Positions 1 to 64,000 of a stretch of 64,000 nucleotides of DNA are shown here, in pieces. Location: positions 1 through 64,000 of the forward strand of contig CALUIR010000012.1 of the NCBI GenBank assembly GCA_944320785.1. The letters run 5' to 3'. How positions within the stretch are numbered: the stretch's first letter is position 1; every line of letters begins with the position of its first letter. Both the position numbers and the translations under genes were made by a program. The notes beneath the pieces were generated by a model. That model was not told the origin of the DNA and searched no databases. It saw only the letters and a program-made list of their open reading frames with translations. This stretch comes from an uncultured Bacteroidaceae bacterium. Its GTDB lineage: Bacteria > Bacteroidota > Bacteroidia > Bacteroidales > Bacteroidaceae.

Positions 1-74
1 AGCCTCTTGTCGGATTCGAACCAACGACCCCGAGATTACAAATCACGTGCTCTGGCCAACTGAGCTAAAGAGGC
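1..74 (-). tRNA. tRNA-Thr (anticodon TGT)
   Basis: Read on the minus strand, the 5' GCCTCTT acceptor arm pairs with AAGAGGC at the 3' end, followed by discriminator T at position 1. D-arm GCTC/GAGC, anticodon loop TTTGTAA (anticodon TGT, Thr) and a GGTTCGAATCC T-loop are all present. CCA is not encoded. The middle pair of the anticodon stem (T-T) is mismatched. In Bacteroides this tRNA normally opens a cluster leading to tuf, which would lie beyond the left edge. Confidence 0.95.
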
Positions 75-84
75 AGCATCACTA

Positions 85-130
85 AAATTTGCAGCCGACG
101 CAACAGAAATTGCGAAACGGCTGCAAATTT
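85..130 (-). other. Long hairpin between hpf and tRNA-Thr
   Basis: A 13-bp perfect inverted repeat (85-97 with 118-130). Inside it on the minus strand, CGCAA and TTGCG form a second stem. It lies downstream of hpf and 11 nt before the tRNA and is followed by a short TTTT. It could end or process the rpsU-xerC-hpf transcript before the tRNA. The T-run is weak, so an RNA-processing role is as likely as termination. Confidence 0.5.
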
Positions 131-171
131 AGGCATTTTCTTTTAAACACAAAAAACTTTTCCGTTTTTTT

Positions 172-471
172 TCATTTGCCGCGAAGCTTTTCTTTGAATT
201 TAACCAACTGCTTCGACAAAGCCTCCACGTCCTCATCGATTGCTTCCTCAAAAGTGTCTTTCACCTTGACGGCATACAATTCGCCGCTGGGAACGCTCAC
301 CTTGATTCCGGCTTCTTTGTTTTCAGCCGTTTCCGGCTTCACAACTTTCAAAGAGACCTCCACCAGCCTTATGTCATCATAGAACCTTTCCAGTTTCGCA
401 ACTTTCTTTTGAATAAAGACTTTTAATGCTTCTGTCGCATCAAAATGAATCGCTTGAATCCTAATTTCCAT
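172..471 (-). CDS. hpf: Ribosome hibernation-promoting factor, short form (HPF/RaiA family)
   Basis: A 99-residue protein with the beta-alpha-beta-beta-beta-alpha pattern of the HPF/RaiA (sigma-54 modulation) family. It opens MEIRIQAIHFDATEALKVFI and has basic residues in both helices (KKVAKLERFYDD and KQLVKFKEKLRGK). Family members bind the 30S decoding channel and silence ribosomes in stationary phase. The length fits the short form without a dimerisation tail. It follows xerC by 18 nt and is the last protein gene before tRNA-Thr, consistent with an rpsU-xerC-hpf operon. Confidence 0.92.
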   Translation of the reverse strand: MEIRIQAIHFDATEALKVFIQKKVAKLERFYDDIRLVEVSLKVVKPETAENKEAGIKVSVPSGELYAVKVKDTFEEAIDEDVEALSKQLVKFKEKLRGK

Positions 472-489
472 ACAAACCTCCTTCTTTTA

Positions 490-1380
490 TTACGCTCGTG
501 GATGAGCTTGTTTATAAACCTTCTTTAATTCCTCAAAAGTGGTGTGGGTATAAATCCCCGTCGTTGAAAGGCTGCCATGCCCCAACAGTTCCTTGACCGA
601 TTCGATGCCTGCGCCGTTGTTCAACATCGCCGTTGCAAAAGTATGGCGCAAAACATGCGGGCTTCTTTTCTTCAGAGTTGTCACCTTAGACAAGTTCTCC
701 CTCACCAAAGCATAGACCTTCCCCACGGAAAGCCGCTTCCCTTTTACGTCCACGAAGAAAGCCGCGTCGCCGCCGGGCGGGACTGCACTCCCTCTCAAAG
801 CACGGTATCTCTTTATTGAATTGCAAAGGCTCTCTCCAAACGGAATAATCCGTTGTTTGTTACGTTTCCCCGTCACCTTCAACTGGCACGACACCGCATC
901 CACATCCTCGTCATTCAAGGAAACAAGTTCAGAACGCCGGATGCCCGTTTCATAGAACATCTCCACAATCAGCCTGTCCCGACAAGGGGGAAACCCATCC
1001 GATCCAGCCATCTCATCCAGCAAAAGTTCCATTTCCTCTTCCCGCAGGAAGCAAGGCAGCCTTTTCGCTTTTTTCGGGCTAGATACCCTCCTCGTCGGAT
1101 CCGCCTGAATGGCGCCCCGAGCCAAAAGGAAACGGTAAAAAGACCGCAAAGCACACAACTTCCGATTGACGGAAGAAGAAGAATAGCCACTTTCCAACAA
1201 TGACATCTCCCATTGCCGGATCATGGCTGCATCTGCTGTTTCCAAAGCCTGATTCCCGCCGGCCTCGCCCTTTTGCAGAAAGTCCTCAAATTGCGCGATG
1301 TCCGTCCCGTAACTCTCCACAGTCGCTTGCGAATAGTTCCGTTCAAAACGAAGATACGACAAAAAAGAATCCTTCCACAT
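490..1380 (-). CDS. xerC: Tyrosine recombinase XerC-like
   Basis: About 296 residues, the usual length for XerC/XerD site-specific recombinases, which resolve chromosome dimers at dif. The N-terminal SAM-like core-binding domain (FLSYLRFERNYSQATVESY) is followed by the catalytic domain. Catalytic residues are visible: Arg in ETGIRRSEL (about 150), Lys in TGKRNKQR, HxxR in HVLRHTFAT, His in LLGHGSLSTT and the nucleophile Tyr in IYTH. Start chosen at MWKDSFL to match family N-termini; an in-frame ATG three codons upstream (1389) is possible. The position between rpsU and hpf is conserved in Bacteroides, so this is the housekeeping enzyme rather than a mobile-element integrase. Confidence 0.9.
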   Translation of the reverse strand: MWKDSFLSYLRFERNYSQATVESYGTDIAQFEDFLQKGEAGGNQALETADAAMIRQWEMSLLESGYSSSSVNRKLCALRSFYRFLLARGAIQADPTRRVSSPKKAKRLPCFLREEEMELLLDEMAGSDGFPPCRDRLIVEMFYETGIRRSELVSLNDEDVDAVSCQLKVTGKRNKQRIIPFGESLCNSIKRYRALRGSAVPPGGDAAFFVDVKGKRLSVGKVYALVRENLSKVTTLKKRSPHVLRHTFATAMLNNGAGIESVKELLGHGSLSTTGIYTHTTFEELKKVYKQAHPRA

Positions 1381-1456
1381 GAGAATCATTGCTTTATCTA
1401 TTCAGCAACGAATGTATGAAAAAGAATTCAATAATCCAAGAAAAAATTCCAGATTA

Positions 1457-1648
1457 TTACTCTTCCACCTGCTGGAGCTTTTGGATATACACGGCATGTT
1501 CCTTCTTCAGCCGCTTGATAACAGACGGCTTGTCATACTGTTGCCTGCCGCGCAGTTCTTTCATCACTCCGGTTTTCTCAAATTTCCTTTTAAATTTTTT
1601 CAGCGCTTTTTCAATGTTCTCGCCTTCTTTTACAGGTACTACTATCAT
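1457..1648 (-). CDS. rpsU: 30S ribosomal protein S21
   Basis: A 63-residue basic protein starting MIVVPVKEGENIEKALKKFK, the hallmark of bS21, with the KFEKTGVMKELRGRQQYDKPS core. bS21 sits near the 3' end of 16S rRNA in the 30S subunit. It is the first gene of the rpsU-xerC-hpf unit and has a textbook Bacteroidetes promoter about 55 nt upstream. Bacteroidetes bS21 is thought to help hide the anti-Shine-Dalgarno, which fits the absence of strong ribosome-binding sites across this window. Confidence 0.95.
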   Translation of the reverse strand: MIVVPVKEGENIEKALKKFKRKFEKTGVMKELRGRQQYDKPSVIKRLKKEHAVYIQKLQQVEE

Positions 1649-1702
1649 TTTATTCTTATTAATATATTAATTATTACTTGATTCTGAATGACAATCCGGC
1701 GG

Positions 1703-1733
1703 CAAAATTACATATACTTTCTTTATCCGCAAA
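1703..1733 (-). promoter_or_regulatory. Bacteroidetes promoter of rpsU
   Basis: Minus strand: -33 TTTG (1730-1733), exactly 19 nt, then -7 TAATTTTG (1703-1710). This is a full match to the TTTG / TAnnTTTG consensus of the primary sigma factor of Bacteroides. It predicts a start near 1696. Confidence 0.8.
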
Positions 1734-1920
1734 ACTTTCCCACAATATTTCTTCGCGAAGGCCGAAATCAGCCCCTTCGCATACACCTTATTAATATGCA
1801 TAAAACAGGAGCATGCCAATGGCAACCTCCGCCCCCCCCTTCGCCCAGGGACTTTACATGAGCCGGCAGAAGCACCGCCGGGAAGCCCATGGCTAGGCAG
1901 GCAAAGAACTGCGAAGCATC

Positions 1921-2072
1921 CGAAAATGTTCTATGAACAATTCAAAAAACTTCCCGGAAGAATTCGAAAATCATTGGAATGATTTCTGAAATGTTCTAAG
2001 AAGATTTTGCGAAACCTTGAGAGGTTTTGCATGAAACCTTAGAAGGATTTTCAAAAACCTTTGGAAGGCTTT
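1921..2072. repeat. Tandem array of seven ~22-nt palindromic units with varying arms
   Basis: In the 600-nt gap between the divergent rpsU and etfB genes. Unit bounds are 1921-1942, 1943-1964, 1965-1985, 1986-2008, 2009-2028, 2029-2051 and 2052-2072. Each has A-rich left and T-rich right flanks (GAAA..TTTT) around a self-complementary core: TGTTC/GAACA, CTTCC/GGAAG, AATCATT/AATGATT, TTCT/AGAA, AAACCT/AGGTTT, CCTT/AAGG, CCTT/AAGG. The core differs between units but its two arms change together. It is not a CRISPR array because there are no spacers. No coding potential was seen here. The rest of the gap holds only the two promoters. Confidence 0.75.
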
Positions 2073-2146
2073 CATGCGGACAGGCGGCGCATGCCGGCAC
2101 GCTCACAAACGGAGCGCCACGCCCGTTATGCTTTTTTTTGACCTAG

Positions 2147-2181
2147 TTTGCCTCAAAGTCCCAATCGTTTGCTTAACTTTG
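2147..2181 (+). promoter_or_regulatory. Probable promoter of etfBA-acyl-CoA dehydrogenase operon
   Basis: A perfect -7 TAACTTTG at 2174-2181. The nearest -33-like TTTG (2147-2150) lies 23 nt upstream of it, longer than the preferred 19. The start would be near 2188, giving a leader of about 60 nt before etfB. Confidence 0.55.
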
Positions 2182-2248
2182 CGGAGAATATCCAAAACTT
2201 ATTGCCTGCCAATAATTAAATAACAACCAAGAATAAAAATCTATAAAC

Positions 2249-3121
2249 ATGAATCTGAAAATCGTTGTATTGGCAAAACAAGTGCCTGACACCCGTAACG
2301 TAGGGAAAGATGCCATGAAAGCCGACGGGACAATCAACCGCGCCGCTTTGCCTGCCATTTTTAACCCAGAAGACTTGAATGCCTTGGAGCAAGCGCTTCG
2401 CCTGAAAGACCAGTACCCCGGCTCCACTGTAACCATCCTGACCATGGGTCCGGGGCGTGCCGCCGACATCATTCGCGAAGGGTTGTTCCGGGGAGCAGAC
2501 AATGGCTATTTGCTAACAGATCGTGCCTTTGCCGGCGCCGACACGCTGGCCACATCCTATGCCTTGGCGACTGCCATCCGCAAAATCAAGGACTTCGACA
2601 TCATCATCGGGGGAAGGCAAGCCATTGATGGCGACACAGCACAAGTGGGGCCGCAGGTCGCCGAGAAACTCGGGCTGCCGCAAATCACTTACGCAGAAGA
2701 AATCCTCGGCATAAACAACGGGCGCATCACGGTGAAACGCCACATCGATGGAGGCGTGGAAACAGTGGAAGGGCCTCTGCCCATCGTGATTACCGTCAAC
2801 GGTTCCGCCGCCCCATGCCGCCCGCGCAACGCGAAATTAGTGCAGAAGTACAAACATGCCAAAACCGTCACCGAAAAGCAACAAGGCAATTTGGACTATA
2901 CTGAACTCTACAACAAGCGCGATTACCTCAACCTCGTGGAATGGAGTGTCACGGATGTCAACGGAGATACCGCGCAATGCGGCTTATCCGGCTCACCCAC
3001 CAAAGTAAAAACCATCCAGAACATCGTGTTCCAAGCCAAGGAAAGCAAAACCCTCCCTGCGGCCGACCGCGAAATAGAGGACCTTATCGTTGAACTTTTA
3101 GCGAACCACACAATCGGATAA
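2249..3121 (+). CDS. etfB: Electron transfer flavoprotein, beta subunit
   Basis: 290 residues matching EtfB/FixA. It starts MNLKIVVLAKQVPDTRNVGK, followed by the adenine-nucleotide-binding region with GPGRAADIIREGLFRGADNG and TSYALATAIRKI, then DIIIGGRQAIDGDTAQVGP. With EtfA it forms the FAD-containing heterodimer that takes electrons from acyl-CoA dehydrogenases. It is first in a three-gene operon: etfA starts 4 nt after its stop and the dehydrogenase follows. The N-terminal half is canonical. The C-terminal tail (EDLIVELLANHTIG) matches longer Bacteroidetes forms. Confidence 0.93.
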   Translation: MNLKIVVLAKQVPDTRNVGKDAMKADGTINRAALPAIFNPEDLNALEQALRLKDQYPGSTVTILTMGPGRAADIIREGLFRGADNGYLLTDRAFAGADTLATSYALATAIRKIKDFDIIIGGRQAIDGDTAQVGPQVAEKLGLPQITYAEEILGINNGRITVKRHIDGGVETVEGPLPIVITVNGSAAPCRPRNAKLVQKYKHAKTVTEKQQGNLDYTELYNKRDYLNLVEWSVTDVNGDTAQCGLSGSPTKVKTIQNIVFQAKESKTLPAADREIEDLIVELLANHTIG

Positions 3122-3125
3122 CATC

Positions 3126-4145
3126 ATGAACAATTTATTTGTATATTGCGAAATAGAAGAAGGGAACGTGGCAGACGTCAGCTTGGAACTGTTGACAAAA
3201 GGACGTTCGTTGGCCAACCAGTTGAACTGCCAGCTTGAAGCCATCGCGGCAGGCACGGGCTTGGAAGATATCGACAAACAAATCATCCCTTATGGAGTGG
3301 ACAGGCTGCACATCTTCGATGCACCGGGGCTTTACCCTTACACTTCCCTCCCCCATGCGTCCATATTAATCAACCTTTTCAAGGAAGAACAGCCGCAAAT
3401 ATGCCTGATGGGGGCAACCGTCATCGGGCGTGACTTGGGGCCGCGCGTGTCTTCAGCCCTGACAAGCGGACTTACCGCCGATTGCACCGCCTTGGAAATC
3501 GGCGACCATGAAGACAAAAAAGAAAACAAAGTCTATAAAAACCTGCTGTACCAGATACGCCCGGCCTTCGGAGGAAACATCGTAGCCACCATTGTCAACC
3601 CGGAACACCGCCCGCAAATGGCAACCGTGCGCGAAGGCGTCATGAAGAAGCAAATCCTTTCGCCGGACTATAAAGGGGAAATCATCCGCCATGAGGCAGG
3701 GAAATACGTCAACGACACGGATTTTGTAGTAAAAGTCATCGAACGCCATGTGGAGAAAGCGCAAAACAACCTGAAAGGCGCGCCGATTATCGTGGCAGGA
3801 GGCTATGGCGTAGGCTCAAAAGAAAACTTCCAGCTTCTTTTCGACTTGGCGAAAATTCTGAATGCAGAGGTCGGAGCCAGCCGCGCAGCCGTGGATGCAG
3901 GCTTCATTGAACATGACCGCCAAATCGGGCAGACAGGTATCACCGTACGCCCGAAGCTGTACATTGCCTGCGGCATATCCGGGCAGATACAGCATATTGC
4001 CGGCATGCAGGAAAGCTCCATGATTATCTCCATCAACAATGACCCCAACGCACCCATCAATGCCATTGCCGACTATGTCATCAACGGGACCGTGGAAGAT
4101 GTCATTCCTAAAATGATTAAGTATTACAAACAAAACAGCAAATAA
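3126..4145 (+). CDS. etfA: Electron transfer flavoprotein, alpha subunit
   Basis: 339 residues matching EtfA/FixB. The N-terminal domain contains LMGATVIGRDLGPRVSSAL. The C-terminal FAD-binding domain carries GASRAAVDAGFIEHDRQIGQTG, PKLYIACGISGQIQHIAGM and SSMIISINNDPNAPINAIADY, which hold the flavin. It sits 4 nt downstream of etfB and 3 nt upstream of the acyl-CoA dehydrogenase, so the three are almost certainly co-expressed and form one electron-transfer chain. No ETF:quinone oxidoreductase or Rnf gene is in the window, so the final acceptor is unknown. Confidence 0.93.
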   Translation: MNNLFVYCEIEEGNVADVSLELLTKGRSLANQLNCQLEAIAAGTGLEDIDKQIIPYGVDRLHIFDAPGLYPYTSLPHASILINLFKEEQPQICLMGATVIGRDLGPRVSSALTSGLTADCTALEIGDHEDKKENKVYKNLLYQIRPAFGGNIVATIVNPEHRPQMATVREGVMKKQILSPDYKGEIIRHEAGKYVNDTDFVVKVIERHVEKAQNNLKGAPIIVAGGYGVGSKENFQLLFDLAKILNAEVGASRAAVDAGFIEHDRQIGQTGITVRPKLYIACGISGQIQHIAGMQESSMIISINNDPNAPINAIADYVINGTVEDVIPKMIKYYKQNSK

Positions 4146-4148
4146 GAA

Positions 4149-5852
4149 ATGGCCAATTTTTATTTAGATACGCCGGAACTCAGGCATCACCTGAACCATC
4201 CGCTCATGAAAAGAATCGTCGAACTGAAAGAACGTGGATTCAAGGACAAGGACGAATATGATTATGCGCCCGTCGATTTTGAAGATGCCATGGACAGTTA
4301 CGACAAAGTGTTGGAAATCGTAGGGGAAATCTGCGGGGAAATCATTGCACCCAACGCTGAAGACGTGGACCACGAAGGGCCGGCCGTAGCCAACGGACGG
4401 GTCACTTATGCCAGCGGCACGCAGAAAAACCTGGATGCTGTCACCAAAGCCGGCCTGATGGGAGTGGCCATGCCGCGCCGATATGGCGGGCTGAACTTCC
4501 CTACCGTGCCTTACATCATGGCTGCCGACATCGTGTCGCGCAGCGATGCAGGCTTTGAAAACCTTTGGGGATTGCAAGACTGCGCCGAAACCCTCTATGA
4601 ATTTGGCAATGAAGACCAAAAGAAACGCTACATCACACGGGTTTGCCAAGGCGAAACCATGTCAATGGACCTGACAGAGCCAGACGCAGGCTCTGACCTC
4701 CAATCCGTCATGCTGAAGGCTACTTACAGCGAACAAGACCAATGCTGGTACCTCAACGGCGTGAAGCGTTTCATCACCAACGGCGATGCCGACATCCATC
4801 TGGTGCTTGCACGTTCGGAAGAAGGCACGCACGACGGGCGCGGCCTCTCCATGTTCATTTATGACAAGCGCAACGGGGGCGTCAACGTGCGCCGCATTGA
4901 GAACAAGATGGGCATCAAAGGTTCTCCCACCTGCGAATTGGTATTCAAGAACGCCAAAGCAGAACTTTGCGGCGACCGCAAATTAGGCTTGATAAAATAT
5001 GTCATGGCATTGATGAACGGCGCCCGCTTGGGCATTGCCGCACAATCCACCGGGCTGTCGCAAGCTGCCTATAATGAAGCATTGGCCTACGCGAAAGACC
5101 GCAAACAATTCGGCAAAGCCATCATCGAGTTTCCCGCCGTGGCCGAAATGCTGTCCATCATGAAAGCCAAATTAGACGCATCGCGCACCCTGCTGTATGA
5201 GACAGCACGCTATGTGGATATCTACAAAGCATTGGACGACATTGCCAAGGAACGCAAGCTGACGCCCGAAGAACGCCAGGAACAGAAACGGTATGCCAAG
5301 TTAGCAGATGCCTTCACCCCGCTGGCCAAAGGCATCGGAAGCGAGTTTGCCAACCAGAATGCCTACGACTGCATCCAGATACACGGAGGATCCGGGTTCA
5401 TGAAGGATTATGCCTGCGAAAGGATTTACCGCGATGCGCGCATCACCAGCATCTACGAAGGAACCACGCAACTGCAAGTCGTGGCGGCCATACGGTATGT
5501 CACCACAGGCGCATACTTGGCGCGCATCAAAGAACTGGAACAACAGAATGTTGCCCCTGAATTTGAAAGCCTCTTGAGCCGCTTGAAGGCCATGGGCGAG
5601 AAGTATGCGGAAGCCGTGACCAAAGTGGCCGACAGCAAAGACCAGGAACTGATTGACTTCACGGCAAGGAAATTGGTGGAAATGTCTGCCTACCTCATCA
5701 TGGGCCACCTGTTGCTGCAAGATGCCAGCAAGAATGCCATCTTCGCCAACTCCGCGCAAGTGTTCACACGCTTTGCCGAAGCCGAAGTGGAGAAGAACGC
5801 ATCGTTCATCGCCCGCTTCAGCAAAGACGACCTGGCTTACTACCGGAAATAA
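4149..5852 (+). CDS. Acyl-CoA dehydrogenase with C-terminal extension
   Basis: 567 residues, well above the ~380 of short-chain acyl-CoA dehydrogenases, because of an inserted helical segment and an extra C-terminal helical domain (about 450-567). Signatures: MDLTEPDAGSDLQSV for substrate/FAD binding, NGVKRFITNGDADIHLVLARS, GARLGIAAQSTGLSQAAYNEALAYAKDRKQFGK, IQIHGGSGFMKDY, and IYEGTTQLQ with the catalytic-base Glu. It oxidises acyl-CoA to enoyl-CoA and passes electrons to the adjacent EtfAB. The acyl substrate cannot be inferred; no thiolase, crotonase or hydroxyacyl-CoA dehydrogenase gene is nearby. Confidence 0.9.
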   Translation: MANFYLDTPELRHHLNHPLMKRIVELKERGFKDKDEYDYAPVDFEDAMDSYDKVLEIVGEICGEIIAPNAEDVDHEGPAVANGRVTYASGTQKNLDAVTKAGLMGVAMPRRYGGLNFPTVPYIMAADIVSRSDAGFENLWGLQDCAETLYEFGNEDQKKRYITRVCQGETMSMDLTEPDAGSDLQSVMLKATYSEQDQCWYLNGVKRFITNGDADIHLVLARSEEGTHDGRGLSMFIYDKRNGGVNVRRIENKMGIKGSPTCELVFKNAKAELCGDRKLGLIKYVMALMNGARLGIAAQSTGLSQAAYNEALAYAKDRKQFGKAIIEFPAVAEMLSIMKAKLDASRTLLYETARYVDIYKALDDIAKERKLTPEERQEQKRYAKLADAFTPLAKGIGSEFANQNAYDCIQIHGGSGFMKDYACERIYRDARITSIYEGTTQLQVVAAIRYVTTGAYLARIKELEQQNVAPEFESLLSRLKAMGEKYAEAVTKVADSKDQELIDFTARKLVEMSAYLIMGHLLLQDASKNAIFANSAQVFTRFAEAEVEKNASFIARFSKDDLAYYRK

Positions 5853-5865
5853 GCGCAAGGACAAA

Positions 5866-5926
5866 CATGCAAATAAAAGCGAATCCCGGCAGTGTCAGGC
5901 TGCCGGGATTCGCTTTTATTTGCATG
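5866..5926. terminator. Bidirectional terminator, 27-bp perfect stem
   Basis: Arms 5866-5892 and 5900-5926 are perfectly complementary over 27 bp with a 7-nt loop. The GC-rich inner stem CCCGGCAG/CTGCCGGG is flanked by AAATAAAAG/CTTTTATTT, so each strand ends in a T-rich run. It lies between the converging dehydrogenase and HIRAN genes. Confidence 0.9.
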
Positions 5927-5936
5927 CCTAACAAAA

Positions 5937-6275
5937 TCAGGCCTCGCGTTTCTTCAAATAAACAATCACGCTCACTTGTTCCTGAGGATGAAGTTCCGGC
6001 GCAAGCTGATTGACGCGGACATCAAAAATATCCGCATACCCCATATCCAACAACTTGCTTATCTCCACATTTTCCCCCTTCGGTATGAAACCCAATTTCT
6101 TATCTCCATAATAAATGGCCACCGCATAAGGGTCAAATGAGTTATTGGCTTCACGCTCCAACGTCAACACAGAGCCAATCTTCAGTTCGCTGAACGCAAT
6201 GCAACCTTCCCAATACGCAAAACCTGCAATATGGAAATCTGCAAAATGCATTAATTTTCTGTCTTTCTGTTCCAT
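5937..6275 (-). CDS. HIRAN domain protein
   Basis: 112 residues made of one HIRAN domain: FHIAGFAYWEGCIAFSELKIGSVL, then LEREANNSFDPYAVAIYYGDKKLGFIPKGEN, the conserved strand-turn region in which these domains recognise DNA ends in SNF2 helicases such as HLTF. In bacteria standalone HIRAN proteins are common and mostly uncharacterised. It sits 11 nt downstream of aroB on the same strand and is probably co-transcribed. A DNA-repair role is inferred from the family only. Confidence 0.82.
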   Translation of the reverse strand: MEQKDRKLMHFADFHIAGFAYWEGCIAFSELKIGSVLTLEREANNSFDPYAVAIYYGDKKLGFIPKGENVEISKLLDMGYADIFDVRVNQLAPELHPQEQVSVIVYLKKREA

Positions 6276-6286
6276 ACTCTATGCTT

Positions 6287-7342
6287 TTAGTTGCTTTCCC
6301 TATAAAAGTCAAGCATCTCGAAAATATCTTCTTTCGTGGCCTGCTGGTTGATGGCAATGTCGCCCACGTTGCGCAAAAGGGTGAAGTTGATTCGCCCGGC
6401 CTCGTTCTTCTTGTCGTGCGTCATCAGTTCGTAAAGGCGGTCGTATTGATGGCAATCGAACGGGAACATCCCGTAATGACCTTTAATGAAGGAAACGGTC
6501 TGACGCAACTTGTCCGCCGGGAATCCCAGGCGCACAGCCGACAGGTACAGTTCGCAGACAATGCCCCATGCCACCGCATAGCCATGCAACACGGGACAAC
6601 CGCGTTCCAATGCCAAGCTTTCGAATGCATGCCCTACGGTATGCCCCAGGTTCAACGCCTTGCGGATGCCTTGTTCGTGAGGATCTTTTTCCACAATCGC
6701 TTCCTTTATCCGGATAGATTGTGCCACCAAACCTTCCAACAATCCATAATCCACGTCTTCCAAATCAAAACGCAACAACTCTGCCCAATGCTTCTCTGTG
6801 CTGATAAGGCCATGCTTCAACATCTCTGCATAACCCGACAAAAGATTTTCCTCATCCAACGTCCGAAGAAACTCCGTGGACACCAACACGCAATCAGCCA
6901 GCGCGAATGTGCCGACTTCATTCTTCAAACCGTTGAAATTGATGCCGGTCTTGCCGCCCACAGCCGCATCCACCATTGCCAACAACGTGGTAGGGATATT
7001 CACAAAATGAATGCCACGCTTAAAAGTGGAAGCCGCAAAGCCGCCTAAGTCCGTGATCATTCCTCCACCGACATTCAACAACAATGAATGACGGCTGGCT
7101 CCTTGGCCGCTCAAGCCTGACCACACCTGCGACAAAGACTCCAAACCTTTATGCGCATCCCCTGCCCCGACCTGCAACACGGAAGCCTCAGCAACCTCCT
7201 TAATGAAGGAAAGAGACGGGAGGCAACAGGCAGAAGTATGTGCATCCACCAATACGAACAGCCGGTCATGCGGGATGCCGGATAAAACAGCGGCCATGGA
7301 TTTTTCCAAGTCCCCACAAACCACAATCCTTTGCGCACTCAT
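6287..7342 (-). CDS. aroB: 3-dehydroquinate synthase
   Basis: 351 residues (start MSAQRIVVCGDLEKS). It converts DAHP to 3-dehydroquinate in the shikimate pathway using NAD and a divalent metal. Visible motifs: GGGMITDLGGFAASTFKRGIHFVNIPTT, MVDAAVGGKTGIN and NLGHTVGHAFESLALERG, containing the metal-binding Glu/His set. The frame stays open to an ATG at 7471, but that extension is discounted because a perfect promoter (7365-7395) sits inside it. The protein is somewhat divergent at its N-terminus, as is usual for Bacteroides AroB. Confidence 0.92.
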   Translation of the reverse strand: MSAQRIVVCGDLEKSMAAVLSGIPHDRLFVLVDAHTSACCLPSLSFIKEVAEASVLQVGAGDAHKGLESLSQVWSGLSGQGASRHSLLLNVGGGMITDLGGFAASTFKRGIHFVNIPTTLLAMVDAAVGGKTGINFNGLKNEVGTFALADCVLVSTEFLRTLDEENLLSGYAEMLKHGLISTEKHWAELLRFDLEDVDYGLLEGLVAQSIRIKEAIVEKDPHEQGIRKALNLGHTVGHAFESLALERGCPVLHGYAVAWGIVCELYLSAVRLGFPADKLRQTVSFIKGHYGMFPFDCHQYDRLYELMTHDKKNEAGRINFTLLRNVGDIAINQQATKEDIFEMLDFYRESN

Positions 7343-7364
7343 CTGCTTCTTGACATTTAGAATA

Positions 7365-7395
7365 CAAACATACGCAAAAAACATAAAAAAGCAAA
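7365..7395 (-). promoter_or_regulatory. Bacteroidetes promoter of aroB
   Basis: Minus strand: -33 TTTG (7392-7395), 19-nt spacer, -7 TATGTTTG (7365-7372). A full consensus match. It places the start site near 7358 and so fixes the aroB start codon at 7342. Confidence 0.8.
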
Positions 7396-7425
7396 ATATT
7401 CCCGGCACATTCATTGCAAGATAAA

Positions 7426-7433
7426 TAACTTTG
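7426..7433 (+). promoter_or_regulatory. -7 element (TAACTTTG) for the 139-aa membrane protein gene
   Basis: TAACTTTG lies 28 nt before the ATG at 7462. No TTTG is found at the expected -33 distance, so only the -7 box supports this promoter. Confidence 0.45.
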
Positions 7434-7461
7434 CCTGCATGAATCCATAAATTGCATTCAA

Positions 7462-7881
7462 ATGAAAGCACTGTTGCCTCCTTATTGCCGCATCATGGGA
7501 TACATCATCCTGCTGGCATCCATTTTCGCGCCATTCGTCTTGGCGATGTTCCACCTCATTACGGACGAGAACCTGCTTCTGAGCAAAGAAAGTTTCAAAT
7601 TAGCCATGATGCTGGGATTGCTGATGATTCTGGCTGCGTATGCCAAAAACGAAAATGAAGAAACAGAACGAATCAGGATCAAGGCCATGCGCTACGCCGT
7701 GTTCATCACCGCCATCTACATTTTCATCAACATGGTGGTCGTGCTGCACAAAGGAGAGCCGTCGCTCATTCCTTCTTCCACGTTCCTTATATTCTTGGCC
7801 ATCAATGCCATCTGCCAAGAATTCGGCATCATCAAGGCATCCATTGACAAAATGTTCTTAAATAAAAAGAAGTGCCATTAA
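7462..7881 (+). CDS. Predicted four-helix membrane protein of unknown function
   Basis: 139 residues. Hydrophobic stretches at about 11-30 (MGYIILLASIFAPFVLAMF), 47-60 (MMLGLLMILAAY), 80-95 (YAVFITAIYIFINMVVV) and 106-120 (STFLIFLAINAIC) suggest four membrane helices, with a charged loop KNENEETERIRIKAM between the second and third. No enzymatic motif or known family was recognised. It is divergent from aroB and followed 49 nt later by an outer-membrane beta-barrel gene. Confidence 0.75.
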   Translation: MKALLPPYCRIMGYIILLASIFAPFVLAMFHLITDENLLLSKESFKLAMMLGLLMILAAYAKNENEETERIRIKAMRYAVFITAIYIFINMVVVLHKGEPSLIPSSTFLIFLAINAICQEFGIIKASIDKMFLNKKKCH

Positions 7882-7930
7882 ACTTTTGACATCATCTGCT
7901 GTCTATACGTGAAAACCTATTATTACAGGG

Positions 7931-10711
7931 ATGAGACTCCTTGCCTTGACCGAAAAAAGGATAGCTATCTTAATGCTATGCCTGACATGCGCCATCCCGA
8001 TAATGAGCCAGACCAAGCAAACTGCATTATCGGGGAAGGTCATCGACACAGACACCCATGAGCCTGTTCCGCAAGCCACCATCCAACTTTTCACCCTCCC
8101 CGACAGCACTTTCGCAAAAGGAATGGTCAGCGGCAATGACGGCACTTTCCGCCTCACGCCCGTGAAGAAAGGGAAATACCTGCTGAAAATATCTTTCATA
8201 GGGTATGAGCCTTATTGGCAAAACATTGACCTTGCATCCGGCAAACCCGCAGACTTGAAAGAGATTCTTCTGAAGCCGGCCAGCATATTGCTCCATGAAA
8301 CCGTCATCACGGCTGAAGCACCACCCGTGACAGTAGAACAAGACACCACTGTGTTCAACACCTCTGCATACCGCGTGGCAGAAGGCTCCATGTTGGAAGA
8401 TTTGGTGAAGAAACTGCCCGGTGTGGAGGTGGACACCGACGGGAAAATCACCGTGAACGGAAAAGAGATAAAGAAAATCATGGTGGACGGGAAAGAGTTC
8501 TTCAGCGATGACCCGCAATTGGCCATGAAAAACCTGCCGGTGGAAATCATCGAAAAAGTCAAGGCATACGACAAGAAATCAGACCTTGCAAGAGTAACCG
8601 GCATCGATGATGGAGAGGAAGAAGCAGTATTAGACCTCAGCGTGAAAAAAGAAATGAAAAAAGGATGGTTCGGAAACCTGATTGCAGGCTACGGGAACAA
8701 GGAACGCTATGAAGGAGGAGCTATGGCCAACCGTTTCAATGACCAGACACAAATATCCGTCATTGCTTCTGCTAACAACACCAATAACCAAGGCTTCTCT
8801 GAATTCGGCGACGCAGGGGCCGGCATGGGAGGCAATGCAGGAAACGGCATCAACACCTCCCAATCATTGGGCATCAACTTCTCGCACCACAAGGAAAAAA
8901 TAGAGATGGGAGGAGACATCCGATACGGACATTCGCAAAAAGACGCGTGGACCAAGAGCCAATCCGAGAACTACCTGCAAAACAGTTCCTATTATATCAA
9001 CAGCCATGACAACTCAAAGAGGAAACAACATAATGTGTCCGGGAGTTTCCGAATGGAATGGCGTCCCGACACATTGACCAATATCATCTTCCGCCCGTCG
9101 GCTTCCTACTCAAAATCAAATTCGCACAGTTATGGCAACTCTGCCACATTCGACAACGGACAAGACTCCATCAACGCCAAACAATCCGACAACCACGGCA
9201 GGAACAACCGCCTGTCGGCAAGGGGAAACCTGCAAATCAACCGCCGCCTGCAAGGGAAACCGGGAAGGAACCTCACCCTGCGGATCAATTTCAACTACAA
9301 TGCCTCCAACTCCGACCAATGGAACTACTCAGACACACGCTTCTTCCAAAACGACAGCATCTCGCAACTATCCCGCTACAACGATGGGGAAAACGGCAAC
9401 AACAGTTACCGCATACAAATGGCCTATATCGAACCCATCCTCACCAACCGCTTCCTACAATTCAGCTACAGCTACCAATACCGCACAGGCCACTCGCAGA
9501 AATACGTGTACGACATAAGCGAGGAAGCAACTTCCACCCAACGGATGGATTCGCTCAGCGACAAATCCACCAACAAATACATGACACACGAACTTCAAAC
9601 CTCCTTCCGTACCGTCCGCGAAAAATACATGTACAACATCGGCATCAGCATCTCGCCCCAGAAATCAACAACCAACACCACTTTAGGTCCCAACGCAAAA
9701 GGGCTGCTCACGCAAAACGTATGGAACTACTCACCCACGTTTGACTTCCGCTACCGTTTCTCCAAACAGGAGCAACTCAGGCTGATGTACCGGGGAAACA
9801 GTTCCGCGCCCGACATCGAAGACTTGCAAGCCGTGAAGGATGTGAGCGACCCCATGAACCTGGTTTACGGGAACCCCTCGCTCAAACCCTCGTACAACAA
9901 CCGCCTGACAATACACTACAACCGCTATTCACAGGAGACGCAACGGGGCATGATGGCCAACTTCTCTTTCAACAACACCATCAACAGCACTACGAACAAA
10001 GTAACCTACAATCCGGAAACAGGCGGGAAAATCACCAACATCGTCAATGTGAACGGCAATTGGAACACGCGGTTCTTCTACTCCTTCAATACCCCGTTCA
10101 AAAACAAGAAGTTCACCTTCAATGCCTATACCAATGCCTACTACCAAAACATGGTAGGATTCAGCAGCGTGGAAAACGCCGATGCGGAACGAAGCACCAC
10201 ACGGAGCCTCAACCTCTTTGAAAGACTGAGGAGCAACTACCGTGACGAACGGTTCGACATCGGGCTGGCCGGCTCCATCCGCTACAACTTCTCGCGCAAC
10301 ACCACCCAAGATAAAAACAACCGCGAAACCTTTGACTACGTAGTGGAAGCCAATGCCAACATCACCCTTCCATGGGACATTTACCTATCCACAGACATCA
10401 ACTACAACATCAAGTCCGGCTACGGGGAAGGATTTGACAAGAACACCTTCTTGTGGAATGCTCAAGTATCCAAAAACTTCCTCAAAAAAAAGCAGGCCAC
10501 CCTAAGGTTCAAGATATACGACATCCTGCAACAAAGAAGCAACATCTCACGCACCATCACGGCCAACTACATACAAGATTCCGAGAGCAACACCCTCAGC
10601 AGCTACTTCATGGTGCATTTCGTATATCGGCTCAACACGTGGGGAAAAGGCCGCCCCTCCGCAGGAGGCATGCCGCCAAAAGGCGGAAGACCGCCCCATG
10701 GCAGAGGATGA
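7931..10711 (+). CDS. Outer membrane beta-barrel protein with carboxypeptidase-like N-terminal domain (TonB-receptor-like)
   Basis: 926 residues. A signal peptide (about 1-26) is followed by a carboxypeptidase regulatory-like Ig fold (ALSGKVIDTDTHEPVPQATIQLF, about 30-115). Next is a plug-like segment (LVKKLPGVEVDTDGKITVNGKEIKKIMVDGKEFF) and a long barrel rich in aromatic/Asn strands ending VHFVYRLNTWGKGRPSAGGMPPKGGRPPHGRG. This matches the OMP_b-brl_3 type, not classical SusC. The Gly/Pro/Arg-rich tail after the last strand is unusual, since such barrels normally end at an aromatic residue. The cargo is unknown; there is no SusD partner. Likely monocistronic. Confidence 0.85.
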   Translation: MRLLALTEKRIAILMLCLTCAIPIMSQTKQTALSGKVIDTDTHEPVPQATIQLFTLPDSTFAKGMVSGNDGTFRLTPVKKGKYLLKISFIGYEPYWQNIDLASGKPADLKEILLKPASILLHETVITAEAPPVTVEQDTTVFNTSAYRVAEGSMLEDLVKKLPGVEVDTDGKITVNGKEIKKIMVDGKEFFSDDPQLAMKNLPVEIIEKVKAYDKKSDLARVTGIDDGEEEAVLDLSVKKEMKKGWFGNLIAGYGNKERYEGGAMANRFNDQTQISVIASANNTNNQGFSEFGDAGAGMGGNAGNGINTSQSLGINFSHHKEKIEMGGDIRYGHSQKDAWTKSQSENYLQNSSYYINSHDNSKRKQHNVSGSFRMEWRPDTLTNIIFRPSASYSKSNSHSYGNSATFDNGQDSINAKQSDNHGRNNRLSARGNLQINRRLQGKPGRNLTLRINFNYNASNSDQWNYSDTRFFQNDSISQLSRYNDGENGNNSYRIQMAYIEPILTNRFLQFSYSYQYRTGHSQKYVYDISEEATSTQRMDSLSDKSTNKYMTHELQTSFRTVREKYMYNIGISISPQKSTTNTTLGPNAKGLLTQNVWNYSPTFDFRYRFSKQEQLRLMYRGNSSAPDIEDLQAVKDVSDPMNLVYGNPSLKPSYNNRLTIHYNRYSQETQRGMMANFSFNNTINSTTNKVTYNPETGGKITNIVNVNGNWNTRFFYSFNTPFKNKKFTFNAYTNAYYQNMVGFSSVENADAERSTTRSLNLFERLRSNYRDERFDIGLAGSIRYNFSRNTTQDKNNRETFDYVVEANANITLPWDIYLSTDINYNIKSGYGEGFDKNTFLWNAQVSKNFLKKKQATLRFKIYDILQQRSNISRTITANYIQDSESNTLSSYFMVHFVYRLNTWGKGRPSAGGMPPKGGRPPHGRG

Positions 10712-10848
10712 ACGCCCCGCCTGCACCTGAGGGACAAAGCATCCGCCCCTGCCTTTCGCGCCGCATCCCTGCAAATGCCGCCGCCCGCGCTACATTGGCT
10801 TCCCCCAAACCACCCGCAACTCGCACCTATCCAACCGGGACAAACCCG

Positions 10849-10953
10849 CAATTTGACCCGTCAAAATCACAATTTGACCCGTCAAAATCACAATTCGACC
10901 CGTCAAAATCACAATTTGACCCGTCAAAATCACAATTTGACCCGTCAAAGCCG
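10849..10953. repeat. Five tandem 21-nt palindromic repeats (TTTGACCCGTCAAA core)
   Basis: In the 343-nt gap between the beta-barrel gene and cls, units start at 10849, 10870, 10891, 10912 and 10933, each exactly 21 nt apart. Every unit contains TTTGAC-CC-GTCAAA, a perfect dyad with 6-bp arms; the third has TTCGAC in the left arm. The period of 21 is a multiple of three, so it creates open frames on both strands, but these look like artefacts. The array lies 55 nt upstream of the cls -7 box. Nothing else recognisable fills the gap. Confidence 0.9.
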
Positions 10954-11007
10954 CCCGTCCACCCGCATAAATCCGCCACCTCGCGAAGAATATTCCGCAG
11001 ATTTTCC

Positions 11008-11015
11008 TAATTTTG
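11008..11015 (+). promoter_or_regulatory. -7 element (TAATTTTG) of cls
   Basis: TAATTTTG lies 39 nt before the cls ATG at 11055. There is no TTTG at the -33 distance; the palindromic array ends 55 nt upstream. Confidence 0.5.
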
Positions 11016-11054
11016 TGGCAAGCAACCCAAAGTAGCATCAAACGTTCAAAGAAG

Positions 11055-12491
11055 ATGGATTGGAGCGCATTCCTCAACCCCATAGTGGGCAACATAGTGA
11101 ATTTCATCTATTTTGCTATCATCGCGGGAACCATTGTCGTAGTCATCCTCGACAACCGCAACCCCGTAAAAACCATCGCATGGATACTCGTCCTGACGTT
11201 CCTGCCTTTCATCGGCCTAGTATTTTACATCTTTTTCGGCAGGAACATCCACCGCGAACGCATCCTGAACAAAAAAAGCTACAAGAGACTCACACGGAAG
11301 CCTTTCCAAGAATCCTTGCCGCAAGCCTCGTTCAACGGCACGCCGGAGCAGAACGAACTCATCAACCTGTTCCAACGCACAAACAAAGCCCTCCTTTTCG
11401 ATGGAAACAGCATCGAGACCTACACCTCCGGCAAAGAAGAAACCATCGCCTTGGTGCAGGAACTATACAAGGCCCGCAGCCATATCCATCTGGAATACTA
11501 CATCTTCGAGGATGACGCAGTGGGCCGCCTGATACGCGACGTGTTGATAGACAAAGCAAAAGAAGGCGTGAAGGTGCGGCTGCTGTACGACGACGTGGGC
11601 TGCTGGCACGTCCCCAAGCAATTTTATGAAGAAATGAAAGAAGCGGGCATCGAAGTGCGCAGTTTCCTGAAAGTGCGCTTCCCGCAGTTCACCAGCAAGG
11701 TGAACTACCGCAACCATCGGAAAATTACTGTCATTGACGGCAAGACCGGATTCACGGGAGGCATGAACATTGCAGAAAGATACGTAAAAGGCTTTGAATG
11801 GGGCATCTGGCGAGACACCCAGATAAAAATCAAGGGAAAAGCCGTTTACGGGCTGCAAACCACCTTCCTGACAGACTGGTACATGATGGACCAGACGCTC
11901 ATCACCGACAATGCCTACTTCCCCAACATGGAAGCCGCCGGAGACATCATCATGCAGACAGTCACATCAGATCCCATCAGCCCGTGGAAGGAAATCATGC
12001 AAGGGCTTACGATGGCTCTCCACAATGCCAAGACATATTTTTACATACAAACGCCTTACTTCCTTCCCACCGAACCCATCCTGTTTGCCATGCAGACGGC
12101 AGCACTGGCCGGCGTGGATGTCAGGCTGATGATTCCGCAACGGGCAGATAGCCATCTTACCCATTTTGCTTCCTGCTCTTACCTGAATGACATCATGAAA
12201 GCCGGTGTCAAAGTCTATTTCTACCAGAAAGGATTCCTGCACTCCAAGCTCATGGTGTCAGATGATTGCCTTGCCACCGTAGGCTCCACCAACATGGATT
12301 TCCGCAGCTTTGAACACAATTTTGAAGTCAACACCTTCATCTATGACAAAGGCATTGCACTGAGAATGAAAGATATCTTCCTGCAAGACCAGAAAGATTC
12401 CCTGCCTGTCACCGGGAAACGCTGGAAAAAACGCCCCGTGAAACAAAAAGTCATCGAATCAATCGTGAGGCTCTTGGCGCCCCTCCTCTGA
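11055..12491 (+). CDS. cls: Cardiolipin synthase
   Basis: 478 residues. Two N-terminal membrane helices (IVGNIVNFIYFAIIAGTIVVVIL and TIAWILVLTFLPFIGLVFYIFF) precede two phospholipase-D domains with HKD motifs HRKITVID (about 225) and HSKLMVSD (about 397). These carry out transfer between phosphatidylglycerol molecules to make cardiolipin at the inner membrane. Length and layout match bacterial ClsA. Start chosen at MDWSAFLNP; an upstream in-frame ATG at 11013 lies within the -7 box and is unlikely. The 3' end overlaps rsmD by 33 nt tail to tail. Confidence 0.93.
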   Translation: MDWSAFLNPIVGNIVNFIYFAIIAGTIVVVILDNRNPVKTIAWILVLTFLPFIGLVFYIFFGRNIHRERILNKKSYKRLTRKPFQESLPQASFNGTPEQNELINLFQRTNKALLFDGNSIETYTSGKEETIALVQELYKARSHIHLEYYIFEDDAVGRLIRDVLIDKAKEGVKVRLLYDDVGCWHVPKQFYEEMKEAGIEVRSFLKVRFPQFTSKVNYRNHRKITVIDGKTGFTGGMNIAERYVKGFEWGIWRDTQIKIKGKAVYGLQTTFLTDWYMMDQTLITDNAYFPNMEAAGDIIMQTVTSDPISPWKEIMQGLTMALHNAKTYFYIQTPYFLPTEPILFAMQTAALAGVDVRLMIPQRADSHLTHFASCSYLNDIMKAGVKVYFYQKGFLHSKLMVSDDCLATVGSTNMDFRSFEHNFEVNTFIYDKGIALRMKDIFLQDQKDSLPVTGKRWKKRPVKQKVIESIVRLLAPLL

Positions 12492-13025
12492 CCAAAGGAA
12501 AAAAGAAAAATTCACGCTCCCATACACCCTTCTTTCCACAAAGCAAGGATGCAGCTCGAAGTTGTTCCTTTTTCCATGCTCCAACACCAGCAGGCCACCC
12601 GGTTTCAACACGGCATGCCGCAAAACCAAGTCCGGCAATTCAGGCAATTCCGGAAGGTCATAAGGAGGGTCGGCAAAAACAAAATCAAACTGCTCATGGC
12701 AATGCGCAACATACTTGAATACATCTCCACGGCAAGGGAACCATTCCGCAATTCCCAAATCCTTCTTGATCTTGGATATGAAAGCATAATGCAAAGGCTC
12801 CTTCTCCACGGAGACCACTCGTGCGCACCCTCTCGACAACAGTTCCAAGCTGATGCTGCCCGTCCCCGCAAACAAGTCAAGCGCCGAAAGGCACTCCTCG
12901 TAATCCAGCCGGTTACCTAACACATTAAACAAGTTCTCTTTCGCGAAATCCGTCGTGGGCCTCGCCTTGAACGTCCGAGGCACCTCGAACCTACGCCCCT
13001 TGTATTTACCGCTTATCACTCTCAT
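12459..13025 (-). CDS. rsmD: 16S rRNA (guanine(966)-N2)-methyltransferase
   Basis: 188 residues with the RsmD signatures: MRVISGKYKGRRFEVP at the N-terminus, RPTTDFAKENLFNVL, the SAM-binding DLFAGTGSISLELLSRGC (about 50) and the catalytic FADPPYDLP (about 117). It methylates G966 of 16S rRNA. It is the third gene of a minus-strand trio with the pilin-like and DUF3822 genes, following DUF3822 by 25 nt. The DUF3822-rsmD pairing is conserved in Bacteroidetes. Its last 33 nt overlap the end of cls on the other strand. Confidence 0.93.
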   Translation of the reverse strand: MRVISGKYKGRRFEVPRTFKARPTTDFAKENLFNVLGNRLDYEECLSALDLFAGTGSISLELLSRGCARVVSVEKEPLHYAFISKIKKDLGIAEWFPCRGDVFKYVAHCHEQFDFVFADPPYDLPELPELPDLVLRHAVLKPGGLLVLEHGKRNNFELHPCFVERRVYGSVNFSFFLWSEEGRQEPHD

Positions 13026-13050
13026 CTGCGTCTGTCCACCCTAAAATAGT

Positions 13051-13896
13051 TCACTTGAAATCAAATAACAATGCCGACTGCAAATCGAAAGGAACCGTTT
13101 CCGCGTCACCGTCAAACATACGGCAAAACTCCGAATCCGGGTTCATCACGAAAACATGACGGACAAAAACACGCAACTCATCCAACATGTCGCCCGAAAA
13201 CGATGCCAAACTCCCCGCCACATGCAGTTCATCACGCTCTTGGGCGTACCCTTGCTGTTTCCACACATACAGCAAATAGTATAACACATCCGCCGCGCCA
13301 TGCACCGAAAAGGAATTGCCAAACAAAAAATGCCCCCGGTCGAAACAAAAGACATACAGGAAGCCATCCTCTATGCAAGCGTACATTTTCCGCGTATTCC
13401 CCCATGAAGATTTGCTCCCGAAGTATTCCAACAGAAGAGTCGCCGATGAATAGACATGCACCTCCGGGCAAGCATGCGACAACAGTTCCCATACCGGGCG
13501 GCCAATGGCAAAAAGGATCTTCACATTCCCCCTCTCCCATTCGTTGCACAATACCCGTTCATCCTCCCCTTGCCTGCAATTAGAATAAAAAAACAAAGGG
13601 TAATGGGCCTCATCATCTGGCAAGAAGCCTTCTGGAAAGAAAGCGAAACGTGCATCTGCACACACCACATTCACACGCTTATAAGCATATTGGAACACTT
13701 CTTCCGCCAACAGGCGTTTCACATTCACCAAAAAAGGCAAGGAAACATCCACCGGACAAGGAAAATAATGCAAACCTTGGGCAGAAAAAGGATCATAGAT
13801 AAAAAAAGAAAATCCATCCGCACACAGGCGGATGGATAAAGTGTACAAATTCGACTTGCTAAAATCTATCTTGCCAATAGCTGCCCTGTCAAGCAT
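13051..13896 (-). CDS. DUF3822 family protein
   Basis: 281 residues recognised as DUF3822 from its place directly upstream of rsmD and from its opening KSNLYTLSIRLCADGFSFFIYDP, followed by an actin-like/ASKHA-like pattern. Function is not established. It follows the 228-residue pilin-like gene by 11 nt and precedes rsmD by 25 nt, so it is probably translated from the same mRNA. No signal peptide or membrane helix, so it is predicted to be cytoplasmic. Confidence 0.78.
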   Translation of the reverse strand: MLDRAAIGKIDFSKSNLYTLSIRLCADGFSFFIYDPFSAQGLHYFPCPVDVSLPFLVNVKRLLAEEVFQYAYKRVNVVCADARFAFFPEGFLPDDEAHYPLFFYSNCRQGEDERVLCNEWERGNVKILFAIGRPVWELLSHACPEVHVYSSATLLLEYFGSKSSWGNTRKMYACIEDGFLYVFCFDRGHFLFGNSFSVHGAADVLYYLLYVWKQQGYAQERDELHVAGSLASFSGDMLDELRVFVRHVFVMNPDSEFCRMFDGDAETVPFDLQSALLFDFK

Positions 13897-13907
13897 AAAC
13901 CACTTGA

Positions 13908-14594
13908 TTATTCCCAGTTACCCGCATTGTTATTCGGCGTTTCAATAGAGCCGACCTGCAAACCGGGATACCTCGACAATTTGTTGGCCATATCAATCAA
14001 GTTGATGACTTCCTGCTTGTCAAGCCCCTGCAAATAAACCTTGTAAGGGGTCTTTGCCTCAAACAGATAAATTGGAGCGCCCGATTTCGTTGTATCGCTC
14101 TTGGCCGCCATCTCAAACTGTGCGCCGCCTCCGAAAGGCACATATCTCATGGAATCCGCATTGAAGCCTTTGGGGTATATCGTGTCAAGCACGCTCACCC
14201 ACAAAGTGTCACGACGGAATCCCATTAAGCCTTCTTTTTCTACTTCTTTCCAGTTGCCGGTTTTCTTTGCCTTTTCAATAATCTTCACGGCTTTCTTCTC
14301 TGTCATTCCGTTCTCCAATTGCTCATCGCTCAACACACCTTCCTTTGCCACAAAAGGTATCTTCTGCGTCTTCACGAAATCAATCAAAGTATCGAAACTT
14401 GCAGTGTAATGGCCTTGATGCTGGTTACGATACTCCACTTGAGCCTTACGAATGTCAATCAAACGGGCAATGACTTGCGCTTCTCTTGCTTTTTGTGTTT
14501 CCTCAAATTCTATCGGCCCCATGATACTGCCATAGCAGATATAAACCAGGACACACACACAAGCGACTAATACGACATTAATTACAGTCTTCAT
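13908..14594 (-). CDS. Pilin-like single-pass membrane protein of unknown function
   Basis: 228 residues. One N-terminal membrane helix (VINVVLVACVCVLVYICYG, about 4-22) runs into an amphipathic helix (EETQKAREAQVIARLIDIRKAQVEYRNQHQGHYTASFDTLIDFV). This resembles the pseudopilin N-terminus with the stalk helix and first turn, but there is no prepilin peptidase site. The rest is predicted extracytoplasmic and ends in an Asn-rich tail. First gene of the operon with DUF3822 and rsmD. The function is unknown; the pilin analogy is structural inference. Confidence 0.75.
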   Translation of the reverse strand: MKTVINVVLVACVCVLVYICYGSIMGPIEFEETQKAREAQVIARLIDIRKAQVEYRNQHQGHYTASFDTLIDFVKTQKIPFVAKEGVLSDEQLENGMTEKKAVKIIEKAKKTGNWKEVEKEGLMGFRRDTLWVSVLDTIYPKGFNADSMRYVPFGGGAQFEMAAKSDTTKSGAPIYLFEAKTPYKVYLQGLDKQEVINLIDMANKLSRYPGLQVGSIETPNNNAGNWE

Positions 14595-14629
14595 GATAAA
14601 TATTGTTTTTTTAGTTTATATTCGTAGCG

Positions 14630-14637
14630 CAAAAATA
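14630..14637 (-). promoter_or_regulatory. -7 element (TATTTTTG) of the pilin-like/DUF3822/rsmD operon
   Basis: Minus-strand TATTTTTG lies 36 nt upstream of the ATG at 14594. No TTTG at the consensus -33 position. Confidence 0.5.
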
Positions 14638-14690
14638 AAGTAAATTAATCTATAAAACGAGGAATCAACAGACTTTTTATTACATAAAAA

Positions 14691-16115
14691 ATGATAAATC
14701 AATATTTGGAACAACAAATTAAGCTTTTTTTTCAATACCCGCCCACTTCTGAACAAGAGCAGGCTATAAAATCCTTGTCCGAATTCCTGCTTCCTGCGTC
14801 ATCTGAAGCGGTTTTCATCCTGCAAGGCTTCGCCGGGACAGGCAAGACCGCCTTGACAGGCGCACTCGTGCAAGCATTGAATGCCACCGGCCAAAAATGC
14901 ATCCTGCTGGCACCAACTGGAAGAGCCGCCAAAATATTAGCAGCATACTCCGGACATCCGGCTTACACTATCCACAAAAAGATATACCGCCAGAAAAGCT
15001 TTTCCAATGAAATGTCCAACTTCGACTTGGACAAGAACCTGCACACGGACACTTTGTTCATTGTTGATGAGGCCTCCATGATTTCCAACCGCATTTCTGC
15101 CACATCCAACTTCGGAAGCGGCAGGTTATTGGAAGATCTGGTGCAATTCGTATTCTCAGGCACAGGATGCAAGTTGCTCATCATCGGCGACACCGCACAG
15201 CTTCCTCCCGTTGGAGAAACAGGCAGTCCTGCGCTTTCCGCGAACACCTTGGCAGGATACGGACTAGAACTAAAGCAGATATGCCTTACGAAAACCGTCC
15301 GGCAAGCGGAAGAATCAGGCATCCTTTACAATGCCACCCGCCTGCGGGAATGCATTGCAGCCGGGCAGACCGGCATCCTGCCCCAAATGCATTTGCAAGG
15401 ATTCAACGACATCCGCCGACTGCCAGGGAATGAACTGGTGGACACCTTGAACAGTTGCTACGAACAAGACGGCATGAGCGACACAATTGTCATCTGCCGT
15501 TCCAACAAACAAGCCAACAGATACAACAACGGGATACGCAACACCCTCCTTTTCCGCGAAGAAGAAATAGAAAGCGGAGACGTGCTGATGGTGGCAAAAA
15601 ACAATTATTTCTGGGGGAACAGCAACAAAGAACTTGAGTTTATCGCCAACGGGGAAATTGCCATCGTGAAACGCATCCGCCACACCACCTCGCTTTACGG
15701 CTTCCACTTTGCCGATGCCCTGCTGGCATTCCCCGATTGCAACGACATCGAGATAGAGGCTAAAATCCTGTTAGAAACCCTTCATTCTGATGCACCGGCA
15801 TTGTCAAAAGAAGACAACGACCGTTTGTTCTACGCCATTTTAGAAGACTATGCGGACATCAGCAACAAGCGCGAGAAAATGAAACGGATGAAAGAAAATC
15901 CCTATTATAATGCGCTACAGGTGAAATACGCCTATGCCATTACAGGCCACAAAGCACAGGGAGGGCAATGGAAAAATGTGTTTCTCGACCAAGGCTACGT
16001 CACACCCGACATGGCATCAGCCGATTATTTCCGATGGCTGTACACAGCATTCACACGCGCCACACAAAAACTTTACTTGGTCAATTTCCCGCAAAAACAA
16101 ATAGAGGAGCAGTGA
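14691..16115 (+). CDS. RecD-like ATP-dependent DNA helicase (SF1B)
   Basis: 474 residues. Walker A GFAGTGKTALTG (about 46) and Walker B TLFIVDEASM (about 120) lie in the first RecA-like domain. LIIGDTAQLPPVGE is motif III and TKTVRQAEESGILYNATRLR is motif IV-like. AYAITGHKAQGGQWKNVFLDQ with WLYTAFTRATQKLYLV marks the UvrD-type C-terminal domain. It is shorter than RecD2 (~700) and lacks the N-terminal extension, as do many Bacteroidetes RecD-like helicases. Role in DNA repair or recombination is inferred. It converges with alaS. Confidence 0.88.
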   Translation: MINQYLEQQIKLFFQYPPTSEQEQAIKSLSEFLLPASSEAVFILQGFAGTGKTALTGALVQALNATGQKCILLAPTGRAAKILAAYSGHPAYTIHKKIYRQKSFSNEMSNFDLDKNLHTDTLFIVDEASMISNRISATSNFGSGRLLEDLVQFVFSGTGCKLLIIGDTAQLPPVGETGSPALSANTLAGYGLELKQICLTKTVRQAEESGILYNATRLRECIAAGQTGILPQMHLQGFNDIRRLPGNELVDTLNSCYEQDGMSDTIVICRSNKQANRYNNGIRNTLLFREEEIESGDVLMVAKNNYFWGNSNKELEFIANGEIAIVKRIRHTTSLYGFHFADALLAFPDCNDIEIEAKILLETLHSDAPALSKEDNDRLFYAILEDYADISNKREKMKRMKENPYYNALQVKYAYAITGHKAQGGQWKNVFLDQGYVTPDMASADYFRWLYTAFTRATQKLYLVNFPQKQIEEQ

Positions 16116-16185
16116 ACCTGCCCCTCCATTTGCCTGCATGGCCATGCCAAAACCGCATCCACACAAATGACACGCGGCTTCGTGC

Positions 16186-18807
16186 TTACTTCAACCCGGC
16201 CAATTCAAGGATTTTGTCCACAGCAGCGCTCAAACCATCCGGGTTCTTTCCTCCTGCCGTGGCAAAATGAGGCTGGCCGCCTCCGCCACCTTGAATCAAC
16301 TTGGCCGCTTCCCGCACCAACTGTCCGGCATTCAATCCGGCCTTCACCATGTCATCGCTCATGATTACGGTCAGCAAAGGCTTGTCTTCACAAACGCTTC
16401 CAATCACCACGAAAAGATTCTCCGGGAACTGCCCTTTCAGTTGAAAAGCAAGGTTTTTCACCGTCTCAGCCGGTATCGGGAAAATGCCTTTCACAACTTT
16501 AACCCCATGCACGTCCTTGACGTTTCCTATCAATCGGTCTTTGAGCAAAGCCTCTTTTTCCTTCATGAAAGCTTCCACCTGTTTCTTCAGCCCGGCATTC
16601 TCATCAATGTATTTCGTAATGGCCTGCTTCAAATCCGGCGCATTGTTGAACAATGCTTTCAAATCGCCAATCATATCCAAAAGCGTATCAAGCATTTCCT
16701 CCACTTTAGCACCTGTCACGGCTTCAATGCGGCGCACGCCTGCTGCCACTGAACTTTCCGAAAGAATCTTCACCATCCCGATTTTCCCGGTCGCAGACAC
16801 ATGCGTGCCGCCACAGAATTCTATCGAAGAACCGAACTGAACCACACGCACCTCCTCACCATACTTCTCGCCAAAGAGTGCAATCGCTCCCAACTCACGG
16901 GCTTTTTCAATCGGCAAGTCCCGGTATTCTTTCAAAGGTATGTCCGCACGTATCTTTTCATTCACCAAATGTTCCACTTCACGAATCTGCTCCGGCGTGA
17001 CTTTCTGGAAATGCGAAAAGTCAAAACGCAAGGAATCCGGCGTGACAAGCGAGCCTTTCTGCTCCACATGCGTGCCTAATACTTGACGCAACGCCTCATC
17101 CAGCAAGTGGGTGCATGAATGATTGGCCGCACACGCTGCCCGCTTTCCCGTATCCACGCATGCCATCATCGGTGCTTCCGGATGCGTGGGGAGTTCTCTC
17201 ACAATATGAATCGGCAGATTGTTTTCCTTCTTGGTGTCAAGGACTTCTATTGTTTCAAACTCACTGACAAGCACTCCTGTGTCCCCTACCTGCCCACCGC
17301 TTTCGGCGTAAAACGGCGTGTTGCTCAGCACCAACTGGTAAAGCACCTGGTCCTTTTGCTTCACTTGGCGATAACGCAAAACAGAGGTCTCACACTCCGT
17401 ATAATCATAACCTACAAAATTCGTCTCGCCTTCTTGCAGAACCATCCAATCACCTGTTTCGACAGCCGCAGCATGACGGGCGCGAGCCTTCTGCTTTTGC
17501 ATCTCCGCTTCAAAGCCCTCCACGTCAGCCGTCAAACCGTTCTCACGGAGAATCAGTTCCGTCAAATCCAACGGGAAACCGAAGGTGTCATACAACGTGA
17601 AGGCATCCACACCGCTGATTCCAGTCTTCCCGGCAGACTTGACATCGGCTATCATCTTGTCCAACAAACGGATGCCCGTATCCAATGTACGCAGGAAAGC
17701 TTCTTCTTCTTCCTTGATTACCTTCTCTATCAATGACTGCTGCGCCTTCAGTTCCGGGTAGGCTCCGCCCATGTTTTCCACCAATACGGGAATCAATCTG
17801 TATATGAATGCCTTCTTCTGCCCCAAAAAAGTATAAGCATAACGAACGGCACGGCGAAGAATACGGCGAATCACATAGCCGGCTTTCGCATTCGACGGCA
17901 ATTGCCCGTCAGTGATGGAGAAAGCAATCGTGCGCACATGGTCTGCTACCACGCGCATGGCAACATCCACTTTCCCATCGCGACCATACACCGTTCCCGA
18001 CAATTCCCCGATGACTTCAATAATAGGCTGGAAAACATCCGTGTCATAATTCGACCTCTTTCCCTGCAAAGCCATGCACAGGCGTTCAAATCCCATGCCC
18101 GTGTCAATCACTTTGGCCGGAAGTTCTTCCAAATGCCCGTCGGCCTTGCGGTTGAACTGCATGAACACCAAGTTCCATATTTCAATCACTTGCGGATGGT
18201 CATGGTTCACCAATTCACGCCCTGCCAATTGTTTGCGTTCTTCCTCAGGACGCAGGTCGATATGTATCTCCGAACAAGGCCCGCAAGGGCCTGTATCCCC
18301 CATTTCCCAAAAATTATCATGTTTGTTGCCGTTGATGATATGGTCTTTCGGCAAGAACTGTTCCCAATAAGACGCGGCTTCATTGTCCCTGTCAAGCCCT
18401 TCGGCAGGGTCTCCTTCAAACACCGTTGCATAAAGGATGCCCGGATCCAGCTTCAGCACGTCCACCAAATACTCCCATGCCCACGAAATCGCTTCTTTCT
18501 TGAAATAATCACCGAAAGACCAGTTACCGAGCATTTCAAACATGGTGTGATGGTAAGTGTCATGCCCCACTTCTTCCAAGTCATTATGCTTGCCGCTCAC
18601 GCGCAGGCACTTCTGCGAATCGGCCACTCTCTTGTATTTGGCCGGATGGTTGCCCAAAATGATGTCCTTGAATTGGTTCATCCCGGCATTGGTGAACATC
18701 AATGTCGGGTCATCCTTAATCACCATAGGTGCAGAAGGGACAATCTGATGCCCCTTCGACTCAAAGAAACGTTTAAATGAATCTCTAATTTCGTTTGCTG
18801 ACAACAT
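16186..18807 (-). CDS. alaS: Alanyl-tRNA synthetase
   Basis: 873 residues, full length. The class II catalytic core ([58 protein letters not shown]) charges tRNA-Ala. The editing domain carries zinc ligands HSCTH and CGGTH. The C-Ala domain has a glycine run ([15 protein letters not shown]). It is monocistronic and divergent from the M23 peptidase gene, with overlapping promoter boxes. Confidence 0.96.
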
Positions 18808-18849
18808 ATCTACTACGATCTAAACATCTATTAATATTACAAAAAAGGA

Positions 18850-18880
18850 TTTGCAAAGATAGTTCGTTTTATTATTTTTG
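18850..18880 (+). promoter_or_regulatory. Bacteroidetes promoter of the M23 peptidase gene
   Basis: -33 TTTG (18850-18853), 19-nt spacer, -7 TATTTTTG (18873-18880): a full consensus match. The start near 18887 supports the peptidase start codon at 18934 over one at 18892. Confidence 0.8.
18854..18861 (-). promoter_or_regulatory. -7 element (TATCTTTG) of alaS
   Basis: Minus-strand TATCTTTG lies 47 nt upstream of the alaS ATG and directly abuts the -33 box of the divergent promoter, so both promoters occupy the same DNA. The -33 match for alaS is poor. Confidence 0.55.
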
Positions 18881-18933
18881 TCGTCATCTATGTGCGAAAT
18901 ATTCACGGTTGCACATCAAAAACCATAAAAACG

Positions 18934-19902
18934 ATGCGTAAAGTTTACTATGTTTACAATCCCAAGACACAAACTTACAATCGGGTTTACCCCACTGCCA
19001 GGCAACGGATAGCCAGCCTTTTCCGACGCATAATGGCCGGCCTTTCCTTGGCTGCAGTGGCCTGCATTGCCTTATACTTATTCCTGGATACCCCTTCTGA
19101 AAAGAACCTCCGAAGCGAGAACTCCAAACTGCTGGCCCAATACAATGTCCTTTCCCGGCAATTGGATGAGGCCTTGAACGTGCTTCAAGACATCCAGCAA
19201 CGTGACGACAACCTGTACCGGGTCATCTTCATGGCCAACCCCATCCCGGAAAGCGTGCGCAATGCCGGATACAGGGGAACCAACCGTTACGAGCAACTGA
19301 TGCACATGGCCAATGCCGACCTTGTGGTCAACACCACCCAGAAGATGGACCTGCTGAACAGGCAACTTTACATCCAGTCGCGCTCTTTTGACGAAATCAT
19401 CAGCCTGTGCAAACAGCATGAAAAGATGCTGAAATGCATCCCCGCCATACAACCGGTGTCAAACAAAGACCTGAAGAAGACCGCCTCCGGCTACGGCACC
19501 CGCATCGACCCTATCTATGGAACCGCGCGCTTTCATCAAGGGATGGACTTTTCCGCGCCGCAAGGCACTGACATCTATGCAACAGGAGACGGCACAGTCG
19601 TCAAAGCCGGATGGGAAACAGGATATGGCAACACCGTAGAGATAGACCATGGATTCGGTTACCGCACCAAATACGCCCACATGAAAAAATACAAGGTGAG
19701 AAGGGGGCAGAAAGTCATCCGGGGGGAAGTCATCGGAGAGGTAGGCAACACCGGGAAAAGCACCGGCCCGCACCTTCATTATGAAGTGATTGTCAACGGC
19801 CGACACGTCAACCCCGTGAATTACTATTTCATGGACCTAAGCGCCGAAAGTTATGACAAGATGATTCAGTTAGCCGCCAACCACGGGAAAATGCTCGATT
19901 AA
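18934..19902 (+). CDS. M23 family metallopeptidase (membrane-anchored, coiled coil)
   Basis: 322 residues. A cytoplasmic basic N-terminus (RKVYYVYNPKTQTYNRVYP) and one membrane helix (about 36-54) are followed by a coiled coil (SENSKLLAQYNVLSRQLDEALNVLQDI). A LytM/M23 domain follows with zinc ligands in FHQGMDFSAP (His and Asp) and HLHYEV. These enzymes cleave peptidoglycan cross-links or regulate amidases in division and wall growth. Start set by the promoter at 18850. The MerR gene begins 4 nt after the stop, so they probably form an operon. Confidence 0.9.
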   Translation: MRKVYYVYNPKTQTYNRVYPTARQRIASLFRRIMAGLSLAAVACIALYLFLDTPSEKNLRSENSKLLAQYNVLSRQLDEALNVLQDIQQRDDNLYRVIFMANPIPESVRNAGYRGTNRYEQLMHMANADLVVNTTQKMDLLNRQLYIQSRSFDEIISLCKQHEKMLKCIPAIQPVSNKDLKKTASGYGTRIDPIYGTARFHQGMDFSAPQGTDIYATGDGTVVKAGWETGYGNTVEIDHGFGYRTKYAHMKKYKVRRGQKVIRGEVIGEVGNTGKSTGPHLHYEVIVNGRHVNPVNYYFMDLSAESYDKMIQLAANHGKMLD

Positions 19903-19905
19903 CCC

Positions 19906-20259
19906 ATGTCTGCTATGCCTGCCCCATCGGAACAGAACGTGAAACTATATTATTCCATCCGCGAAGTCGCACGGATGTTCAACGTCAATGAATCATTGAT
20001 TCGTTTTTGGGAGAAAGAATTCCCGGACATTCATCCGCAACGCAATGCCAAAGGCACCCGCCAATACCGGAAAGAAGACATCGAAAGCATCAAGCTCGTT
20101 TATCATTTGGTGAAAGAAAAGGGAATGACCTTGGACGGCGCGCGCAAAAGGCTGAAAGACAACAAAAGGAAATCCGCCCGGACATTAGAAGTCATCGAAC
20201 GGCTGAAAAGCATCAAAGAAGAACTCATGGAAATGAAAAAGGAACTGGATGCCATTTGA
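19906..20259 (+). CDS. MerR family transcriptional regulator
   Basis: 117 residues. The winged HTH of MerR is at about 12-80 (KLYYSIREVARMFNVNESLIRFWEKEFPDIHPQRNAKGTRQYRKEDIESI), followed by a short coiled coil (RTLEVIERLKSIKEELMEMKKEL) for dimerisation. There is no C-terminal ligand domain and no metal-binding cysteine, so it resembles the short RacA/HTH_17-type members common in Bacteroidetes. Only 3 nt separate it from the M23 gene, suggesting co-expression. The regulon is unknown. Confidence 0.88.
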   Translation: MSAMPAPSEQNVKLYYSIREVARMFNVNESLIRFWEKEFPDIHPQRNAKGTRQYRKEDIESIKLVYHLVKEKGMTLDGARKRLKDNKRKSARTLEVIERLKSIKEELMEMKKELDAI

Positions 20260-20289
20260 CCGGCATCCGCCCCCTCTTTTTCCCACAGG

Positions 20290-20820
20290 TCACATGGCCT
20301 GGTTGTACACATTCGCATAAATCCCGCGCTTCACCTCCTCCTCGCCGGGGACAGGGCATCCCAAATCATTCACCATCAGGTACAATGACAATGATTTCCC
20401 TCCCGGACGGTAAGCGGGCTGAAGATAATCCTTGGCAAACAAACGGTAACCGGCCCTTTCATAAAAGCCAATCCGCCGTCGGCTCATCTCGTCTTGCGGA
20501 AGTTCCACCTCCAAGACAACCGGCATGTCCCAAGTCTCCTGCAGGCATTCCAACACTTTCCGCCCATATCCTCCGTTCCGATGTTCCGGCGAAATGGCCA
20601 AATGCTCTATATAATAGAAGCCCGGCAGTTTCCAATATGCCAATATGCCGACAAGATTCCCGTCCTGCAAAATCACATTATTGGAAAACAACGGATTGCA
20701 ATCCGTATTCCTGCGCTGTTCTGCCAAATCCCGGTATTCATCCTCCGGGAAAGCCGTTTGCAGCAAACGTTCTGCAAAGCCATACTCCGAATCCTCCGTG
20801 TGAATTTCCTTCAATTCCAT
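20290..20820 (-). CDS. GNAT family N-acetyltransferase
   Basis: 176 residues. The acetyl-CoA-binding segment (IEHLAISPEHRNGGYGRKVLECL, with the R/QxxGxG/A-type loop NGGYGR) is at about 77-95. The later strand-helix (RRRIGFYERAGYRLF) is the usual GNAT motif B. The substrate is unknown. A perfect promoter lies just upstream; the gene is transcribed alone, convergent with the MerR gene. Confidence 0.88.
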   Translation of the reverse strand: MELKEIHTEDSEYGFAERLLQTAFPEDEYRDLAEQRRNTDCNPLFSNNVILQDGNLVGILAYWKLPGFYYIEHLAISPEHRNGGYGRKVLECLQETWDMPVVLEVELPQDEMSRRRIGFYERAGYRLFAKDYLQPAYRPGGKSLSLYLMVNDLGCPVPGEEEVKRGIYANVYNQAM

Positions 20821-20849
20821 TTATACTGTCCTTTTATGGGTTATGTCCG

Positions 20850-20880
20850 CAAAAATACTTTTTCTTATCCATACCGCAAA
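20850..20880 (-). promoter_or_regulatory. Bacteroidetes promoter of the GNAT gene
   Basis: Minus strand: -33 TTTG (20877-20880), 19-nt spacer, -7 TATTTTTG (20850-20857). Full consensus; the start would be near 20843. Confidence 0.8.
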
Positions 20881-21059
20881 CAAGAAGAAAAGAAATGTGC
20901 CGCATGCTCCTTCCATGCTTCCTGCAGGACAAGAAGTGAGCCACAAAAACAGGCCAAGACTTCCGCATGCGGCAAAAGCGACAGGCACAGGATGCAAAAT
21001 GGGCCGGGGCATCGGAACTTTTTTTGTCAGCACGCATTCCGTTTTTATCCGAATATGAC

Positions 21060-21067
21060 TATTTTTG
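21060..21067 (+). promoter_or_regulatory. -7 element (TATTTTTG) of the Lrp/AsnC gene
   Basis: TATTTTTG lies 32 nt before the ATG at 21100. No consensus -33. Confidence 0.5.
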
Positions 21068-21099
21068 CAGCGATTATCGAATTATAAGTGCATCACAAA

Positions 21100-21576
21100 A
21101 TGAGAAATTACCAATTGAGCCCGTTGGATCTGCAAATCCTGAAACTGATTGCCAACGATGCAAGGATTCCCTTCCTGGAAGTGGCAAGAGCCTGCAACGT
21201 ATCAGGCGCCGCTATCCACCAGCGGATACAAAAGCTGACGAGCCTGGGCGTGCTGAAAGGCACGGAATATGTGATTGACCCGGAAAAGATAGGCTACGAG
21301 ACATGCGCCTATATCGGCCTGTACCTGAAGAATCCTGAACAATTCGACCACGTGATGGACGAACTGAGAAAGATGCCGGAAGTCGTGGAATGCCATTTCA
21401 CCACCGGGCAATACGACATGTTCATCAAAATATACGCCAAGAACAACCATCATCTGCTCAGCATCATCCATGACAAGCTGCAGCCATTGGGGCTTTCGCG
21501 CACGGAGACACTGATATCTTTCCACGAAGCCATCAAGCGCCAGATACCCGTCAGCGATAAGGAAGACGGGCTATAA
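21100..21576 (+). CDS. Lrp/AsnC family transcriptional regulator
   Basis: 158 residues from ATG (MRNYQLSPLDLQILKLIAND); a GTG 12 nt upstream (21088) is in frame but less likely. The HTH is FLEVARACNVSGAAIHQRIQKLTSLGVLKG and the RAM ligand domain begins about residue 60 (YETCAYIGLYLKNPEQFDHV; VVECHFTTGQYDMFIKIYA). Such proteins form octamers that sense amino acids or other small molecules. Targets are unknown. A perfect 11-bp hairpin follows the stop. Confidence 0.9.
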   Translation: MRNYQLSPLDLQILKLIANDARIPFLEVARACNVSGAAIHQRIQKLTSLGVLKGTEYVIDPEKIGYETCAYIGLYLKNPEQFDHVMDELRKMPEVVECHFTTGQYDMFIKIYAKNNHHLLSIIHDKLQPLGLSRTETLISFHEAIKRQIPVSDKEDGL

Positions 21577-21581
21577 GCCCT

Positions 21582-21619
21582 GGCATCCCATGCCTTTCCT
21601 GCGGGAACCATGGGATGCC
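21582..21619 (+). terminator. Hairpin after the Lrp gene
   Basis: GGCATCCCATG (21582-21592) pairs perfectly with CATGGGATGCC (21609-21619), 5 nt after the stop, with a 16-nt loop. It lacks a T-run, so it may be a 3'-end stabiliser or a weak terminator. Confidence 0.45.
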
Positions 21620-21741
21620 CCGCCCGCGCTTTCGCAAATAATCTCCCGTTTAACAGCAAAAAAGCACCGCATAAGCATCAAAACCTACGGATTAATCCGT
21701 TTGCGCCATTTTCATGCCTTCCAAGTATCTTTCCCTTTCAC

Positions 21742-21749
21742 TACTTTTG
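21742..21749 (+). promoter_or_regulatory. -7 element (TACTTTTG) of a candidate small RNA
   Basis: TACTTTTG in the Lrp-thyA gap (348 nt). It predicts a start near 21756, exactly where the first stem of the candidate RNA begins. No clear -33 box. A lone 14-bp palindrome ACGGATTAATCCGT (21687-21700) lies 41 nt upstream. Confidence 0.4.
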
Positions 21750-21755
21750 CCCTTG

Positions 21756-21893
21756 AAATAACACAGCACATATTGATATATTAAATTTCTTATCGCTCTC
21801 TCTGTTATTTGAAAACGGGCGCAATAACGCAGAGGCTGCAGGATGCCCGACAAAAAAAGATGCAAGCGCGGCTTACGTGCTTGCATCTTTTTT
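21756..21893 (+). ncRNA. Candidate structured small RNA or thyA leader
   Basis: About 138 nt between a -7 box and an intrinsic terminator. Three stems are visible. AAATAACA (21756-21763) pairs with TGTTATTT (21803-21810). CGGGC (21816-21820) pairs with GCCCG (21845-21849). The terminator stem is at 21859-21867/21879-21887. It has no convincing open frame. It either ends before thyA as an independent RNA or works as an attenuating leader. The family is not recognised; it does not look like tmRNA, SRP RNA or RNase P RNA. Confidence 0.4.
21852..21893 (+). terminator. Intrinsic terminator upstream of thyA
   Basis: GATGCAAGC/GCTTGCATC stem, extended by an A-run/T-run pair, with TTTTTT at 21888-21893. 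The thyA -7 box begins 3 nt later. Confidence 0.8.
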
Positions 21894-21895
21894 CA

Positions 21896-21903
21896 TACTT
21901 TTG
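21896..21903 (+). promoter_or_regulatory. -7 element (TACTTTTG) of thyA-folA
   Basis: TACTTTTG lies 21 nt before the thyA ATG. Its -33 region falls inside the terminator stem and shows no TTTG. Confidence 0.45.
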
Positions 21904-21924
21904 CCATACAAAAGCTGGATGGCC

Positions 21925-22719
21925 ATGAAACAATACTTAGACTTGCTGCGACACGTGCTTGAACACGGCACGCGCAAAGAAGACCGCACAGGCACAGGCA
22001 CCGTCAGCACGTTCGGATACCAGATGCGTTTCCGGATGGATGATGGCTTCCCCTGCCTCACGACCAAGAAATTGCACTTGAAATCCATCATCCACGAGTT
22101 GCTTTGGTTCCTAAAGGGCGACACCAACGTGCATTATTTGCAGGAAAACGGCGTGAGGATATGGAACGAATGGGCAGACGAAAACGGCGACCTCGGCCAT
22201 ATATACGGCTACCAATGGCGCTCATGGCCCGACTACGACGGAGGACACATTGACCAGATCCAGGAAGCAGTGCGCCAAATCAAGGAAACACCGGATTCAC
22301 GCAGAATCATCGTCAGCGCATGGAACGTGGCCGACCTCGGGAAGATGAATCTTCCGCCCTGCCACGTCTTGTTCCAATTTTACGTGGCCGACGGGCGGCT
22401 CAGCCTGCAACTCTACCAACGCAGCGCGGACATCTTCCTGGGCGTACCGTTCAACATCGCGTCCTACGCCCTGCTCCTCCTGATGATGGCGCAAGTCACC
22501 GGGCTGCAGCCGGGCGATTTCATCCACACCTTGGGCGACGCGCACATCTACCTGAACCACATCGACCAAGTAAAACTGCAACTCACCCGCGAACCCCGCC
22601 CGCTGCCGCAAATGCTCCTCAACCCGGAACGGAAGGACTTGCTCAGCTTCGAATACAATGATTTCCAACTCATCCACTACAACCCCCACCCGCACATTGC
22701 GGGAAAAGTGTCCGTATGA
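21925..22719 (+). CDS. thyA: Thymidylate synthase
   Basis: 264 residues, the same length as E. coli ThyA. Motifs: [19 protein letters not shown] (folate/phosphate loop), [16 protein letters not shown], the catalytic Cys in [40 protein letters not shown], and [11 protein letters not shown]. It makes dTMP from dUMP with methylene-tetrahydrofolate, producing dihydrofolate. Start chosen at MKQYLDLL; the frame is open to 21877 but that runs through the terminator and promoter. It overlaps folA by 4 nt (ATGA). Confidence 0.97.
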
Positions 22720-23216
22720 CCATGCACATCTCCATCATCGCAGCCTTGGCGCTCAACCGCGCCATCGGGCATGAGAACCGCCTCCTCTACCATCTGCCCG
22801 ACGACATGAAGCGTTTCAAAGCCCTCACCACAGGACACACGGTCGTCATGGGGCGGAAAACATTCGAATCGCTCCCCAAAGGCGCCTTGCCCAACCGCCG
22901 CAACATCGTCCTTACCCGGCAGGACATGCGCTTCGAAGGCGCGGAAACCTGCCACTCCCTGGAAGAAGCACTCAGCCGCTGCGGCGCGGAAGAAGAAGTG
23001 TTCATCATCGGCGGGGCGGAGATTTACCGCCAAAGCATCGGCATGGCGCAAAGGATGCATCTCACCCTCGTGCATGACAGCCCGGAGGAAGCCGATGCCT
23101 TCTTCCCTCCCATCGACCCGGAGCAATGGGCGGAAGAAAGCAAGGAATGCCACCCGGCCGACGAGAAGCACCGCTACCCCTGCGACTTCATCTGCCTGGC
23201 AAGGAAAAAGCAATAA
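22716..23216 (+). CDS. folA: Dihydrofolate reductase
   Basis: 166 residues. Motifs: [29 protein letters not shown] (active-site Asp in LPDDMKRFK), [21 protein letters not shown] for NADPH, and [14 protein letters not shown]. It regenerates tetrahydrofolate from the dihydrofolate made by ThyA; the ATGA overlap implies translational coupling of the two. Nothing unusual in the motifs. The downstream 169 nt hold a hairpin and the start of the ECF operon. Confidence 0.96.
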
Positions 23217-23310
23217 CAAGCACGGCCAGCGGCAAAACAGCTTCCGCAAAGCAGGCAGGCGGGAACTTAAAAAAATGCAAAAAGGCAGGCGCACGTTTTA
23301 CTTTTCCGCC

Positions 23311-23334
23311 CTTTGCCGGTCTATCCGGCAAAAG
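23311..23334 (+). terminator. Hairpin between folA and the ECF sigma operon
   Basis: CTTTGCCGG (23311-23319) pairs with CCGGCAAA (23325-23332) around a 5-nt loop. There is no T-run after it. It could terminate folA transcription poorly or lie in the leader of the next operon. Confidence 0.4.
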
Positions 23335-23385
23335 GCGTCCCAAAAGGACTGCCTGGGAAAGTGAAACATCAAAAACAACCACATC

Positions 23386-23589
23386 ATGAAAACAAAAATC
23401 CTGCTGACGGCCAGCGCCATCTTTCTTTGCTGCTCCTGCACCGTACACCAACATGCGCCACGCCCGCACCGCCACCCGCACCGCCATCACCATCATCACT
23501 TGGCGGAAGCCATGCAGGAGAGGCCGGCGTTGCAAGCCTGCGCTTTTTGGAATGCCTTGCAGGAAGCCCCCACATGCCGTGCCTTATGA
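23386..23589 (+). CDS. Small His-rich lipoprotein upstream of an ECF sigma factor
   Basis: 67 residues. A signal peptide (MKTKILLTASAIFLCCSC) has a plausible lipobox ending at the third Cys. It is followed by ten His within 18 residues (HQHAPRPHRHPHRHHHHH) and two more Cys near the C-terminus. The stop overlaps the sigma-factor start as ATGA (23586-23589), so the two are likely translationally coupled. The function is unknown; the His cluster and envelope location suggest metal binding (Zn, Ni, Cu). It could be a spurious frame, but the combination of signal, lipobox and coupling argues against that. Confidence 0.6.
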   Translation: MKTKILLTASAIFLCCSCTVHQHAPRPHRHPHRHHHHHLAEAMQERPALQACAFWNALQEAPTCRAL

Positions 23590-24128
23590 CAGGGGAAGAC
23601 AAAGACATCCTGTCCATCCTCCAAAGGAACAGCGAGAAAGGTTTCCGCCTGTTGATGGGAAAGTACCAGGAACCGATCTATTGGCACATCCGGCGGCTCG
23701 TCGTGTCGCACGATGACGCACAGGACGCAACCCAGGAAACATTCGTGCGCGTGTTCCGCAACCTGGGGCAAGTCAAGAAGAAAGATTCTTTCGCCGCATG
23801 GATATACCGCATCGCGACCAACGAAGCTTTCCGCATCTTGGACGCACGCAAGGCAGAAACCATGGACTTGGACGCCAGCCAAGAAAACATAAAAAGCCTC
23901 ATGGCGGATGAATATGTTGACTACTCAGACTTGGAGACCGTGAGATTGCAGGAAGCCATCCTGTCGCTGCCCCCAAAGCAGCAACTGGCTTTCAACTTGC
24001 GGTACTACGACGAACTGGGATACGAAGACATCGCCGGCATCATCGGCGCCACAGCCGCCAGCGCGAAAGCAAACTACCATATCGCCAAGGAAAAAATCAT
24101 TGCATACATGAATAACCACAGTGAATGA
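23586..24128 (+). CDS. RNA polymerase ECF-type sigma-70 factor
   Basis: 180 residues. Sigma region 2 is at about 20-85 (FRLLMGKYQEPIYWHIRRLVVSHDDAQDATQETFVRVFRNL, then FAAWIYRIATNEAFRIL) and region 4 at about 120-175 (LPPKQQLAFNLRYYDELGYEDIAGIIGATAASAKANYHIAKEKI). There is no region 3, as expected for ECF factors. The ATG at 23586 (MTGEDKDILS) is chosen because it overlaps the upstream lipoprotein stop; an alternative ATG at 23574 exists. The anti-sigma-like gene starts 2 nt after the stop, so it is held by a membrane anti-sigma factor and released by an envelope signal (inference). Confidence 0.9.
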   Translation: MTGEDKDILSILQRNSEKGFRLLMGKYQEPIYWHIRRLVVSHDDAQDATQETFVRVFRNLGQVKKKDSFAAWIYRIATNEAFRILDARKAETMDLDASQENIKSLMADEYVDYSDLETVRLQEAILSLPPKQQLAFNLRYYDELGYEDIAGIIGATAASAKANYHIAKEKIIAYMNNHSE

Positions 24129-24129
24129 C

Positions 24130-24465
24130 ATGGGAAAAGATTATGACCTCAGCAAAATCGGGAAACGGATGCCCTACAAAGTGCCGGAAGGCTTCTTCAA
24201 GGAAATGGAAGAAAGAATATGGGAAGAAACCGGCCATGCCCCGGCTGTCCCCGCCCCCAACAGGCGCGCCATCCTGCCTGCCGCCTTGAAATGGGCCATG
24301 GCAACAGCCGCCATCGCCGCATTGCTCTTCCTCGCCAACCTGCATCCATCCAAGGACAATGCCGGAAGCCTCACCCGCATCGAGGAAGCATACGAACGCC
24401 TGAGCATGGAGGACCAGGCGCACATGCTCGAAATATACCAAGAAGACCTATTTATAAACCATTAA
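24130..24465 (+). CDS. Probable anti-sigma factor, single-pass membrane protein
   Basis: 111 residues. The cytoplasmic N-terminal part (YDLSKIGKRMPYKVPEGFFKEMEERIWEET) is typical of small Bacteroides anti-sigma proteins. One membrane helix (about 58-73, WAMATAAIAALLFLA) is followed by a short periplasmic tail with EEAYERLSMEDQAHMLEIYQEDLF. There is no zinc-binding ZAS motif. A GTG at 24121 overlapping the sigma stop is an alternative start. Its place between an ECF sigma gene and a periplasmic CpxP/Spy-like gene supports the call. Confidence 0.75.
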   Translation: MGKDYDLSKIGKRMPYKVPEGFFKEMEERIWEETGHAPAVPAPNRRAILPAALKWAMATAAIAALLFLANLHPSKDNAGSLTRIEEAYERLSMEDQAHMLEIYQEDLFINH

Positions 24466-24477
24466 AAAGGAAACATC

Positions 24478-24918
24478 ATGAAAAAGTTATTGGGAACCAT
24501 CCTTTTCATCGCGGCAATGGCCGCTTACAGCAACGGGCTGCATGCCCAAAGCAATGAACAGCGCATGACGCGCGAACAACTGGCGGAAACACAGGCGCGC
24601 CACATTGCCGACGAACTGGCCATGGACGACGCCACAAGCGAAAAGTTCGTCGCAACCTACTGCCAGTTCCAAAAAGAATTATGGCAACTCGGTCCTCGCC
24701 AGAAGGGCCATCGGCCCCAGACAGAGGCGGAAACGAAGGAAGCCATCAACGAGCATTTTGAACACAGCCAGAAAATACTGGACTTGCGGAAGAAATACTA
24801 CGCCATCTACAGTGAGTTCCTCACCCAGAAGCAAATCCAGAAGGTGTACGAAACAGAAAGGGACATCATGAAGCACTTGAGAAACCGCGCCCCCATGCGC
24901 CCCGGGAAGCGGCCATAA
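24478..24918 (+). CDS. Periplasmic helical protein, Spy/CpxP-like
   Basis: 146 residues. A signal peptide (about 1-24, ending GLHAQ) precedes an all-helical, charge-rich domain with RMTREQLAETQARHIADELAMDDATSEKFVATYCQFQKELW and FLTQKQIQKVYETERD. The latter resembles the LTxxQ repeats of Spy/CpxP envelope-stress chaperones. It follows the anti-sigma gene by 12 nt as the last gene of the operon and is probably a target of the sigma factor. A signal-sensing role similar to CpxP is possible. Confidence 0.72.
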   Translation: MKKLLGTILFIAAMAAYSNGLHAQSNEQRMTREQLAETQARHIADELAMDDATSEKFVATYCQFQKELWQLGPRQKGHRPQTEAETKEAINEHFEHSQKILDLRKKYYAIYSEFLTQKQIQKVYETERDIMKHLRNRAPMRPGKRP

Positions 24919-24968
24919 TGGGAAGCGGCAGGGCAAAACGGGAAAAATGAAGAAAACCAACGGCGAGA

Positions 24969-24992
24969 GGATAGTTTCTCCTCCAACTATCC
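24969..24992 (+). terminator. Intrinsic terminator of the ECF sigma operon
   Basis: GGATAGTT (24969-24976) and AACTATCC (24985-24992) form an 8-bp stem with an 8-nt loop, followed by TTTT. It lies 50 nt after the Spy-like gene. Confidence 0.7.
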
Positions 24993-25012
24993 TTTTGCCG
25001 GCTTTTGCCGTT

Positions 25013-25477
25013 TTACTTCATGATGCCGAAGATGGAAGTGTCGCCCCGTTTCCCTTCCGAGACACTGCCGTTCAATGTGCCGTTCACCAGCGCTTTCTTG
25101 AGCGTTTCCTCGTCAGCCTTGCGGAAGTTCTTGTAAACAGCCGGGTAGCCCGTCACGGTCACCATCTTGACCTTGCGGCTGAACAAGCCCGTGCGCTGCA
25201 CCACCGCCCGCTGCGTTTCCAGCAGCACATCGCCGCCGCCATTGGCGCGCAACGCCTCGCTGATGGCCGCATTCACGCAATTCTCCAAACCACCTTTGCG
25301 CACCTCGCGCGTAGGCATCAGGGAATACGTGATTTTCTCCGAAGAGACTTCCAAGTCGGCAAACGCGGCAGCGGCGACAGGCGCCGTCACATCACGCACG
25401 GAAGCCGTGCGGTAAACCGTGGAACACGAAGTCATGGCCAGGGCGGCCACCGACAAAACCAAAACAATTTTCTTCAT
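25013..25477 (-). CDS. Lipoprotein of unknown function
   Basis: 154 residues. A signal peptide with lipobox (MKKIVLVLSVAALAMTSC, Cys 18) precedes a region containing FADLEVSSEKITYSLMPTREVRKGGLENCVNAAISEALRANGGGDVLLETQRAVVQ. This gives a beta-alpha pattern resembling small envelope proteins that handle promiscuous ligands. No known catalytic motif. Monocistronic, minus strand, convergent with the ECF operon. Confidence 0.75.
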   Translation of the reverse strand: MKKIVLVLSVAALAMTSCSTVYRTASVRDVTAPVAAAAFADLEVSSEKITYSLMPTREVRKGGLENCVNAAISEALRANGGGDVLLETQRAVVQRTGLFSRKVKMVTVTGYPAVYKNFRKADEETLKKALVNGTLNGSVSEGKRGDTSIFGIMK

Positions 25478-25558
25478 TTTTTAATATGGTTAATAGGCTC
25501 AATACTCATATCACACGCCAGGAGCCCGTTCTGAAGTGCCGTTCTTGTGTTTCGAATG

Positions 25559-25566
25559 CAAAAATA
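25559..25566 (-). promoter_or_regulatory. -7 element (TATTTTTG) of the lipoprotein gene
   Basis: Minus-strand TATTTTTG, 82 nt upstream of the ATG at 25477. No consensus -33 box. Confidence 0.4.
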
Positions 25567-25709
25567 ATGCAAATCTGATTAAAAAGAAATTTTCAACCGA
25601 AAAACGGCATGCAATGCCCGGAAATAGCTTGCAAAGGGAAAAAACCAAAAGGAAAATCCGTTACATATCCATGCAAGGGCCGCGCATTGCCTAATGGAAC
25701 GTACCCAAT

Positions 25710-25770
25710 ACGATTAGTAATCGTACACGCTTACGATTAGTAATCGTCAGGCGATACGATTACTAATCGT
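25710..25770. repeat. Three 15-bp perfect palindromes spaced 23 nt apart
   Basis: ACGATTAGTAATCGT at 25710-25724 and 25733-25747, and ACGATTACTAATCGT at 25756-25770. Each is a dyad of 7-bp arms around one base. The spacing is exactly 23 nt start to start, and the 8-nt linkers differ. In the 514-nt gap between pit and the lipoprotein gene. Apart from the pit terminators and one -7 box, nothing else is visible in this gap. Confidence 0.9.
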
Positions 25771-25895
25771 CTTAAAAAACATCCTGAAGGATTGCAGGAA
25801 CCGTCAGGAGGAATTGATAAAATAATCGGAATGATGCCATAAGGACATCGGCAGGATTCCACGGGACAACCCAAACATCCGGAGGCACGGCATGC

Positions 25896-25920
25896 AAAAA
25901 AGCCCGAAAAGGGGACGGGC
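25896..25920 (-). terminator. Second terminator downstream of pit
   Basis: GCCCG/CGGGC stem (25902-25906, 25916-25920), followed on the minus strand by TTTTTT. Confidence 0.6.
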
Positions 25921-25929
25921 AACCCTGCA

Positions 25930-25969
25930 AAAAAAAAACAGGGAACGACGGACGGACCGCCATTCCCTG
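25930..25969 (-). terminator. Intrinsic terminator of ppk1-pit
   Basis: CAGGGAA (25939-25945) pairs with TTCCCTG (25963-25969). On the minus strand the stem is followed by a run of about ten T. It lies 23 nt after the pit stop. Confidence 0.85.
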
Positions 25970-25991
25970 CCTTCTGCCTGTTCCCGCACTT

Positions 25992-28229
25992 CTATTCCTG
26001 CGCCTGGAACTTGTTGCTCACCTTCAGCAGGTTGATGGTATAGTTCGTCACATTCTGCGCTTCCTGGATCATGGTCAGATAAACCATGCTCACCTTGATG
26101 CTGCCGCTCTGCCCTTGGATGCGCTTCAACTCCTCACGCTTCAGGTGCGACAATTCATTGTTCAAACGGTTGCCCCTCACCACAAAATCCTGCAGGCTGG
26201 CATAATCGTTGTTCTCGATGCAAGCGCGGACGTCGCGGACAAAAGCCGTGATTTCCTCTGACACCACCGAGAACTCTCCCTTCTGCACATTGTCCAACGG
26301 GTTGAAATTGTTGTCGATATGCTCCAGGCAAGGCTCGATGAAACGGCCCACGCTATACACCAGTTCGCTGGCAAAGTCATTGCCTTGATAATAATACAAG
26401 CCTTTGTCCAGCACCATGTTATTGTCCAGATGGCTCATCGCCACCGTGCCGATGCGCTTCATCTGCTTGATTTGCTTCTTCTCGAACTTGATGGAACCCA
26501 TGGCCCTCCGCAGCCCGCGCAGGTTCTCGCTCATGAACGAAGTGACGGCACGGTTGAAATTGTCCTCCACGTAAACCAGCACCTTCGACAGCTCTTCACG
26601 CGTATGTTCGCGCAGCAACGCCAAAGCTTCGTTGGAATCCGTCGTTTTCAGCAGGCGGGTCACCGTAGGGCTGAGCGTCTCGCGCTTCTTCTTGTTCTTG
26701 TAAAGCACTTGGCTGCGGATGAGCGAGAATACGGCCACGGCAATCAGAATCACAATGGCCACCGCCCCGCCGAAATGGATGAACAAAGCCACGAAAAAGC
26801 AAATGGTGAACGCCGCACCGGCTGTGAGGAACCAACCGCCAATGACGCTCAGCACGCCCGTGATGCGGTAAACGGCAGAATCACGCCCCCATGCACGGTC
26901 CGCCAACGAAGTGCCCATCGCCACCATGAAAGTGACATAGGTGGTGGAAAGGGGAAGTTTCATCGAAGTGCCCAAAGCAATCAGAAGGCCGGCCAGCACC
27001 AGGTTGACGGAGGCACGCACCAAGTCGAAGGCCGCACCGTCGGCAATGATGGCCTCATCCTTGCGGAAACGGGTGTCTATCCATTTCTTCGCGGATTCCG
27101 GCGTGACCTTCATCACGGCATTCGAGATGTTCAGGCTGATACGAACCAATGTGCGGGCCACCGGCGTGCTGCCGAACACCTCCTCGCCCTCGTCCTGGCG
27201 GGAAAGGTCCACAGATGTCTTAATGACGGCATGCGCCTTCTTGGAGGTCATCAGGGCATAAACCATCACCAATCCCGCCGCAATCAGGAAATACCACGGG
27301 GTCTTTGCCGAATCCAGAAGCGAAGTCATCACCAGCGTGTCGGGCGTGGCGCCGCTGCTCTGCAAGTCAAGGTAAGAGGAATAACCCGCCAAGGGAACGC
27401 CGATGAAGTTAACCAAGTCGTTGCCCGCAAAGGCCAGCGCCAGCGCGAAAGTGCCTAACATCACCACTACTTTGAACACATTGACCTTCAGCCAATGAAG
27501 CACCTGCATCAGGATGGTGAAGAACACGAAGCACGCACCGACCAGCGCGGGCGTGTATTCATCGACCCAAGCCTTCGTGTCGCCGGTCATGAAGGAACTG
27601 TCCTTCAATCCCTTGATAAGCATGAAGTAAATGATGGCCGTGGTTGCCACGCCGCCGAACAGGCCGATGCTGTAACGCATGTGCTTCCTGTAGTTGAACG
27701 TGAAGACGAGCCGCGCCAGCCATTGCACCACCATGCCGAAAAAGAAAGCAATCGCCACCGACACAAAAATGGCCATGATGACGGACAATGCCTTGTCCGT
27801 GTTCAGGTATTCACCCAGCCCCAACGCATCGTCGGACCAGCTTTTCACCAAGGCCAGGGCAAACGTTCCGCCCAGCAGTTCAAACACCATGGAAACAGTG
27901 GTGGAGGTCGGCATGCCCATCGAGTTGAACACATCCAAAACCACCACGTCCGTCAGCATGACTGCAAGGAGAATCGTCATGATTTCCGCAAAATAGAAAT
28001 GCTCCGGCTGGTAGATGCCGTGCCGGGCGATGTCCATCATCCCATTGGAAAGGGATGCGCCCAGCAGCACGCCGACGGCGGCAATGACAAGAATCGTCCG
28101 GAAAGAAGCCGCTTTGGCTCCAATCGCCGAATTCAGGAAGTTCACCGCATCATTGCTGACACCCACCATGAGGTCGAACACGGCCAGCACAAACAAGAAA
28201 ATAACAATCAGTAAATAAAAAGTCTCCAT
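25992..28229 (-). CDS. pit: Inorganic phosphate transporter (Pit family) with C-terminal PhoU-like domain
   Basis: 745 residues (ATG at 28229; an upstream GTG at 28238 is possible). The PiT transporter core spans about 1-510, with the duplicated signatures DLMVGVSNDAVNFLNSAIG and FAGNDLVNFIGVPLAGYSSY plus many membrane helices. After a short basic linker, a soluble helical domain (about 540-745, LRGLRRAMGSIKFEKKQIKQMKRIG) resembles PhoU regulators. It starts 41 nt downstream of ppk1, linking phosphate uptake to polyphosphate synthesis. The fused PhoU-like tail probably tunes transport, as PhoU does for Pst/Pit (inference). Confidence 0.9.
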   Translation of the reverse strand: METFYLLIVIFLFVLAVFDLMVGVSNDAVNFLNSAIGAKAASFRTILVIAAVGVLLGASLSNGMMDIARHGIYQPEHFYFAEIMTILLAVMLTDVVVLDVFNSMGMPTSTTVSMVFELLGGTFALALVKSWSDDALGLGEYLNTDKALSVIMAIFVSVAIAFFFGMVVQWLARLVFTFNYRKHMRYSIGLFGGVATTAIIYFMLIKGLKDSSFMTGDTKAWVDEYTPALVGACFVFFTILMQVLHWLKVNVFKVVVMLGTFALALAFAGNDLVNFIGVPLAGYSSYLDLQSSGATPDTLVMTSLLDSAKTPWYFLIAAGLVMVYALMTSKKAHAVIKTSVDLSRQDEGEEVFGSTPVARTLVRISLNISNAVMKVTPESAKKWIDTRFRKDEAIIADGAAFDLVRASVNLVLAGLLIALGTSMKLPLSTTYVTFMVAMGTSLADRAWGRDSAVYRITGVLSVIGGWFLTAGAAFTICFFVALFIHFGGAVAIVILIAVAVFSLIRSQVLYKNKKKRETLSPTVTRLLKTTDSNEALALLREHTREELSKVLVYVEDNFNRAVTSFMSENLRGLRRAMGSIKFEKKQIKQMKRIGTVAMSHLDNNMVLDKGLYYYQGNDFASELVYSVGRFIEPCLEHIDNNFNPLDNVQKGEFSVVSEEITAFVRDVRACIENNDYASLQDFVVRGNRLNNELSHLKREELKRIQGQSGSIKVSMVYLTMIQEAQNVTNYTINLLKVSNKFQAQE

Positions 28230-28270
28230 ATAAACCACATTATTGTTTGCAAAGGAATAATAACATCATT

Positions 28271-30364
28271 TCATATAAAAGTCAACCCTGTTACAGAATG
28301 GTTACAATCCGATGACGGCTTGTTCCTTTCTTTCAGATATTCATAAAAAGCATATTGCGCCCTCACAGGAGGCTCCCCGTGCTTAAACACGTTATTCAGG
28401 CTGCCGTCCACCCAACATGCCTTCCGGTTGTCGGCCAACTGGATGCGGAGCATGTCGATAATTTCCTCTTTCATCCTGCCATGAACCGGCACGGCGGCCT
28501 CAATGCGGCGGTACAGGTTGCGGCGCATCCAGTCGGGCGAGCCCAAGAACACAAGGGGTTTGCCCGCATTCCCGAAATACCACACCCGGGCATGCTCCAG
28601 GAAAGCATCCACAATGCGCGTCACCCGGATGTTCCGGCTATAACTTTGCCCCGGCTTCAAGCAGCATATTCCCCGTATGATAAGGTCAATCTCCACGCCC
28701 GCCTCGCTGGCACGATACAACTCATCAATCATGGCGGGATCTTGCAGCGCATTCATCTTCAAGACGATGCGTCCCTTCTCCCCCTTCAAGGCCAGGTTCC
28801 GCTCCCGATGAATCATCTTCTTCAGGCTGGGCACCAAGTTGAACTGCGCCACCAAAAGGCGGCGGAAACGGGGTTTGAAGGCATCATGCTGCAACACTTT
28901 GAACAACTGGCAAAGGTCGTCCACCACCAGCTGGTTGCAGGTAAACAAGCCCACATCGGCATACTGCCGTGCCGTTTTCTCATTGAAATTGCCGGTCCCC
29001 ACATAAGCATAGCTGCGGATTGGGTTTCCCTCCGGGTTCCGCCTCAACACCAACGCCACTTTCGCATGGACCTTCAGCCCGGGAATGCTATATATAATAT
29101 GTATGCCTGCCTGTTGCATCATTTCAGCCGTGGCAAGGTTGTTTTCTTCATCAAAACGGGCTTTCAACTCCACAAACACCGTCACGCTTTTCCCGTTCTG
29201 CGCGGCAGCTATCAACGTGTTGATGACGGCAGAGTTTTCCGCCACCCGGTATTGGGTTATCATGATTTCCTTCGTGGCCGGGTCATGCACGGCCTCATAA
29301 AGGAAATGGATGAAATGCTCAAAAGAATGGTAGGGGAAATGAAGCAGCAGGTCCTTTTGCCGCACGTAGCGGAAAATGGATTCTTTCTCATCGAGGAAAG
29401 CCAACTTCATGGGCAACGGCTTCCCATTGCTCTGCAAGGCGGCATTCGGGTTGGGCAAGTGCGACAAGTCCTCCAAATTCAGGTGCTTGTCGCCCGGCAC
29501 CAATTCATCAGTGCTGATGTCGAAGGAGGCGCACAAATAGTGCAGGAAGTCATCCGGCATCTGGCGTTCGTACACAAAACGGCATACGGCGCCAATCTTC
29601 CGCTTTTTCACTTTGGCCTTTATCTGCTCAACAATCCCCCCCTCAACGGCTTCGTCTATCAATATGTCTGCATCGCGGGATATCTTGATGCAATAAGCAT
29701 CGCCCACCACCATGCCGGGAAACACATAGCCAATATTGGCCTTGATGATTTCCTCCATGAACATCAAGTAGTAATTGCCGTTATGGAAAGGCAGTTCCAC
29801 GAACCGTGGCACTTTGCTGTAAGGTAGCTTGAACACGAAGCAACGGGGGTGGCAACGTGCTTCATCCTCCGGCAAATAAACCCGCACCGCCAAGTAAAGG
29901 CGGTTGTTGCGAAGGAAAGTGCGGATATGATGCCTGTCCACCGGAACCGGTTGCAGGTAAGGGAAGATTTCTTCCCGGAAATAATCAACAATGAACGCAC
30001 GATGCACGTCCTCCACCTCCCTGCCTTGATAGAAGATGACATGATGCCGCGCCAGTTCCGGCACAATCTCCTGCTCGTAAATACGGATGCGGTCCTCTAA
30101 CTGCGCATTGACTTTTTCATTGATTTCCTGAAGGATGAACCGCTCTTTGGCCAAGGTTTCAGCATCTGCCTGCCCGCCTGACAAGGCAGCCCTGTGTTCG
30201 GCGACCCGTATCTGGTAGAATTCTTCAAGGTTGGAAGAATAGATGGATACGAAGTTTATCCGCTCATAAAGCGGCAACGAACGGTCGTCCGCTTCGAGCA
30301 ACACGCGATAATTGAACGACAGCCAACTGATATCGCGTTCGAAATATCCGTATCCCTTTTCCAT
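28271..30364 (-). CDS. ppk1: Polyphosphate kinase 1
   Basis: 697 residues, standard for PPK1. The N-terminal domain YFERDISWLSFNYRVLLEADD is followed by FVSIYSSNLEEFYQIRVAEH, and the phospholipase-D-like C-terminal domains carry catalytic His in LKVHAKVALVLRR (about 432) and HARVWYFGNAGKP (about 592). The first aligns with E. coli His435, which forms the phospho-enzyme. It makes polyphosphate from ATP. It is first in the operon with pit. Confidence 0.95.
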   Translation of the reverse strand: MEKGYGYFERDISWLSFNYRVLLEADDRSLPLYERINFVSIYSSNLEEFYQIRVAEHRAALSGGQADAETLAKERFILQEINEKVNAQLEDRIRIYEQEIVPELARHHVIFYQGREVEDVHRAFIVDYFREEIFPYLQPVPVDRHHIRTFLRNNRLYLAVRVYLPEDEARCHPRCFVFKLPYSKVPRFVELPFHNGNYYLMFMEEIIKANIGYVFPGMVVGDAYCIKISRDADILIDEAVEGGIVEQIKAKVKKRKIGAVCRFVYERQMPDDFLHYLCASFDISTDELVPGDKHLNLEDLSHLPNPNAALQSNGKPLPMKLAFLDEKESIFRYVRQKDLLLHFPYHSFEHFIHFLYEAVHDPATKEIMITQYRVAENSAVINTLIAAAQNGKSVTVFVELKARFDEENNLATAEMMQQAGIHIIYSIPGLKVHAKVALVLRRNPEGNPIRSYAYVGTGNFNEKTARQYADVGLFTCNQLVVDDLCQLFKVLQHDAFKPRFRRLLVAQFNLVPSLKKMIHRERNLALKGEKGRIVLKMNALQDPAMIDELYRASEAGVEIDLIIRGICCLKPGQSYSRNIRVTRIVDAFLEHARVWYFGNAGKPLVFLGSPDWMRRNLYRRIEAAVPVHGRMKEEIIDMLRIQLADNRKACWVDGSLNNVFKHGEPPVRAQYAFYEYLKERNKPSSDCNHSVTGLTFI

Positions 30365-30454
30365 CAGTCCCGATTATTGCCTGGCGGGCATCCGTGGAAC
30401 GGCCGGCTACATGCGCTTTCTTCCATCACAAATACTCCTTGGTCAAAATCGGAA

Positions 30455-30462
30455 CAAAGATA
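30455..30462 (-). promoter_or_regulatory. -7 element (TATCTTTG) of ppk1-pit
   Basis: Minus-strand TATCTTTG 91 nt upstream of the ppk1 ATG. -33 match poor. Confidence 0.45.
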
Positions 30463-30591
30463 CGCCTTTTTTGGGAAGTACGTTAAAGAAGCCAAAAGAA
30501 AATGTAATATTTATGCACGAACTGCGGCCGAATGCCCTGCCATGGCGTTCAAGCCTTTCAGGGAAGATATACGGCAAAACCGATTAATGCG

Positions 30592-30599
30592 TATCTTTG
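30592..30599 (+). promoter_or_regulatory. -7 element (TATCTTTG) of the phosphoesterase gene
   Basis: TATCTTTG 24 nt upstream of the ATG at 30623. No consensus -33. Confidence 0.45.
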
Positions 30600-30622
30600 C
30601 CTCGGCCAAACGTAATGCATGC

Positions 30623-31114
30623 ATGATAAGAATCGGATTACTGTCAGACACCCACGGTTATTGGGACGACAAATACATCACCTATTTTGAGACGTGCGAC
30701 GAAGTGTGGCATGCCGGCGACATCGGTTCCTTGGAAGTGGCACAACGGTTCCAGGCATTCAAGCCGTTCCGCGCCGTCTATGGAAACATTGACGGGCAGG
30801 ATCTCCGCCGGTTGTTCCCGCAAACCCTCCGCTTCACGACAGAAGGGACAGAAGTACTGATGAAGCACATCGGGGGCTATCCCGGCAACTACGACGCTTC
30901 CATCCGTGGAAGCATCCTGGCACGCCCGCCCAAACTGTTCGTCAGCGGACACTCACACATCCTCAAAATAAAGTACGACAAGACGTTAGGAATGCTTCAC
31001 ATCAATCCCGGCGCAGCAGGAATTTATGGGTTCCACAAAGTGCGCACTTTGGTACGGTTTGTCATCCGCGACGGGCGGTTCGAGGACTTGGAAGTCATTG
31101 AATTGGCCGGATAA
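30623..31114 (+). CDS. YfcE/MJ0936-type metallophosphoesterase
   Basis: 163 residues. Metal-binding motifs of calcineurin-like phosphoesterases: GLLSDTHG (DxH), HAGDIGS (GD), YGNIDGQD (GNxD-like) and FVSGHSHILK (GHSH). The length matches the single-domain YfcE family, which hydrolyses phosphodiesters with Mn or similar metals. The biological substrate is unknown. Start set at MIRIGLLSDTHG. It is transcribed alone, divergent from ppk1 and convergent with the PUL. An imperfect hairpin (31126-31156) follows. Confidence 0.88.
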   Translation: MIRIGLLSDTHGYWDDKYITYFETCDEVWHAGDIGSLEVAQRFQAFKPFRAVYGNIDGQDLRRLFPQTLRFTTEGTEVLMKHIGGYPGNYDASIRGSILARPPKLFVSGHSHILKIKYDKTLGMLHINPGAAGIYGFHKVRTLVRFVIRDGRFEDLEVIELAG

Positions 31115-31234
31115 GAAAGGGACACGGGCCGGAATGCCAGTCCGGCATCCAGCCCGTTCAAATCTTGTTGCCGGCAAACTCAGGACAGCAGCCCGGCAGG
31201 CCACGTTATCCAAGGGAAGCCACCGCCTGCCCTG

Positions 31235-33184
31235 CTACTTATCCGTCCGGAAAGGACCCACCGGATACCCTAACTCCCCATACAGGTTGCCATTGGGGCA
31301 ATCGGCCCAACTGTAACGTGCCGCTATCGGGATGCGTACTTCCTTTGACCTCAAGATTACGCTCTTGCCATCCTTGCCAATCTCTGCCTGCGCCGGATAA
31401 TACATCCCGTTGGCATCTTTCAGTATGAATCCTTTCACCTCATCTCCTTTGGCCATGATTTTCGCATCAAACACCAAGACCAATGCATCGCCATCCACCG
31501 TATAATCCACGCAAACCGGCATATGGTACTTTCCTTTGCCATAAGTACGGGCTAAAGAAAGAGCCGCTAAACGACGCCCCACTTCCTGTTTGTTTTTCGG
31601 ATGAATATCATAGATGTCGCCTATGTCGATGGCTGTCACCATGCCTGTATTCGACAAATGCAATGCTTCAGCCTGCGCCTCACGCAATGCCGCCCATTGG
31701 GAATCCAGTTGCACTTCGCGAGGCTGCATGTATCCTGCCAACTGCACAAAATAGAACGGGAAGTCATACCCCCACTGCATCCGCCAATCAGCAATCAAAG
31801 ATTGGAACAATGGCGCATAGGAATCTGCACGTTTCGTATTTTCCTCCCCTTGATACCATATCACTCCTTTAATCGGGAAGTCCGTCATCGCATGGACCAT
31901 GCCATTATAAAGCACAGAAGGAAAGCCGGAATTCTCTGGAGACACGGGCTTGGCCGGAATATCCTCTATCCCCATCCCTACACGATAAGCCCAATTGCCC
32001 GACAAAGGGACACGCATCCCTGCCGCTTCTGCATACAAATCCTCCGGCCGGCTACGGAAACCTCCTTCGCCGCCAAAATCAGTAATCCGCACAGTAAGCA
32101 CATTCTTGCCTGCACGGACAAGCGCAGATGGAATCACATATTTGCAGAAAGTGGCATAACCTTTCCCTTCTCCTATCTTATGGCCGTTGAAGAAAACGAC
32201 ATTCTCATCATCCATGCATCCCAAAGAAAGAGCCACATCATGGCCTTCCCAACCGGCAGGCACATCCATCTCTACCTGATACCACACGACACCGTCAAAA
32301 CCCGGCAATGCCTTTGCTTCCCAATTCCCGGGAACAGGCATTTTTTCCCAAGCATCATGGTAAGAGCAAGCCCATGAAGGCTTGTTCAAACGGTAGCCTG
32401 CATCTTGGCTAAGGAAGCCCATCTCCCACCAACGCATGTCTTCTTCATAAGCGGCCATCAGCGCCTCTTTCTTGAAACCATTCAAACGTATTTCTTCTAT
32501 TTTTTCCTGAAAGCCGTCCAAACGAGCCAATGTCTCATAGCTCGTCCATGATTCAGCCGGCGTTCCTCCCCATGTGCAATCAATGACCCCGATGGGCACA
32601 TGCAGCTTTTCCCATAGCCCCCGTGCATAAAAATAGGCCAATGCAGAAAAATCAGGCACTGCAGACGGACGGCATTCATTCCATCCGCCATGATTCATTT
32701 CCACTTGGGCAGCAGGAGAATAGGCCATCGTCTTCTTCACTTGCAGCAAACGGATTTCCGGGTAATCCGCATGGGCTATTTCTTCTTCATAATTCAACAC
32801 CTTTCCCCATCCGGCCAAAGGCATCTCCATGTTGGACTGCCCTGAACAAAACCACACTTCACCGACAAGCACATTCTGCAACCGCAGTTCATCCGTCCCG
32901 TCTGTCAAAGTAATCACATAAGGGCCACCTGCCGAAGGAACTGGTATTTCTACCAAGAAACTTCCATCAGCCTGTGAAACGGCAGAATAGGTTTTCTTTG
33001 TCCAGCCGACTTTCACCGTGACATCCGATGAAGGCGCCGCCTGCCCCTTCATCTTCAGCAACGCATGTTGCTGAAGCACCATATTGTCTGTGAAATAAGA
33101 TGGCAATACAATTTCGCCCCATGCCGCTCCCGTGCTTAACGACAAAGCGGCAACGGCCAATAAGTGCCGCAATATATTCTTCAT
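31235..33184 (-). CDS. Sialate O-acetylesterase-type esterase (SGNH)
   Basis: 649 residues. A signal peptide (about 1-23) precedes the SASA fold. The nucleophile motif is FCSGQSNMEMPLAGW (about 113) and WYQGEENTKRADSY is the second block. DIGDIYDIHPKNKQEVGRRLA (about 526) supplies the catalytic Asp/His. A jelly-roll-like domain is inserted between the blocks. Such esterases remove acetyl groups from sialic acid, and in plant-glycan PULs also from other sugars. It is the last gene of the PUL, so here it probably de-acetylates the glycan. 120 nt separate it from the GH3 gene; a small imperfect hairpin lies at 33226-33250. Confidence 0.88.
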   Translation of the reverse strand: MKNILRHLLAVAALSLSTGAAWGEIVLPSYFTDNMVLQQHALLKMKGQAAPSSDVTVKVGWTKKTYSAVSQADGSFLVEIPVPSAGGPYVITLTDGTDELRLQNVLVGEVWFCSGQSNMEMPLAGWGKVLNYEEEIAHADYPEIRLLQVKKTMAYSPAAQVEMNHGGWNECRPSAVPDFSALAYFYARGLWEKLHVPIGVIDCTWGGTPAESWTSYETLARLDGFQEKIEEIRLNGFKKEALMAAYEEDMRWWEMGFLSQDAGYRLNKPSWACSYHDAWEKMPVPGNWEAKALPGFDGVVWYQVEMDVPAGWEGHDVALSLGCMDDENVVFFNGHKIGEGKGYATFCKYVIPSALVRAGKNVLTVRITDFGGEGGFRSRPEDLYAEAAGMRVPLSGNWAYRVGMGIEDIPAKPVSPENSGFPSVLYNGMVHAMTDFPIKGVIWYQGEENTKRADSYAPLFQSLIADWRMQWGYDFPFYFVQLAGYMQPREVQLDSQWAALREAQAEALHLSNTGMVTAIDIGDIYDIHPKNKQEVGRRLAALSLARTYGKGKYHMPVCVDYTVDGDALVLVFDAKIMAKGDEVKGFILKDANGMYYPAQAEIGKDGKSVILRSKEVRIPIAARYSWADCPNGNLYGELGYPVGPFRTDK

Positions 33185-33304
33185 TTCAAATTGGTTTTAA
33201 TTATCGGTTCAAAAATCCCTGCCAATGCACCCATTCAAGAAATGGATGCATCAGCAAGAACAAAAACAGCCCATTTACTTGGTTTCCAATCTATCCTGCG
33301 ATAC

Positions 33305-35896
33305 CTATTTAAGTGTTATGCTCAATCGGTTCGCATCAGGCGTATCCGAAGAATTGCCATACATAATCTCATATTGCCCCGGAAGCGTACGCATCGTATT
33401 GGTCTCCGTATCGAAGAATTCAAACGATTCCTTCGTCAGTTCAAACGATACCGTCCGGCTTTCGCCCGGATTCAATTCCACCCGGCGGAAAGCACGCAAG
33501 CTCTTGGCAGGGCCATCCGTGTCATCCACTTTGCGGATATATACCTGCACAACCTCTGCACCACGGCAATCGCCTGTATTCTCCACCTTGACCTTAAAAG
33601 AAACGTCTTTGCCAACAGGGACAGAACGCCGGCTCAGCTTCCCGTCCGAAATGTCGAACGTCGTATAGCTCAAGCCGTACCCAAACGGGAACAAAGGCTT
33701 CTCGGTCATGAAACGATAAGTCCGCCCTTTCATCGTGTAATCTTCAAAATCAGGAAGCTGCTCTGTATCTTTATAGAACGTCACGGGCAATTTCCCGCCC
33801 GGATTGTAATCACCGAACAAAACATCCGCTACAGCCAAGCCTCCGGCTTGTCCAGGATACCAAGCTTGCAGGATGGCATCACAGGACTGTGTTTCTGGTG
33901 CCAACGCCATCGCAGAACCGGAACAATTCACAAAAACGACCTTTTTCCCGGCTGCCTTCAAGGCTTTCAATATATCACGTTGCACTTGCGGCAACTCAAT
34001 GGTTGTCCTGTCACCGCCAGAGAAGCCTTCACATTGGACGTAATACTTATCCTCGCCTTCCAGTTCCGGCGATATGCCTCCTACAAAAATCACCGTTTCA
34101 GCATCTTTTACCCGATCCACGACTTCTTCAGGAGGTATCTGGCGATACTTGCCCAAATCAAAACGCAACAATGCCTCTGCGCCGGCCTGCATGTATTCTA
34201 TCCGTATTTCATACGATTTGCCTGCTGTTGCGTCCAAAAGATACTCCCGTGTGCCTGCGGCATGTTCCCCCCAATAGTCAATCACCTTTTCATCATTCAC
34301 ATACACCCTGTAACCGTCATCACCTTCAATAACCAACGTGTATTCCCCGCTTTCCTGCGGAACAAAAGTCCCTTTCAGCACAGCCGTGAAATTATACAAC
34401 CCGACCCCAGTCGTAAATACGGTATATCCGCCATTGCTCAAGCTGACAGGCGATGTGTATTGCTGAATGGCAGCAACCTCGCCTTTCATTTCCATATTGT
34501 TCCAATACGTCATGTTCAATCCAGTCTGCCCGCCATAAGAGATTTCATCATAATAAGAATCAAACACACGGTTCTCCAATAATTCACATCCTTTCTCGTA
34601 AGGAACATTGCCGACCTTGTCGCGAATCCCTTCCAATATGGTATAAGTATGGGAAGGAGTTCCCCGGTAATTTCCCCATTGCATGACTGAATCAATGGCA
34701 TTAGGCCCCATCACCGCTATTCCTCCTGAAGACTTATCCAAAGGAAGTATGCCATTATTCTGCAACAACACCATCGACTTGCGTGCCATATCCAATGCTA
34801 TTTGCTTATGCGTTGCGCAATCCACTGTATCGATGCTGATCCTGCTCCAAGGAACAATAGAATCCGGGTCCATTTCCCCCAATGCGAAACGCGCTTCCAA
34901 CAGCCGGAACAAACTCTCATCTATTCTTTCTTCTGTAATCAATCCTTCCTTCACGGCTTTCTCCAAATGAGCATACTCCACGCCGCATTCCAAGTCCGTA
35001 CCATTCATCACAGCCGAAGCACTGGCACTTGCCGCATCCGGGTGAGTCTCATGACGCCCTTGATAAAAGAAATCACTAATGGCACCACAGTCACTGACCA
35101 CCAGATATTTATATCCCCATTCATCACGCAATATCTGTGTCAACAAACGATTACTGCCACAACAGGGTTCTCCCTCAAAACGGTGATAAGCACACATTAC
35201 TTCTTTCACCCCTGCTTCTTGAACCAAAGCCTTGAAAGCAGGCAAATAGGTTTCCCACAAATCACGAGCCGGAAGATTTTCCACATCAAAATAATGACGT
35301 TTAGCTTCCGGGCCACTATGCACAGCATAATGTTTAGCACAAGCATGTGTCTTATCGTACTTTGCATCATCCGGCCCCTGCATGCCTTTCACCACGGCTA
35401 CCCCCATACGGGAAGTCAAATAAGGGTCTTCGCCAAATGTCTCTTGCCCGCGTCCCCAACGAGGGTCACGAAAGATGTTCACGTTAGGATTCCAAAATGT
35501 CAATCCCTCATTTCCTCTTCCATAACGGCCATGCAAGTGAGCTTCATGATATTTTGCACGTCCCTCATCGCTGACCATCGTGTAAACATCCTCCAACAAG
35601 GCATCATCAAAAGCAGAAGCCATGCCCATCGTAATAGGAAGGACTGTAGCCAATCCATTACGGGCAACGCCATGCAAAGCTTCACTCCACCAATTATAAG
35701 GCTTTATCCCCAACCGGTCTATTCCCGGTGATTGGTTCTGCATTAAAGACACTTTCTCCGTCAAAGTCAACCGTCCTAACAAATCTTCGGCTCTTTCTGC
35801 GGGAGAAAGTTCCGGATTGCGGAATGGCTCGTCCTGCGCCCATCCATTCACCAACGACAGGCATGCCAAAATAGAAAATAAGCAAAAACGTTTCAT
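33305..35896 (-). CDS. Glycoside hydrolase family 3 with PA14 insert
   Basis: 863 residues. Signal peptide (1-20), then the GH3 TIM barrel (WWSEALHGVARNG; DPRWGRGQETFGEDPYL; HACAKHYAVHSGPE) with the nucleophile Asp in LVVSDCGAISDFF (about 270). In the second domain a PA14 module is inserted (about 500-570; YTLVIEGDDGYRVYVNDEKVIDYWGE). A fibronectin-III-like end follows. The barrel resembles beta-xylosidase-type GH3 proteins, but specificity (xylose, glucose or arabinose) cannot be read from sequence. It follows the GH92 gene by 18 nt in the PUL. Confidence 0.92.
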   Translation of the reverse strand: MKRFCLFSILACLSLVNGWAQDEPFRNPELSPAERAEDLLGRLTLTEKVSLMQNQSPGIDRLGIKPYNWWSEALHGVARNGLATVLPITMGMASAFDDALLEDVYTMVSDEGRAKYHEAHLHGRYGRGNEGLTFWNPNVNIFRDPRWGRGQETFGEDPYLTSRMGVAVVKGMQGPDDAKYDKTHACAKHYAVHSGPEAKRHYFDVENLPARDLWETYLPAFKALVQEAGVKEVMCAYHRFEGEPCCGSNRLLTQILRDEWGYKYLVVSDCGAISDFFYQGRHETHPDAASASASAVMNGTDLECGVEYAHLEKAVKEGLITEERIDESLFRLLEARFALGEMDPDSIVPWSRISIDTVDCATHKQIALDMARKSMVLLQNNGILPLDKSSGGIAVMGPNAIDSVMQWGNYRGTPSHTYTILEGIRDKVGNVPYEKGCELLENRVFDSYYDEISYGGQTGLNMTYWNNMEMKGEVAAIQQYTSPVSLSNGGYTVFTTGVGLYNFTAVLKGTFVPQESGEYTLVIEGDDGYRVYVNDEKVIDYWGEHAAGTREYLLDATAGKSYEIRIEYMQAGAEALLRFDLGKYRQIPPEEVVDRVKDAETVIFVGGISPELEGEDKYYVQCEGFSGGDRTTIELPQVQRDILKALKAAGKKVVFVNCSGSAMALAPETQSCDAILQAWYPGQAGGLAVADVLFGDYNPGGKLPVTFYKDTEQLPDFEDYTMKGRTYRFMTEKPLFPFGYGLSYTTFDISDGKLSRRSVPVGKDVSFKVKVENTGDCRGAEVVQVYIRKVDDTDGPAKSLRAFRRVELNPGESRTVSFELTKESFEFFDTETNTMRTLPGQYEIMYGNSSDTPDANRLSITLK

Positions 35897-35914
35897 TTCA
35901 TTGTATTTAAGAGG

Positions 35915-38152
35915 TTAAAATTCACAAGGTTGATTGCCCATCACAAAGCGCAAACCGCCTCCTTTCATCAAATCAAAATAATCAAGGAAAGGTTCCGCCA
36001 ATTTCTGCCCATTCCAATAAACAGCCTGCACATACTTGTTCTCCTCTGACAGGTTCTCTGCCTTAATGGACAGTATCTCGCCATTCCCTAAACGGACTTC
36101 AAGCTCCGGATATTGTGCTGCTCCAATAGCAAATTTATTACTGCCGGGGGTCACGGGATAAAAACCCATCACCGAGAACAGATACCAAGCTGACATTTGC
36201 CCGCAATCATCATTCCCATTCACACCGTCAGGGGTATTCCGGTAATTTAGGCGCACATGCTTACGAACCAATTCCTGAGTCTTCCACGGCTCATCGCAAT
36301 AGTCATACAAATAAATGTAATGATGCCCCGGTTCGTTGTCATGACGGTAATGACCTTCATCAAAGTTCCTGTCCAGCATGTTAGAGAACTTATCCTTTCC
36401 ACCCATCAAGTCAATCATGCCCGGAATATCCTGAAGGACACAAAACAGATACGTCCATTTGGAACCTTCCGTCAAACCATGCCTTGAATTGTCATCCAAC
36501 AGGACCCACGAGCCATCATAATTGCGGGGAAGGAAAAAGCCTTCTTCGCTATTATACAAGTTACGGTAATTCTGGCTAAAGGACATCAGGCGCTTATAAT
36601 CATCTTCCTTCCCCATTTCCTTTGCCATTTGAGCCACACACCAATCATCATACGCATATTCCAAAGTCCTTGAGACTGATTCGGCAGTAAAATCATCTGC
36701 CACATAACCCAAGGAATGATAAAAACTGGCTCCCGCGCGACCTTCATAAGAAGTCCAATAATCACGGTCACCATACCGCCTCTTGGTGTCACAATCAGGA
36801 GGAGTCATCGCATCTTTCCGTATGGCCTCATAAGCCAGATTCACGTCATAGCCCCTAATGCCTTTCATAAAAGCATCCACAATGACCGCGTCTGCATGAG
36901 TCGCTATCATTATGTTGGTATAAGAAGGATTGGGCCACATAGGCAACCAACCACCTTCTTCATACATTTGCAGCAAAGAAGTAATCCAATCATTGGTCAA
37001 TTGCGGTTCCAAAAAAGTCATCAAAGGATGAAATGCCCTGAATGTATCCCACAATGAAAAATCTGTATAGGAAATGCCTTCATGAATCCGGTCATCAAAG
37101 GCACTATAATATTTGCCATATTCAGAAAATTCACGTGGGAACAAATAAGAATGATAAAGAGCCGTGTAAAAAATGCACGCCTCATCTTCTGTCACTCCTT
37201 TCAACCGGAATCTGGACAATTTATCCTCCCATGCTTGTTTAGTGCTTTCAGATAGCTTCTCAAAATTCCATTGGGGAACTTCACGTTCCAGATTTGAACG
37301 AGCTTGTTCTATGCTGATGAAGGAAGTCGCAAGCTGCACATTGATTTGCGACTCTTTCCCATCAAAATCCACATAAGCTCCCATGCGGGTTCCCTGCAAC
37401 TCTGCTACTCCCGGATACAGCAACGTATCATTCCAACATCCAAACTCTTTTATTGGCTTGTCAAAACGTATCACAAAATATCCTTTAAAATTAGGGAGTT
37501 CCGGACCTAATTGGAAAGATTGCCGATCTGGGTTGTAGCCCACAATCTCGTTATTTGCAACATCTATCTTTACCCAACCTTTCATTGTCTTCAGGCGTTG
37601 TTCAAAATGATTGCACCAATCCTCTAAAGCCGGATTCAAATTAATGCCATGAATAATCAAACGCGGGGTCTGCTTTTTAGGATAATGAAATCTCAATAAA
37701 GCGCAACGGCTTGAAGCAGTCATCTCTGCACGAATTTTTTGCCCGTTTTCTTCATCCCACAAATCCACAGAATAATAATGCGGAGAAGCGGATTCTCCTT
37801 CATGGGAAAAAAGCATCCTACGTTCTTCCGGCAACACTCTAACACGCCTGCCGATTTGTGGCATTATGGACACATAACCATAATCCCCCATCCAAATAGT
37901 CGGTTTGTGGGAAGCCAGAAAACCTTCCAAATATTCATCATCATAAACATAAGGCATATTTCCCATCTTCCCCTCTCGCGTTTGCGGCACAAAATTCGTC
38001 ATGCCAAATGGCGTCCCTATATAAGGAACTGTCCCTCCCTCCCCTTTTATCGCCGTGCCTATAAAAGGGTTCACATAATCCACAACATTTTTCCCATTTG
38101 CGGGACATCCCCACAAATACAAAAAGAGGACAAAACATATTACATTTTTCAT
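35915..38152 (-). CDS. Glycoside hydrolase family 92 (alpha-mannosidase), lipoprotein
   Basis: 745 residues from ATG (a GTG at 38161 is possible). A lipobox-like signal (FVLFLYLWGC) suggests outer-membrane anchoring. GH92 features: NVVDYVNPFIGT start, GFLASHKPTIWMGDYG, and the catalytic-acid motif RHDNEPGHHYIYLYDY (Glu at about 606). GNDDCGQMSAWYLFSVMGFYPVTPG (about 646) stands in place of the common GDEDNGSM, changing residues near the catalytic base/Ca site. GH92 enzymes are Ca-dependent exo-alpha-mannosidases. Follows the GH2 gene by 16 nt. Confidence 0.92.
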   Translation of the reverse strand: MKNVICFVLFLYLWGCPANGKNVVDYVNPFIGTAIKGEGGTVPYIGTPFGMTNFVPQTREGKMGNMPYVYDDEYLEGFLASHKPTIWMGDYGYVSIMPQIGRRVRVLPEERRMLFSHEGESASPHYYSVDLWDEENGQKIRAEMTASSRCALLRFHYPKKQTPRLIIHGINLNPALEDWCNHFEQRLKTMKGWVKIDVANNEIVGYNPDRQSFQLGPELPNFKGYFVIRFDKPIKEFGCWNDTLLYPGVAELQGTRMGAYVDFDGKESQINVQLATSFISIEQARSNLEREVPQWNFEKLSESTKQAWEDKLSRFRLKGVTEDEACIFYTALYHSYLFPREFSEYGKYYSAFDDRIHEGISYTDFSLWDTFRAFHPLMTFLEPQLTNDWITSLLQMYEEGGWLPMWPNPSYTNIMIATHADAVIVDAFMKGIRGYDVNLAYEAIRKDAMTPPDCDTKRRYGDRDYWTSYEGRAGASFYHSLGYVADDFTAESVSRTLEYAYDDWCVAQMAKEMGKEDDYKRLMSFSQNYRNLYNSEEGFFLPRNYDGSWVLLDDNSRHGLTEGSKWTYLFCVLQDIPGMIDLMGGKDKFSNMLDRNFDEGHYRHDNEPGHHYIYLYDYCDEPWKTQELVRKHVRLNYRNTPDGVNGNDDCGQMSAWYLFSVMGFYPVTPGSNKFAIGAAQYPELEVRLGNGEILSIKAENLSEENKYVQAVYWNGQKLAEPFLDYFDLMKGGGLRFVMGNQPCEF

Positions 38153-38168
38153 GCCATTCACCTTTCAT

Positions 38169-40193
38169 TCAATCCACATAAACAAACCACTTGCACTGAT
38201 CAACACACAGAAGTCCCCCTTTGCCGTCAAAACCTTTCACTTCTATCAAATTTTCCCCCTCTTTTAAGTTGATTCCTTGCCATACACATATGTTATTCAT
38301 CCGTGAATACGACGTTTTGCATATCTGTCCATTCACATGCAGTTCTACATCTTCGCAATTTGAATATACTTTAACTGAGGTGACATCAACCGTCCTCACG
38401 ACATCCCGACGACTCGTGATATACGCCATGGGCTCCTCATTCCACAACGACTTATAAAAATAATAAGCATCTTTCTTAATCTTTCTGTCATAAGTCACCA
38501 AACCTTTGTCATTCATGCCTGGCGTATTCCCTTCATTTCTTCCACCGCTTGCAAAATCAAACATATTCCAGACAAAAGAGCCCCAAACAAAATCAGCATC
38601 CTTAATTGCCTGGTAGTTCTGTTCATGGACAATAGATTGCCATTCCTCAGGATGGAACATCCCATCCACATTAGGGGTCTTGCGCCCTGTTTGCCAATGA
38701 TGCCAAACATTCGCACCGGCCCCGTATTCACTCACGGCTATCCCTTTATTGCCGACCAAACCATTCCAACGTTCCAACGTAGATGCCATTGCCGAAGGTT
38801 CTGCCCAATACCAGCCCGGATAAGTGTTAAAAGCCATAATGTCTGTAACCGTATTCTCCGGCCTTTTCTCTATATTCGCAGCAGCCACCGTCAAACGGGT
38901 GGGATCCTCTTTATGAGCCACTTCATTCAGTGAAGCCACAAGTTCTTTCACCTCCCCTTTGCATAACTCATTAAACAGGCTCCAACAGAAAATCGACGGG
39001 TGATTATAATTCTGCCGAATCAATTCAACCAATTCATTCGTCACATTTTCTGCAAATTCAGGTGAAGGGTCTGTATGGCCTATCAAAGGAATCTCAGCCC
39101 AAACAAGCATTCCCTCCTTATCGCATAGAGAATAAAAATAGCTGGAATGAGGATAATGAGCCAAACGAATCCCGTTAACCCCCATCTCCTTAATGATTTC
39201 CATATCTTGCCGATGATCTGCTTCTGATATAGCCCATCCTTTATCCATGCGATCTTGATGCCTGTTCACTCCTCTTATCTTATAGGACTTGCCATTTAAC
39301 TGAAAGCCTTTTCCCGGATCCACTGAAAAATACCTTAAACCTATTTGTTGCGACAAAGAATCCACAACTTCATCTCCTTTCAACAATTCTACAAGAACCC
39401 TATACATATAAGGGGATTTGCAGCCATCCCACAAATAAGGGGATTTTACATTCAGATTGGTAACGAAATCCATCATTGTGTCCTTTTTCATGGATTGTTG
39501 AACCATGTCTTGATCTACCAGATTCCCTTCTCTATCAAAAATTGTAGTCCGAACTGATACGTCCTTCAGCGATTTCCATTTATTGTCAATCTTTGAGACA
39601 ATGGACAAATGAGACGAACCTGAAGTCGTTTCCTGCTGCACATAAATTCCAGAGGAAGCATGGTCTAAAGGCGTAATACACAATTGAGGCAACAACAATA
39701 AAGAAACCGGCCTATAAATACCCCCAAAGACCGTGAAATCCCCAGACAATGGAGCCATAGGCAAATCTTTCGCGTTAGAAACCGTCACATCCACCTGGTT
39801 GTTCCCCTCATGCACATAAGGCGTTATCTCAAAGCAAAATGCAGTAAAACCGCCAAAATGGGTTCCCACTACCTGGTTATTAATTTTCACCTCTGCCCAC
39901 AAACTGGCTGCTTCAAAACGCAAGAAGATACGTTGTCTCAACATTTGTTTTGATATATCCAATTGGTACCGATAATGCCCCTTCCCACGAAAATAATCAG
40001 GTGTCGTCCCGTCAGATGCATTCCACGTATGTGGCACTTGGACTTCCTCCCAATGTGAATCTGGTTGCCCTAACCTGAAGTCCCATTTCCCATCCAATAA
40101 ATAACTTCTCCGCATCTGAGCATCTACCGTGCTTGCAATACCCAATATTCCGATAAACAAAATAAGAAAAATTCGTTGAAATCTTGGTTCCAT
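38169..40193 (-). CDS. Glycoside hydrolase family 2
   Basis: 674 residues. Signal peptide (about 1-26). N-terminal sugar-binding domain (LDGKWDFRLGQPDSHWEEVQVPHTWNA), Ig domain, then the TIM barrel with acid/base Glu in FCWSLFNELCKGE (about 408) and nucleophile Glu in GIAVSEYGAGANV (about 486). The RGVNRHQDRMDKGWAISEADH motif is typical of beta-galactosidases. The activity is probably beta-galactosidase; beta-glucuronidase or mannosidase is possible. It heads the last transcription block: a terminator lies 65 nt upstream, and a TAAATTTG box sits 4 nt before the ATG. Confidence 0.9.
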   Translation of the reverse strand: MEPRFQRIFLILFIGILGIASTVDAQMRRSYLLDGKWDFRLGQPDSHWEEVQVPHTWNASDGTTPDYFRGKGHYRYQLDISKQMLRQRIFLRFEAASLWAEVKINNQVVGTHFGGFTAFCFEITPYVHEGNNQVDVTVSNAKDLPMAPLSGDFTVFGGIYRPVSLLLLPQLCITPLDHASSGIYVQQETTSGSSHLSIVSKIDNKWKSLKDVSVRTTIFDREGNLVDQDMVQQSMKKDTMMDFVTNLNVKSPYLWDGCKSPYMYRVLVELLKGDEVVDSLSQQIGLRYFSVDPGKGFQLNGKSYKIRGVNRHQDRMDKGWAISEADHRQDMEIIKEMGVNGIRLAHYPHSSYFYSLCDKEGMLVWAEIPLIGHTDPSPEFAENVTNELVELIRQNYNHPSIFCWSLFNELCKGEVKELVASLNEVAHKEDPTRLTVAAANIEKRPENTVTDIMAFNTYPGWYWAEPSAMASTLERWNGLVGNKGIAVSEYGAGANVWHHWQTGRKTPNVDGMFHPEEWQSIVHEQNYQAIKDADFVWGSFVWNMFDFASGGRNEGNTPGMNDKGLVTYDRKIKKDAYYFYKSLWNEEPMAYITSRRDVVRTVDVTSVKVYSNCEDVELHVNGQICKTSYSRMNNICVWQGINLKEGENLIEVKGFDGKGGLLCVDQCKWFVYVD

Positions 40194-40253
40194 AATACAA
40201 ATTTATATGCAGTTAAATCTAATTAATTAATCATTTACACACAACCAATCATA

Positions 40254-40297
40254 AAAGACCTTCCACGCTTTACACACTGCATAAAGCGGGAAGGTCC
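40254..40297 (-). terminator. Intrinsic terminator downstream of GH36, inside the PUL
   Basis: GACCTTCC-A-CGCTTT (40258-40272) pairs with AAAGCG-G-GAAGGTC (40283-40297), interrupted by one mismatch. On the minus strand the stem is followed by TTTTAT. It lies 45 nt after the GH36 stop. Confidence 0.75.
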
Positions 40298-40342
40298 AGA
40301 GGTTATAGATATTTATTAAAGGTGGCCACTTCTTCCTTTTCT

Positions 40343-42493
40343 TTACAATGCAGTCACTTTTACAATACGGCTAAAGAGTTCCTGTGATGAAAACAGATGT
40401 AACCCAACAGTCATCAAATAATTCCCCGAAAACACTTTCCCGTTTTCTGAAAGAGAAGAACTAGCTCCCTTCATTAAACAGATTTCTTCCACTTCATATA
40501 ATCCATTGGGGTCCAATCCATCCAAACGCACCGGCAACAATCGCTCACCATAACGAGGATGGATGTCAAAAGAAAACACCACTGCTTCCTTCTTCGACTT
40601 GCTTACGTACATGGAAGAAGTATGCGGCCCGGTATAGGGCGACACCAATCGATACAGGTCGCCATCCAATATAACAGACTTCATTTCATTATACTGACGG
40701 ACCGCTTGGACACAGTATTCACGCTCTTCCTCTGACAATTCGTGCAAATTGATGTCAAATCCTAATTTACCCATCATAGCCACATCCGTACGAAACTTGA
40801 TACTTGCCTTCTTATTCCAAGAAGTCACATGGGCGCAAAGCACTTTGCTCGGAAAAATCTGTGAATACCCCCACTGAATAAACAAACGTTCTATCGGATC
40901 TGTATTATCGCTAGGCCAAAATTCCGTATAATAACGCAACGCTTCATAGTCTGTACGTCCACCACCGCCCGCACAAAGCATCATCGACAAATCCGGATAC
41001 TTAACGCGGATACGATCTAACACATTATAATATCCCCGCACATAATCAATATAAAGATGTGTCTGCCTATCTCCCAAATACATTGAATAAATATTAGTGA
41101 TTGGACTATTGCAATCCCATTTGAAATAAGCTATATTTGGATAACGAGCCATCAATCCATCAACAACCCCAAACACATAATCTTGCACTTCAGGATTGGA
41201 CAAATCAAGAACAAGCTGGTTCCTGAAATAATATTCATCCCTATTAGGCAGATGGATCACCCAGTCTTTATGTTTCTCATACAGTTCACTTTTCGGACTC
41301 ACCATTTCCGGTTCTATCCATACGCCAAACTTCACGCCTTGCCTTTTTGCTTCTTCCACCAAACGTTCCAATCCATTTGGCAGCTTCTTGGCATTCTCTT
41401 GCCAGTCGCCCAATCCTTGCGTGTCGCTTTGGCGGGGATATTTATTTCCAAACCAACCATCATCCAATAAAAACATATCAACCCCTAAAGACTTTGCATC
41501 CTTTATCAAAGACAACAATTTATTCTCATCAAAATCAAAATAAGTAGCTTCCCAATTGTTCAACAAAGTCATTCTGGAATCCAGCCCGTCCTTTATCTGA
41601 TGCAAACGCGCCCAATCATGGAAACGACGACTGGCTTCTCCTTTCCCTTCAGTACTATAAGTGAAATAAAAATCAGGCGTACGAAACACTTCTCCGCTCG
41701 GCAACAAATATTGGGATGCGTAAGGGTTTATTCCGCTGATAACCCGCAAACGATTCAAATGATCCACTTCAAAAGTAAACCTGAAATTGCCTGTCCAACC
41801 CAATGTGCCAACCAAAACTTCTCCTGTATTTTCTGTTGATGGAAAATCAAACGACAATTGGAAAAAAGGAGAGGCAAACATATTGGCACGCGCCCCCAAC
41901 TTAGAATCCACTTCTTTCTTGCCAAAAGTTAACAACGTTTCCGACATATTGGCTTCATGCGCCCAATCACCCGTAAATTCCGTCAGATAATACTTCTCTT
42001 TAGAGAAGTGCAACATAGAAGAAGCATATTTCTCAAGGACAATAGGATGTTCCTCATGATGAAGAATCTCCGTAAATTCTTTAATAATGTCATTCTCAAA
42101 ATAGGCGACAAAGTGAATTTTCACTTCAATAGGATACTGCTCGTCTTTCAAACTAATGACTGTTTCCGTCACCCCCTCTTCAAGCGGATTGACTTCATGG
42201 GAAACATATTTCAACAAAGTAGAAGGATTCCCGTCATTGTGCAGGACATGCAAAGCCGGTTCATAATAGTCCTCCATTCCATGTGTCAGATAACATTCTG
42301 CACCCTGAGGCAAACAGAAAAAATCGGCCTCATTGGTCAACCGTTTCCCCAAATACGCCTGATAAAAGCGTCCGTCAGTACCCACCCGATAAACAAGACT
42401 TATATCCTTAGTCGCAATTGACACAACATTTTCAGCACTCAACCGAACAAAAGATGTCAGCAAACTTAATAATAAAATGATCCTTAACCTCAT
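40343..42493 (-). CDS. Alpha-galactosidase, glycoside hydrolase family 36
   Basis: 716 residues from MRLRIILLLSLL (signal peptide); the frame is open to 42547. GH36 layout: N-terminal beta-sandwich, TIM barrel with LLNNWEATYFDFDENKLL, FLLDDGWFG, the nucleophile in YFKWDCNSPI (about 457) and the acid/base in EFWPSDNTDPIERL (about 530), and a C-terminal beta domain. These are the full catalytic residues of microbial GH36 alpha-galactosidases, which remove terminal alpha-galactose. A TAAATTTG box lies 6 nt before the ATG. The gene is notably AT-rich. Confidence 0.93.
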   Translation of the reverse strand: MRLRIILLLSLLTSFVRLSAENVVSIATKDISLVYRVGTDGRFYQAYLGKRLTNEADFFCLPQGAECYLTHGMEDYYEPALHVLHNDGNPSTLLKYVSHEVNPLEEGVTETVISLKDEQYPIEVKIHFVAYFENDIIKEFTEILHHEEHPIVLEKYASSMLHFSKEKYYLTEFTGDWAHEANMSETLLTFGKKEVDSKLGARANMFASPFFQLSFDFPSTENTGEVLVGTLGWTGNFRFTFEVDHLNRLRVISGINPYASQYLLPSGEVFRTPDFYFTYSTEGKGEASRRFHDWARLHQIKDGLDSRMTLLNNWEATYFDFDENKLLSLIKDAKSLGVDMFLLDDGWFGNKYPRQSDTQGLGDWQENAKKLPNGLERLVEEAKRQGVKFGVWIEPEMVSPKSELYEKHKDWVIHLPNRDEYYFRNQLVLDLSNPEVQDYVFGVVDGLMARYPNIAYFKWDCNSPITNIYSMYLGDRQTHLYIDYVRGYYNVLDRIRVKYPDLSMMLCAGGGGRTDYEALRYYTEFWPSDNTDPIERLFIQWGYSQIFPSKVLCAHVTSWNKKASIKFRTDVAMMGKLGFDINLHELSEEEREYCVQAVRQYNEMKSVILDGDLYRLVSPYTGPHTSSMYVSKSKKEAVVFSFDIHPRYGERLLPVRLDGLDPNGLYEVEEICLMKGASSSLSENGKVFSGNYLMTVGLHLFSSQELFSRIVKVTAL

Positions 42494-42703
42494 AAATTCC
42501 AAATTTAGCACTTTCCAATATAAAAAACATTTGTCCATTAAAAACAAAACACATTCCGAAACCCAAAAGCCTCCACATGTACGTATAATAAAGTCTTTTT
42601 CATAAATTGCCTATTTGCCCGACTTGCATCGGCAACAACACATACTACATCAGAAGAAAATGCGATCAGTCTGAACTATCAATGCCAATTTCACCTTATG
42701 TCG

Positions 42704-43534
42704 TTACAATCTGCCAAGCCAATCCGACAGGCACGCCAAAGCGATGCCCACATACGGATAATTGTCCTTGGCGCCCCAGCCGTGCCAAGCCGAGGGGAAG
42801 GCATGCAGAGTGACTTCCACATGCCGCTCCAACAAAGCCTGATAATAAAGGATAGCGTTCATCGGCGAAACCACACCGTCTGCACTGCTCAACAGAATAA
42901 TGGCGGGAGGGGTGCCGGACGGCACATTCTTCTCGCAACTGTACTGTTCAACCGTCGCGGCAGAAGGGCTGTCGCCCAACAGACGTTGGCGCGATCCGAT
43001 GTCTGTATAAGATTCTTCCATGGTGATTACAGGATACAGCAGTATCTGAAAGTCCGGACAGATGCCCAATTCGGGACGGGTGGCGGCCAGCGCGGCCAAA
43101 TGTCCTCCCGCCGAAAAGCCCATGATGCCGACATTTTCCGGATTGATGTTCCAATCCGACGCATGTGTCCGAACCAGTTCAAACGTCCGCTTTACGTCAT
43201 TGACCGGACGTTCGGCTTTCCCGGCGGGCAACTGATAATGAAGCACGATATAAGCAATGCCCCGCTCATTGAAAAAAGGCGCCCAGTCGTAACCTCCCTG
43301 CCTGAAGACAAGACCGCCGTATCCGCCGCCGGGAAGGGCGACAACTGCTTTTCCCGTGGCAAGCAACGAGTCCGGCAAGAAGCAACGTGCAAACGAGAAT
43401 CTGTTTTCCTCGTCTCCGCCGGACGCAGAGACAGCCCCGTCTTTCAAATCAATGTCAAAAACTCTTTGAGCCTGAAGCCCGACGGCACTCAAAAAACAGC
43501 AGGCAAATAAAAAGACACAAAACAATCTGTTCAT
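42704..43534 (-). CDS. Alpha/beta-hydrolase esterase (acetyl-esterase type)
   Basis: 276 residues. Signal peptide (about 1-22, ending LQAQ). HGGG-like oxyanion motif LPGGGYGGL, nucleophile GFSAGGH (Ser about 160), Asp in SSADGVVSP and His in SAWHGWGAK form the triad of BD-FAE/Axe-type carbohydrate esterases. It probably de-acetylates the same glycan in the periplasm. It overlaps the upstream GH2 gene by 4 nt, and both are much more GC-rich than the genes around them. No gene fills the 210 nt between it and GH36. Confidence 0.87.
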   Translation of the reverse strand: MNRLFCVFLFACCFLSAVGLQAQRVFDIDLKDGAVSASGGDEENRFSFARCFLPDSLLATGKAVVALPGGGYGGLVFRQGGYDWAPFFNERGIAYIVLHYQLPAGKAERPVNDVKRTFELVRTHASDWNINPENVGIMGFSAGGHLAALAATRPELGICPDFQILLYPVITMEESYTDIGSRQRLLGDSPSAATVEQYSCEKNVPSGTPPAIILLSSADGVVSPMNAILYYQALLERHVEVTLHAFPSAWHGWGAKDNYPYVGIALACLSDWLGRL

Positions 43535-45981
43535 AATTCCGGATTTTTATGACTGTCCACAACGATATTTGCCGCCTGCAGCCTTTCGCCTGAAACGGAT
43601 ATCGAGATTTCCCCTTCCTCGTCCGCCGCCTGAACGACAGCCACCATTTTTCCGTTGAACACCCGCATATAATTGGACGCAAAGGAAGTCTGGTCGGTAG
43701 GGTCTCCGTTGCAAAGAGCCTTCAAATGCCCTTTTCCCCGTACCTGCACAAAGAGCAGCGCAGAACTGTGGGGACACAAGTTCCCGTTCCCGTCGACAAC
43801 TTCAACCGTTATGAACGAAAGGTCAGAACCATCAGCGTTTATCTGCCTGCGGTCGGCTGTCAAACGGATTTGCGACGATGCGCTTGCCGTATGGATTGCC
43901 TGCTCCGCACAAATGCTGTCGTTCCCGTCGTATGCAACCACTTTCAGTTCACCAGGCTCATACGGCACCGACTCCCATATCATCCTGTACCGCGTGAACT
44001 TGCCCGAAACGTCCCGCGTCCTCACGCCTTTGCTTTTTCCATTGACGAACAGCTCCACCTTCGGATAATTCGTGTAACACTGGACAGGGATGCTTTTCCC
44101 CTCATATTCAGGCCAAGTCCAATGAGGCATCAAATGCAGAACCGGCTTGTCTGACCACAGACTCTGGTACAAATAATAACGGTCTTTCTTCAGACCCGCC
44201 AAATCGACAATGCCGAAATAGGAGCTTCGGGAAGGCGCGCCCTCGCCATAAGGCGACGGCTCGCCTAAATAATCGAAGCCCGTCCAAACAAACTCTCCAA
44301 GCAAAAACTCATGGTCTTCCTGCTGGGCAAGCTCTGTATCGGGAGCACTGCCCCACGGGACATAATCCATGTCATAACTTGAAACCTGATAGTCGTCATA
44401 CCATGGATTCCAATTGTCTTTAAGAGGAAATTTATAAACGCCCCGGGAACTTACGGCAGAACATGTCTCGCTGCCATACAATATATATTCAGGGTGTTGC
44501 TGATGCTGATTCGCATAATCAAAGTGCTTGTAATTGAATCCGACCAAGTCAACAGCGTCCGCCAAGCCGTTGTCAATGGCAGCCCAATGGTTATTAAAGC
44601 CTGCCGTTGACGGACGTGTCGGATCCTCCCTGTGTACTATGTCTGACAAATAGCGTGCAATCTCGGCACCCCGCTTCTGATCCTGCTCACGCAGCTCATT
44701 GCCTATGCTCCACATGATGATAGAAGGATGGTTTCTGTCGCGGTGAATCAGGCTGACCAAGTCTGTCTCAGCCCAATCCTTGAACAGAACATTATATCCG
44801 TTTCTGCATTTTCCTGCTTCCCATTCGTCAAAAGCCTCAACCTGAACCATCATCCCCAAGCGGTCGCAAATGTCCAACAACTCAACTGCCGGAGGGTTAT
44901 GGCTTGTACGGATGGCATTGCACCCCATTTCCTTCATCATCTGCACCTGACGTTCTATGGCACGCCGGTTGACAGCAGCCCCCAAAGGACCCAAATCATG
45001 GTGCAGGCAAACGCCTTTGATCTTCAGATGCTTTCCGTTCAAAAAGAAGCCCTCATCCTTGTCGTACTTCAAACTTCTGAATCCAAAGACCGTGGTATAC
45101 GTGTCGCACAACCCGCCGTCCGAATAAACCTCGGACACGGCAGTATAAAGGTTCGGCGCGTCCGGACTCCACAAAAGCGGCTTGCGCACCTTGCATTCCT
45201 GTTCAAACAAACACTCCTTTCCGTCGCCGGAAGAAGACGAAGACACGACACCCACACGCTTTCCTTCGCTGTCATACACAGAAGTGCGCAGACGGATTTC
45301 CTGCTTCCCGGCAAAATTATTGACCAATGTCCTGACTTTCACAGTGCCTTTTTCGCCGGACACAACAGGCGTTGTCACATAAGTTCCCCAATGTGCGACA
45401 TGCACCGGAGAAACACGCACCAGACGGACCGGACGGTAAATGCCGGCACCTGTATAGAAACGGGACATCTCAGGCTTATTTCCCGCCCTCACTGCCAAAA
45501 CGTTCTCACCCTGTTTCAGAAAAGAAGTGATGTCAAACGAAAAGGACGAGTAACCGTAAGGACGTTCACCGACATAAGCACCGTTCACGTAAACACGCGC
45601 ATAACTCATCACGCCGTCAAACTCGACATAAAAACGGTCGTTGCCCAAATCGTGGAGATGTATCTCTTTCCGATACCATCCCACTCCCACAACAGGCAAT
45701 GCGCCGGTGCGTCCGGTCAGCAGTTTCGCCTCTTTGTCACCGTTTTCAATGACTTGTGTGAACTGCAAGTCCAGATTCAGATTGAACGGCCCTTCTATCG
45801 CCCAGTCATGCGGCACCAGAACTGTCTCCCAGCCCTCATCATCCAAATCAATATTCTCTCCTCCTGCCACTTCAGCATTGCAGAACTTCCAGTCTCCATT
45901 CAGCGAAACCACTTCACGGCATTCCGCAGAAAAAGTCCGAAGCACAATGCAGACAAGCAAAAACGCTACTTTCTCTTTCAT
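43531..45981 (-). CDS. Glycoside hydrolase family 2 (beta-galactosidase)
   Basis: 816 residues. Signal peptide (about 1-20), SLNGDWKF sugar-binding domain, DVRT-like Ig domain, TIM barrel with GVCLHHDLGPLGAAVN, acid/base Glu in MWSIGNELREQ (about 427) and nucleophile Glu in FLLGEFVWTGFDYLGEP (about 560). C-terminal DUF4982-like and Ig/Big-like domains follow. This architecture is common in Bacteroides beta-galactosidases. Its stop overlaps the esterase start by 4 nt. With the esterase it forms a GC-rich module inside an AT-rich PUL. Confidence 0.92.
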   Translation of the reverse strand: MKEKVAFLLVCIVLRTFSAECREVVSLNGDWKFCNAEVAGGENIDLDDEGWETVLVPHDWAIEGPFNLNLDLQFTQVIENGDKEAKLLTGRTGALPVVGVGWYRKEIHLHDLGNDRFYVEFDGVMSYARVYVNGAYVGERPYGYSSFSFDITSFLKQGENVLAVRAGNKPEMSRFYTGAGIYRPVRLVRVSPVHVAHWGTYVTTPVVSGEKGTVKVRTLVNNFAGKQEIRLRTSVYDSEGKRVGVVSSSSSGDGKECLFEQECKVRKPLLWSPDAPNLYTAVSEVYSDGGLCDTYTTVFGFRSLKYDKDEGFFLNGKHLKIKGVCLHHDLGPLGAAVNRRAIERQVQMMKEMGCNAIRTSHNPPAVELLDICDRLGMMVQVEAFDEWEAGKCRNGYNVLFKDWAETDLVSLIHRDRNHPSIIMWSIGNELREQDQKRGAEIARYLSDIVHREDPTRPSTAGFNNHWAAIDNGLADAVDLVGFNYKHFDYANQHQQHPEYILYGSETCSAVSSRGVYKFPLKDNWNPWYDDYQVSSYDMDYVPWGSAPDTELAQQEDHEFLLGEFVWTGFDYLGEPSPYGEGAPSRSSYFGIVDLAGLKKDRYYLYQSLWSDKPVLHLMPHWTWPEYEGKSIPVQCYTNYPKVELFVNGKSKGVRTRDVSGKFTRYRMIWESVPYEPGELKVVAYDGNDSICAEQAIHTASASSQIRLTADRRQINADGSDLSFITVEVVDGNGNLCPHSSALLFVQVRGKGHLKALCNGDPTDQTSFASNYMRVFNGKMVAVVQAADEEGEISISVSGERLQAANIVVDSHKNPEL

Positions 45982-45986
45982 AAAGC

Positions 45987-48542
45987 TTACAAGGACACAG
46001 GTTTCTCATAATGAATCTGTTCGGACGAAGAACCGACCATAAACACATACTCTCCTTCGGGCGTTACAAAACGATGTTCTTTCTCATCCCAATAACGCAA
46101 ATCTTTTTTGGGAATGGAAATGGTGACATCCGCTGACCTGCCCTTGGCCACATGAACTCTGGAGAATCCGCGCAATTGCTTCAGCGGCATATAAGTGCCT
46201 GTTTCCGGATAACGCACGTAAACTTGGGCAACTTCGTCCCCATCATACTTGCCTCTGTTCAAAATGTCAAATGATACTTCAACAGAATCCGGTTTCACAA
46301 CAATTCCCCGGTCTTTATATTGGAATTTCGAATAACTCAACCCATATCCGAATTCATACAATGGTTTTCCCTCAAAATATTGATAAGTCCGCCCTTTAAC
46401 GGAATAATTGTCAAAATCAGGAACATCATTCAGCGAACGATAATAGGTCAAGGGCAAGCGTCCTCCTGGATTATAATCCCCAAACAAAGCTTCTGCGACA
46501 GCCATTCCTCCTTGTTCACCGGGATACCAAGCGTTCAAAACTGCTGGTACGTTCTCATCTATCCAATTGATCGCCAACGAACTTCCAGCAACAAGTACGA
46601 CTACCGTATTCGGGTTTATTGCATACAATTCCTTTATAAACTCTTGCTGGTCAACCGGCAATTCCAACGTATAACGGTCTTGCCCCTCCCGTTCTATCGA
46701 CTTGTTAATGCCAAGCACAGCCACAACCACATCACATTTGTTTGCAATTTTCCCTGCCTCACCATAATTGTCAAGACGATTTTCAGACTCCGCTTGAGGA
46801 GCTTTCCAATAAAGACCGGCAAAGCAATCTCCTCCATTATCAAAATATTCAACTTTCAACTCATATTCTTTTCCTGCTTCTAAATAAACGATCACTTGAT
46901 CCGTCTGTGCGCTACGTTCAACCCACGAATCAACCAATTTCTTTCCATTCAAAAACAACCGGCAACCGTCATCCGTTTTTAATCCTAAAGTGTAATTGCC
47001 CGAAACAACAGGCTTCAAACTTCCTGTCCAACGGACAGACATGGGAGCATCTGGTTGGAAACGGTCTGGCTTGTTTACCGGATCATAACGCAATTCTTCT
47101 TCCTTACGGACAGATGGAGTACCCTGCAAATGGGTATTTGTGTAATACTCCGCTTTCAGTCCATTGGGGAAATAGTTTTTCGAAACAAATTCAAAATCAT
47201 CATTTGCAGAAACCCAAGGAGCATACAGAACCTGTATATCTTCCTTTTCCGCATACCGCTTGATACCATCTAAAACAGAAACAGGTTCATTCTTTGGAAT
47301 GCCACTGTAGTCACCAAATTCACAATGCCCCGCATTGATACCCACAACACCAATAGATTTAATCTTTTTAGCATTCAGAGGCAAAAAATGTTTTTCGTTC
47401 TTCAATAATACAAGACTTTGACGCGCTGTCTCCAAAGCCAATTCTTGATGCTCCTTGCAGCCTACAACAGAAGGCTCAATCTTATTGTAAGGATTCAATT
47501 CCGGGTCATCAAACAAGCCCAATAACATTCTTCCACGCAAAATGTGATAAGCCGCCGAATCTATTTCAGCTTCTGATACCATATATTGATGATATGCATT
47601 CAGCAAACCTTCTCCATAAACACGGTTGCCACATTCCAAATCAAGCCCTGCTTTAATAGCCAATGTTGCAGCCCCTTCAAGATTCTTCACATATTTATGC
47701 TTCGTTATCATCCATTCAGGAGCGCTGCAATCAGAAACAATATAACCATCAAATCCCCAATCACCCCGCAAAACTTTCTTTATCAAATAAGTGTTTATTG
47801 TGCAAGGCACATCGTTCACCGCATTATAAGCCATCATGATGGATTGTGCATCGCCTTCCACAATACAACGCTCAAAAGATGGCAAATAATATTCACGCAA
47901 ATCCCGTTCAGAAACGATCGCATTACAACTGGAACGATTATGTTCCTCATTATTCACGGCAAAATGTTTGGGAGTAGAAACTGTTTTCAAATAACGAGGA
48001 TGGTTTCCTTGCAATCCTTTCACAAAAGCACATCCCAACACCCCGCTCAAATACGGGTCTTCGCCATACGTTTCAGGTGTACGCCCCCATCTCGGGTCAC
48101 GAGCCATATTGACCGTCGGCGACCAAAACGTTAACAAATCACTGGCACCAGCCAATTGGTCTTTGCCATAATTCAGTTCTTTCCAACGCCCACGTGCTTC
48201 ATCTGAGATTGCCGAAGCCGTTCGATACAACAAGTCCGGATTCCACATGGCTGCCAATCCAATGGCTTGTGGAAAAACAGTAAACTCACCAGGTCGGACA
48301 ACTCCATGCAAAGCTTCGTTCCCATGATTGTATTTGTCTATCTGCAAACGAGGTATCGCCTCTGCATCATTTACCAACAACGATATTTTTTCTTCAATCG
48401 TCAGTTTGGACAACAAATCCATAATCCGTTCATGCTGGGAAAGGTGCATATCCCGGAATTTATCCACAGTCTGTTGAGCTACTCCCATCAACGGTGCCGC
48501 AGAAAGCATACACGACAAACCTATTTCCTTAATCCATTTCAT
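45987..48542 (-). CDS. Glycoside hydrolase family 3 with PA14 insert
   Basis: 851 residues from MKWIKEIGLSC (signal peptide); the frame is open to 48614 but that overlaps GH30. GH3 barrel motifs: NHGNEALHGV, DPRWGRTPETYGEDPYL, STPKHFAVNNEEHNR and nucleophile Asp in IVSDCSAPEW (about 269). A PA14 domain (about 480-600; YTLGLKTDDGCRLFLNGKKLVDSWVER) sits in the C-terminal domain, followed by a fibronectin-III-like end. It is a paralogue of the GH3 at 33.3 kb. The exact beta-sugar is unknown. Confidence 0.92.
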   Translation of the reverse strand: MKWIKEIGLSCMLSAAPLMGVAQQTVDKFRDMHLSQHERIMDLLSKLTIEEKISLLVNDAEAIPRLQIDKYNHGNEALHGVVRPGEFTVFPQAIGLAAMWNPDLLYRTASAISDEARGRWKELNYGKDQLAGASDLLTFWSPTVNMARDPRWGRTPETYGEDPYLSGVLGCAFVKGLQGNHPRYLKTVSTPKHFAVNNEEHNRSSCNAIVSERDLREYYLPSFERCIVEGDAQSIMMAYNAVNDVPCTINTYLIKKVLRGDWGFDGYIVSDCSAPEWMITKHKYVKNLEGAATLAIKAGLDLECGNRVYGEGLLNAYHQYMVSEAEIDSAAYHILRGRMLLGLFDDPELNPYNKIEPSVVGCKEHQELALETARQSLVLLKNEKHFLPLNAKKIKSIGVVGINAGHCEFGDYSGIPKNEPVSVLDGIKRYAEKEDIQVLYAPWVSANDDFEFVSKNYFPNGLKAEYYTNTHLQGTPSVRKEEELRYDPVNKPDRFQPDAPMSVRWTGSLKPVVSGNYTLGLKTDDGCRLFLNGKKLVDSWVERSAQTDQVIVYLEAGKEYELKVEYFDNGGDCFAGLYWKAPQAESENRLDNYGEAGKIANKCDVVVAVLGINKSIEREGQDRYTLELPVDQQEFIKELYAINPNTVVVLVAGSSLAINWIDENVPAVLNAWYPGEQGGMAVAEALFGDYNPGGRLPLTYYRSLNDVPDFDNYSVKGRTYQYFEGKPLYEFGYGLSYSKFQYKDRGIVVKPDSVEVSFDILNRGKYDGDEVAQVYVRYPETGTYMPLKQLRGFSRVHVAKGRSADVTISIPKKDLRYWDEKEHRFVTPEGEYVFMVGSSSEQIHYEKPVSL

Positions 48543-48552
48543 AAATCTTCTT

Positions 48553-49950
48553 TCAAATAACAATCGTATTAAATGACTTCGGAGGCATCTGCAAACAGAG
48601 CCGTCCTTTACCACATTCTATTTCAACGCTTTTCTCCTGCGTTTCCTTATTGACACAAACAATAACGATCTGGCCATTCGAGTTTTGAAAAGCCAACACA
48701 TTCTCGCCTTTTTCCACCTCCAAACGATAAGCACCTGGAGTTACAAAATGGCTTACATGTTTCATCAAATAAAACTCCGGCGTATAAATAGCTTCCTTTG
48801 TTTTCTCATTGATTCTTATCAAAGAATTTTGTTTCCAACCCCACGAACTGTAGCCATCATTTCCCAGCACCAAATTGAAATACATGTAAGAATTAACTCC
48901 GCCGCCCAAGTAAGCCATCATCAAGTCAAATGTATGCTCTGCCGCTGCCCAATCAATAGAGCCGTTGCCACATTCATTCTCTGTCATCATCAGCTTCATG
49001 GAAGGATATTCCTTATGTACCTCTGCAACAATGTCCTTTCCTTCCCATTGAAGCCCTATCCCATGTAGGTAGCGAGAAGCTGCCGGGTCTTGCATCACAC
49101 AATTCAAATCTTCCATTCTATTGCAGTTGAACGTGCCAAACCACAAATCAACATCCAGTTTTCTTTCTTCAAACGTAGGTCCCAAATAATTCCCAATGAA
49201 ATTTGCCATCGACTTGGGCAACCATCTGCAATTCGGCCATTGATTAATGGTATAAGGTTCATTCTGGAACTGCAACATAGAGATGTTTATGCCGCAATCC
49301 TTATAAGCCTCCATTGCCTTTGCCAAATAAAGCGCATAGGCAGATAAATATTCCGGTTTTTGAATGAAATGATCGCCTTCCACTTCATTTTCCTTTGTGA
49401 AGTCATTATGGTCGCCCGCAGAAGTAGCATAATGTTTTGTTGCTTTCATCCAAACAGGAGGACTCCATGGAGAAGCCCAAAGGATAAGGTCTGGATTGCA
49501 TTTCAAGGCCGCTTTCACATAAGGTATCATTACTTTTGTATCACGTTCTATGCTGAAATTGCGCATTTCAAAATCATTCGGCGTTTCATTGAAACTATAC
49601 CAATCGCGGGCAAAGTCATTTGCTCCTAATGGAATACGCCCCCAGTTCAATTTCAATCCTTTTTTGCCAAACAAGTCTTCCAAGACTCCATTTCGCTGTT
49701 TATTGGGCAATGCGGAAAGAGCATCCCATCCTATCTCGCTGAAAGCGCCTCCAAACCCATCAATAATTTGACCTTTAGAATCAGAAATCACGATATCCGG
49801 CTGCTCACCGTCATTTGATTCTACAACCTTCACCACGGTCCGCCTCCAAATGGTTTGCTCAGTTGTTGTATAAACTTTTGCTTTTTGAGCAAAAGACCAT
49901 GAACCGCTTACCAAAAGCAGACTCAATAAAAAAGCACATTCACGTTTCAT
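48553..49950 (-). CDS. Glycoside hydrolase family 30
   Basis: 465 residues from MKRECAFLLSLLL (signal peptide). GH30 motifs: IIDGFGGAFSEIGWDALSAL, RIPLGANDFARDWYSF, LWASPWSPPVWMK, acid/base in MLQFQNEPYTINQWPNC (about 229) and nucleophile in LMMTENECGNG (about 324). A C-terminal beta-sandwich completes the fold. Closest in style to glucosylceramidase/beta-1,6-glucanase subfamilies (GH30_1/3). It may be the only endo-acting enzyme in the PUL, but exo-glucosidase activity is also possible. Start chosen by the signal peptide; an upstream ATG at 49971 exists. Confidence 0.9.
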   Translation of the reverse strand: MKRECAFLLSLLLVSGSWSFAQKAKVYTTTEQTIWRRTVVKVVESNDGEQPDIVISDSKGQIIDGFGGAFSEIGWDALSALPNKQRNGVLEDLFGKKGLKLNWGRIPLGANDFARDWYSFNETPNDFEMRNFSIERDTKVMIPYVKAALKCNPDLILWASPWSPPVWMKATKHYATSAGDHNDFTKENEVEGDHFIQKPEYLSAYALYLAKAMEAYKDCGINISMLQFQNEPYTINQWPNCRWLPKSMANFIGNYLGPTFEERKLDVDLWFGTFNCNRMEDLNCVMQDPAASRYLHGIGLQWEGKDIVAEVHKEYPSMKLMMTENECGNGSIDWAAAEHTFDLMMAYLGGGVNSYMYFNLVLGNDGYSSWGWKQNSLIRINEKTKEAIYTPEFYLMKHVSHFVTPGAYRLEVEKGENVLAFQNSNGQIVIVCVNKETQEKSVEIECGKGRLCLQMPPKSFNTIVI

Positions 49951-49974
49951 AAAAGCATCATATAAAGACAATTA

Positions 49975-52236
49975 CTAATTTTCATTCATTTTCAGTGATG
50001 GAGGAAGATTTTCCACTCCTGTCCCCCATTCTTTGCTGCATTGGTTGCTCATTTCAAGCTTCAATTCACCTCCGTTCATCATATCCTCATGCGTGAACCA
50101 TGCCTTGTTCCATTCAGTTCCATTCAGTTTGGCCGACTGAATGTATTTATTGTCCGTTGAACAATGCCGTGCTTTAATCTTAAATACTTTTCCCCCATCC
50201 AATTTAATCTTGACCGAAGAAAAGAATGGGCTTCCAATATAATAAACTGGCATGCCAGGCGTCACCGGATAAAAACCCATCATCGAGAAAACAACAAAAG
50301 CCGACAAACCGCCCCCATCATCATCACCCGGCATTCCCATCAGGTCGTTTCTGAACCATTGATGCACTAAAGAACGTACCCGGTATTGGGTTTTCCATGG
50401 AGCCTGTGCCGCATTATACAAATAAGGGATATGCAAAGAAGGTTCATTGCCCATCGAAAATTGCCCTACATTACCCGTATGGTCGGGCAATTGCGCATAA
50501 AATTCATATTTGGAACGCCCCAGCCACTCATTAAACATTCCGTCCAGATTATGAATAAACTTCTGTGAACCACCCATCAAACCAATCAAGTCCTTTACAT
50601 TATGCGGTACATCCCAACGATAAATCCAAGCATTATTTTCTCCATAATAATCCCTTGCACCCATGCCCCCAGAAAAACGATAGTCAAAGGGTTCTATAAA
50701 TCTTCCGTCTTTGTCTTTAGGATGGAAAAAGCCCGTCTCTGCATTAAACAAATTCCTGTAATTATAAGAACATTTCAAATAATAATCCGCATCTTCCTCC
50801 AAGCCCAATGCATCCGCTATGCGCGACAAGCACCATTGGTCATAAGCCGTTCCCAAGGTGACAGCCACCGCCTGTCGTTTCTCAAAGTGGTTCACATCCG
50901 GGTAAGTTTCTTTTTCATCCGGGGCAAGTGCCGGAATATACCCTTTCTCTTTATAAAACTCATTCAAGCCGCCCGCCTTGGCACTCGACCATGGTGCCAA
51001 CGTTTTTTCCTCAATGGCTGCCTTTATATACCGATAGGCTTCGTTCAAGTCAAAATCATGCAACCCTTTATACCATGCATCGGCAATAACGGCCGCCCCA
51101 TGGTTGCAATTCATGCGCCGGGAGTCGCCTGTCGCTTCCGGAAAAGTCGGGAACCAATGGTCTTGGCTCCTTTCCGACATTTTCATGAAAGAGCGAATGA
51201 TGTCTGTTTCTTTTTCTTTGTCGAGCAATATCCTCAAAGGATGAGCTGCCCTGTAACTATCCCAAAGCCAATCATCCGTATAATAACAATGTCCTTCATC
51301 CTCATGAACCTTATTGTCGTAAACACTGAAATACCTCCCATCTTCACTGATGTTCACCGGGCGTTCCAAGCAACGGTAAAGAGAAGTGTAAAACACACAA
51401 CGGTCATTCAGCGTTCCGCCTTCCACTTCTATCTTTCCTAACTCTTTATTCCATATCCTACGCCCGGCTTTCGCCACATCCTTTACTGCATAACTTTTGA
51501 TTTCCCGCTGGAGGTTTCTCTTTGCCTGTTCCACGCTTATATAAGAAATCCCGTAACGGACATTCAGGGACAATGTTCCTTGAGGCCATGCAGCGACAAG
51601 GCAAATATCATCCCCCGACACTTTCAGTTGCGACCGATACCAAACATCTTTCTGGAATTTTCCTCCCCAAACAGGCTGTTGGTCCATCTCCATGTAAATG
51701 TACACCTTCAAACCGTTCCAGACATTCTGATAACCAGAAATCACATTGCCAGTCAATTCCAATTCGCCATTTCCGCCATTCAAAATCAAATACGGCGTAT
51801 TCTCTGCCTGCTTGTAATCAAAATGGTAAATCGCTGACTGATGCGACGGCGCAAACTCCACATGAAGTTGCTGGTCACACAAATCTACGGCATAATAATA
51901 AGGTGTCACATGCTCATTGTCATAATCATAATCCACCACACGCCTCAAAACGGATTCATCTCCCTGCACAGGCGAAAGATTAAAAACGAAAGCACCCCGA
52001 TGGCTGATTTGTTGTATCGGAAGCCCGTGAAGCCGATCCGATGTGTAGTCGCCTCTCTGGGGATAAACACGCAACATGCTATTCGGCAAATGCACGATAG
52101 GATAAGTCGGCACCAACAAATGGCTGATATTCCCCATATAAGGATTCACATAATCAACCGGAGCTTGTGCCAACACTTTCAGCACGTCAAAAAAGGCAAA
52201 CACGCACAAGATGAACCGTATAATCTTAATACCCAT
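49975..52236 (-). CDS. Glycoside hydrolase family 92 (alpha-mannosidase)
   Basis: 753 residues from MGIKIIRFILCVFAFF (signal peptide, cleavage about VLAQ). GH92 motifs: PVDYVNPYMGNIS, the Glu motif FSMGNEPSLHIPYLYN (about 595) and MGMPGDDDGGGLSAFVVFSMMGFYPVTPG (about 637). The His after the Glu motif is replaced by Ser-Leu-His, so linkage preference may differ from the second GH92. It lies downstream of an intercistronic hairpin. A frame extension to 52308 would run through that hairpin and is rejected. Confidence 0.92.
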   Translation of the reverse strand: MGIKIIRFILCVFAFFDVLKVLAQAPVDYVNPYMGNISHLLVPTYPIVHLPNSMLRVYPQRGDYTSDRLHGLPIQQISHRGAFVFNLSPVQGDESVLRRVVDYDYDNEHVTPYYYAVDLCDQQLHVEFAPSHQSAIYHFDYKQAENTPYLILNGGNGELELTGNVISGYQNVWNGLKVYIYMEMDQQPVWGGKFQKDVWYRSQLKVSGDDICLVAAWPQGTLSLNVRYGISYISVEQAKRNLQREIKSYAVKDVAKAGRRIWNKELGKIEVEGGTLNDRCVFYTSLYRCLERPVNISEDGRYFSVYDNKVHEDEGHCYYTDDWLWDSYRAAHPLRILLDKEKETDIIRSFMKMSERSQDHWFPTFPEATGDSRRMNCNHGAAVIADAWYKGLHDFDLNEAYRYIKAAIEEKTLAPWSSAKAGGLNEFYKEKGYIPALAPDEKETYPDVNHFEKRQAVAVTLGTAYDQWCLSRIADALGLEEDADYYLKCSYNYRNLFNAETGFFHPKDKDGRFIEPFDYRFSGGMGARDYYGENNAWIYRWDVPHNVKDLIGLMGGSQKFIHNLDGMFNEWLGRSKYEFYAQLPDHTGNVGQFSMGNEPSLHIPYLYNAAQAPWKTQYRVRSLVHQWFRNDLMGMPGDDDGGGLSAFVVFSMMGFYPVTPGMPVYYIGSPFFSSVKIKLDGGKVFKIKARHCSTDNKYIQSAKLNGTEWNKAWFTHEDMMNGGELKLEMSNQCSKEWGTGVENLPPSLKMNEN

Positions 52237-52262
52237 TGAACTTTTTATTGAAATAAGACAAA

Positions 52263-52302
52263 AGGTTCCATGAAGCCTTTTGAAAAAAACTTCATGGAAC
52301 CT
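52263..52302 (-). terminator. Intercistronic hairpin between the SusCD block and the enzyme block
   Basis: AGGTTCCATGAAG (52263-52275) pairs perfectly with CTTCATGGAACCT (52290-52302). On the minus strand it is followed by TTTTGTCTTATTT. It lies 7 nt after the stop of the DUF1735-type gene. Probably a leaky terminator or a 3'-end protecting hairpin. Confidence 0.7.
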
Positions 52303-52309
52303 ACACAAA

Positions 52310-53293
52310 TTAAATACCCATCAATGATTCTGTCCTTGTCATGACTTCCTCTATCGTATGCCATTCTTCATAATCCGCATCCCCATTAGAACCATCACAC
52401 CCGTCTTTCAACAGACGATAACGGTAGTTCAAATAAAATGTCTGCGTCTTGTTCAAGCTCGTCACAACCTCTCCATAGCTGTTCGCATCTGCGCCACCCA
52501 ACATTTCTATCTGAATGGTACCTATCGGCTGATAACTCAATGTATAATCTTCATTGACTATCACCTGCATTGCGCATTTCTCTATTTCCTCTTTTGTCAA
52601 GTTTGCAGGGTCATAAGTATTCATCCCGGCAAAACAACGAATAGAATTCTTCGTCAATGGAACCACATAACGCGACAACGTGAAAGTACCGTAAACGTCA
52701 CGGTCTTCTGAAGCATTATAATAAGACTCCGTGCCACGTGTTCGGTAGATGGTGGTAGAAGCTTGCGTCGCATAATCATTCTTCAAATACACTCGGTACA
52801 TGACAGATGTCTTATCAGGGTTCACCTCGTAATCTGAAACGCTCTTGATGCGCAACGGTATCAGATAAGTAGAATCCGGCGACAGCCCCTCTGCCTTAAT
52901 GTAAATAGGAAGCGTGGCATAATTGTCCTCACTTTCAGCTTTCAACGTCACCGACATTGAAGGTATCCTGTAACGGGCCGGATCCAATTCATGGGCGAAT
53001 TTAGACTCATCAATATCAAAATTCAGACGGTTATATTCAGGCACGGCCTCTTCATCATATTCCAATTCCACCGTCACATCATGCTGAATATGTTCTGTCC
53101 CACCGCAACCTATGCTGACATGCCCAACTGATTCTTCCATATTCAAATCATGCTCCTCAGACATCAACAAGTTGTCATCACTCAACACATAGATTACTTT
53201 CTTATACAATTCGCCTTTGAATTGATCATCCTCATGGCATGCTGTCAAACTTATCGTGGCAGCAAACAGCAAATACATATATTTGTTTTTCAT
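52310..53293 (-). CDS. DUF1735-type surface lipoprotein (SusE position)
   Basis: 327 residues. Lipoprotein signal (MKNKYMYLLFAATISLTAC). The N-terminal Ig-like half (EESVGHVSIGCGGTEHIQHDVTVELEYDEEAVPEYN; RYRIPSMSVTLKAESEDNYATLPIYIKAEGLSPDSTYLIPLRIKSVS) matches the DUF1735/BT_3987-like fold. The C-terminal half resembles DUF4361/DUF4973 modules. It directly follows SusD, so it is a probable surface glycan-binding protein. It has no catalytic motif. Confidence 0.82.
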   Translation of the reverse strand: MKNKYMYLLFAATISLTACHEDDQFKGELYKKVIYVLSDDNLLMSEEHDLNMEESVGHVSIGCGGTEHIQHDVTVELEYDEEAVPEYNRLNFDIDESKFAHELDPARYRIPSMSVTLKAESEDNYATLPIYIKAEGLSPDSTYLIPLRIKSVSDYEVNPDKTSVMYRVYLKNDYATQASTTIYRTRGTESYYNASEDRDVYGTFTLSRYVVPLTKNSIRCFAGMNTYDPANLTKEEIEKCAMQVIVNEDYTLSYQPIGTIQIEMLGGADANSYGEVVTSLNKTQTFYLNYRYRLLKDGCDGSNGDADYEEWHTIEEVMTRTESLMGI

Positions 53294-53312
53294 TTTTTTA
53301 CTCTTTTAATTA

Positions 53313-55328
53313 TTAATCATCCCAACCCGGATTCTGGTCCAATTTCGGAGCCTTCCGCATTTCATTGCGGGGAATCGGCAACAAAACCGTCTTCCGGTCC
53401 ACCACACGGTTCCGGTAGTCCGCATGGTTCACCGTCACCCTCTGGAAATAATCATCACCATCCGCTTCCACATTCATTCCTTCAATCGGCTGGCTCTCCA
53501 CGTCTTCATAAATGCCCCAACGACGAATGTCATACCAACGGCGGCCTTCACCCAAGAACTCTATCAGGCGTTCGGTGACAATCTGTTCCTGCATGGCTTC
53601 TTCGCTTGCATAGTCTTGCGGGCGCAATCCCGGCAGTCCGGCACGGAAACGCACTTGGTTGAACGCATCAATCATGTCCTGCAAGTTGCCGGCCCTCGAC
53701 AACACATATTCTTCACCGCTTTCCATCGTCACGGTATGCGAAGTACTTAAATGGTTGACTGCTTCTGCATAAGACAACAATATTTCAGCATAACGGATAA
53801 TCGGGAACACTTTCGACACACGGGTAGCACCGGAACCAGCCCAGTTGTCAGACGGGTGGATATATTTTTTCAACACATATCCTGTCACCGCATAGTTCTT
53901 GTCACGGTCTTCTCCCGTGCCGGAATTCTTTCCTGCATTGCCATTCAGTTCATAACTGATCGTTTTATTGGAGTAGGTCGATTCCGAAGTACTGTTGCCC
54001 GGCCACAAGCAACCGCTGAAACCAATGCAGGCATAGAAACGCATTTCGCGGTTTGCATACATATTATAAGTACGGCGCGGCAAAGTATATCCGGAGAAGA
54101 TGTCCTGTCCTGTCGTTTTCCCTTCTTCTGAATATTCATCGTCCGTAGCCTCATCAATCGTCTTTCCATTACGCAACTTATAAGCGTCGATGACTTTCTG
54201 CGTCACGCACATGCCATTGTATCCGCCCATGAAGACGGGGAAAGACTGGCGTGTAAAGTCCCTGACATCATCCGAGTTCCGCGCCCAGATTAATTCACTG
54301 TTCTGGGTGGGATAAGTCTCCCCGTTAAACATGTCTGTATAAGACTTCAGCGGGTCAATGCCTCCTGCCCCTGCCGGAAACTCTGCCGTAGGCACACCTT
54401 CCGGCAAAGCTGGTGTCACGTACGAACCGTCTGATGAGGCTGGTACTGTGTGCAATGCGTAACGGGTTCCATTATCCATATCCATCACACGGCGCGCAGC
54501 GGCTGCAGCCAACGCCCATTTGCGTTCATCATACGTTTGCGACACATAATAAGCTCCGTCCGTTCCACGTTGCCATGTCCCGAAATAACGGCGAGCCGAT
54601 TCACCACCATTGAACGCATCACTGGCAGCCTGCAAACGCACACGGGCAATGATGGCATAAGCCGCACCTTTGGATGGCCGCCCGAAATTCACAATCGCAA
54701 TATCTGTCGGAATGTATTTGGCTGCCGTTTCCAGTTCTGCACAAACATATTCCACCGTTTCGTCATACGTGGCACGCGGCCTGTCATAATATTCCGTGGA
54801 TTCATTCGTATCCAGTACTTCATCACCCAACAATACTGCCGGCCCATAGTTCATCAAAATGTGGTAATAAGCATATCCGCGCAGGAAATGAATATACCCT
54901 AAGAACTCTTGCTTTTCCAGCGGGGTCATGTCACGGCATTCATCAATGCGCGACAACAACAGGTTGGCTTTTCGTATCACTTTATAGCATTTGCCCCATA
55001 CGCCAAGCCCTCTTGTATCGGCTGCAGAAACCAACCCCAACGTCAATGCCTTGCCATGGAACAAATCCCAGTTCATCAACGTAAATATGTCATCCGCTCC
55101 CGTGATTCCAGGTTCTTCGTCATTGCCGAATATCTTGCTTTCATCGGGCAACTCACCAGCGGCTCCCCATAAATACTGTTCAAAATTCCTTTTATTGGAG
55201 AATACGGAGTCATACTTCAACGTGTCATCGAAATACTTGTCCACATCCAAATAATTACACGATCCCATCAATATCATCAAACAACATGATATCAACAGCA
55301 GACTCTTATTTATAAATTTCATATTCAT
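53313..55328 (-). CDS. susD: RagB/SusD family nutrient-uptake outer membrane protein
   Basis: 671 residues. Lipobox LMILMGSC, then the SusD N-terminal domain (NYLDVDKYFDDTLKYDSVFSNKRNFEQYLWGAAGELPDE) with TPR-like helices (FLRGYAYYHILMNYGPAVLLGD). C-terminal domain: ILLSYAEAVNHL, QVRFRAGLPGL, ERLIEFLGEGRRWYDIRRWG and LPIPRNEMRKAPKLDQNPGWDD. It forms the lid of the SusC porin and binds glycan at the surface. Longer than the ~550 average. Starts 21 nt after SusC. Confidence 0.95.
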   Translation of the reverse strand: MNMKFINKSLLLISCCLMILMGSCNYLDVDKYFDDTLKYDSVFSNKRNFEQYLWGAAGELPDESKIFGNDEEPGITGADDIFTLMNWDLFHGKALTLGLVSAADTRGLGVWGKCYKVIRKANLLLSRIDECRDMTPLEKQEFLGYIHFLRGYAYYHILMNYGPAVLLGDEVLDTNESTEYYDRPRATYDETVEYVCAELETAAKYIPTDIAIVNFGRPSKGAAYAIIARVRLQAASDAFNGGESARRYFGTWQRGTDGAYYVSQTYDERKWALAAAAARRVMDMDNGTRYALHTVPASSDGSYVTPALPEGVPTAEFPAGAGGIDPLKSYTDMFNGETYPTQNSELIWARNSDDVRDFTRQSFPVFMGGYNGMCVTQKVIDAYKLRNGKTIDEATDDEYSEEGKTTGQDIFSGYTLPRRTYNMYANREMRFYACIGFSGCLWPGNSTSESTYSNKTISYELNGNAGKNSGTGEDRDKNYAVTGYVLKKYIHPSDNWAGSGATRVSKVFPIIRYAEILLSYAEAVNHLSTSHTVTMESGEEYVLSRAGNLQDMIDAFNQVRFRAGLPGLRPQDYASEEAMQEQIVTERLIEFLGEGRRWYDIRRWGIYEDVESQPIEGMNVEADGDDYFQRVTVNHADYRNRVVDRKTVLLPIPRNEMRKAPKLDQNPGWDD

Positions 55329-55349
55329 ACCGATTAAAACTATAATTAC

Positions 55350-58300
55350 TTAGAAATTGACATACATCTGGAAGGCAAAACGTTGCGGTATCGGATAAGC
55401 GCCGCCATTGTGGTCAGCTTGCTCTGCGTCCCACAACTTCACCGGACTCCAGATGCACAAGTCAGATGCCACAAATTGCAAATCCAAAGAGCTAACGCCC
55501 AGATATTTCAACACCTTGCCTGCCGGCAAATTATAATTCACACTGATTTCCTGCAACCTCAAATAGCGGGAATTTGCATGCCAGAATGTGGAGAACTGCG
55601 AGTTGTTCTCGTTCTTCCCATAGCTCAAGCGCGGAAACATGGCATCGGGATTCTCCGTTGAGGGGTCGCCGGAATAAGAAGCCGGTGTCCAACGGTTCTT
55701 TTGGTCGGCCACAATCGTCAGCACATTACCGGTCTTGCCGCCATAGAATGGGATATAGCCTTCGCCATTCTTTCCTTTATCCCAATAACCATTGTCATCC
55801 ACATAGTAATAATCCGTATTGCCTGTCCCTTTGAACAACACGCCGACGGTCAAGTTCTTGTAGCGGAACTCACCACCGAAGCCATACATCAGGCGCGGAT
55901 AGTTCGGGTAAGACAAAGGCACTTTATCGTCCTCATTTATCACACCGTCACCATTCACATCCTTGTACTTGATGTCACCCGGCATATAATCACCGAATGT
56001 CTGGCGCGGGCTGGCTGCGATATCCGCCTCATCACGGAACAAGCCCAATGCAATGTATCCACGGAACGCATTATTCACAAAGCCGGAGTAATTCTGGTAG
56101 TCATATTTCTGAATAGCCTGTTCCCAATTTTCTACCTTGTTCGCGGAATAAGTAAAGTTGCCACGAATGGTGAAAGACATGTCCTTGTTGATATTATGCG
56201 TATAAGCAAAATTACCATCGGCGCCATAGCTCTTCATCTTACCCACATTACCAAAAGGCATCTGCTGCAAGCCTACATAATCCGGAATCTGCTGGCGTTC
56301 CTGGTAAATGCCATCGCGCTTATCCATGAACCAGTCCACCGTGAAAGTAAAAGCTTCATCAAACAAACGTCCTTCAATACCGATATCCGTTTTCTTGGCA
56401 ACCTCCCAACGCAAGTTGTCGGCACCGATTGTTTCTTCTGTGATATAGCCATCTGTGCTTCCCCATCCGCCACCGGCACCTGTTCTCAGCAAAGTCAGGT
56501 AAGGGAATCGGCGGTCTGTCAAACGGTCGTTACCTACTGTACCAAAAGAACCACGGATTTTCAGGAAGTTCAGCCAAGGCATTTTCTCACGCACCCAGTC
56601 ATATCCCGTAGGCACCCAACCAACTGCCACTGCGGGGAAGAAACCGAAGCGGTCGCCTTTCGCAAAGTTGGCAGAGCCCGTGTAACCGAAGTTCAAATCC
56701 ATGAAGTAAGTGTCGCGGAATCCATAAGTGACGCGCCCGGAAAGACCTTGGTAACGGATAGGAATCGCATACATGCTGCGCAAGCTCTCGTCCTTGTCAT
56801 CAATGTCCTTGTTCATCGTCTGCTCATCAGACATGTAGTAATACAGCAATCCGGTCAAATGGTGGTCATCACCAAAGAGACGGTCGTAGTTGATCATCGT
56901 TTCAAAATGCAGCTTATAGTATTGGGAATCCTCGTGCGTATATTTCACAGGCTCGCTGTTCACGCTCTTGTAAAGCCCCAACTCGCCCGTGTATCGACGG
57001 GTCGTAGCATAATACATTTCAGGACGAACGTAGCGTTTCTCACGCAAGTCTGTCTCATTGGTATAAGCAATCTGCGCCCTTGCCGACAAGCCTTTCGTAA
57101 TCATGTTCAGGTCTTGCTTCAACTCCAAAGTTGACATGCCCCGGAAGTGGCGGATGTTGCTCATGCCCGTATAGTTCAACATCACATACGGCGAATAAGC
57201 ATTGTCCGCGCCGTATGCCGGCAATTCCCCGGTTGAATATTGCTTCGGGATGGTCAGCGGCGTCAGGTTGCGTTGCGTTGCCCACAAAGCATCCGTATCC
57301 GCATTACCGGGTTCTGACTTGTCAGAGATGAATCCATCCACACCCACATAAAGAGATGTGGTCTTTGTCAAGTCGATATCCAAGTTCATACGGTAATTGT
57401 AAGTGCGGTAACCCACTTTCTGCGCATACTTCGAATTGTCATCCTGCTTGTAAGCCGATGATTCGTTCGACATGCCCAAGCTCAGATAATAGCGTGCGAT
57501 GCTTCCGCCCCCTTTTGCATTCACGTAATACGTCTGCTGCAAAGAATTACGGTTCAATACTTCATTCTGCCAGTTTACATTCGGGTACAAATCCGGATCC
57601 AATTGATATTTGATCAAGTCCAGTTCCATGTCCGAATACAAAGGCGAATTGCCGCGAACCGCCAATGCTTCATTCGCCAACTTCGCATATTCGTAAGCAT
57701 CCAGATATTCCGGCATATTCACCATGTGCGAAACTGTCAGATTCACACGTCCTGTAATCTGTAATTTGTCAGCCGTTCCCCTCTTGGTAGTCACCAAAAC
57801 CACGCCGTTGGCGCCACGCACGCCATAAACCGCCGTAGCAGAAGCGTCCTTCAACACGGAGAAACTTTCAATATCCGAAGGGTCTATCTCGCTCAAATCC
57901 CCTTCCAAACCATCGATCAACACCAACGCGCTGCTGTTGGCGCCGAAAGTGCCGATACCACGTATCCAGAATTCAGAGATATTCTTTCCCGGCTCACCGC
58001 TTCGTTGCAAAGAAATCACACCCGGTATGCGGCCGCCCAGCATGTTGTTGATATTTGTTGCAGGGGTCTGTATCTCGGCAATGTCCACATTGGTAATGGC
58101 ACCCACAACGCTCACTTTCCGTTGCTTTCCCATGCCGACCACCACAGTTTCTTCCAACACTTGCGTATCCTGCTCCAACTGGATTTTCACATTGCTGGAA
58201 GAACGTTCCACCAAATATTCATACGTTTTATATCCCAAGAATGACACGACCAGCACATCATTCTTCGATGCCTCGATCGTGAACTTTCCATCTGCATCTG

Positions 58301-58466
58301 TAATGGTCCCGACACCGGGAGAATTCTTGATATACACATTCGCACCCGGCACAGGGGCATCCATATCATCAAACACCTGCCCTGATATCGTAAACGAAGC
58401 GCCGCCTTGGGCCAAAGCCCCCAACCAGCAGCACAGAGAAAACAATAATAATAATGTCTTTTTCAT
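55350..58466 (-). CDS. susC: SusC/RagA family TonB-linked outer membrane receptor
   Basis: 1038 residues. Signal peptide (1-20), carboxypeptidase-like domain (SGQVFDDMDAPVPGANVYIKNSPGVGTITDADGKFTI), TonB box region (LEETVVVGMGKQRK) and plug (SALVLIDGLEGDLSEIDPSDIESFSVLKDASATAVYGVRGANGVVLVTTKRG, about 180-235). The 22-strand barrel ends FAFQMYVNF. It imports oligosaccharides together with SusD. It has no STN domain, so it does not signal through an anti-sigma factor, in line with the absence of such genes here. Confidence 0.96.
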   Translation of the reverse strand: MKKTLLLLFSLCCWLGALAQGGASFTISGQVFDDMDAPVPGANVYIKNSPGVGTITDADGKFTIEASKNDVLVVSFLGYKTYEYLVERSSSNVKIQLEQDTQVLEETVVVGMGKQRKVSVVGAITNVDIAEIQTPATNINNMLGGRIPGVISLQRSGEPGKNISEFWIRGIGTFGANSSALVLIDGLEGDLSEIDPSDIESFSVLKDASATAVYGVRGANGVVLVTTKRGTADKLQITGRVNLTVSHMVNMPEYLDAYEYAKLANEALAVRGNSPLYSDMELDLIKYQLDPDLYPNVNWQNEVLNRNSLQQTYYVNAKGGGSIARYYLSLGMSNESSAYKQDDNSKYAQKVGYRTYNYRMNLDIDLTKTTSLYVGVDGFISDKSEPGNADTDALWATQRNLTPLTIPKQYSTGELPAYGADNAYSPYVMLNYTGMSNIRHFRGMSTLELKQDLNMITKGLSARAQIAYTNETDLREKRYVRPEMYYATTRRYTGELGLYKSVNSEPVKYTHEDSQYYKLHFETMINYDRLFGDDHHLTGLLYYYMSDEQTMNKDIDDKDESLRSMYAIPIRYQGLSGRVTYGFRDTYFMDLNFGYTGSANFAKGDRFGFFPAVAVGWVPTGYDWVREKMPWLNFLKIRGSFGTVGNDRLTDRRFPYLTLLRTGAGGGWGSTDGYITEETIGADNLRWEVAKKTDIGIEGRLFDEAFTFTVDWFMDKRDGIYQERQQIPDYVGLQQMPFGNVGKMKSYGADGNFAYTHNINKDMSFTIRGNFTYSANKVENWEQAIQKYDYQNYSGFVNNAFRGYIALGLFRDEADIAASPRQTFGDYMPGDIKYKDVNGDGVINEDDKVPLSYPNYPRLMYGFGGEFRYKNLTVGVLFKGTGNTDYYYVDDNGYWDKGKNGEGYIPFYGGKTGNVLTIVADQKNRWTPASYSGDPSTENPDAMFPRLSYGKNENNSQFSTFWHANSRYLRLQEISVNYNLPAGKVLKYLGVSSLDLQFVASDLCIWSPVKLWDAEQADHNGGAYPIPQRFAFQMYVNF

Positions 58467-58487
58467 ACTATTTTATTTCGGTTAAAA

Positions 58488-59804
58488 TTATTCGATTGCT
58501 AACCGGCGGATGGTCTGGTTCCCATCATCGCCTACATAAATGATGCCATCCTCATCCACAGCAACGCCATACGGTTGGTTCAACAATGCCGTTTCCGGGT
58601 CGCCATCCACATAGCCGGACACGCCTGCCTGCCCAATCACTGTTTCCACACGTCCTTCGCGTGTCACCTTGCGAATCACATGGTTGTTCGTGTCCGCAAT
58701 GTACAACTCATTGTCCGGGCTCAAAATCATCTGATGAGGCTGGTCAAACAAAGCGTACTCCACCGGGCCGTCCGCATAACCGGCCACATTGGTCATGCCG
58801 GCATACAAGCGGTGTTCACCCGTCTGCAAGTTATAGGTGTAAATGCAATTTGCATTGGTATAAGCCAAATACAAGATATGCTCCTGTCCTTCAAACGGAC
58901 TGAACAAGATATAAGAGTCAGAAGTAGGCATCAACGGATCCGGCGTTGCCAACTGCGTTAAACCTGTTTCCGGATCAAATTTCAGCAACGCACCGTTCTT
59001 TGCACGGGTGTACATGTAACCATCATATTTGCAAATTGCAAAAGAGTGCTTATAGTCAATGGAGAAATCTTCGCTCAGCGGGTCTTTGCGCAAAGACATC
59101 TTGCGGGGCGCCCACTGGTTCTTTGAAGAAAGCTCCCAGTAATCCAGCGAGTTGTCCAAAGGAATGTAGCAAGTCGTTCCGTCTTCCGACATGCAAGGCT
59201 GGTTGGCCGGCACGCCGGTGTTCGGAATCAGAATCTGGCTCTTGTCTTCTTCCTCATTAATCAAAAGCACCTTGTTGTCGTTGTAATAGTCGCCACCCTC
59301 CAACGCACGCAGGCAAACGAACAAGTTGTGGTCCTTGTCCAAAGCCAGATAACGCCCGTGCCAGAATTGCGTTTCCGCCAACGTCCCGGTCACAATCTCC
59401 TGCGCCCCCGGCACACCGCACATGGTGGTCAGCGTGGTTTGGATATGGTACTCGAAATGTTCGTCAAACGTTGCCTTGTTGTCACCCACTTGGACAGAAA
59501 CCGTGCAATCCTCTCCTGGCTTGCGCGGAACAATCACATACACTTTGTCACCCGTAGAATTAATCACGGCAGCCGGTGTTTCATTGAAATACACCTGAAG
59601 CTGCTTCGGGTCCGTTCCAAAATTCTCACCCGAAATAATCATCTTGGTGGCAATGCCTCCTTCCTTCGGATAAAAATCGGTCAAAACAATCGGTTTGTTA
59701 GGGTCATGCACTTTCTTTGTCCCTGCGTCGTCCTCGCATGCAGAAAAAGCCATACCGAGGCAGACCAACAAAGAAGCCCCCACTTTAAAAATAACATTTT
59801 TCAT
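58488..59804 (-). CDS. IPT/TIG and NHL-repeat lipoprotein
   Basis: 438 residues from MKNVIFKVGASLLVCLGMAFSAC (lipobox); an ATG 9 nt upstream is possible. An IPT/TIG domain (about 30-115; PIVLTDFYPKEGGIATKMIISGENFGTDPKQLQVYFNETPAAVI) is followed by a beta-propeller of NHL repeats (PHQMILSPDNELYIADTNNHVIRKVTREGRVETVIGQAGVSGYVDGDPETALLNQPYGVAVDEDGIIYVGDDGNQTIRRL). Such lipoproteins occur next to SusCD in several PULs and are probably surface glycan-binding proteins. It lies between SusC and the first enzyme. Confidence 0.88.
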   Translation of the reverse strand: MKNVIFKVGASLLVCLGMAFSACEDDAGTKKVHDPNKPIVLTDFYPKEGGIATKMIISGENFGTDPKQLQVYFNETPAAVINSTGDKVYVIVPRKPGEDCTVSVQVGDNKATFDEHFEYHIQTTLTTMCGVPGAQEIVTGTLAETQFWHGRYLALDKDHNLFVCLRALEGGDYYNDNKVLLINEEEDKSQILIPNTGVPANQPCMSEDGTTCYIPLDNSLDYWELSSKNQWAPRKMSLRKDPLSEDFSIDYKHSFAICKYDGYMYTRAKNGALLKFDPETGLTQLATPDPLMPTSDSYILFSPFEGQEHILYLAYTNANCIYTYNLQTGEHRLYAGMTNVAGYADGPVEYALFDQPHQMILSPDNELYIADTNNHVIRKVTREGRVETVIGQAGVSGYVDGDPETALLNQPYGVAVDEDGIIYVGDDGNQTIRRLAIE

Positions 59805-59816
59805 AGTAAACATACA

Positions 59817-61946
59817 TTATTTATTAGCTTTATATAAATGATAAATCTCTGCCTGTTGGTTCAACAAATGATATTGCAGTTTCCCGGACTGGATGTCCAC
59901 GGCACTGCCCGTCCAGCATTCTATGCCCCCGGATATATTCTCCGGGTCAAAGCCCAATTCTTTCAAATCCAATTCGCCGGTCTTTTCGCCCGTGTCATAA
60001 TTGAAATATGCAATGTAATAAGCATCCTCGGTTTCCAGGGTGAACAAATCAACGGCACGGTTCGAGCCAAACACTTTATGCCCGTAGGCCGGACGAAATG
60101 ATTGGCCTAAACTAACCACCGCATTCACCCGCTCATTCACCGCAAACTTCTTCACCTTCTCTTGCGACTCAACCGTCCCCACATAATTGCCTTTCGTACT
60201 CAGATTGTCGCCCAACATGAAATAGCCGGTCACGGCTCCTGTCGTAATGCGGGATATATTCTCACCTTCACTGCGGTCTCCCATCACCAAATGATCCGGG
60301 TCATTGTATGCATACACGCGGTTCAGCCACCATCCGAAAGAAAGGCTGTTCATCATGTAATTGGTGTGCCACATTTCTCCCCATGCGTCACAACTGATGC
60401 GGCGTGCATTGGCATACTGGTAGGGGAACAAAGGCGCAATGGATTCCACGATGAAAATCTCATCCCCGCAGCGTTCCCGCAAATGCTTCATGCCATAATT
60501 GAAAGCCTGCGCCCCGGTCGTGATGTCTTTGTTATACCAAGAATCGGCTTCCACCATGCCGGCTGTCAGGAAGTCCAGTTTGATGTACTTGAATCCGCAA
60601 GACTTGAATTTGTCAATAATGAAATTGATGCGCGAAAGCGTGGCCGGCGCCGTCGGGTCCATGCAGCCTGCGCCATACAATGTCTTCGTCACGCCTTTCA
60701 CCTTCAAGTGGGATTGGCTGTATTTGTATCCGTTGTTTCCCTCGATGTCGCGGTCATTGTTCGGGAACCAGTCGTTGAACGGTGTCCAATACACGCCCGG
60801 AATCTGCCCGTTCTCCACACAATGGTCAGCAAACTTCTTCAACTGTTCCCAAGTCAAGTTATCCCAATAAGAATCCAGCCCCACAAATACAATATTATTC
60901 GGGCCACCGAACCCGCCTTTTCCTTGCAGATTCTCTTTCACAAAGTCGGAAGCAGAGATGACCCCTTCATAATTCACATGGGTGGACATGCCGCCCCAAC
61001 TGTTCCAGCCGTAAGGCGTTCCTTTTGTCCATTCGCGCTTCGGCACGACAGCGGCGTTTGCGTCGCCGAATTGTTCCAATCCAATCCGCCAATCGTCAAA
61101 GAAGCCCACAAACATCTTGGCCGACTTCACTTCCTCGCCCTTCAACGCCCCGTGAGGCATGAGGTATTTGCTGCCGTTCACTTCCGTTTCGTCCCGGGTC
61201 GTGGAATGCGTTGCCCCGCTGTACAGTTCCAGCCTCGCCAAGGCATTCGCGTTCATGCCTTTGGTACCCACCATGCGGATAGCCGATTTCCAGTTGTCAT
61301 GCTCCACGGAGCCTAACACCAATCCCTTTTGTGTTTCGCCGGTGAAAATGGCGGTCACTTCAAAAGAAATCGTGTCGCGCCCCTGCGTGGTCCCTGCGCT
61401 GTTCACGTCATATTCCGATTGGGAAAGCGGATAAGAACCGTAAGTAATGAAACCGTCATTGTCAAATGGCACGGTCAAAAGGCGGTTGCTCGCGCTTTTC
61501 TCCAAAAAAGCATTCTCGGCATCCGTGGAAAGCGGCGCGATATAATTGCTGGAAAGTTCTTCTCCATTTCCTTTCAACAGCACTTCCGTCAAGAAATAAT
61601 CCGCAGAAGAATGAAAATAAAACACCTGATCCACCTCCGGCGCATCCTTCATATAATAATGTATCACATATTTCTTAGTGAATCCCGTGCCGTCATCGTC
61701 CACATCTTCTTCTGTGATGTCACAGTCCGAATAGTCCAAGGTGGCATAATTCACCCCGGCATTATTGAACTTCACATACACATCGTTCAGAATGACCACG
61801 CCATTCTTCAGAAGGTCCATCTTTTTCGTGCTTTCGTCAAACTGCACGCTCCAATTGCCAGCGGAAATATCCTGCACTTGAGCAAAAGCCGCGTTGCCCA
61901 AGAAAGACAAAACCGAAAAGAGAAAAAGGGATAAACGTTTTTTCAT
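59817..61946 (-). CDS. Clan GH-D glycoside hydrolase (alpha-galactosidase-like, GH27/GH36-related)
   Basis: 709 residues from MKKRLSLFLF (signal peptide; an ATG at 61952 is possible). An N-terminal beta-sandwich (to about 285) is followed by a TIM barrel with GWNSWGGMST, FVGLDSYWDN, YWTPFNDWF, the likely nucleophile Asp in YIKLDFLTAG and the likely acid/base in RRISCDAWGEMWHTN. A C-terminal beta domain ends the protein. KLDF replaces the KWD of classical GH36, and RxSxD resembles GH27, so family and substrate are uncertain. First gene of the PUL. Confidence 0.82.
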   Translation of the reverse strand: MKKRLSLFLFSVLSFLGNAAFAQVQDISAGNWSVQFDESTKKMDLLKNGVVILNDVYVKFNNAGVNYATLDYSDCDITEEDVDDDGTGFTKKYVIHYYMKDAPEVDQVFYFHSSADYFLTEVLLKGNGEELSSNYIAPLSTDAENAFLEKSASNRLLTVPFDNDGFITYGSYPLSQSEYDVNSAGTTQGRDTISFEVTAIFTGETQKGLVLGSVEHDNWKSAIRMVGTKGMNANALARLELYSGATHSTTRDETEVNGSKYLMPHGALKGEEVKSAKMFVGFFDDWRIGLEQFGDANAAVVPKREWTKGTPYGWNSWGGMSTHVNYEGVISASDFVKENLQGKGGFGGPNNIVFVGLDSYWDNLTWEQLKKFADHCVENGQIPGVYWTPFNDWFPNNDRDIEGNNGYKYSQSHLKVKGVTKTLYGAGCMDPTAPATLSRINFIIDKFKSCGFKYIKLDFLTAGMVEADSWYNKDITTGAQAFNYGMKHLRERCGDEIFIVESIAPLFPYQYANARRISCDAWGEMWHTNYMMNSLSFGWWLNRVYAYNDPDHLVMGDRSEGENISRITTGAVTGYFMLGDNLSTKGNYVGTVESQEKVKKFAVNERVNAVVSLGQSFRPAYGHKVFGSNRAVDLFTLETEDAYYIAYFNYDTGEKTGELDLKELGFDPENISGGIECWTGSAVDIQSGKLQYHLLNQQAEIYHLYKANK

Positions 61947-61982
61947 ATCCATGTCCTTAATGTTAACAAGATTTCAACGCTC

Positions 61983-61990
61983 CAAAAATA
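61983..61990 (-). promoter_or_regulatory. -7 element (TATTTTTG) of the PUL
   Basis: Minus-strand TATTTTTG 36 nt upstream of the first PUL gene. The -33 position lacks TTTG, as expected for a promoter needing an activator. The 367-nt gap also has an 11-bp inverted repeat (62025-62035/62085-62095, CCAAAAAATAG/CTATTTTTTGG) about 35 nt further upstream, and a terminator of the next gene. Nothing else was seen. Confidence 0.5.
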
Positions 61991-62248
61991 TACCATAAAT
62001 TCTACAATTTATATCAATTTCCGCCCAAAAAATAGAACGTTCGTGCCAATTGCATCGCGCCAAAGAGAGCCTGCGACATCCGTGCTATTTTTTGGAACGA
62101 GCGTGTTACAAACAACAGGGGGTTCCAAGAATCTTTTGAGGAATCCAGAGGGCACGCCCTTCCATTCCAGGCATTCCAATCATCATCTGCCAGCACCTTG
62201 CCAGCCGCCGACGAGCCACTGCGCCCATCACTGCTTGACGATAAAAAT

Positions 62249-62289
62249 GATGCATCCTGTGTCATGAAATGTATGGCACAGGATGCATC
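62249..62289 (-). terminator. Intrinsic terminator of the right-edge lipoprotein operon
   Basis: GATGCATCCTGTG (62249-62261) pairs with CACAGGATGCATC (62277-62289), a perfect 13-bp stem. On the minus strand it is followed by ATTTTTAT. It lies 30 nt after the lipoprotein stop. Confidence 0.85.
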
Positions 62290-62319
62290 ACCAGAATAAA
62301 AACAGAAAAACCGGGTCAC

Positions 62320-62841
62320 TTATTGCTTGGAGCATGCCCCGTCGGGAAGCCGCACGTTGCCTTTCGTGTCCAGCATAGGATAAGGCGAAGCCGCGATGGC
62401 CGACAGGATTTTGCTGTCCCAATGAAAATCCTTCATGGCTTTGTCTGTCCATTGCTTCAAATCTTCATCAAAGGCTTTCTTCACCTCGTCTGAATAATTG
62501 TCTTGGAACACGGCGGCATTCCGCTGCATCAATGCTTTGAGCGCTTCAATGTGCGCTGCTTCTTCCTTGCTCCACGGCAATGCCAGCACTTCATCCACCT
62601 TTTCCATCCAGAAATCCAACCGTTTTTCCGGCGTGAAGGCATCATAAATGTCCATTTGCTTGCTGCGGTCGCCGATAGCCAGCCATTCGCTGCGGCTCAT
62701 GCTGTTAAGGGCTTCTATGCTGTCTTTCGCCGATGGGCTTTCAGCCGGGCTTTTGGCAGCAGCATCCTTTTTCCCTGCATTGGAACATGCAGATGCAAAC
62801 ACGATAAAAACAGACAGGCACAAAAAATAAAGGTACTTCAT
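62320..62841 (-). CDS. Lipoprotein of unknown function
   Basis: 173 residues. Lipoprotein signal (MKYLYFLCLSVFIVFASAC) followed by a low-complexity Ala/Lys/Ser linker (GKKDAAAKSPAESPSAKDS) and a helical domain with EWLAIGDRSKQMDIYDAFTPEKRLDFWMEKVDEVLALPWSKEEAAHIEALKALM. It ends in DGACSKQ. The pattern resembles small exported proteins that sit with thioredoxin-like genes in Bacteroides, such as those near the TlpA-like gene at this edge. Function unknown. Confidence 0.75.
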   Translation of the reverse strand: MKYLYFLCLSVFIVFASACSNAGKKDAAAKSPAESPSAKDSIEALNSMSRSEWLAIGDRSKQMDIYDAFTPEKRLDFWMEKVDEVLALPWSKEEAAHIEALKALMQRNAAVFQDNYSDEVKKAFDEDLKQWTDKAMKDFHWDSKILSAIAASPYPMLDTKGNVRLPDGACSKQ

Positions 62842-62892
62842 AGTTTTATAAGTTTAAATAATGAAACATTCAAAAAAAATCGATTGCGGGAA

Positions 62893-63042
62893 TCACCTTC
62901 TATAAGCATAATAATCATTCATGCTATAACCCAGCAGGACGGCCAGTCCCACAATCACCACAGACCACAATTTGTCTGTGGTGACAACAATGCCAAACGC
63001 CAAATAGAATATCAAAACCACCCCGACAATAGCTGCATACAT
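62893..63042 (-). CDS. 49-residue predicted membrane protein
   Basis: Read by hand on the minus strand: ATG at 63042, TGA at 62893-62895. MYAAIVGVVLIFYLAFGIVV gives one helix and WSVVIVGLAVLLGYSM a second, joined by TTDKL, with a tail NDYYAYRR. Two membrane helices, no soluble domain. It lies between the lipoprotein and the DUF4870 gene on the same strand, with gaps of 51 and 64 nt, so it is probably part of the operon. Function unknown. Short length makes the call moderate. Confidence 0.6.
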   Translation of the reverse strand: MYAAIVGVVLIFYLAFGIVVTTDKLWSVVIVGLAVLLGYSMNDYYAYRR

Positions 63043-63065
63043 ATTACATTAAAGCATCATGAAAT

Positions 63066-63097
63066 GCAAGGCCGCCCCATCAGAGAGACCGCCTTGC
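63066..63097 (-). other. Hairpin between DUF4870 gene and the 49-residue gene
   Basis: GCAAGGC (63066-63072) pairs with GCCTTGC (63091-63097). There is no T-run. Possibly an intercistronic stabiliser. Confidence 0.35.
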
Positions 63098-63106
63098 GCG
63101 TCATGG

Positions 63107-63487
63107 TCATTTGAACAATCTTATTGTTTTGGGGTAAAACAGCTTCGCTTTCCGCGTAGCCCCCACATAGATGCTGACGCACAATGGGTACAGCAACGCG
63201 CAGATTGCATAGAAGCCAAAAGGATAGGCCAACCAAGCATATTCAGGCTCCTGCCCAGCGGCAAGCACTTTCACAAAGTGATACCACATCGCCCCCATCG
63301 CTATCCAATAGATGCAAGCCACCAAGAACTGGAAGTTCAGCACATTGCATGCCTGCTGCGAAAGTTCGCTTCCGCTCCTTCCCTCTTTCAGTTTCCAATA
63401 AATCCATGGCATGGCCACGTTTGCAAACGGAATAGGGATGAAGAACCCTATCAGGGAAAACAAATGCAAATTAAGAGTCTGTTTCAT
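63107..63487 (-). CDS. DUF4870-like membrane protein
   Basis: 126 residues from MKQTLNLHLFSLIGFF; a start at 63499 is also possible. HLFSLIGFFIPIPFANVAMPWIYWKLKEGRSGSELSQQACNVLNFQF matches the DUF4870 (Tic20-like) signature: a first helix, a charged loop, then an LNFQ helix. Two more helices follow (FLVACIYWIAMGAMWYHFV; AWLAYPFGFYAICALLYPL). Predicted four-helix inner membrane protein of unknown function. Confidence 0.8.
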   Translation of the reverse strand: MKQTLNLHLFSLIGFFIPIPFANVAMPWIYWKLKEGRSGSELSQQACNVLNFQFLVACIYWIAMGAMWYHFVKVLAAGQEPEYAWLAYPFGFYAICALLYPLCVSIYVGATRKAKLFYPKTIRLFK

Positions 63488-63533
63488 AGCTTTAATCATT
63501 CGATTTCGGTATATGAATATTACAGCACAATGG

Positions 63534-64000
63534 CTATTCTTCAACAGGAAATGCCTTCTGAAGGTAGTTTTCTGCATTCACAATATTTCCCCGGAAGAAC
63601 ATCTTGCCTTCTGCATCTAAAATAATGACAGTGGGAACCCTGTCTATCTTCCATTCCTCCAAGAAAGCATCTTTCCAATTCACATGATAAACCGGAAATG
63701 AATAATCCTGCCGGAACTTTTCACGAGCCTTTTCCCAATCATCTTCCTTGTCTGCGACAAACACACTGGCCACCATCACATCCGATGAACCACGGTATTT
63801 CTCATACAATGCCTGCACCTGAGGAAAAGTATGCCAACAAATGCCGCAACGCCGATCCCAAAAGTCCAAAACCAAAGTTTTCCCCCGCCATGATGACAAT
63901 CGGATGCTGTCTCCTTCCTCGGTCAAGAAGCATACATCATCCTCCCTTTCTTGCTGCTTCAGCATTCCAGATGGTGTGCCAAAGGTCAAATAATGCACCC
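63534..64000 (-). CDS. TlpA-like thioredoxin-fold protein, truncated by the window edge
   Basis: C-terminal about 155 residues of a protein continuing past the right edge; the GTG at 63998 need not be the true start. A redoxin domain with LSSWRGKTLVLDFWDRRCGICWHTFPQVQALYEKY (CxxC = CGIC), VASVFVADKEDDWEKARE and the cis-Pro loop RVPTVIIL. Periplasmic thiol-disulfide reductase of the TlpA/ResA type. The DUF4870 gene starts 46 nt after its stop. Confidence 0.85.
   Translation of the reverse strand, partial: VHYLTFGTPSGMLKQQEREDDVCFLTEEGDSIRLSSWRGKTLVLDFWDRRCGICWHTFPQVQALYEKYRGSSDVMVASVFVADKEDDWEKAREKFRQDYSFPVYHVNWKDAFLEEWKIDRVPTVIILDAEGKMFFRGNIVNAENYLQKAFPVEE

What the first reader, a model, noticed from the sequence alone, without database searches (positions are those of the whole stretch)
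1921..25770. A shared design: three intergenic arrays of tandem palindromes with 20-23 nt period
The three arrays differ in sequence but share the same architecture: palindromic units, a period of 20-23 nt, an intergenic location and a position 55-145 nt upstream of a -7 box. Finding three in 25 kb suggests a recurrent system in this genome: either a family of array-forming repeats, or many regulators using helically phased dyads, or arrays of RNA hairpins. The arrays are at 1921-2072, 10849-10953 and 25710-25770; none was seen in the PUL.
Basis: partly seen in the sequence, partly recalled or inferred. Interest (0 to 1): 0.72.

Follow-up and report, generated by a model that had tools for sequence, protein, structure and literature searches.

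The report
Genome-wide tandem palindrome arrays in Bacteroidaceae
Between its genes this gut-type bacterium carries many short, evenly spaced rows of palindromic DNA that look like docking rows for unknown proteins; in a sister species the rows often stay at the same place while their sequence changes, and similar rows occur in some named human-gut Bacteroides.

Summary
The three arrays are real and belong to a chromosome-wide system. In the host draft genome (2.57 Mb) one family has 112 exact palindromes and another 164, with 0 reversed-control matches. In crude intergenic DNA of a 400-kb sample, chains of three or more dyads number 11 against 0.1 per shuffle. Spacing is exact within a family: 23 nt in 36 of 36 and 18 of 18 intervals, 21 nt in 51 of 51. 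At 13 of 14 mapped orthologous loci the sister species has an array in the same place with a changed palindrome: ACGATTA-S-TAATCGT becomes -W-, TTTGACCCGTCAAA becomes TAAACTnnnAGTTTA, the ATCYTYARSYTRARGAT family becomes other arrays. That last family varies by 1795 transitions and 0 transversions, without arm covariation, which argues against RNA hairpins. Five of 18 genomes searched, including B. salyersiae and B. fragilis, carry AACATSSSSATGTT rows at 23 nt; eight rows read have four units and unrelated flanks. Best reading: rows of dimeric DNA-binding proteins on nucleoid-organising or promoter-proximal sites whose recognition sequence turns over. No binding protein was identified; a mobile-element origin is the main rival.

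The parts
1926..2073 (.). Array A: seven non-identical dyads, pitch 19-23 nt, motif types GTTCnnnGAAC and AAACCTTnnnAAGGTTT; upstream of an ETF-domain gene at 2249
   Evidence: similar DNA at many loci in the sister species G001
10852..10949 (.). Array B: five 14-nt palindromes TTYGACCCGTCAAA at exactly 21 nt, upstream of a PLDc-domain (cardiolipin-synthase-like) gene
   Evidence: a TAAACTnnnAGTTTA array lies at the orthologous place in G001
25710..25770 (.). Array C: three 15-nt palindromes ACGATTA[G/C]TAATCGT at exactly 23 nt
   Evidence: the orthologous G001 array has A/T at all three centres
2174..2181 (+). TAnnTTTG box (TAACTTTG), 102 nt past array A
   Evidence: that this is a Bacteroidales promoter box is recalled
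11008..11015 (+). TAnnTTTG box (TAATTTTG), 59 nt past array B
   Evidence: promoter meaning recalled
25559..25566 (-). TAnnTTTG box (TATTTTTG) upstream of the minus-strand gene 25016-25477, 142 nt from array C
   Evidence: promoter meaning recalled

Best explanation
Each array is a multi-dyad DNA site: mostly three to five copies of a 14-17-bp palindrome at a pitch fixed for its family (21 or 23 bp). I infer that a row of dimers of one sequence-specific DNA-binding protein per family sits on it, neighbours touching, so that spacing is constrained while spacer sequence is mostly free. With scores of arrays spread over intergenic DNA beside functionally unrelated genes, the likeliest role is chromosome organisation or promoter-proximal insulation rather than control of one regulon. 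Between sister species a family keeps many of its places while its palindrome changes at them, as expected if the protein's specificity changes or one protein family replaces another. Shown: the arrays, fixed pitch, genome-wide families, conserved positions with changed palindromes, and the lack of arm covariation in family D. Inferred: binding by proteins, cooperativity, the role, and the cause of the turnover.
For: Copies and control: 112 exact C palindromes and 164 exact D dyads, 0 reversed-control matches; 11 exact B palindromes at 5 loci, each with further units at 21 nt. Exact pitch: C 36 of 36 (G000) and 18 of 18 (G001) at 23 nt although its spacers vary; D 51 of 51 at 21 nt, 16 of 18 D arrays with four units. 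Read as double-stranded DNA: D positions 4 and 14 vary independently, p = 1.0; C centres in held DNA are 28 G and 27 C of 55 in G000, 17 T and 13 A of 30 in G001. D core outside the centres: 1795 transitions, 0 transversions; the adjoining 12 tail bases 201 and 244, leader 346 and 301, so the purine/pyrimidine limit stops at the array edge. Place conserved and palindrome changed at 13 of 14 mapped loci. Bacteroides rows: 23 nt in all three intervals of six distinct arrays; eight arrays have four units each; their 16 flanks of up to 250 nt, compared in both orientations, give one 13-nt hit at E <= 0.1, and the inner 60 nt are 0.31 identical against 0.28 expected, which argues against copying of one element.
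Against: No binding protein was found or sought systematically. D is patchy, 3 of 301 family genomes in three genera, which suits horizontal spread. A-, C- and D-type arrays share flanking modules, as mobile elements do. One D array of five mapped has no array in G001, and three of five mapped E-type loci of G001 have none in G000. In the whole G000 genome 112 of 119 C palindromes have G/C centres, so 7 do not; for G001 I saw the centres of 33 of 76, all A/T. A-type arms: complementary 45 against 27.1 expected in G000 but only 70 against 66.4 in G001. A B. fragilis paper reports three alleles at one such locus (PMC7585543), so unit number is not fixed within that species. C arrays do not avoid convergent genes. 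13 of 18 genomes searched lack the Bacteroides pair pattern.
Confidence: 0.55

Rival explanations
1. Non-autonomous mobile elements with a tandem-repeat core, like BrickBuilt of Porphyromonas gingivalis, dispersed by a transposase acting in trans; shared positions are old insertions.
For: Dispersed intergenic copies; shared leader and tail modules around D and next to C and A arrays; D patchy in 3 of 301 genomes; inverted AAAGTTT/AAACTTT ends on the two D arrays of G117 that were read.
Against: Flanks unrelated among eight Bacteroides arrays; the sister species keeps the place but not the palindrome; no Y1 transposase found in G000 or G001, both about 85% complete. Terminal repeats and target duplications were looked at by eye only; other transposase families were not searched.
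Confidence: 0.2
2. Ordinary operators: each family is the regulon of one transcription factor using clustered sites.
For: TAnnTTTG boxes 59-142 nt away at all three window arrays; D, A and B/E arrays never lie between convergent crude genes in the G000 sample (0 of 30; background 20 of 141).
Against: Array-facing genes share no function: sigma-70, topoisomerase subunit, NuoF-type, methylmalonyl-CoA mutase, PEPCK, glycosidases; many loci per family; whole palindrome families replaced between sister species.
Confidence: 0.12
3. Transcribed arrays of RNA hairpins acting on mRNA or as processed RNAs.
For: Arms are complementary; DNA or RNA could form short stems.
Against: No covariation at D pairs, with 20 TG and 15 CA cells at pair 4-14; C has both centre orientations on one strand; invariant spacing is not needed by RNA; arrays occur between divergent genes.
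Confidence: 0.08
4. Mutational by-product: slippage copies a unit and template switching keeps palindromes perfect, with no function.
For: Unit number differs among B. fragilis isolates at one locus (PMC7585543).
Against: Same palindrome at many unlinked loci, with unrelated flanks where tested; no indel in any C or D interval measured; transition-only variation that stops at the array edge.
Confidence: 0.05

Closest known systems
BrickBuilt MITE, Porphyromonas gingivalis (PMC4596501; outline, sections 5 and 8, part 1 of section 7 and a word search read)
   Same: Same bacterial order; 23-nt intergenic tandem repeats scattered over the genome; some positions shared with P. gulae.
   Different: One 23-nt repeat family; the word palindrome does not occur in its text; 1 to 22.8 units; IS5-like terminal repeats. 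Here: several palindrome families per genome, mostly three to five units, palindrome changed at orthologous loci.
REP/BIME palindromes with RAYT transposases (PMC3733652, passages; PMC2817692, search listing only)
   Same: High-copy intergenic palindromes, often clustered.
   Different: 20-40-bp palindromes tagged GTAG or CGTC; here 14-17-bp dyads at fixed 21- or 23-nt pitch, and no Y1 transposase match in the host.
Dispersed chromosome-organising sites such as matS, Noc sites and parS (recalled)
   Same: Short palindromes at many places, read by dimeric DNA-binding proteins.
   Different: Those are, as recalled, single dyads of conserved sequence; here rows of dyads whose sequence turns over between species.
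B. fragilis VNTR marker TR1 (PMC7585543, passages)
   Same: Its unit, AACATCCGGATGTTTTAATATAT, four copies, non-coding, belongs to the Bacteroides family described here.
   Different: Used there as a typing marker; palindromy, a genome-wide family or a fixed architecture do not appear in the passages seen.

Membership tests
BrickBuilt-type MITE | 20-odd-nt tandem repeats, intergenic, dispersed | tested here: met
BrickBuilt-type MITE | terminal inverted repeats and target-site duplications | tested here: inconclusive
   Flanks read by eye only; inverted ends on two G117 D arrays; no systematic search
BrickBuilt-type MITE | similar leader and tail around each copy | tested here: inconclusive
   Seen around D arrays; absent in eight Bacteroides arrays
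REP/BIME | associated RAYT (Y1) transposase | tested here: not met
   PF01797: 0 matches in G000 and G001; 10 of 21 genomes searched positive; both drafts about 85% complete
REP/BIME | 20-40-bp palindrome with a constant GTAG or CGTC end | tested here: not met
   Dyads are 14-17 bp. In the C family CGTC stands on at least one side of 36 of 53 exact units in G000 but only 6 of 23 in G001, so it is not constant; the other families were not counted
CRISPR | 24-48-bp repeats with long unique spacers | tested here: not met
   Pitch 21 or 23 nt, gaps between dyads 4-9 nt; cas genes not searched
Structured RNA array | compensatory change in stems | tested here: not met
   D pairs 4-14, 6-12, 8-10: Fisher p 1.0, 0.31, 0.67; other D pairs vary too little to tell
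Chromosome-organising protein sites | specific binding protein | not tested
   No candidate sought or assayed
Chromosome-organising protein sites | non-uniform distribution along the chromosome | tested here: inconclusive
   B. salyersiae largest scaffold: 15 loci, KS p = 0.0006, test chosen after seeing the list; origin and terminus not placed

The most novel reading that the evidence does not exclude
A chromosome-wide marking system in Bacteroidales in which several parallel pairs of array and DNA-binding protein coexist in one genome, each array a fixed row of three to five dyads, and in which the recognition palindrome of a whole family is exchanged in concert at fixed chromosomal places between sister species. 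One family would be read largely as purine versus pyrimidine, which implies recognition by DNA shape or wrapping rather than by base letters.
Probability: 0.35. Interest if true: 0.9.

Novelty: new variant of a known kind. Interest (0 to 1): 0.78.

Why it matters
Cis elements at many loci that keep place and geometry but change sequence together are hard to explain and point to a fast-evolving trans-acting partner. If proteins bind them, this opens chromosome organisation in Bacteroidales to direct test, because the same architecture occurs in culturable B. salyersiae and B. fragilis. The transition-only D family is a natural experiment on DNA recognition by shape.

Tried and rejected
RNA hairpins: rejected as main reading. 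RAYT-driven REP: no Y1 transposase in G000 or G001. Phage carriage: no C-pair or B-pair pattern in viral contigs; D was not searched there. Plasmid carriage of one B. salyersiae array: no match. A common function of neighbouring genes: none seen; 39 of the 64 array-facing crude genes were scanned (25 of 26 beside D, 14 of 22 beside C), 11 of the 39 without any Pfam match at the cut-offs used, plus ten window proteins. Placing arrays relative to the terminus failed: a dif-like pattern found nothing in three genomes, and dnaA of B. salyersiae lies on another scaffold than most arrays. In 20 stretches (352,576 bases) of other family genomes there was 1 chain against 1.0 by chance. The A-type scan (two or more dyads) has no control of its own and includes chance hits. 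The A-type array at G000 C1:54865 was left out of the orthologue counts because it sits in DNA identical over 700 bases in both drafts. Papers; several listings were capped (25 of 67, 15 of 34 and 12 of 74 shown). Apart from BrickBuilt and the B. fragilis marker, nothing in the titles and abstract starts listed describes such arrays; passages of PMC2267715, PMC6749651 and PMC5771137 were also seen.
Full report
Host. The window is contig C12 of an unnamed draft genome, G000 (2,571,181 bases, 50 contigs, 84% complete). Its ETF beta protein is 93% identical to that of Bacteroides luti, so I place it in or near Bacteroidaceae. One other species of its genus, G001, is held; long homologous blocks are mostly 80-89% identical.

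Observation. All three arrays are present as described. B has five units at exactly 21 nt, C three at exactly 23 nt, A seven unlike dyads at 19-23 nt. Array C, between crude ORFs that looked convergent, lies upstream of a minus-strand gene (25016-25477), because that frame is 95% identical in G001 while the opposite frame has stops there.

Enrichment. I scanned crude intergenic DNA for chains of at least three dyads (six of seven arm pairs, centres 19-24 nt apart). In C1:1-200000 and C2:1-200000 there are 11 chains, against 1 in 10 shuffles together. With all held stretches, some of them chosen because they hold hits: G000 25 against 0.3, G001 11 against 0.3; 20 stretches of other family genomes 1 against 1.0; G023 5 against 0.2, three of its stretches chosen for hits. 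In 80 loci from other relatives: 11 against 2.4. In 672,517 bases of C1, C2, C3 and the window a family-based scan lists 16 C, 14 D, 9 A and 3 B/E arrays; the A number is an upper bound.

Families. B: TTTGACCCGTCAAA, 11 exact copies at five loci, each with further units at 21 nt. C: ACGATTASTAATCGT, 112 exact copies. D, not in the window: ATCYTYARSYTRARGAT, 164 exact copies. Reversed-pattern controls are 0 for each. E: TAAACTnnnAGTTTA, mostly in G001 but also at one G000 locus. Arrays are often composite: C followed by A-type dyads, B followed by E.

Geometry. In the C family every measured interval is 23 nt (36 of 36 in G000, 18 of 18 in G001). In D all 51 intervals are 21 nt, and 16 of 18 arrays have four units.

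How D varies. Over 16 four-unit arrays, pairwise comparison outside the four centres gives 1795 transitions and no transversion. In the spacers 707 comparisons differ and 733 agree, so each purine or pyrimidine is close to random in letter but never changes class. The next 12 bases on the tail side give 201 transitions and 244 transversions, the last 12 on the leader side 346 and 301. The unit pattern used to find these arrays named purine or pyrimidine at the variable positions (up to two substitutions per unit allowed), so the unit count is somewhat biased; the spacers were not in the pattern and are unbiased. The limit is therefore a property of the array and not of the local mutation spectrum. 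The two arms vary independently, which argues against an RNA stem and fits half-sites read separately in double-stranded DNA. The consensus places pyrimidine-purine steps in the dyad and in the spacer, whose centres lie about 10.5 nt apart; that this favours wrapping is inference.

Orthologous places. Fourteen G000 arrays of the B, C and D families could be placed in G001 DNA. B: 2 of 2 places hold an E array. C: 6 of 7 hold C arrays with A/T instead of G/C centres (at one of them G000 has a single C unit, at another G001 has two good units), 1 holds only A-type dyads. D: of 5, three hold, by eye, one unrelated 21-nt family, one holds five GCAACnnnnGTTGC dyads, one holds no array. In all, 13 of 14 places have an array. 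As a rough yardstick about one third of G000 gaps of 120 nt or more hold an array (49 arrays, 141 gaps), which gives p = 6e-6; this was computed after seeing the data. In the other direction, of five mapped E-type loci of G001 two correspond to B and three have no array in G000. In held DNA the C centres are 55 of 55 G/C in G000 and 30 of 30 A/T in G001. Whole-genome counts are 112 of 119 G/C in G000 and, in G001, 33 of 33 A/T among the 33 of 76 that were listed.

Range. C occurs in G000 and G001, once in G027, and in none of the 58 other genomes searched. The strict D pair occurs in 3 of 301 family genomes, from three genera: 84, 11 and 3 copies. The two G117 D arrays read have four units between AAAGTTT and AAACTTT. 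So D is patchy.

Named Bacteroides. B. salyersiae DSM 18765 has 41 AACATSSSSATGTT pairs at 23 nt, an uncultured Bacteroides 10, B. fragilis S82 8, B. ihuae 6, B. stercorirosoris 1, and 13 of 18 genomes none; control 0. The pair pattern itself fixes one interval at 23 nt; in six distinct arrays all three intervals are 23 without that being imposed. Eight arrays have four units each (where the 23-nt step was imposed). Their 16 flanks, compared in both orientations, give one 13-nt hit at E <= 0.1, and the inner 60 nt are 0.31 identical on average against 0.28 expected. The constant flank and spacer positions extend the palindrome: A two bases outside the array in 16 of 16, T at spacer position 2 in 20 of 24 and A at position 8 in 22 of 24. 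No B. salyersiae locus has more than three consecutive exact pairs, i.e. four exact units. On its largest scaffold the 15 loci are uneven, 13 lying beyond 1.94 Mb of 3.08 Mb (KS p = 0.0006), a test chosen after looking. One such array is a VNTR marker in B. fragilis, with three alleles in 50 isolates (PMC7585543, passages), so unit number does vary.

Context. Array-facing genes are a mixed set: sigma-70, a topoisomerase subunit, NuoF-type, methylmalonyl-CoA mutase, PEPCK, glycosidases, outer-membrane proteins (39 of 64 scanned). In the G000 sample D, A and B/E arrays never lie between convergent genes (0 of 30), C sometimes (3 of 19, one of them the window array, reassigned); background 20 of 141. 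In G001: A 0 of 10, B/E 0 of 5, C 2 of 12; background 23 of 134. Gene calls are crude.

Mechanism. Fixed pitch, a small and mostly constant unit number, dyad symmetry without covariation, unrelated flanks where tested, and place kept while the palindrome changes, fit best with rows of dimeric DNA-binding proteins on chromosomal sites. The protein is unknown. A mobile-element origin explains the shared flank modules and the patchiness of D and is not excluded; both may be true, with a spread element serving as a binding row.

Caveats. G000 and G001 are drafts. At least one stretch is 100% identical over 700 bases between them, which means recent transfer or mixed binning; an A array there was left out of the counts. 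Families were defined after seeing the data.

Noticed in passing
G000 C1:54401-55100 (L098) and G001 C29 (L236): 700 bases 100% identical between two drafts whose long blocks are otherwise mostly 80-89% identical: recent transfer or mixed binning.
   Followed up: partly
L132:11365-11503: G001 array of GGTACTCGCAGTACC dyads, seven chained units at about 23 nt: another palindrome family.
   Followed up: no
L125:19639-19683: G001 array of CCCTATAGGG dyads at about 22 nt.
   Followed up: no
G001 C11:34652-34926 (L222): Five GCAACnnnnGTTGC dyads at the place of a G000 D array.
   Followed up: partly
L084:4924-4993 and L067:22-66: Tandem palindromes GAAGTACGTACTTC (Candidatus Azobacteroides) and CGCCATATGGCG (Tannerellaceae) at about 21-23 nt: the architecture may be order-wide.
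   Followed up: no
L091, L093, L094, L095: G009, another genus, has dispersed elements with AAACAATATTGTTT-like dyads around TTTGACGCGTCAAA, about 22 nt apart.
   Followed up: no
L097:1285-1331 and L198 near 16,600: GTAAAATnnnnATTTTAC-like dyads beside C and A arrays, possibly one more family.
   Followed up: no
L212:6312-6378: GATACGTATC tandem dyads at about 22 nt, roughly 200 nt from a C array.
   Followed up: no
window 490-1389 (-): Phage-integrase/Xer-type recombinase gene facing array A; in G001 homologues of the two sides of array A lie on different contigs.
   Followed up: no
L196:5187-5621 (+): Gene matching positions 1-132 of the 366-position AccI restriction endonuclease profile beside a C array, probably truncated.
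   Followed up: no
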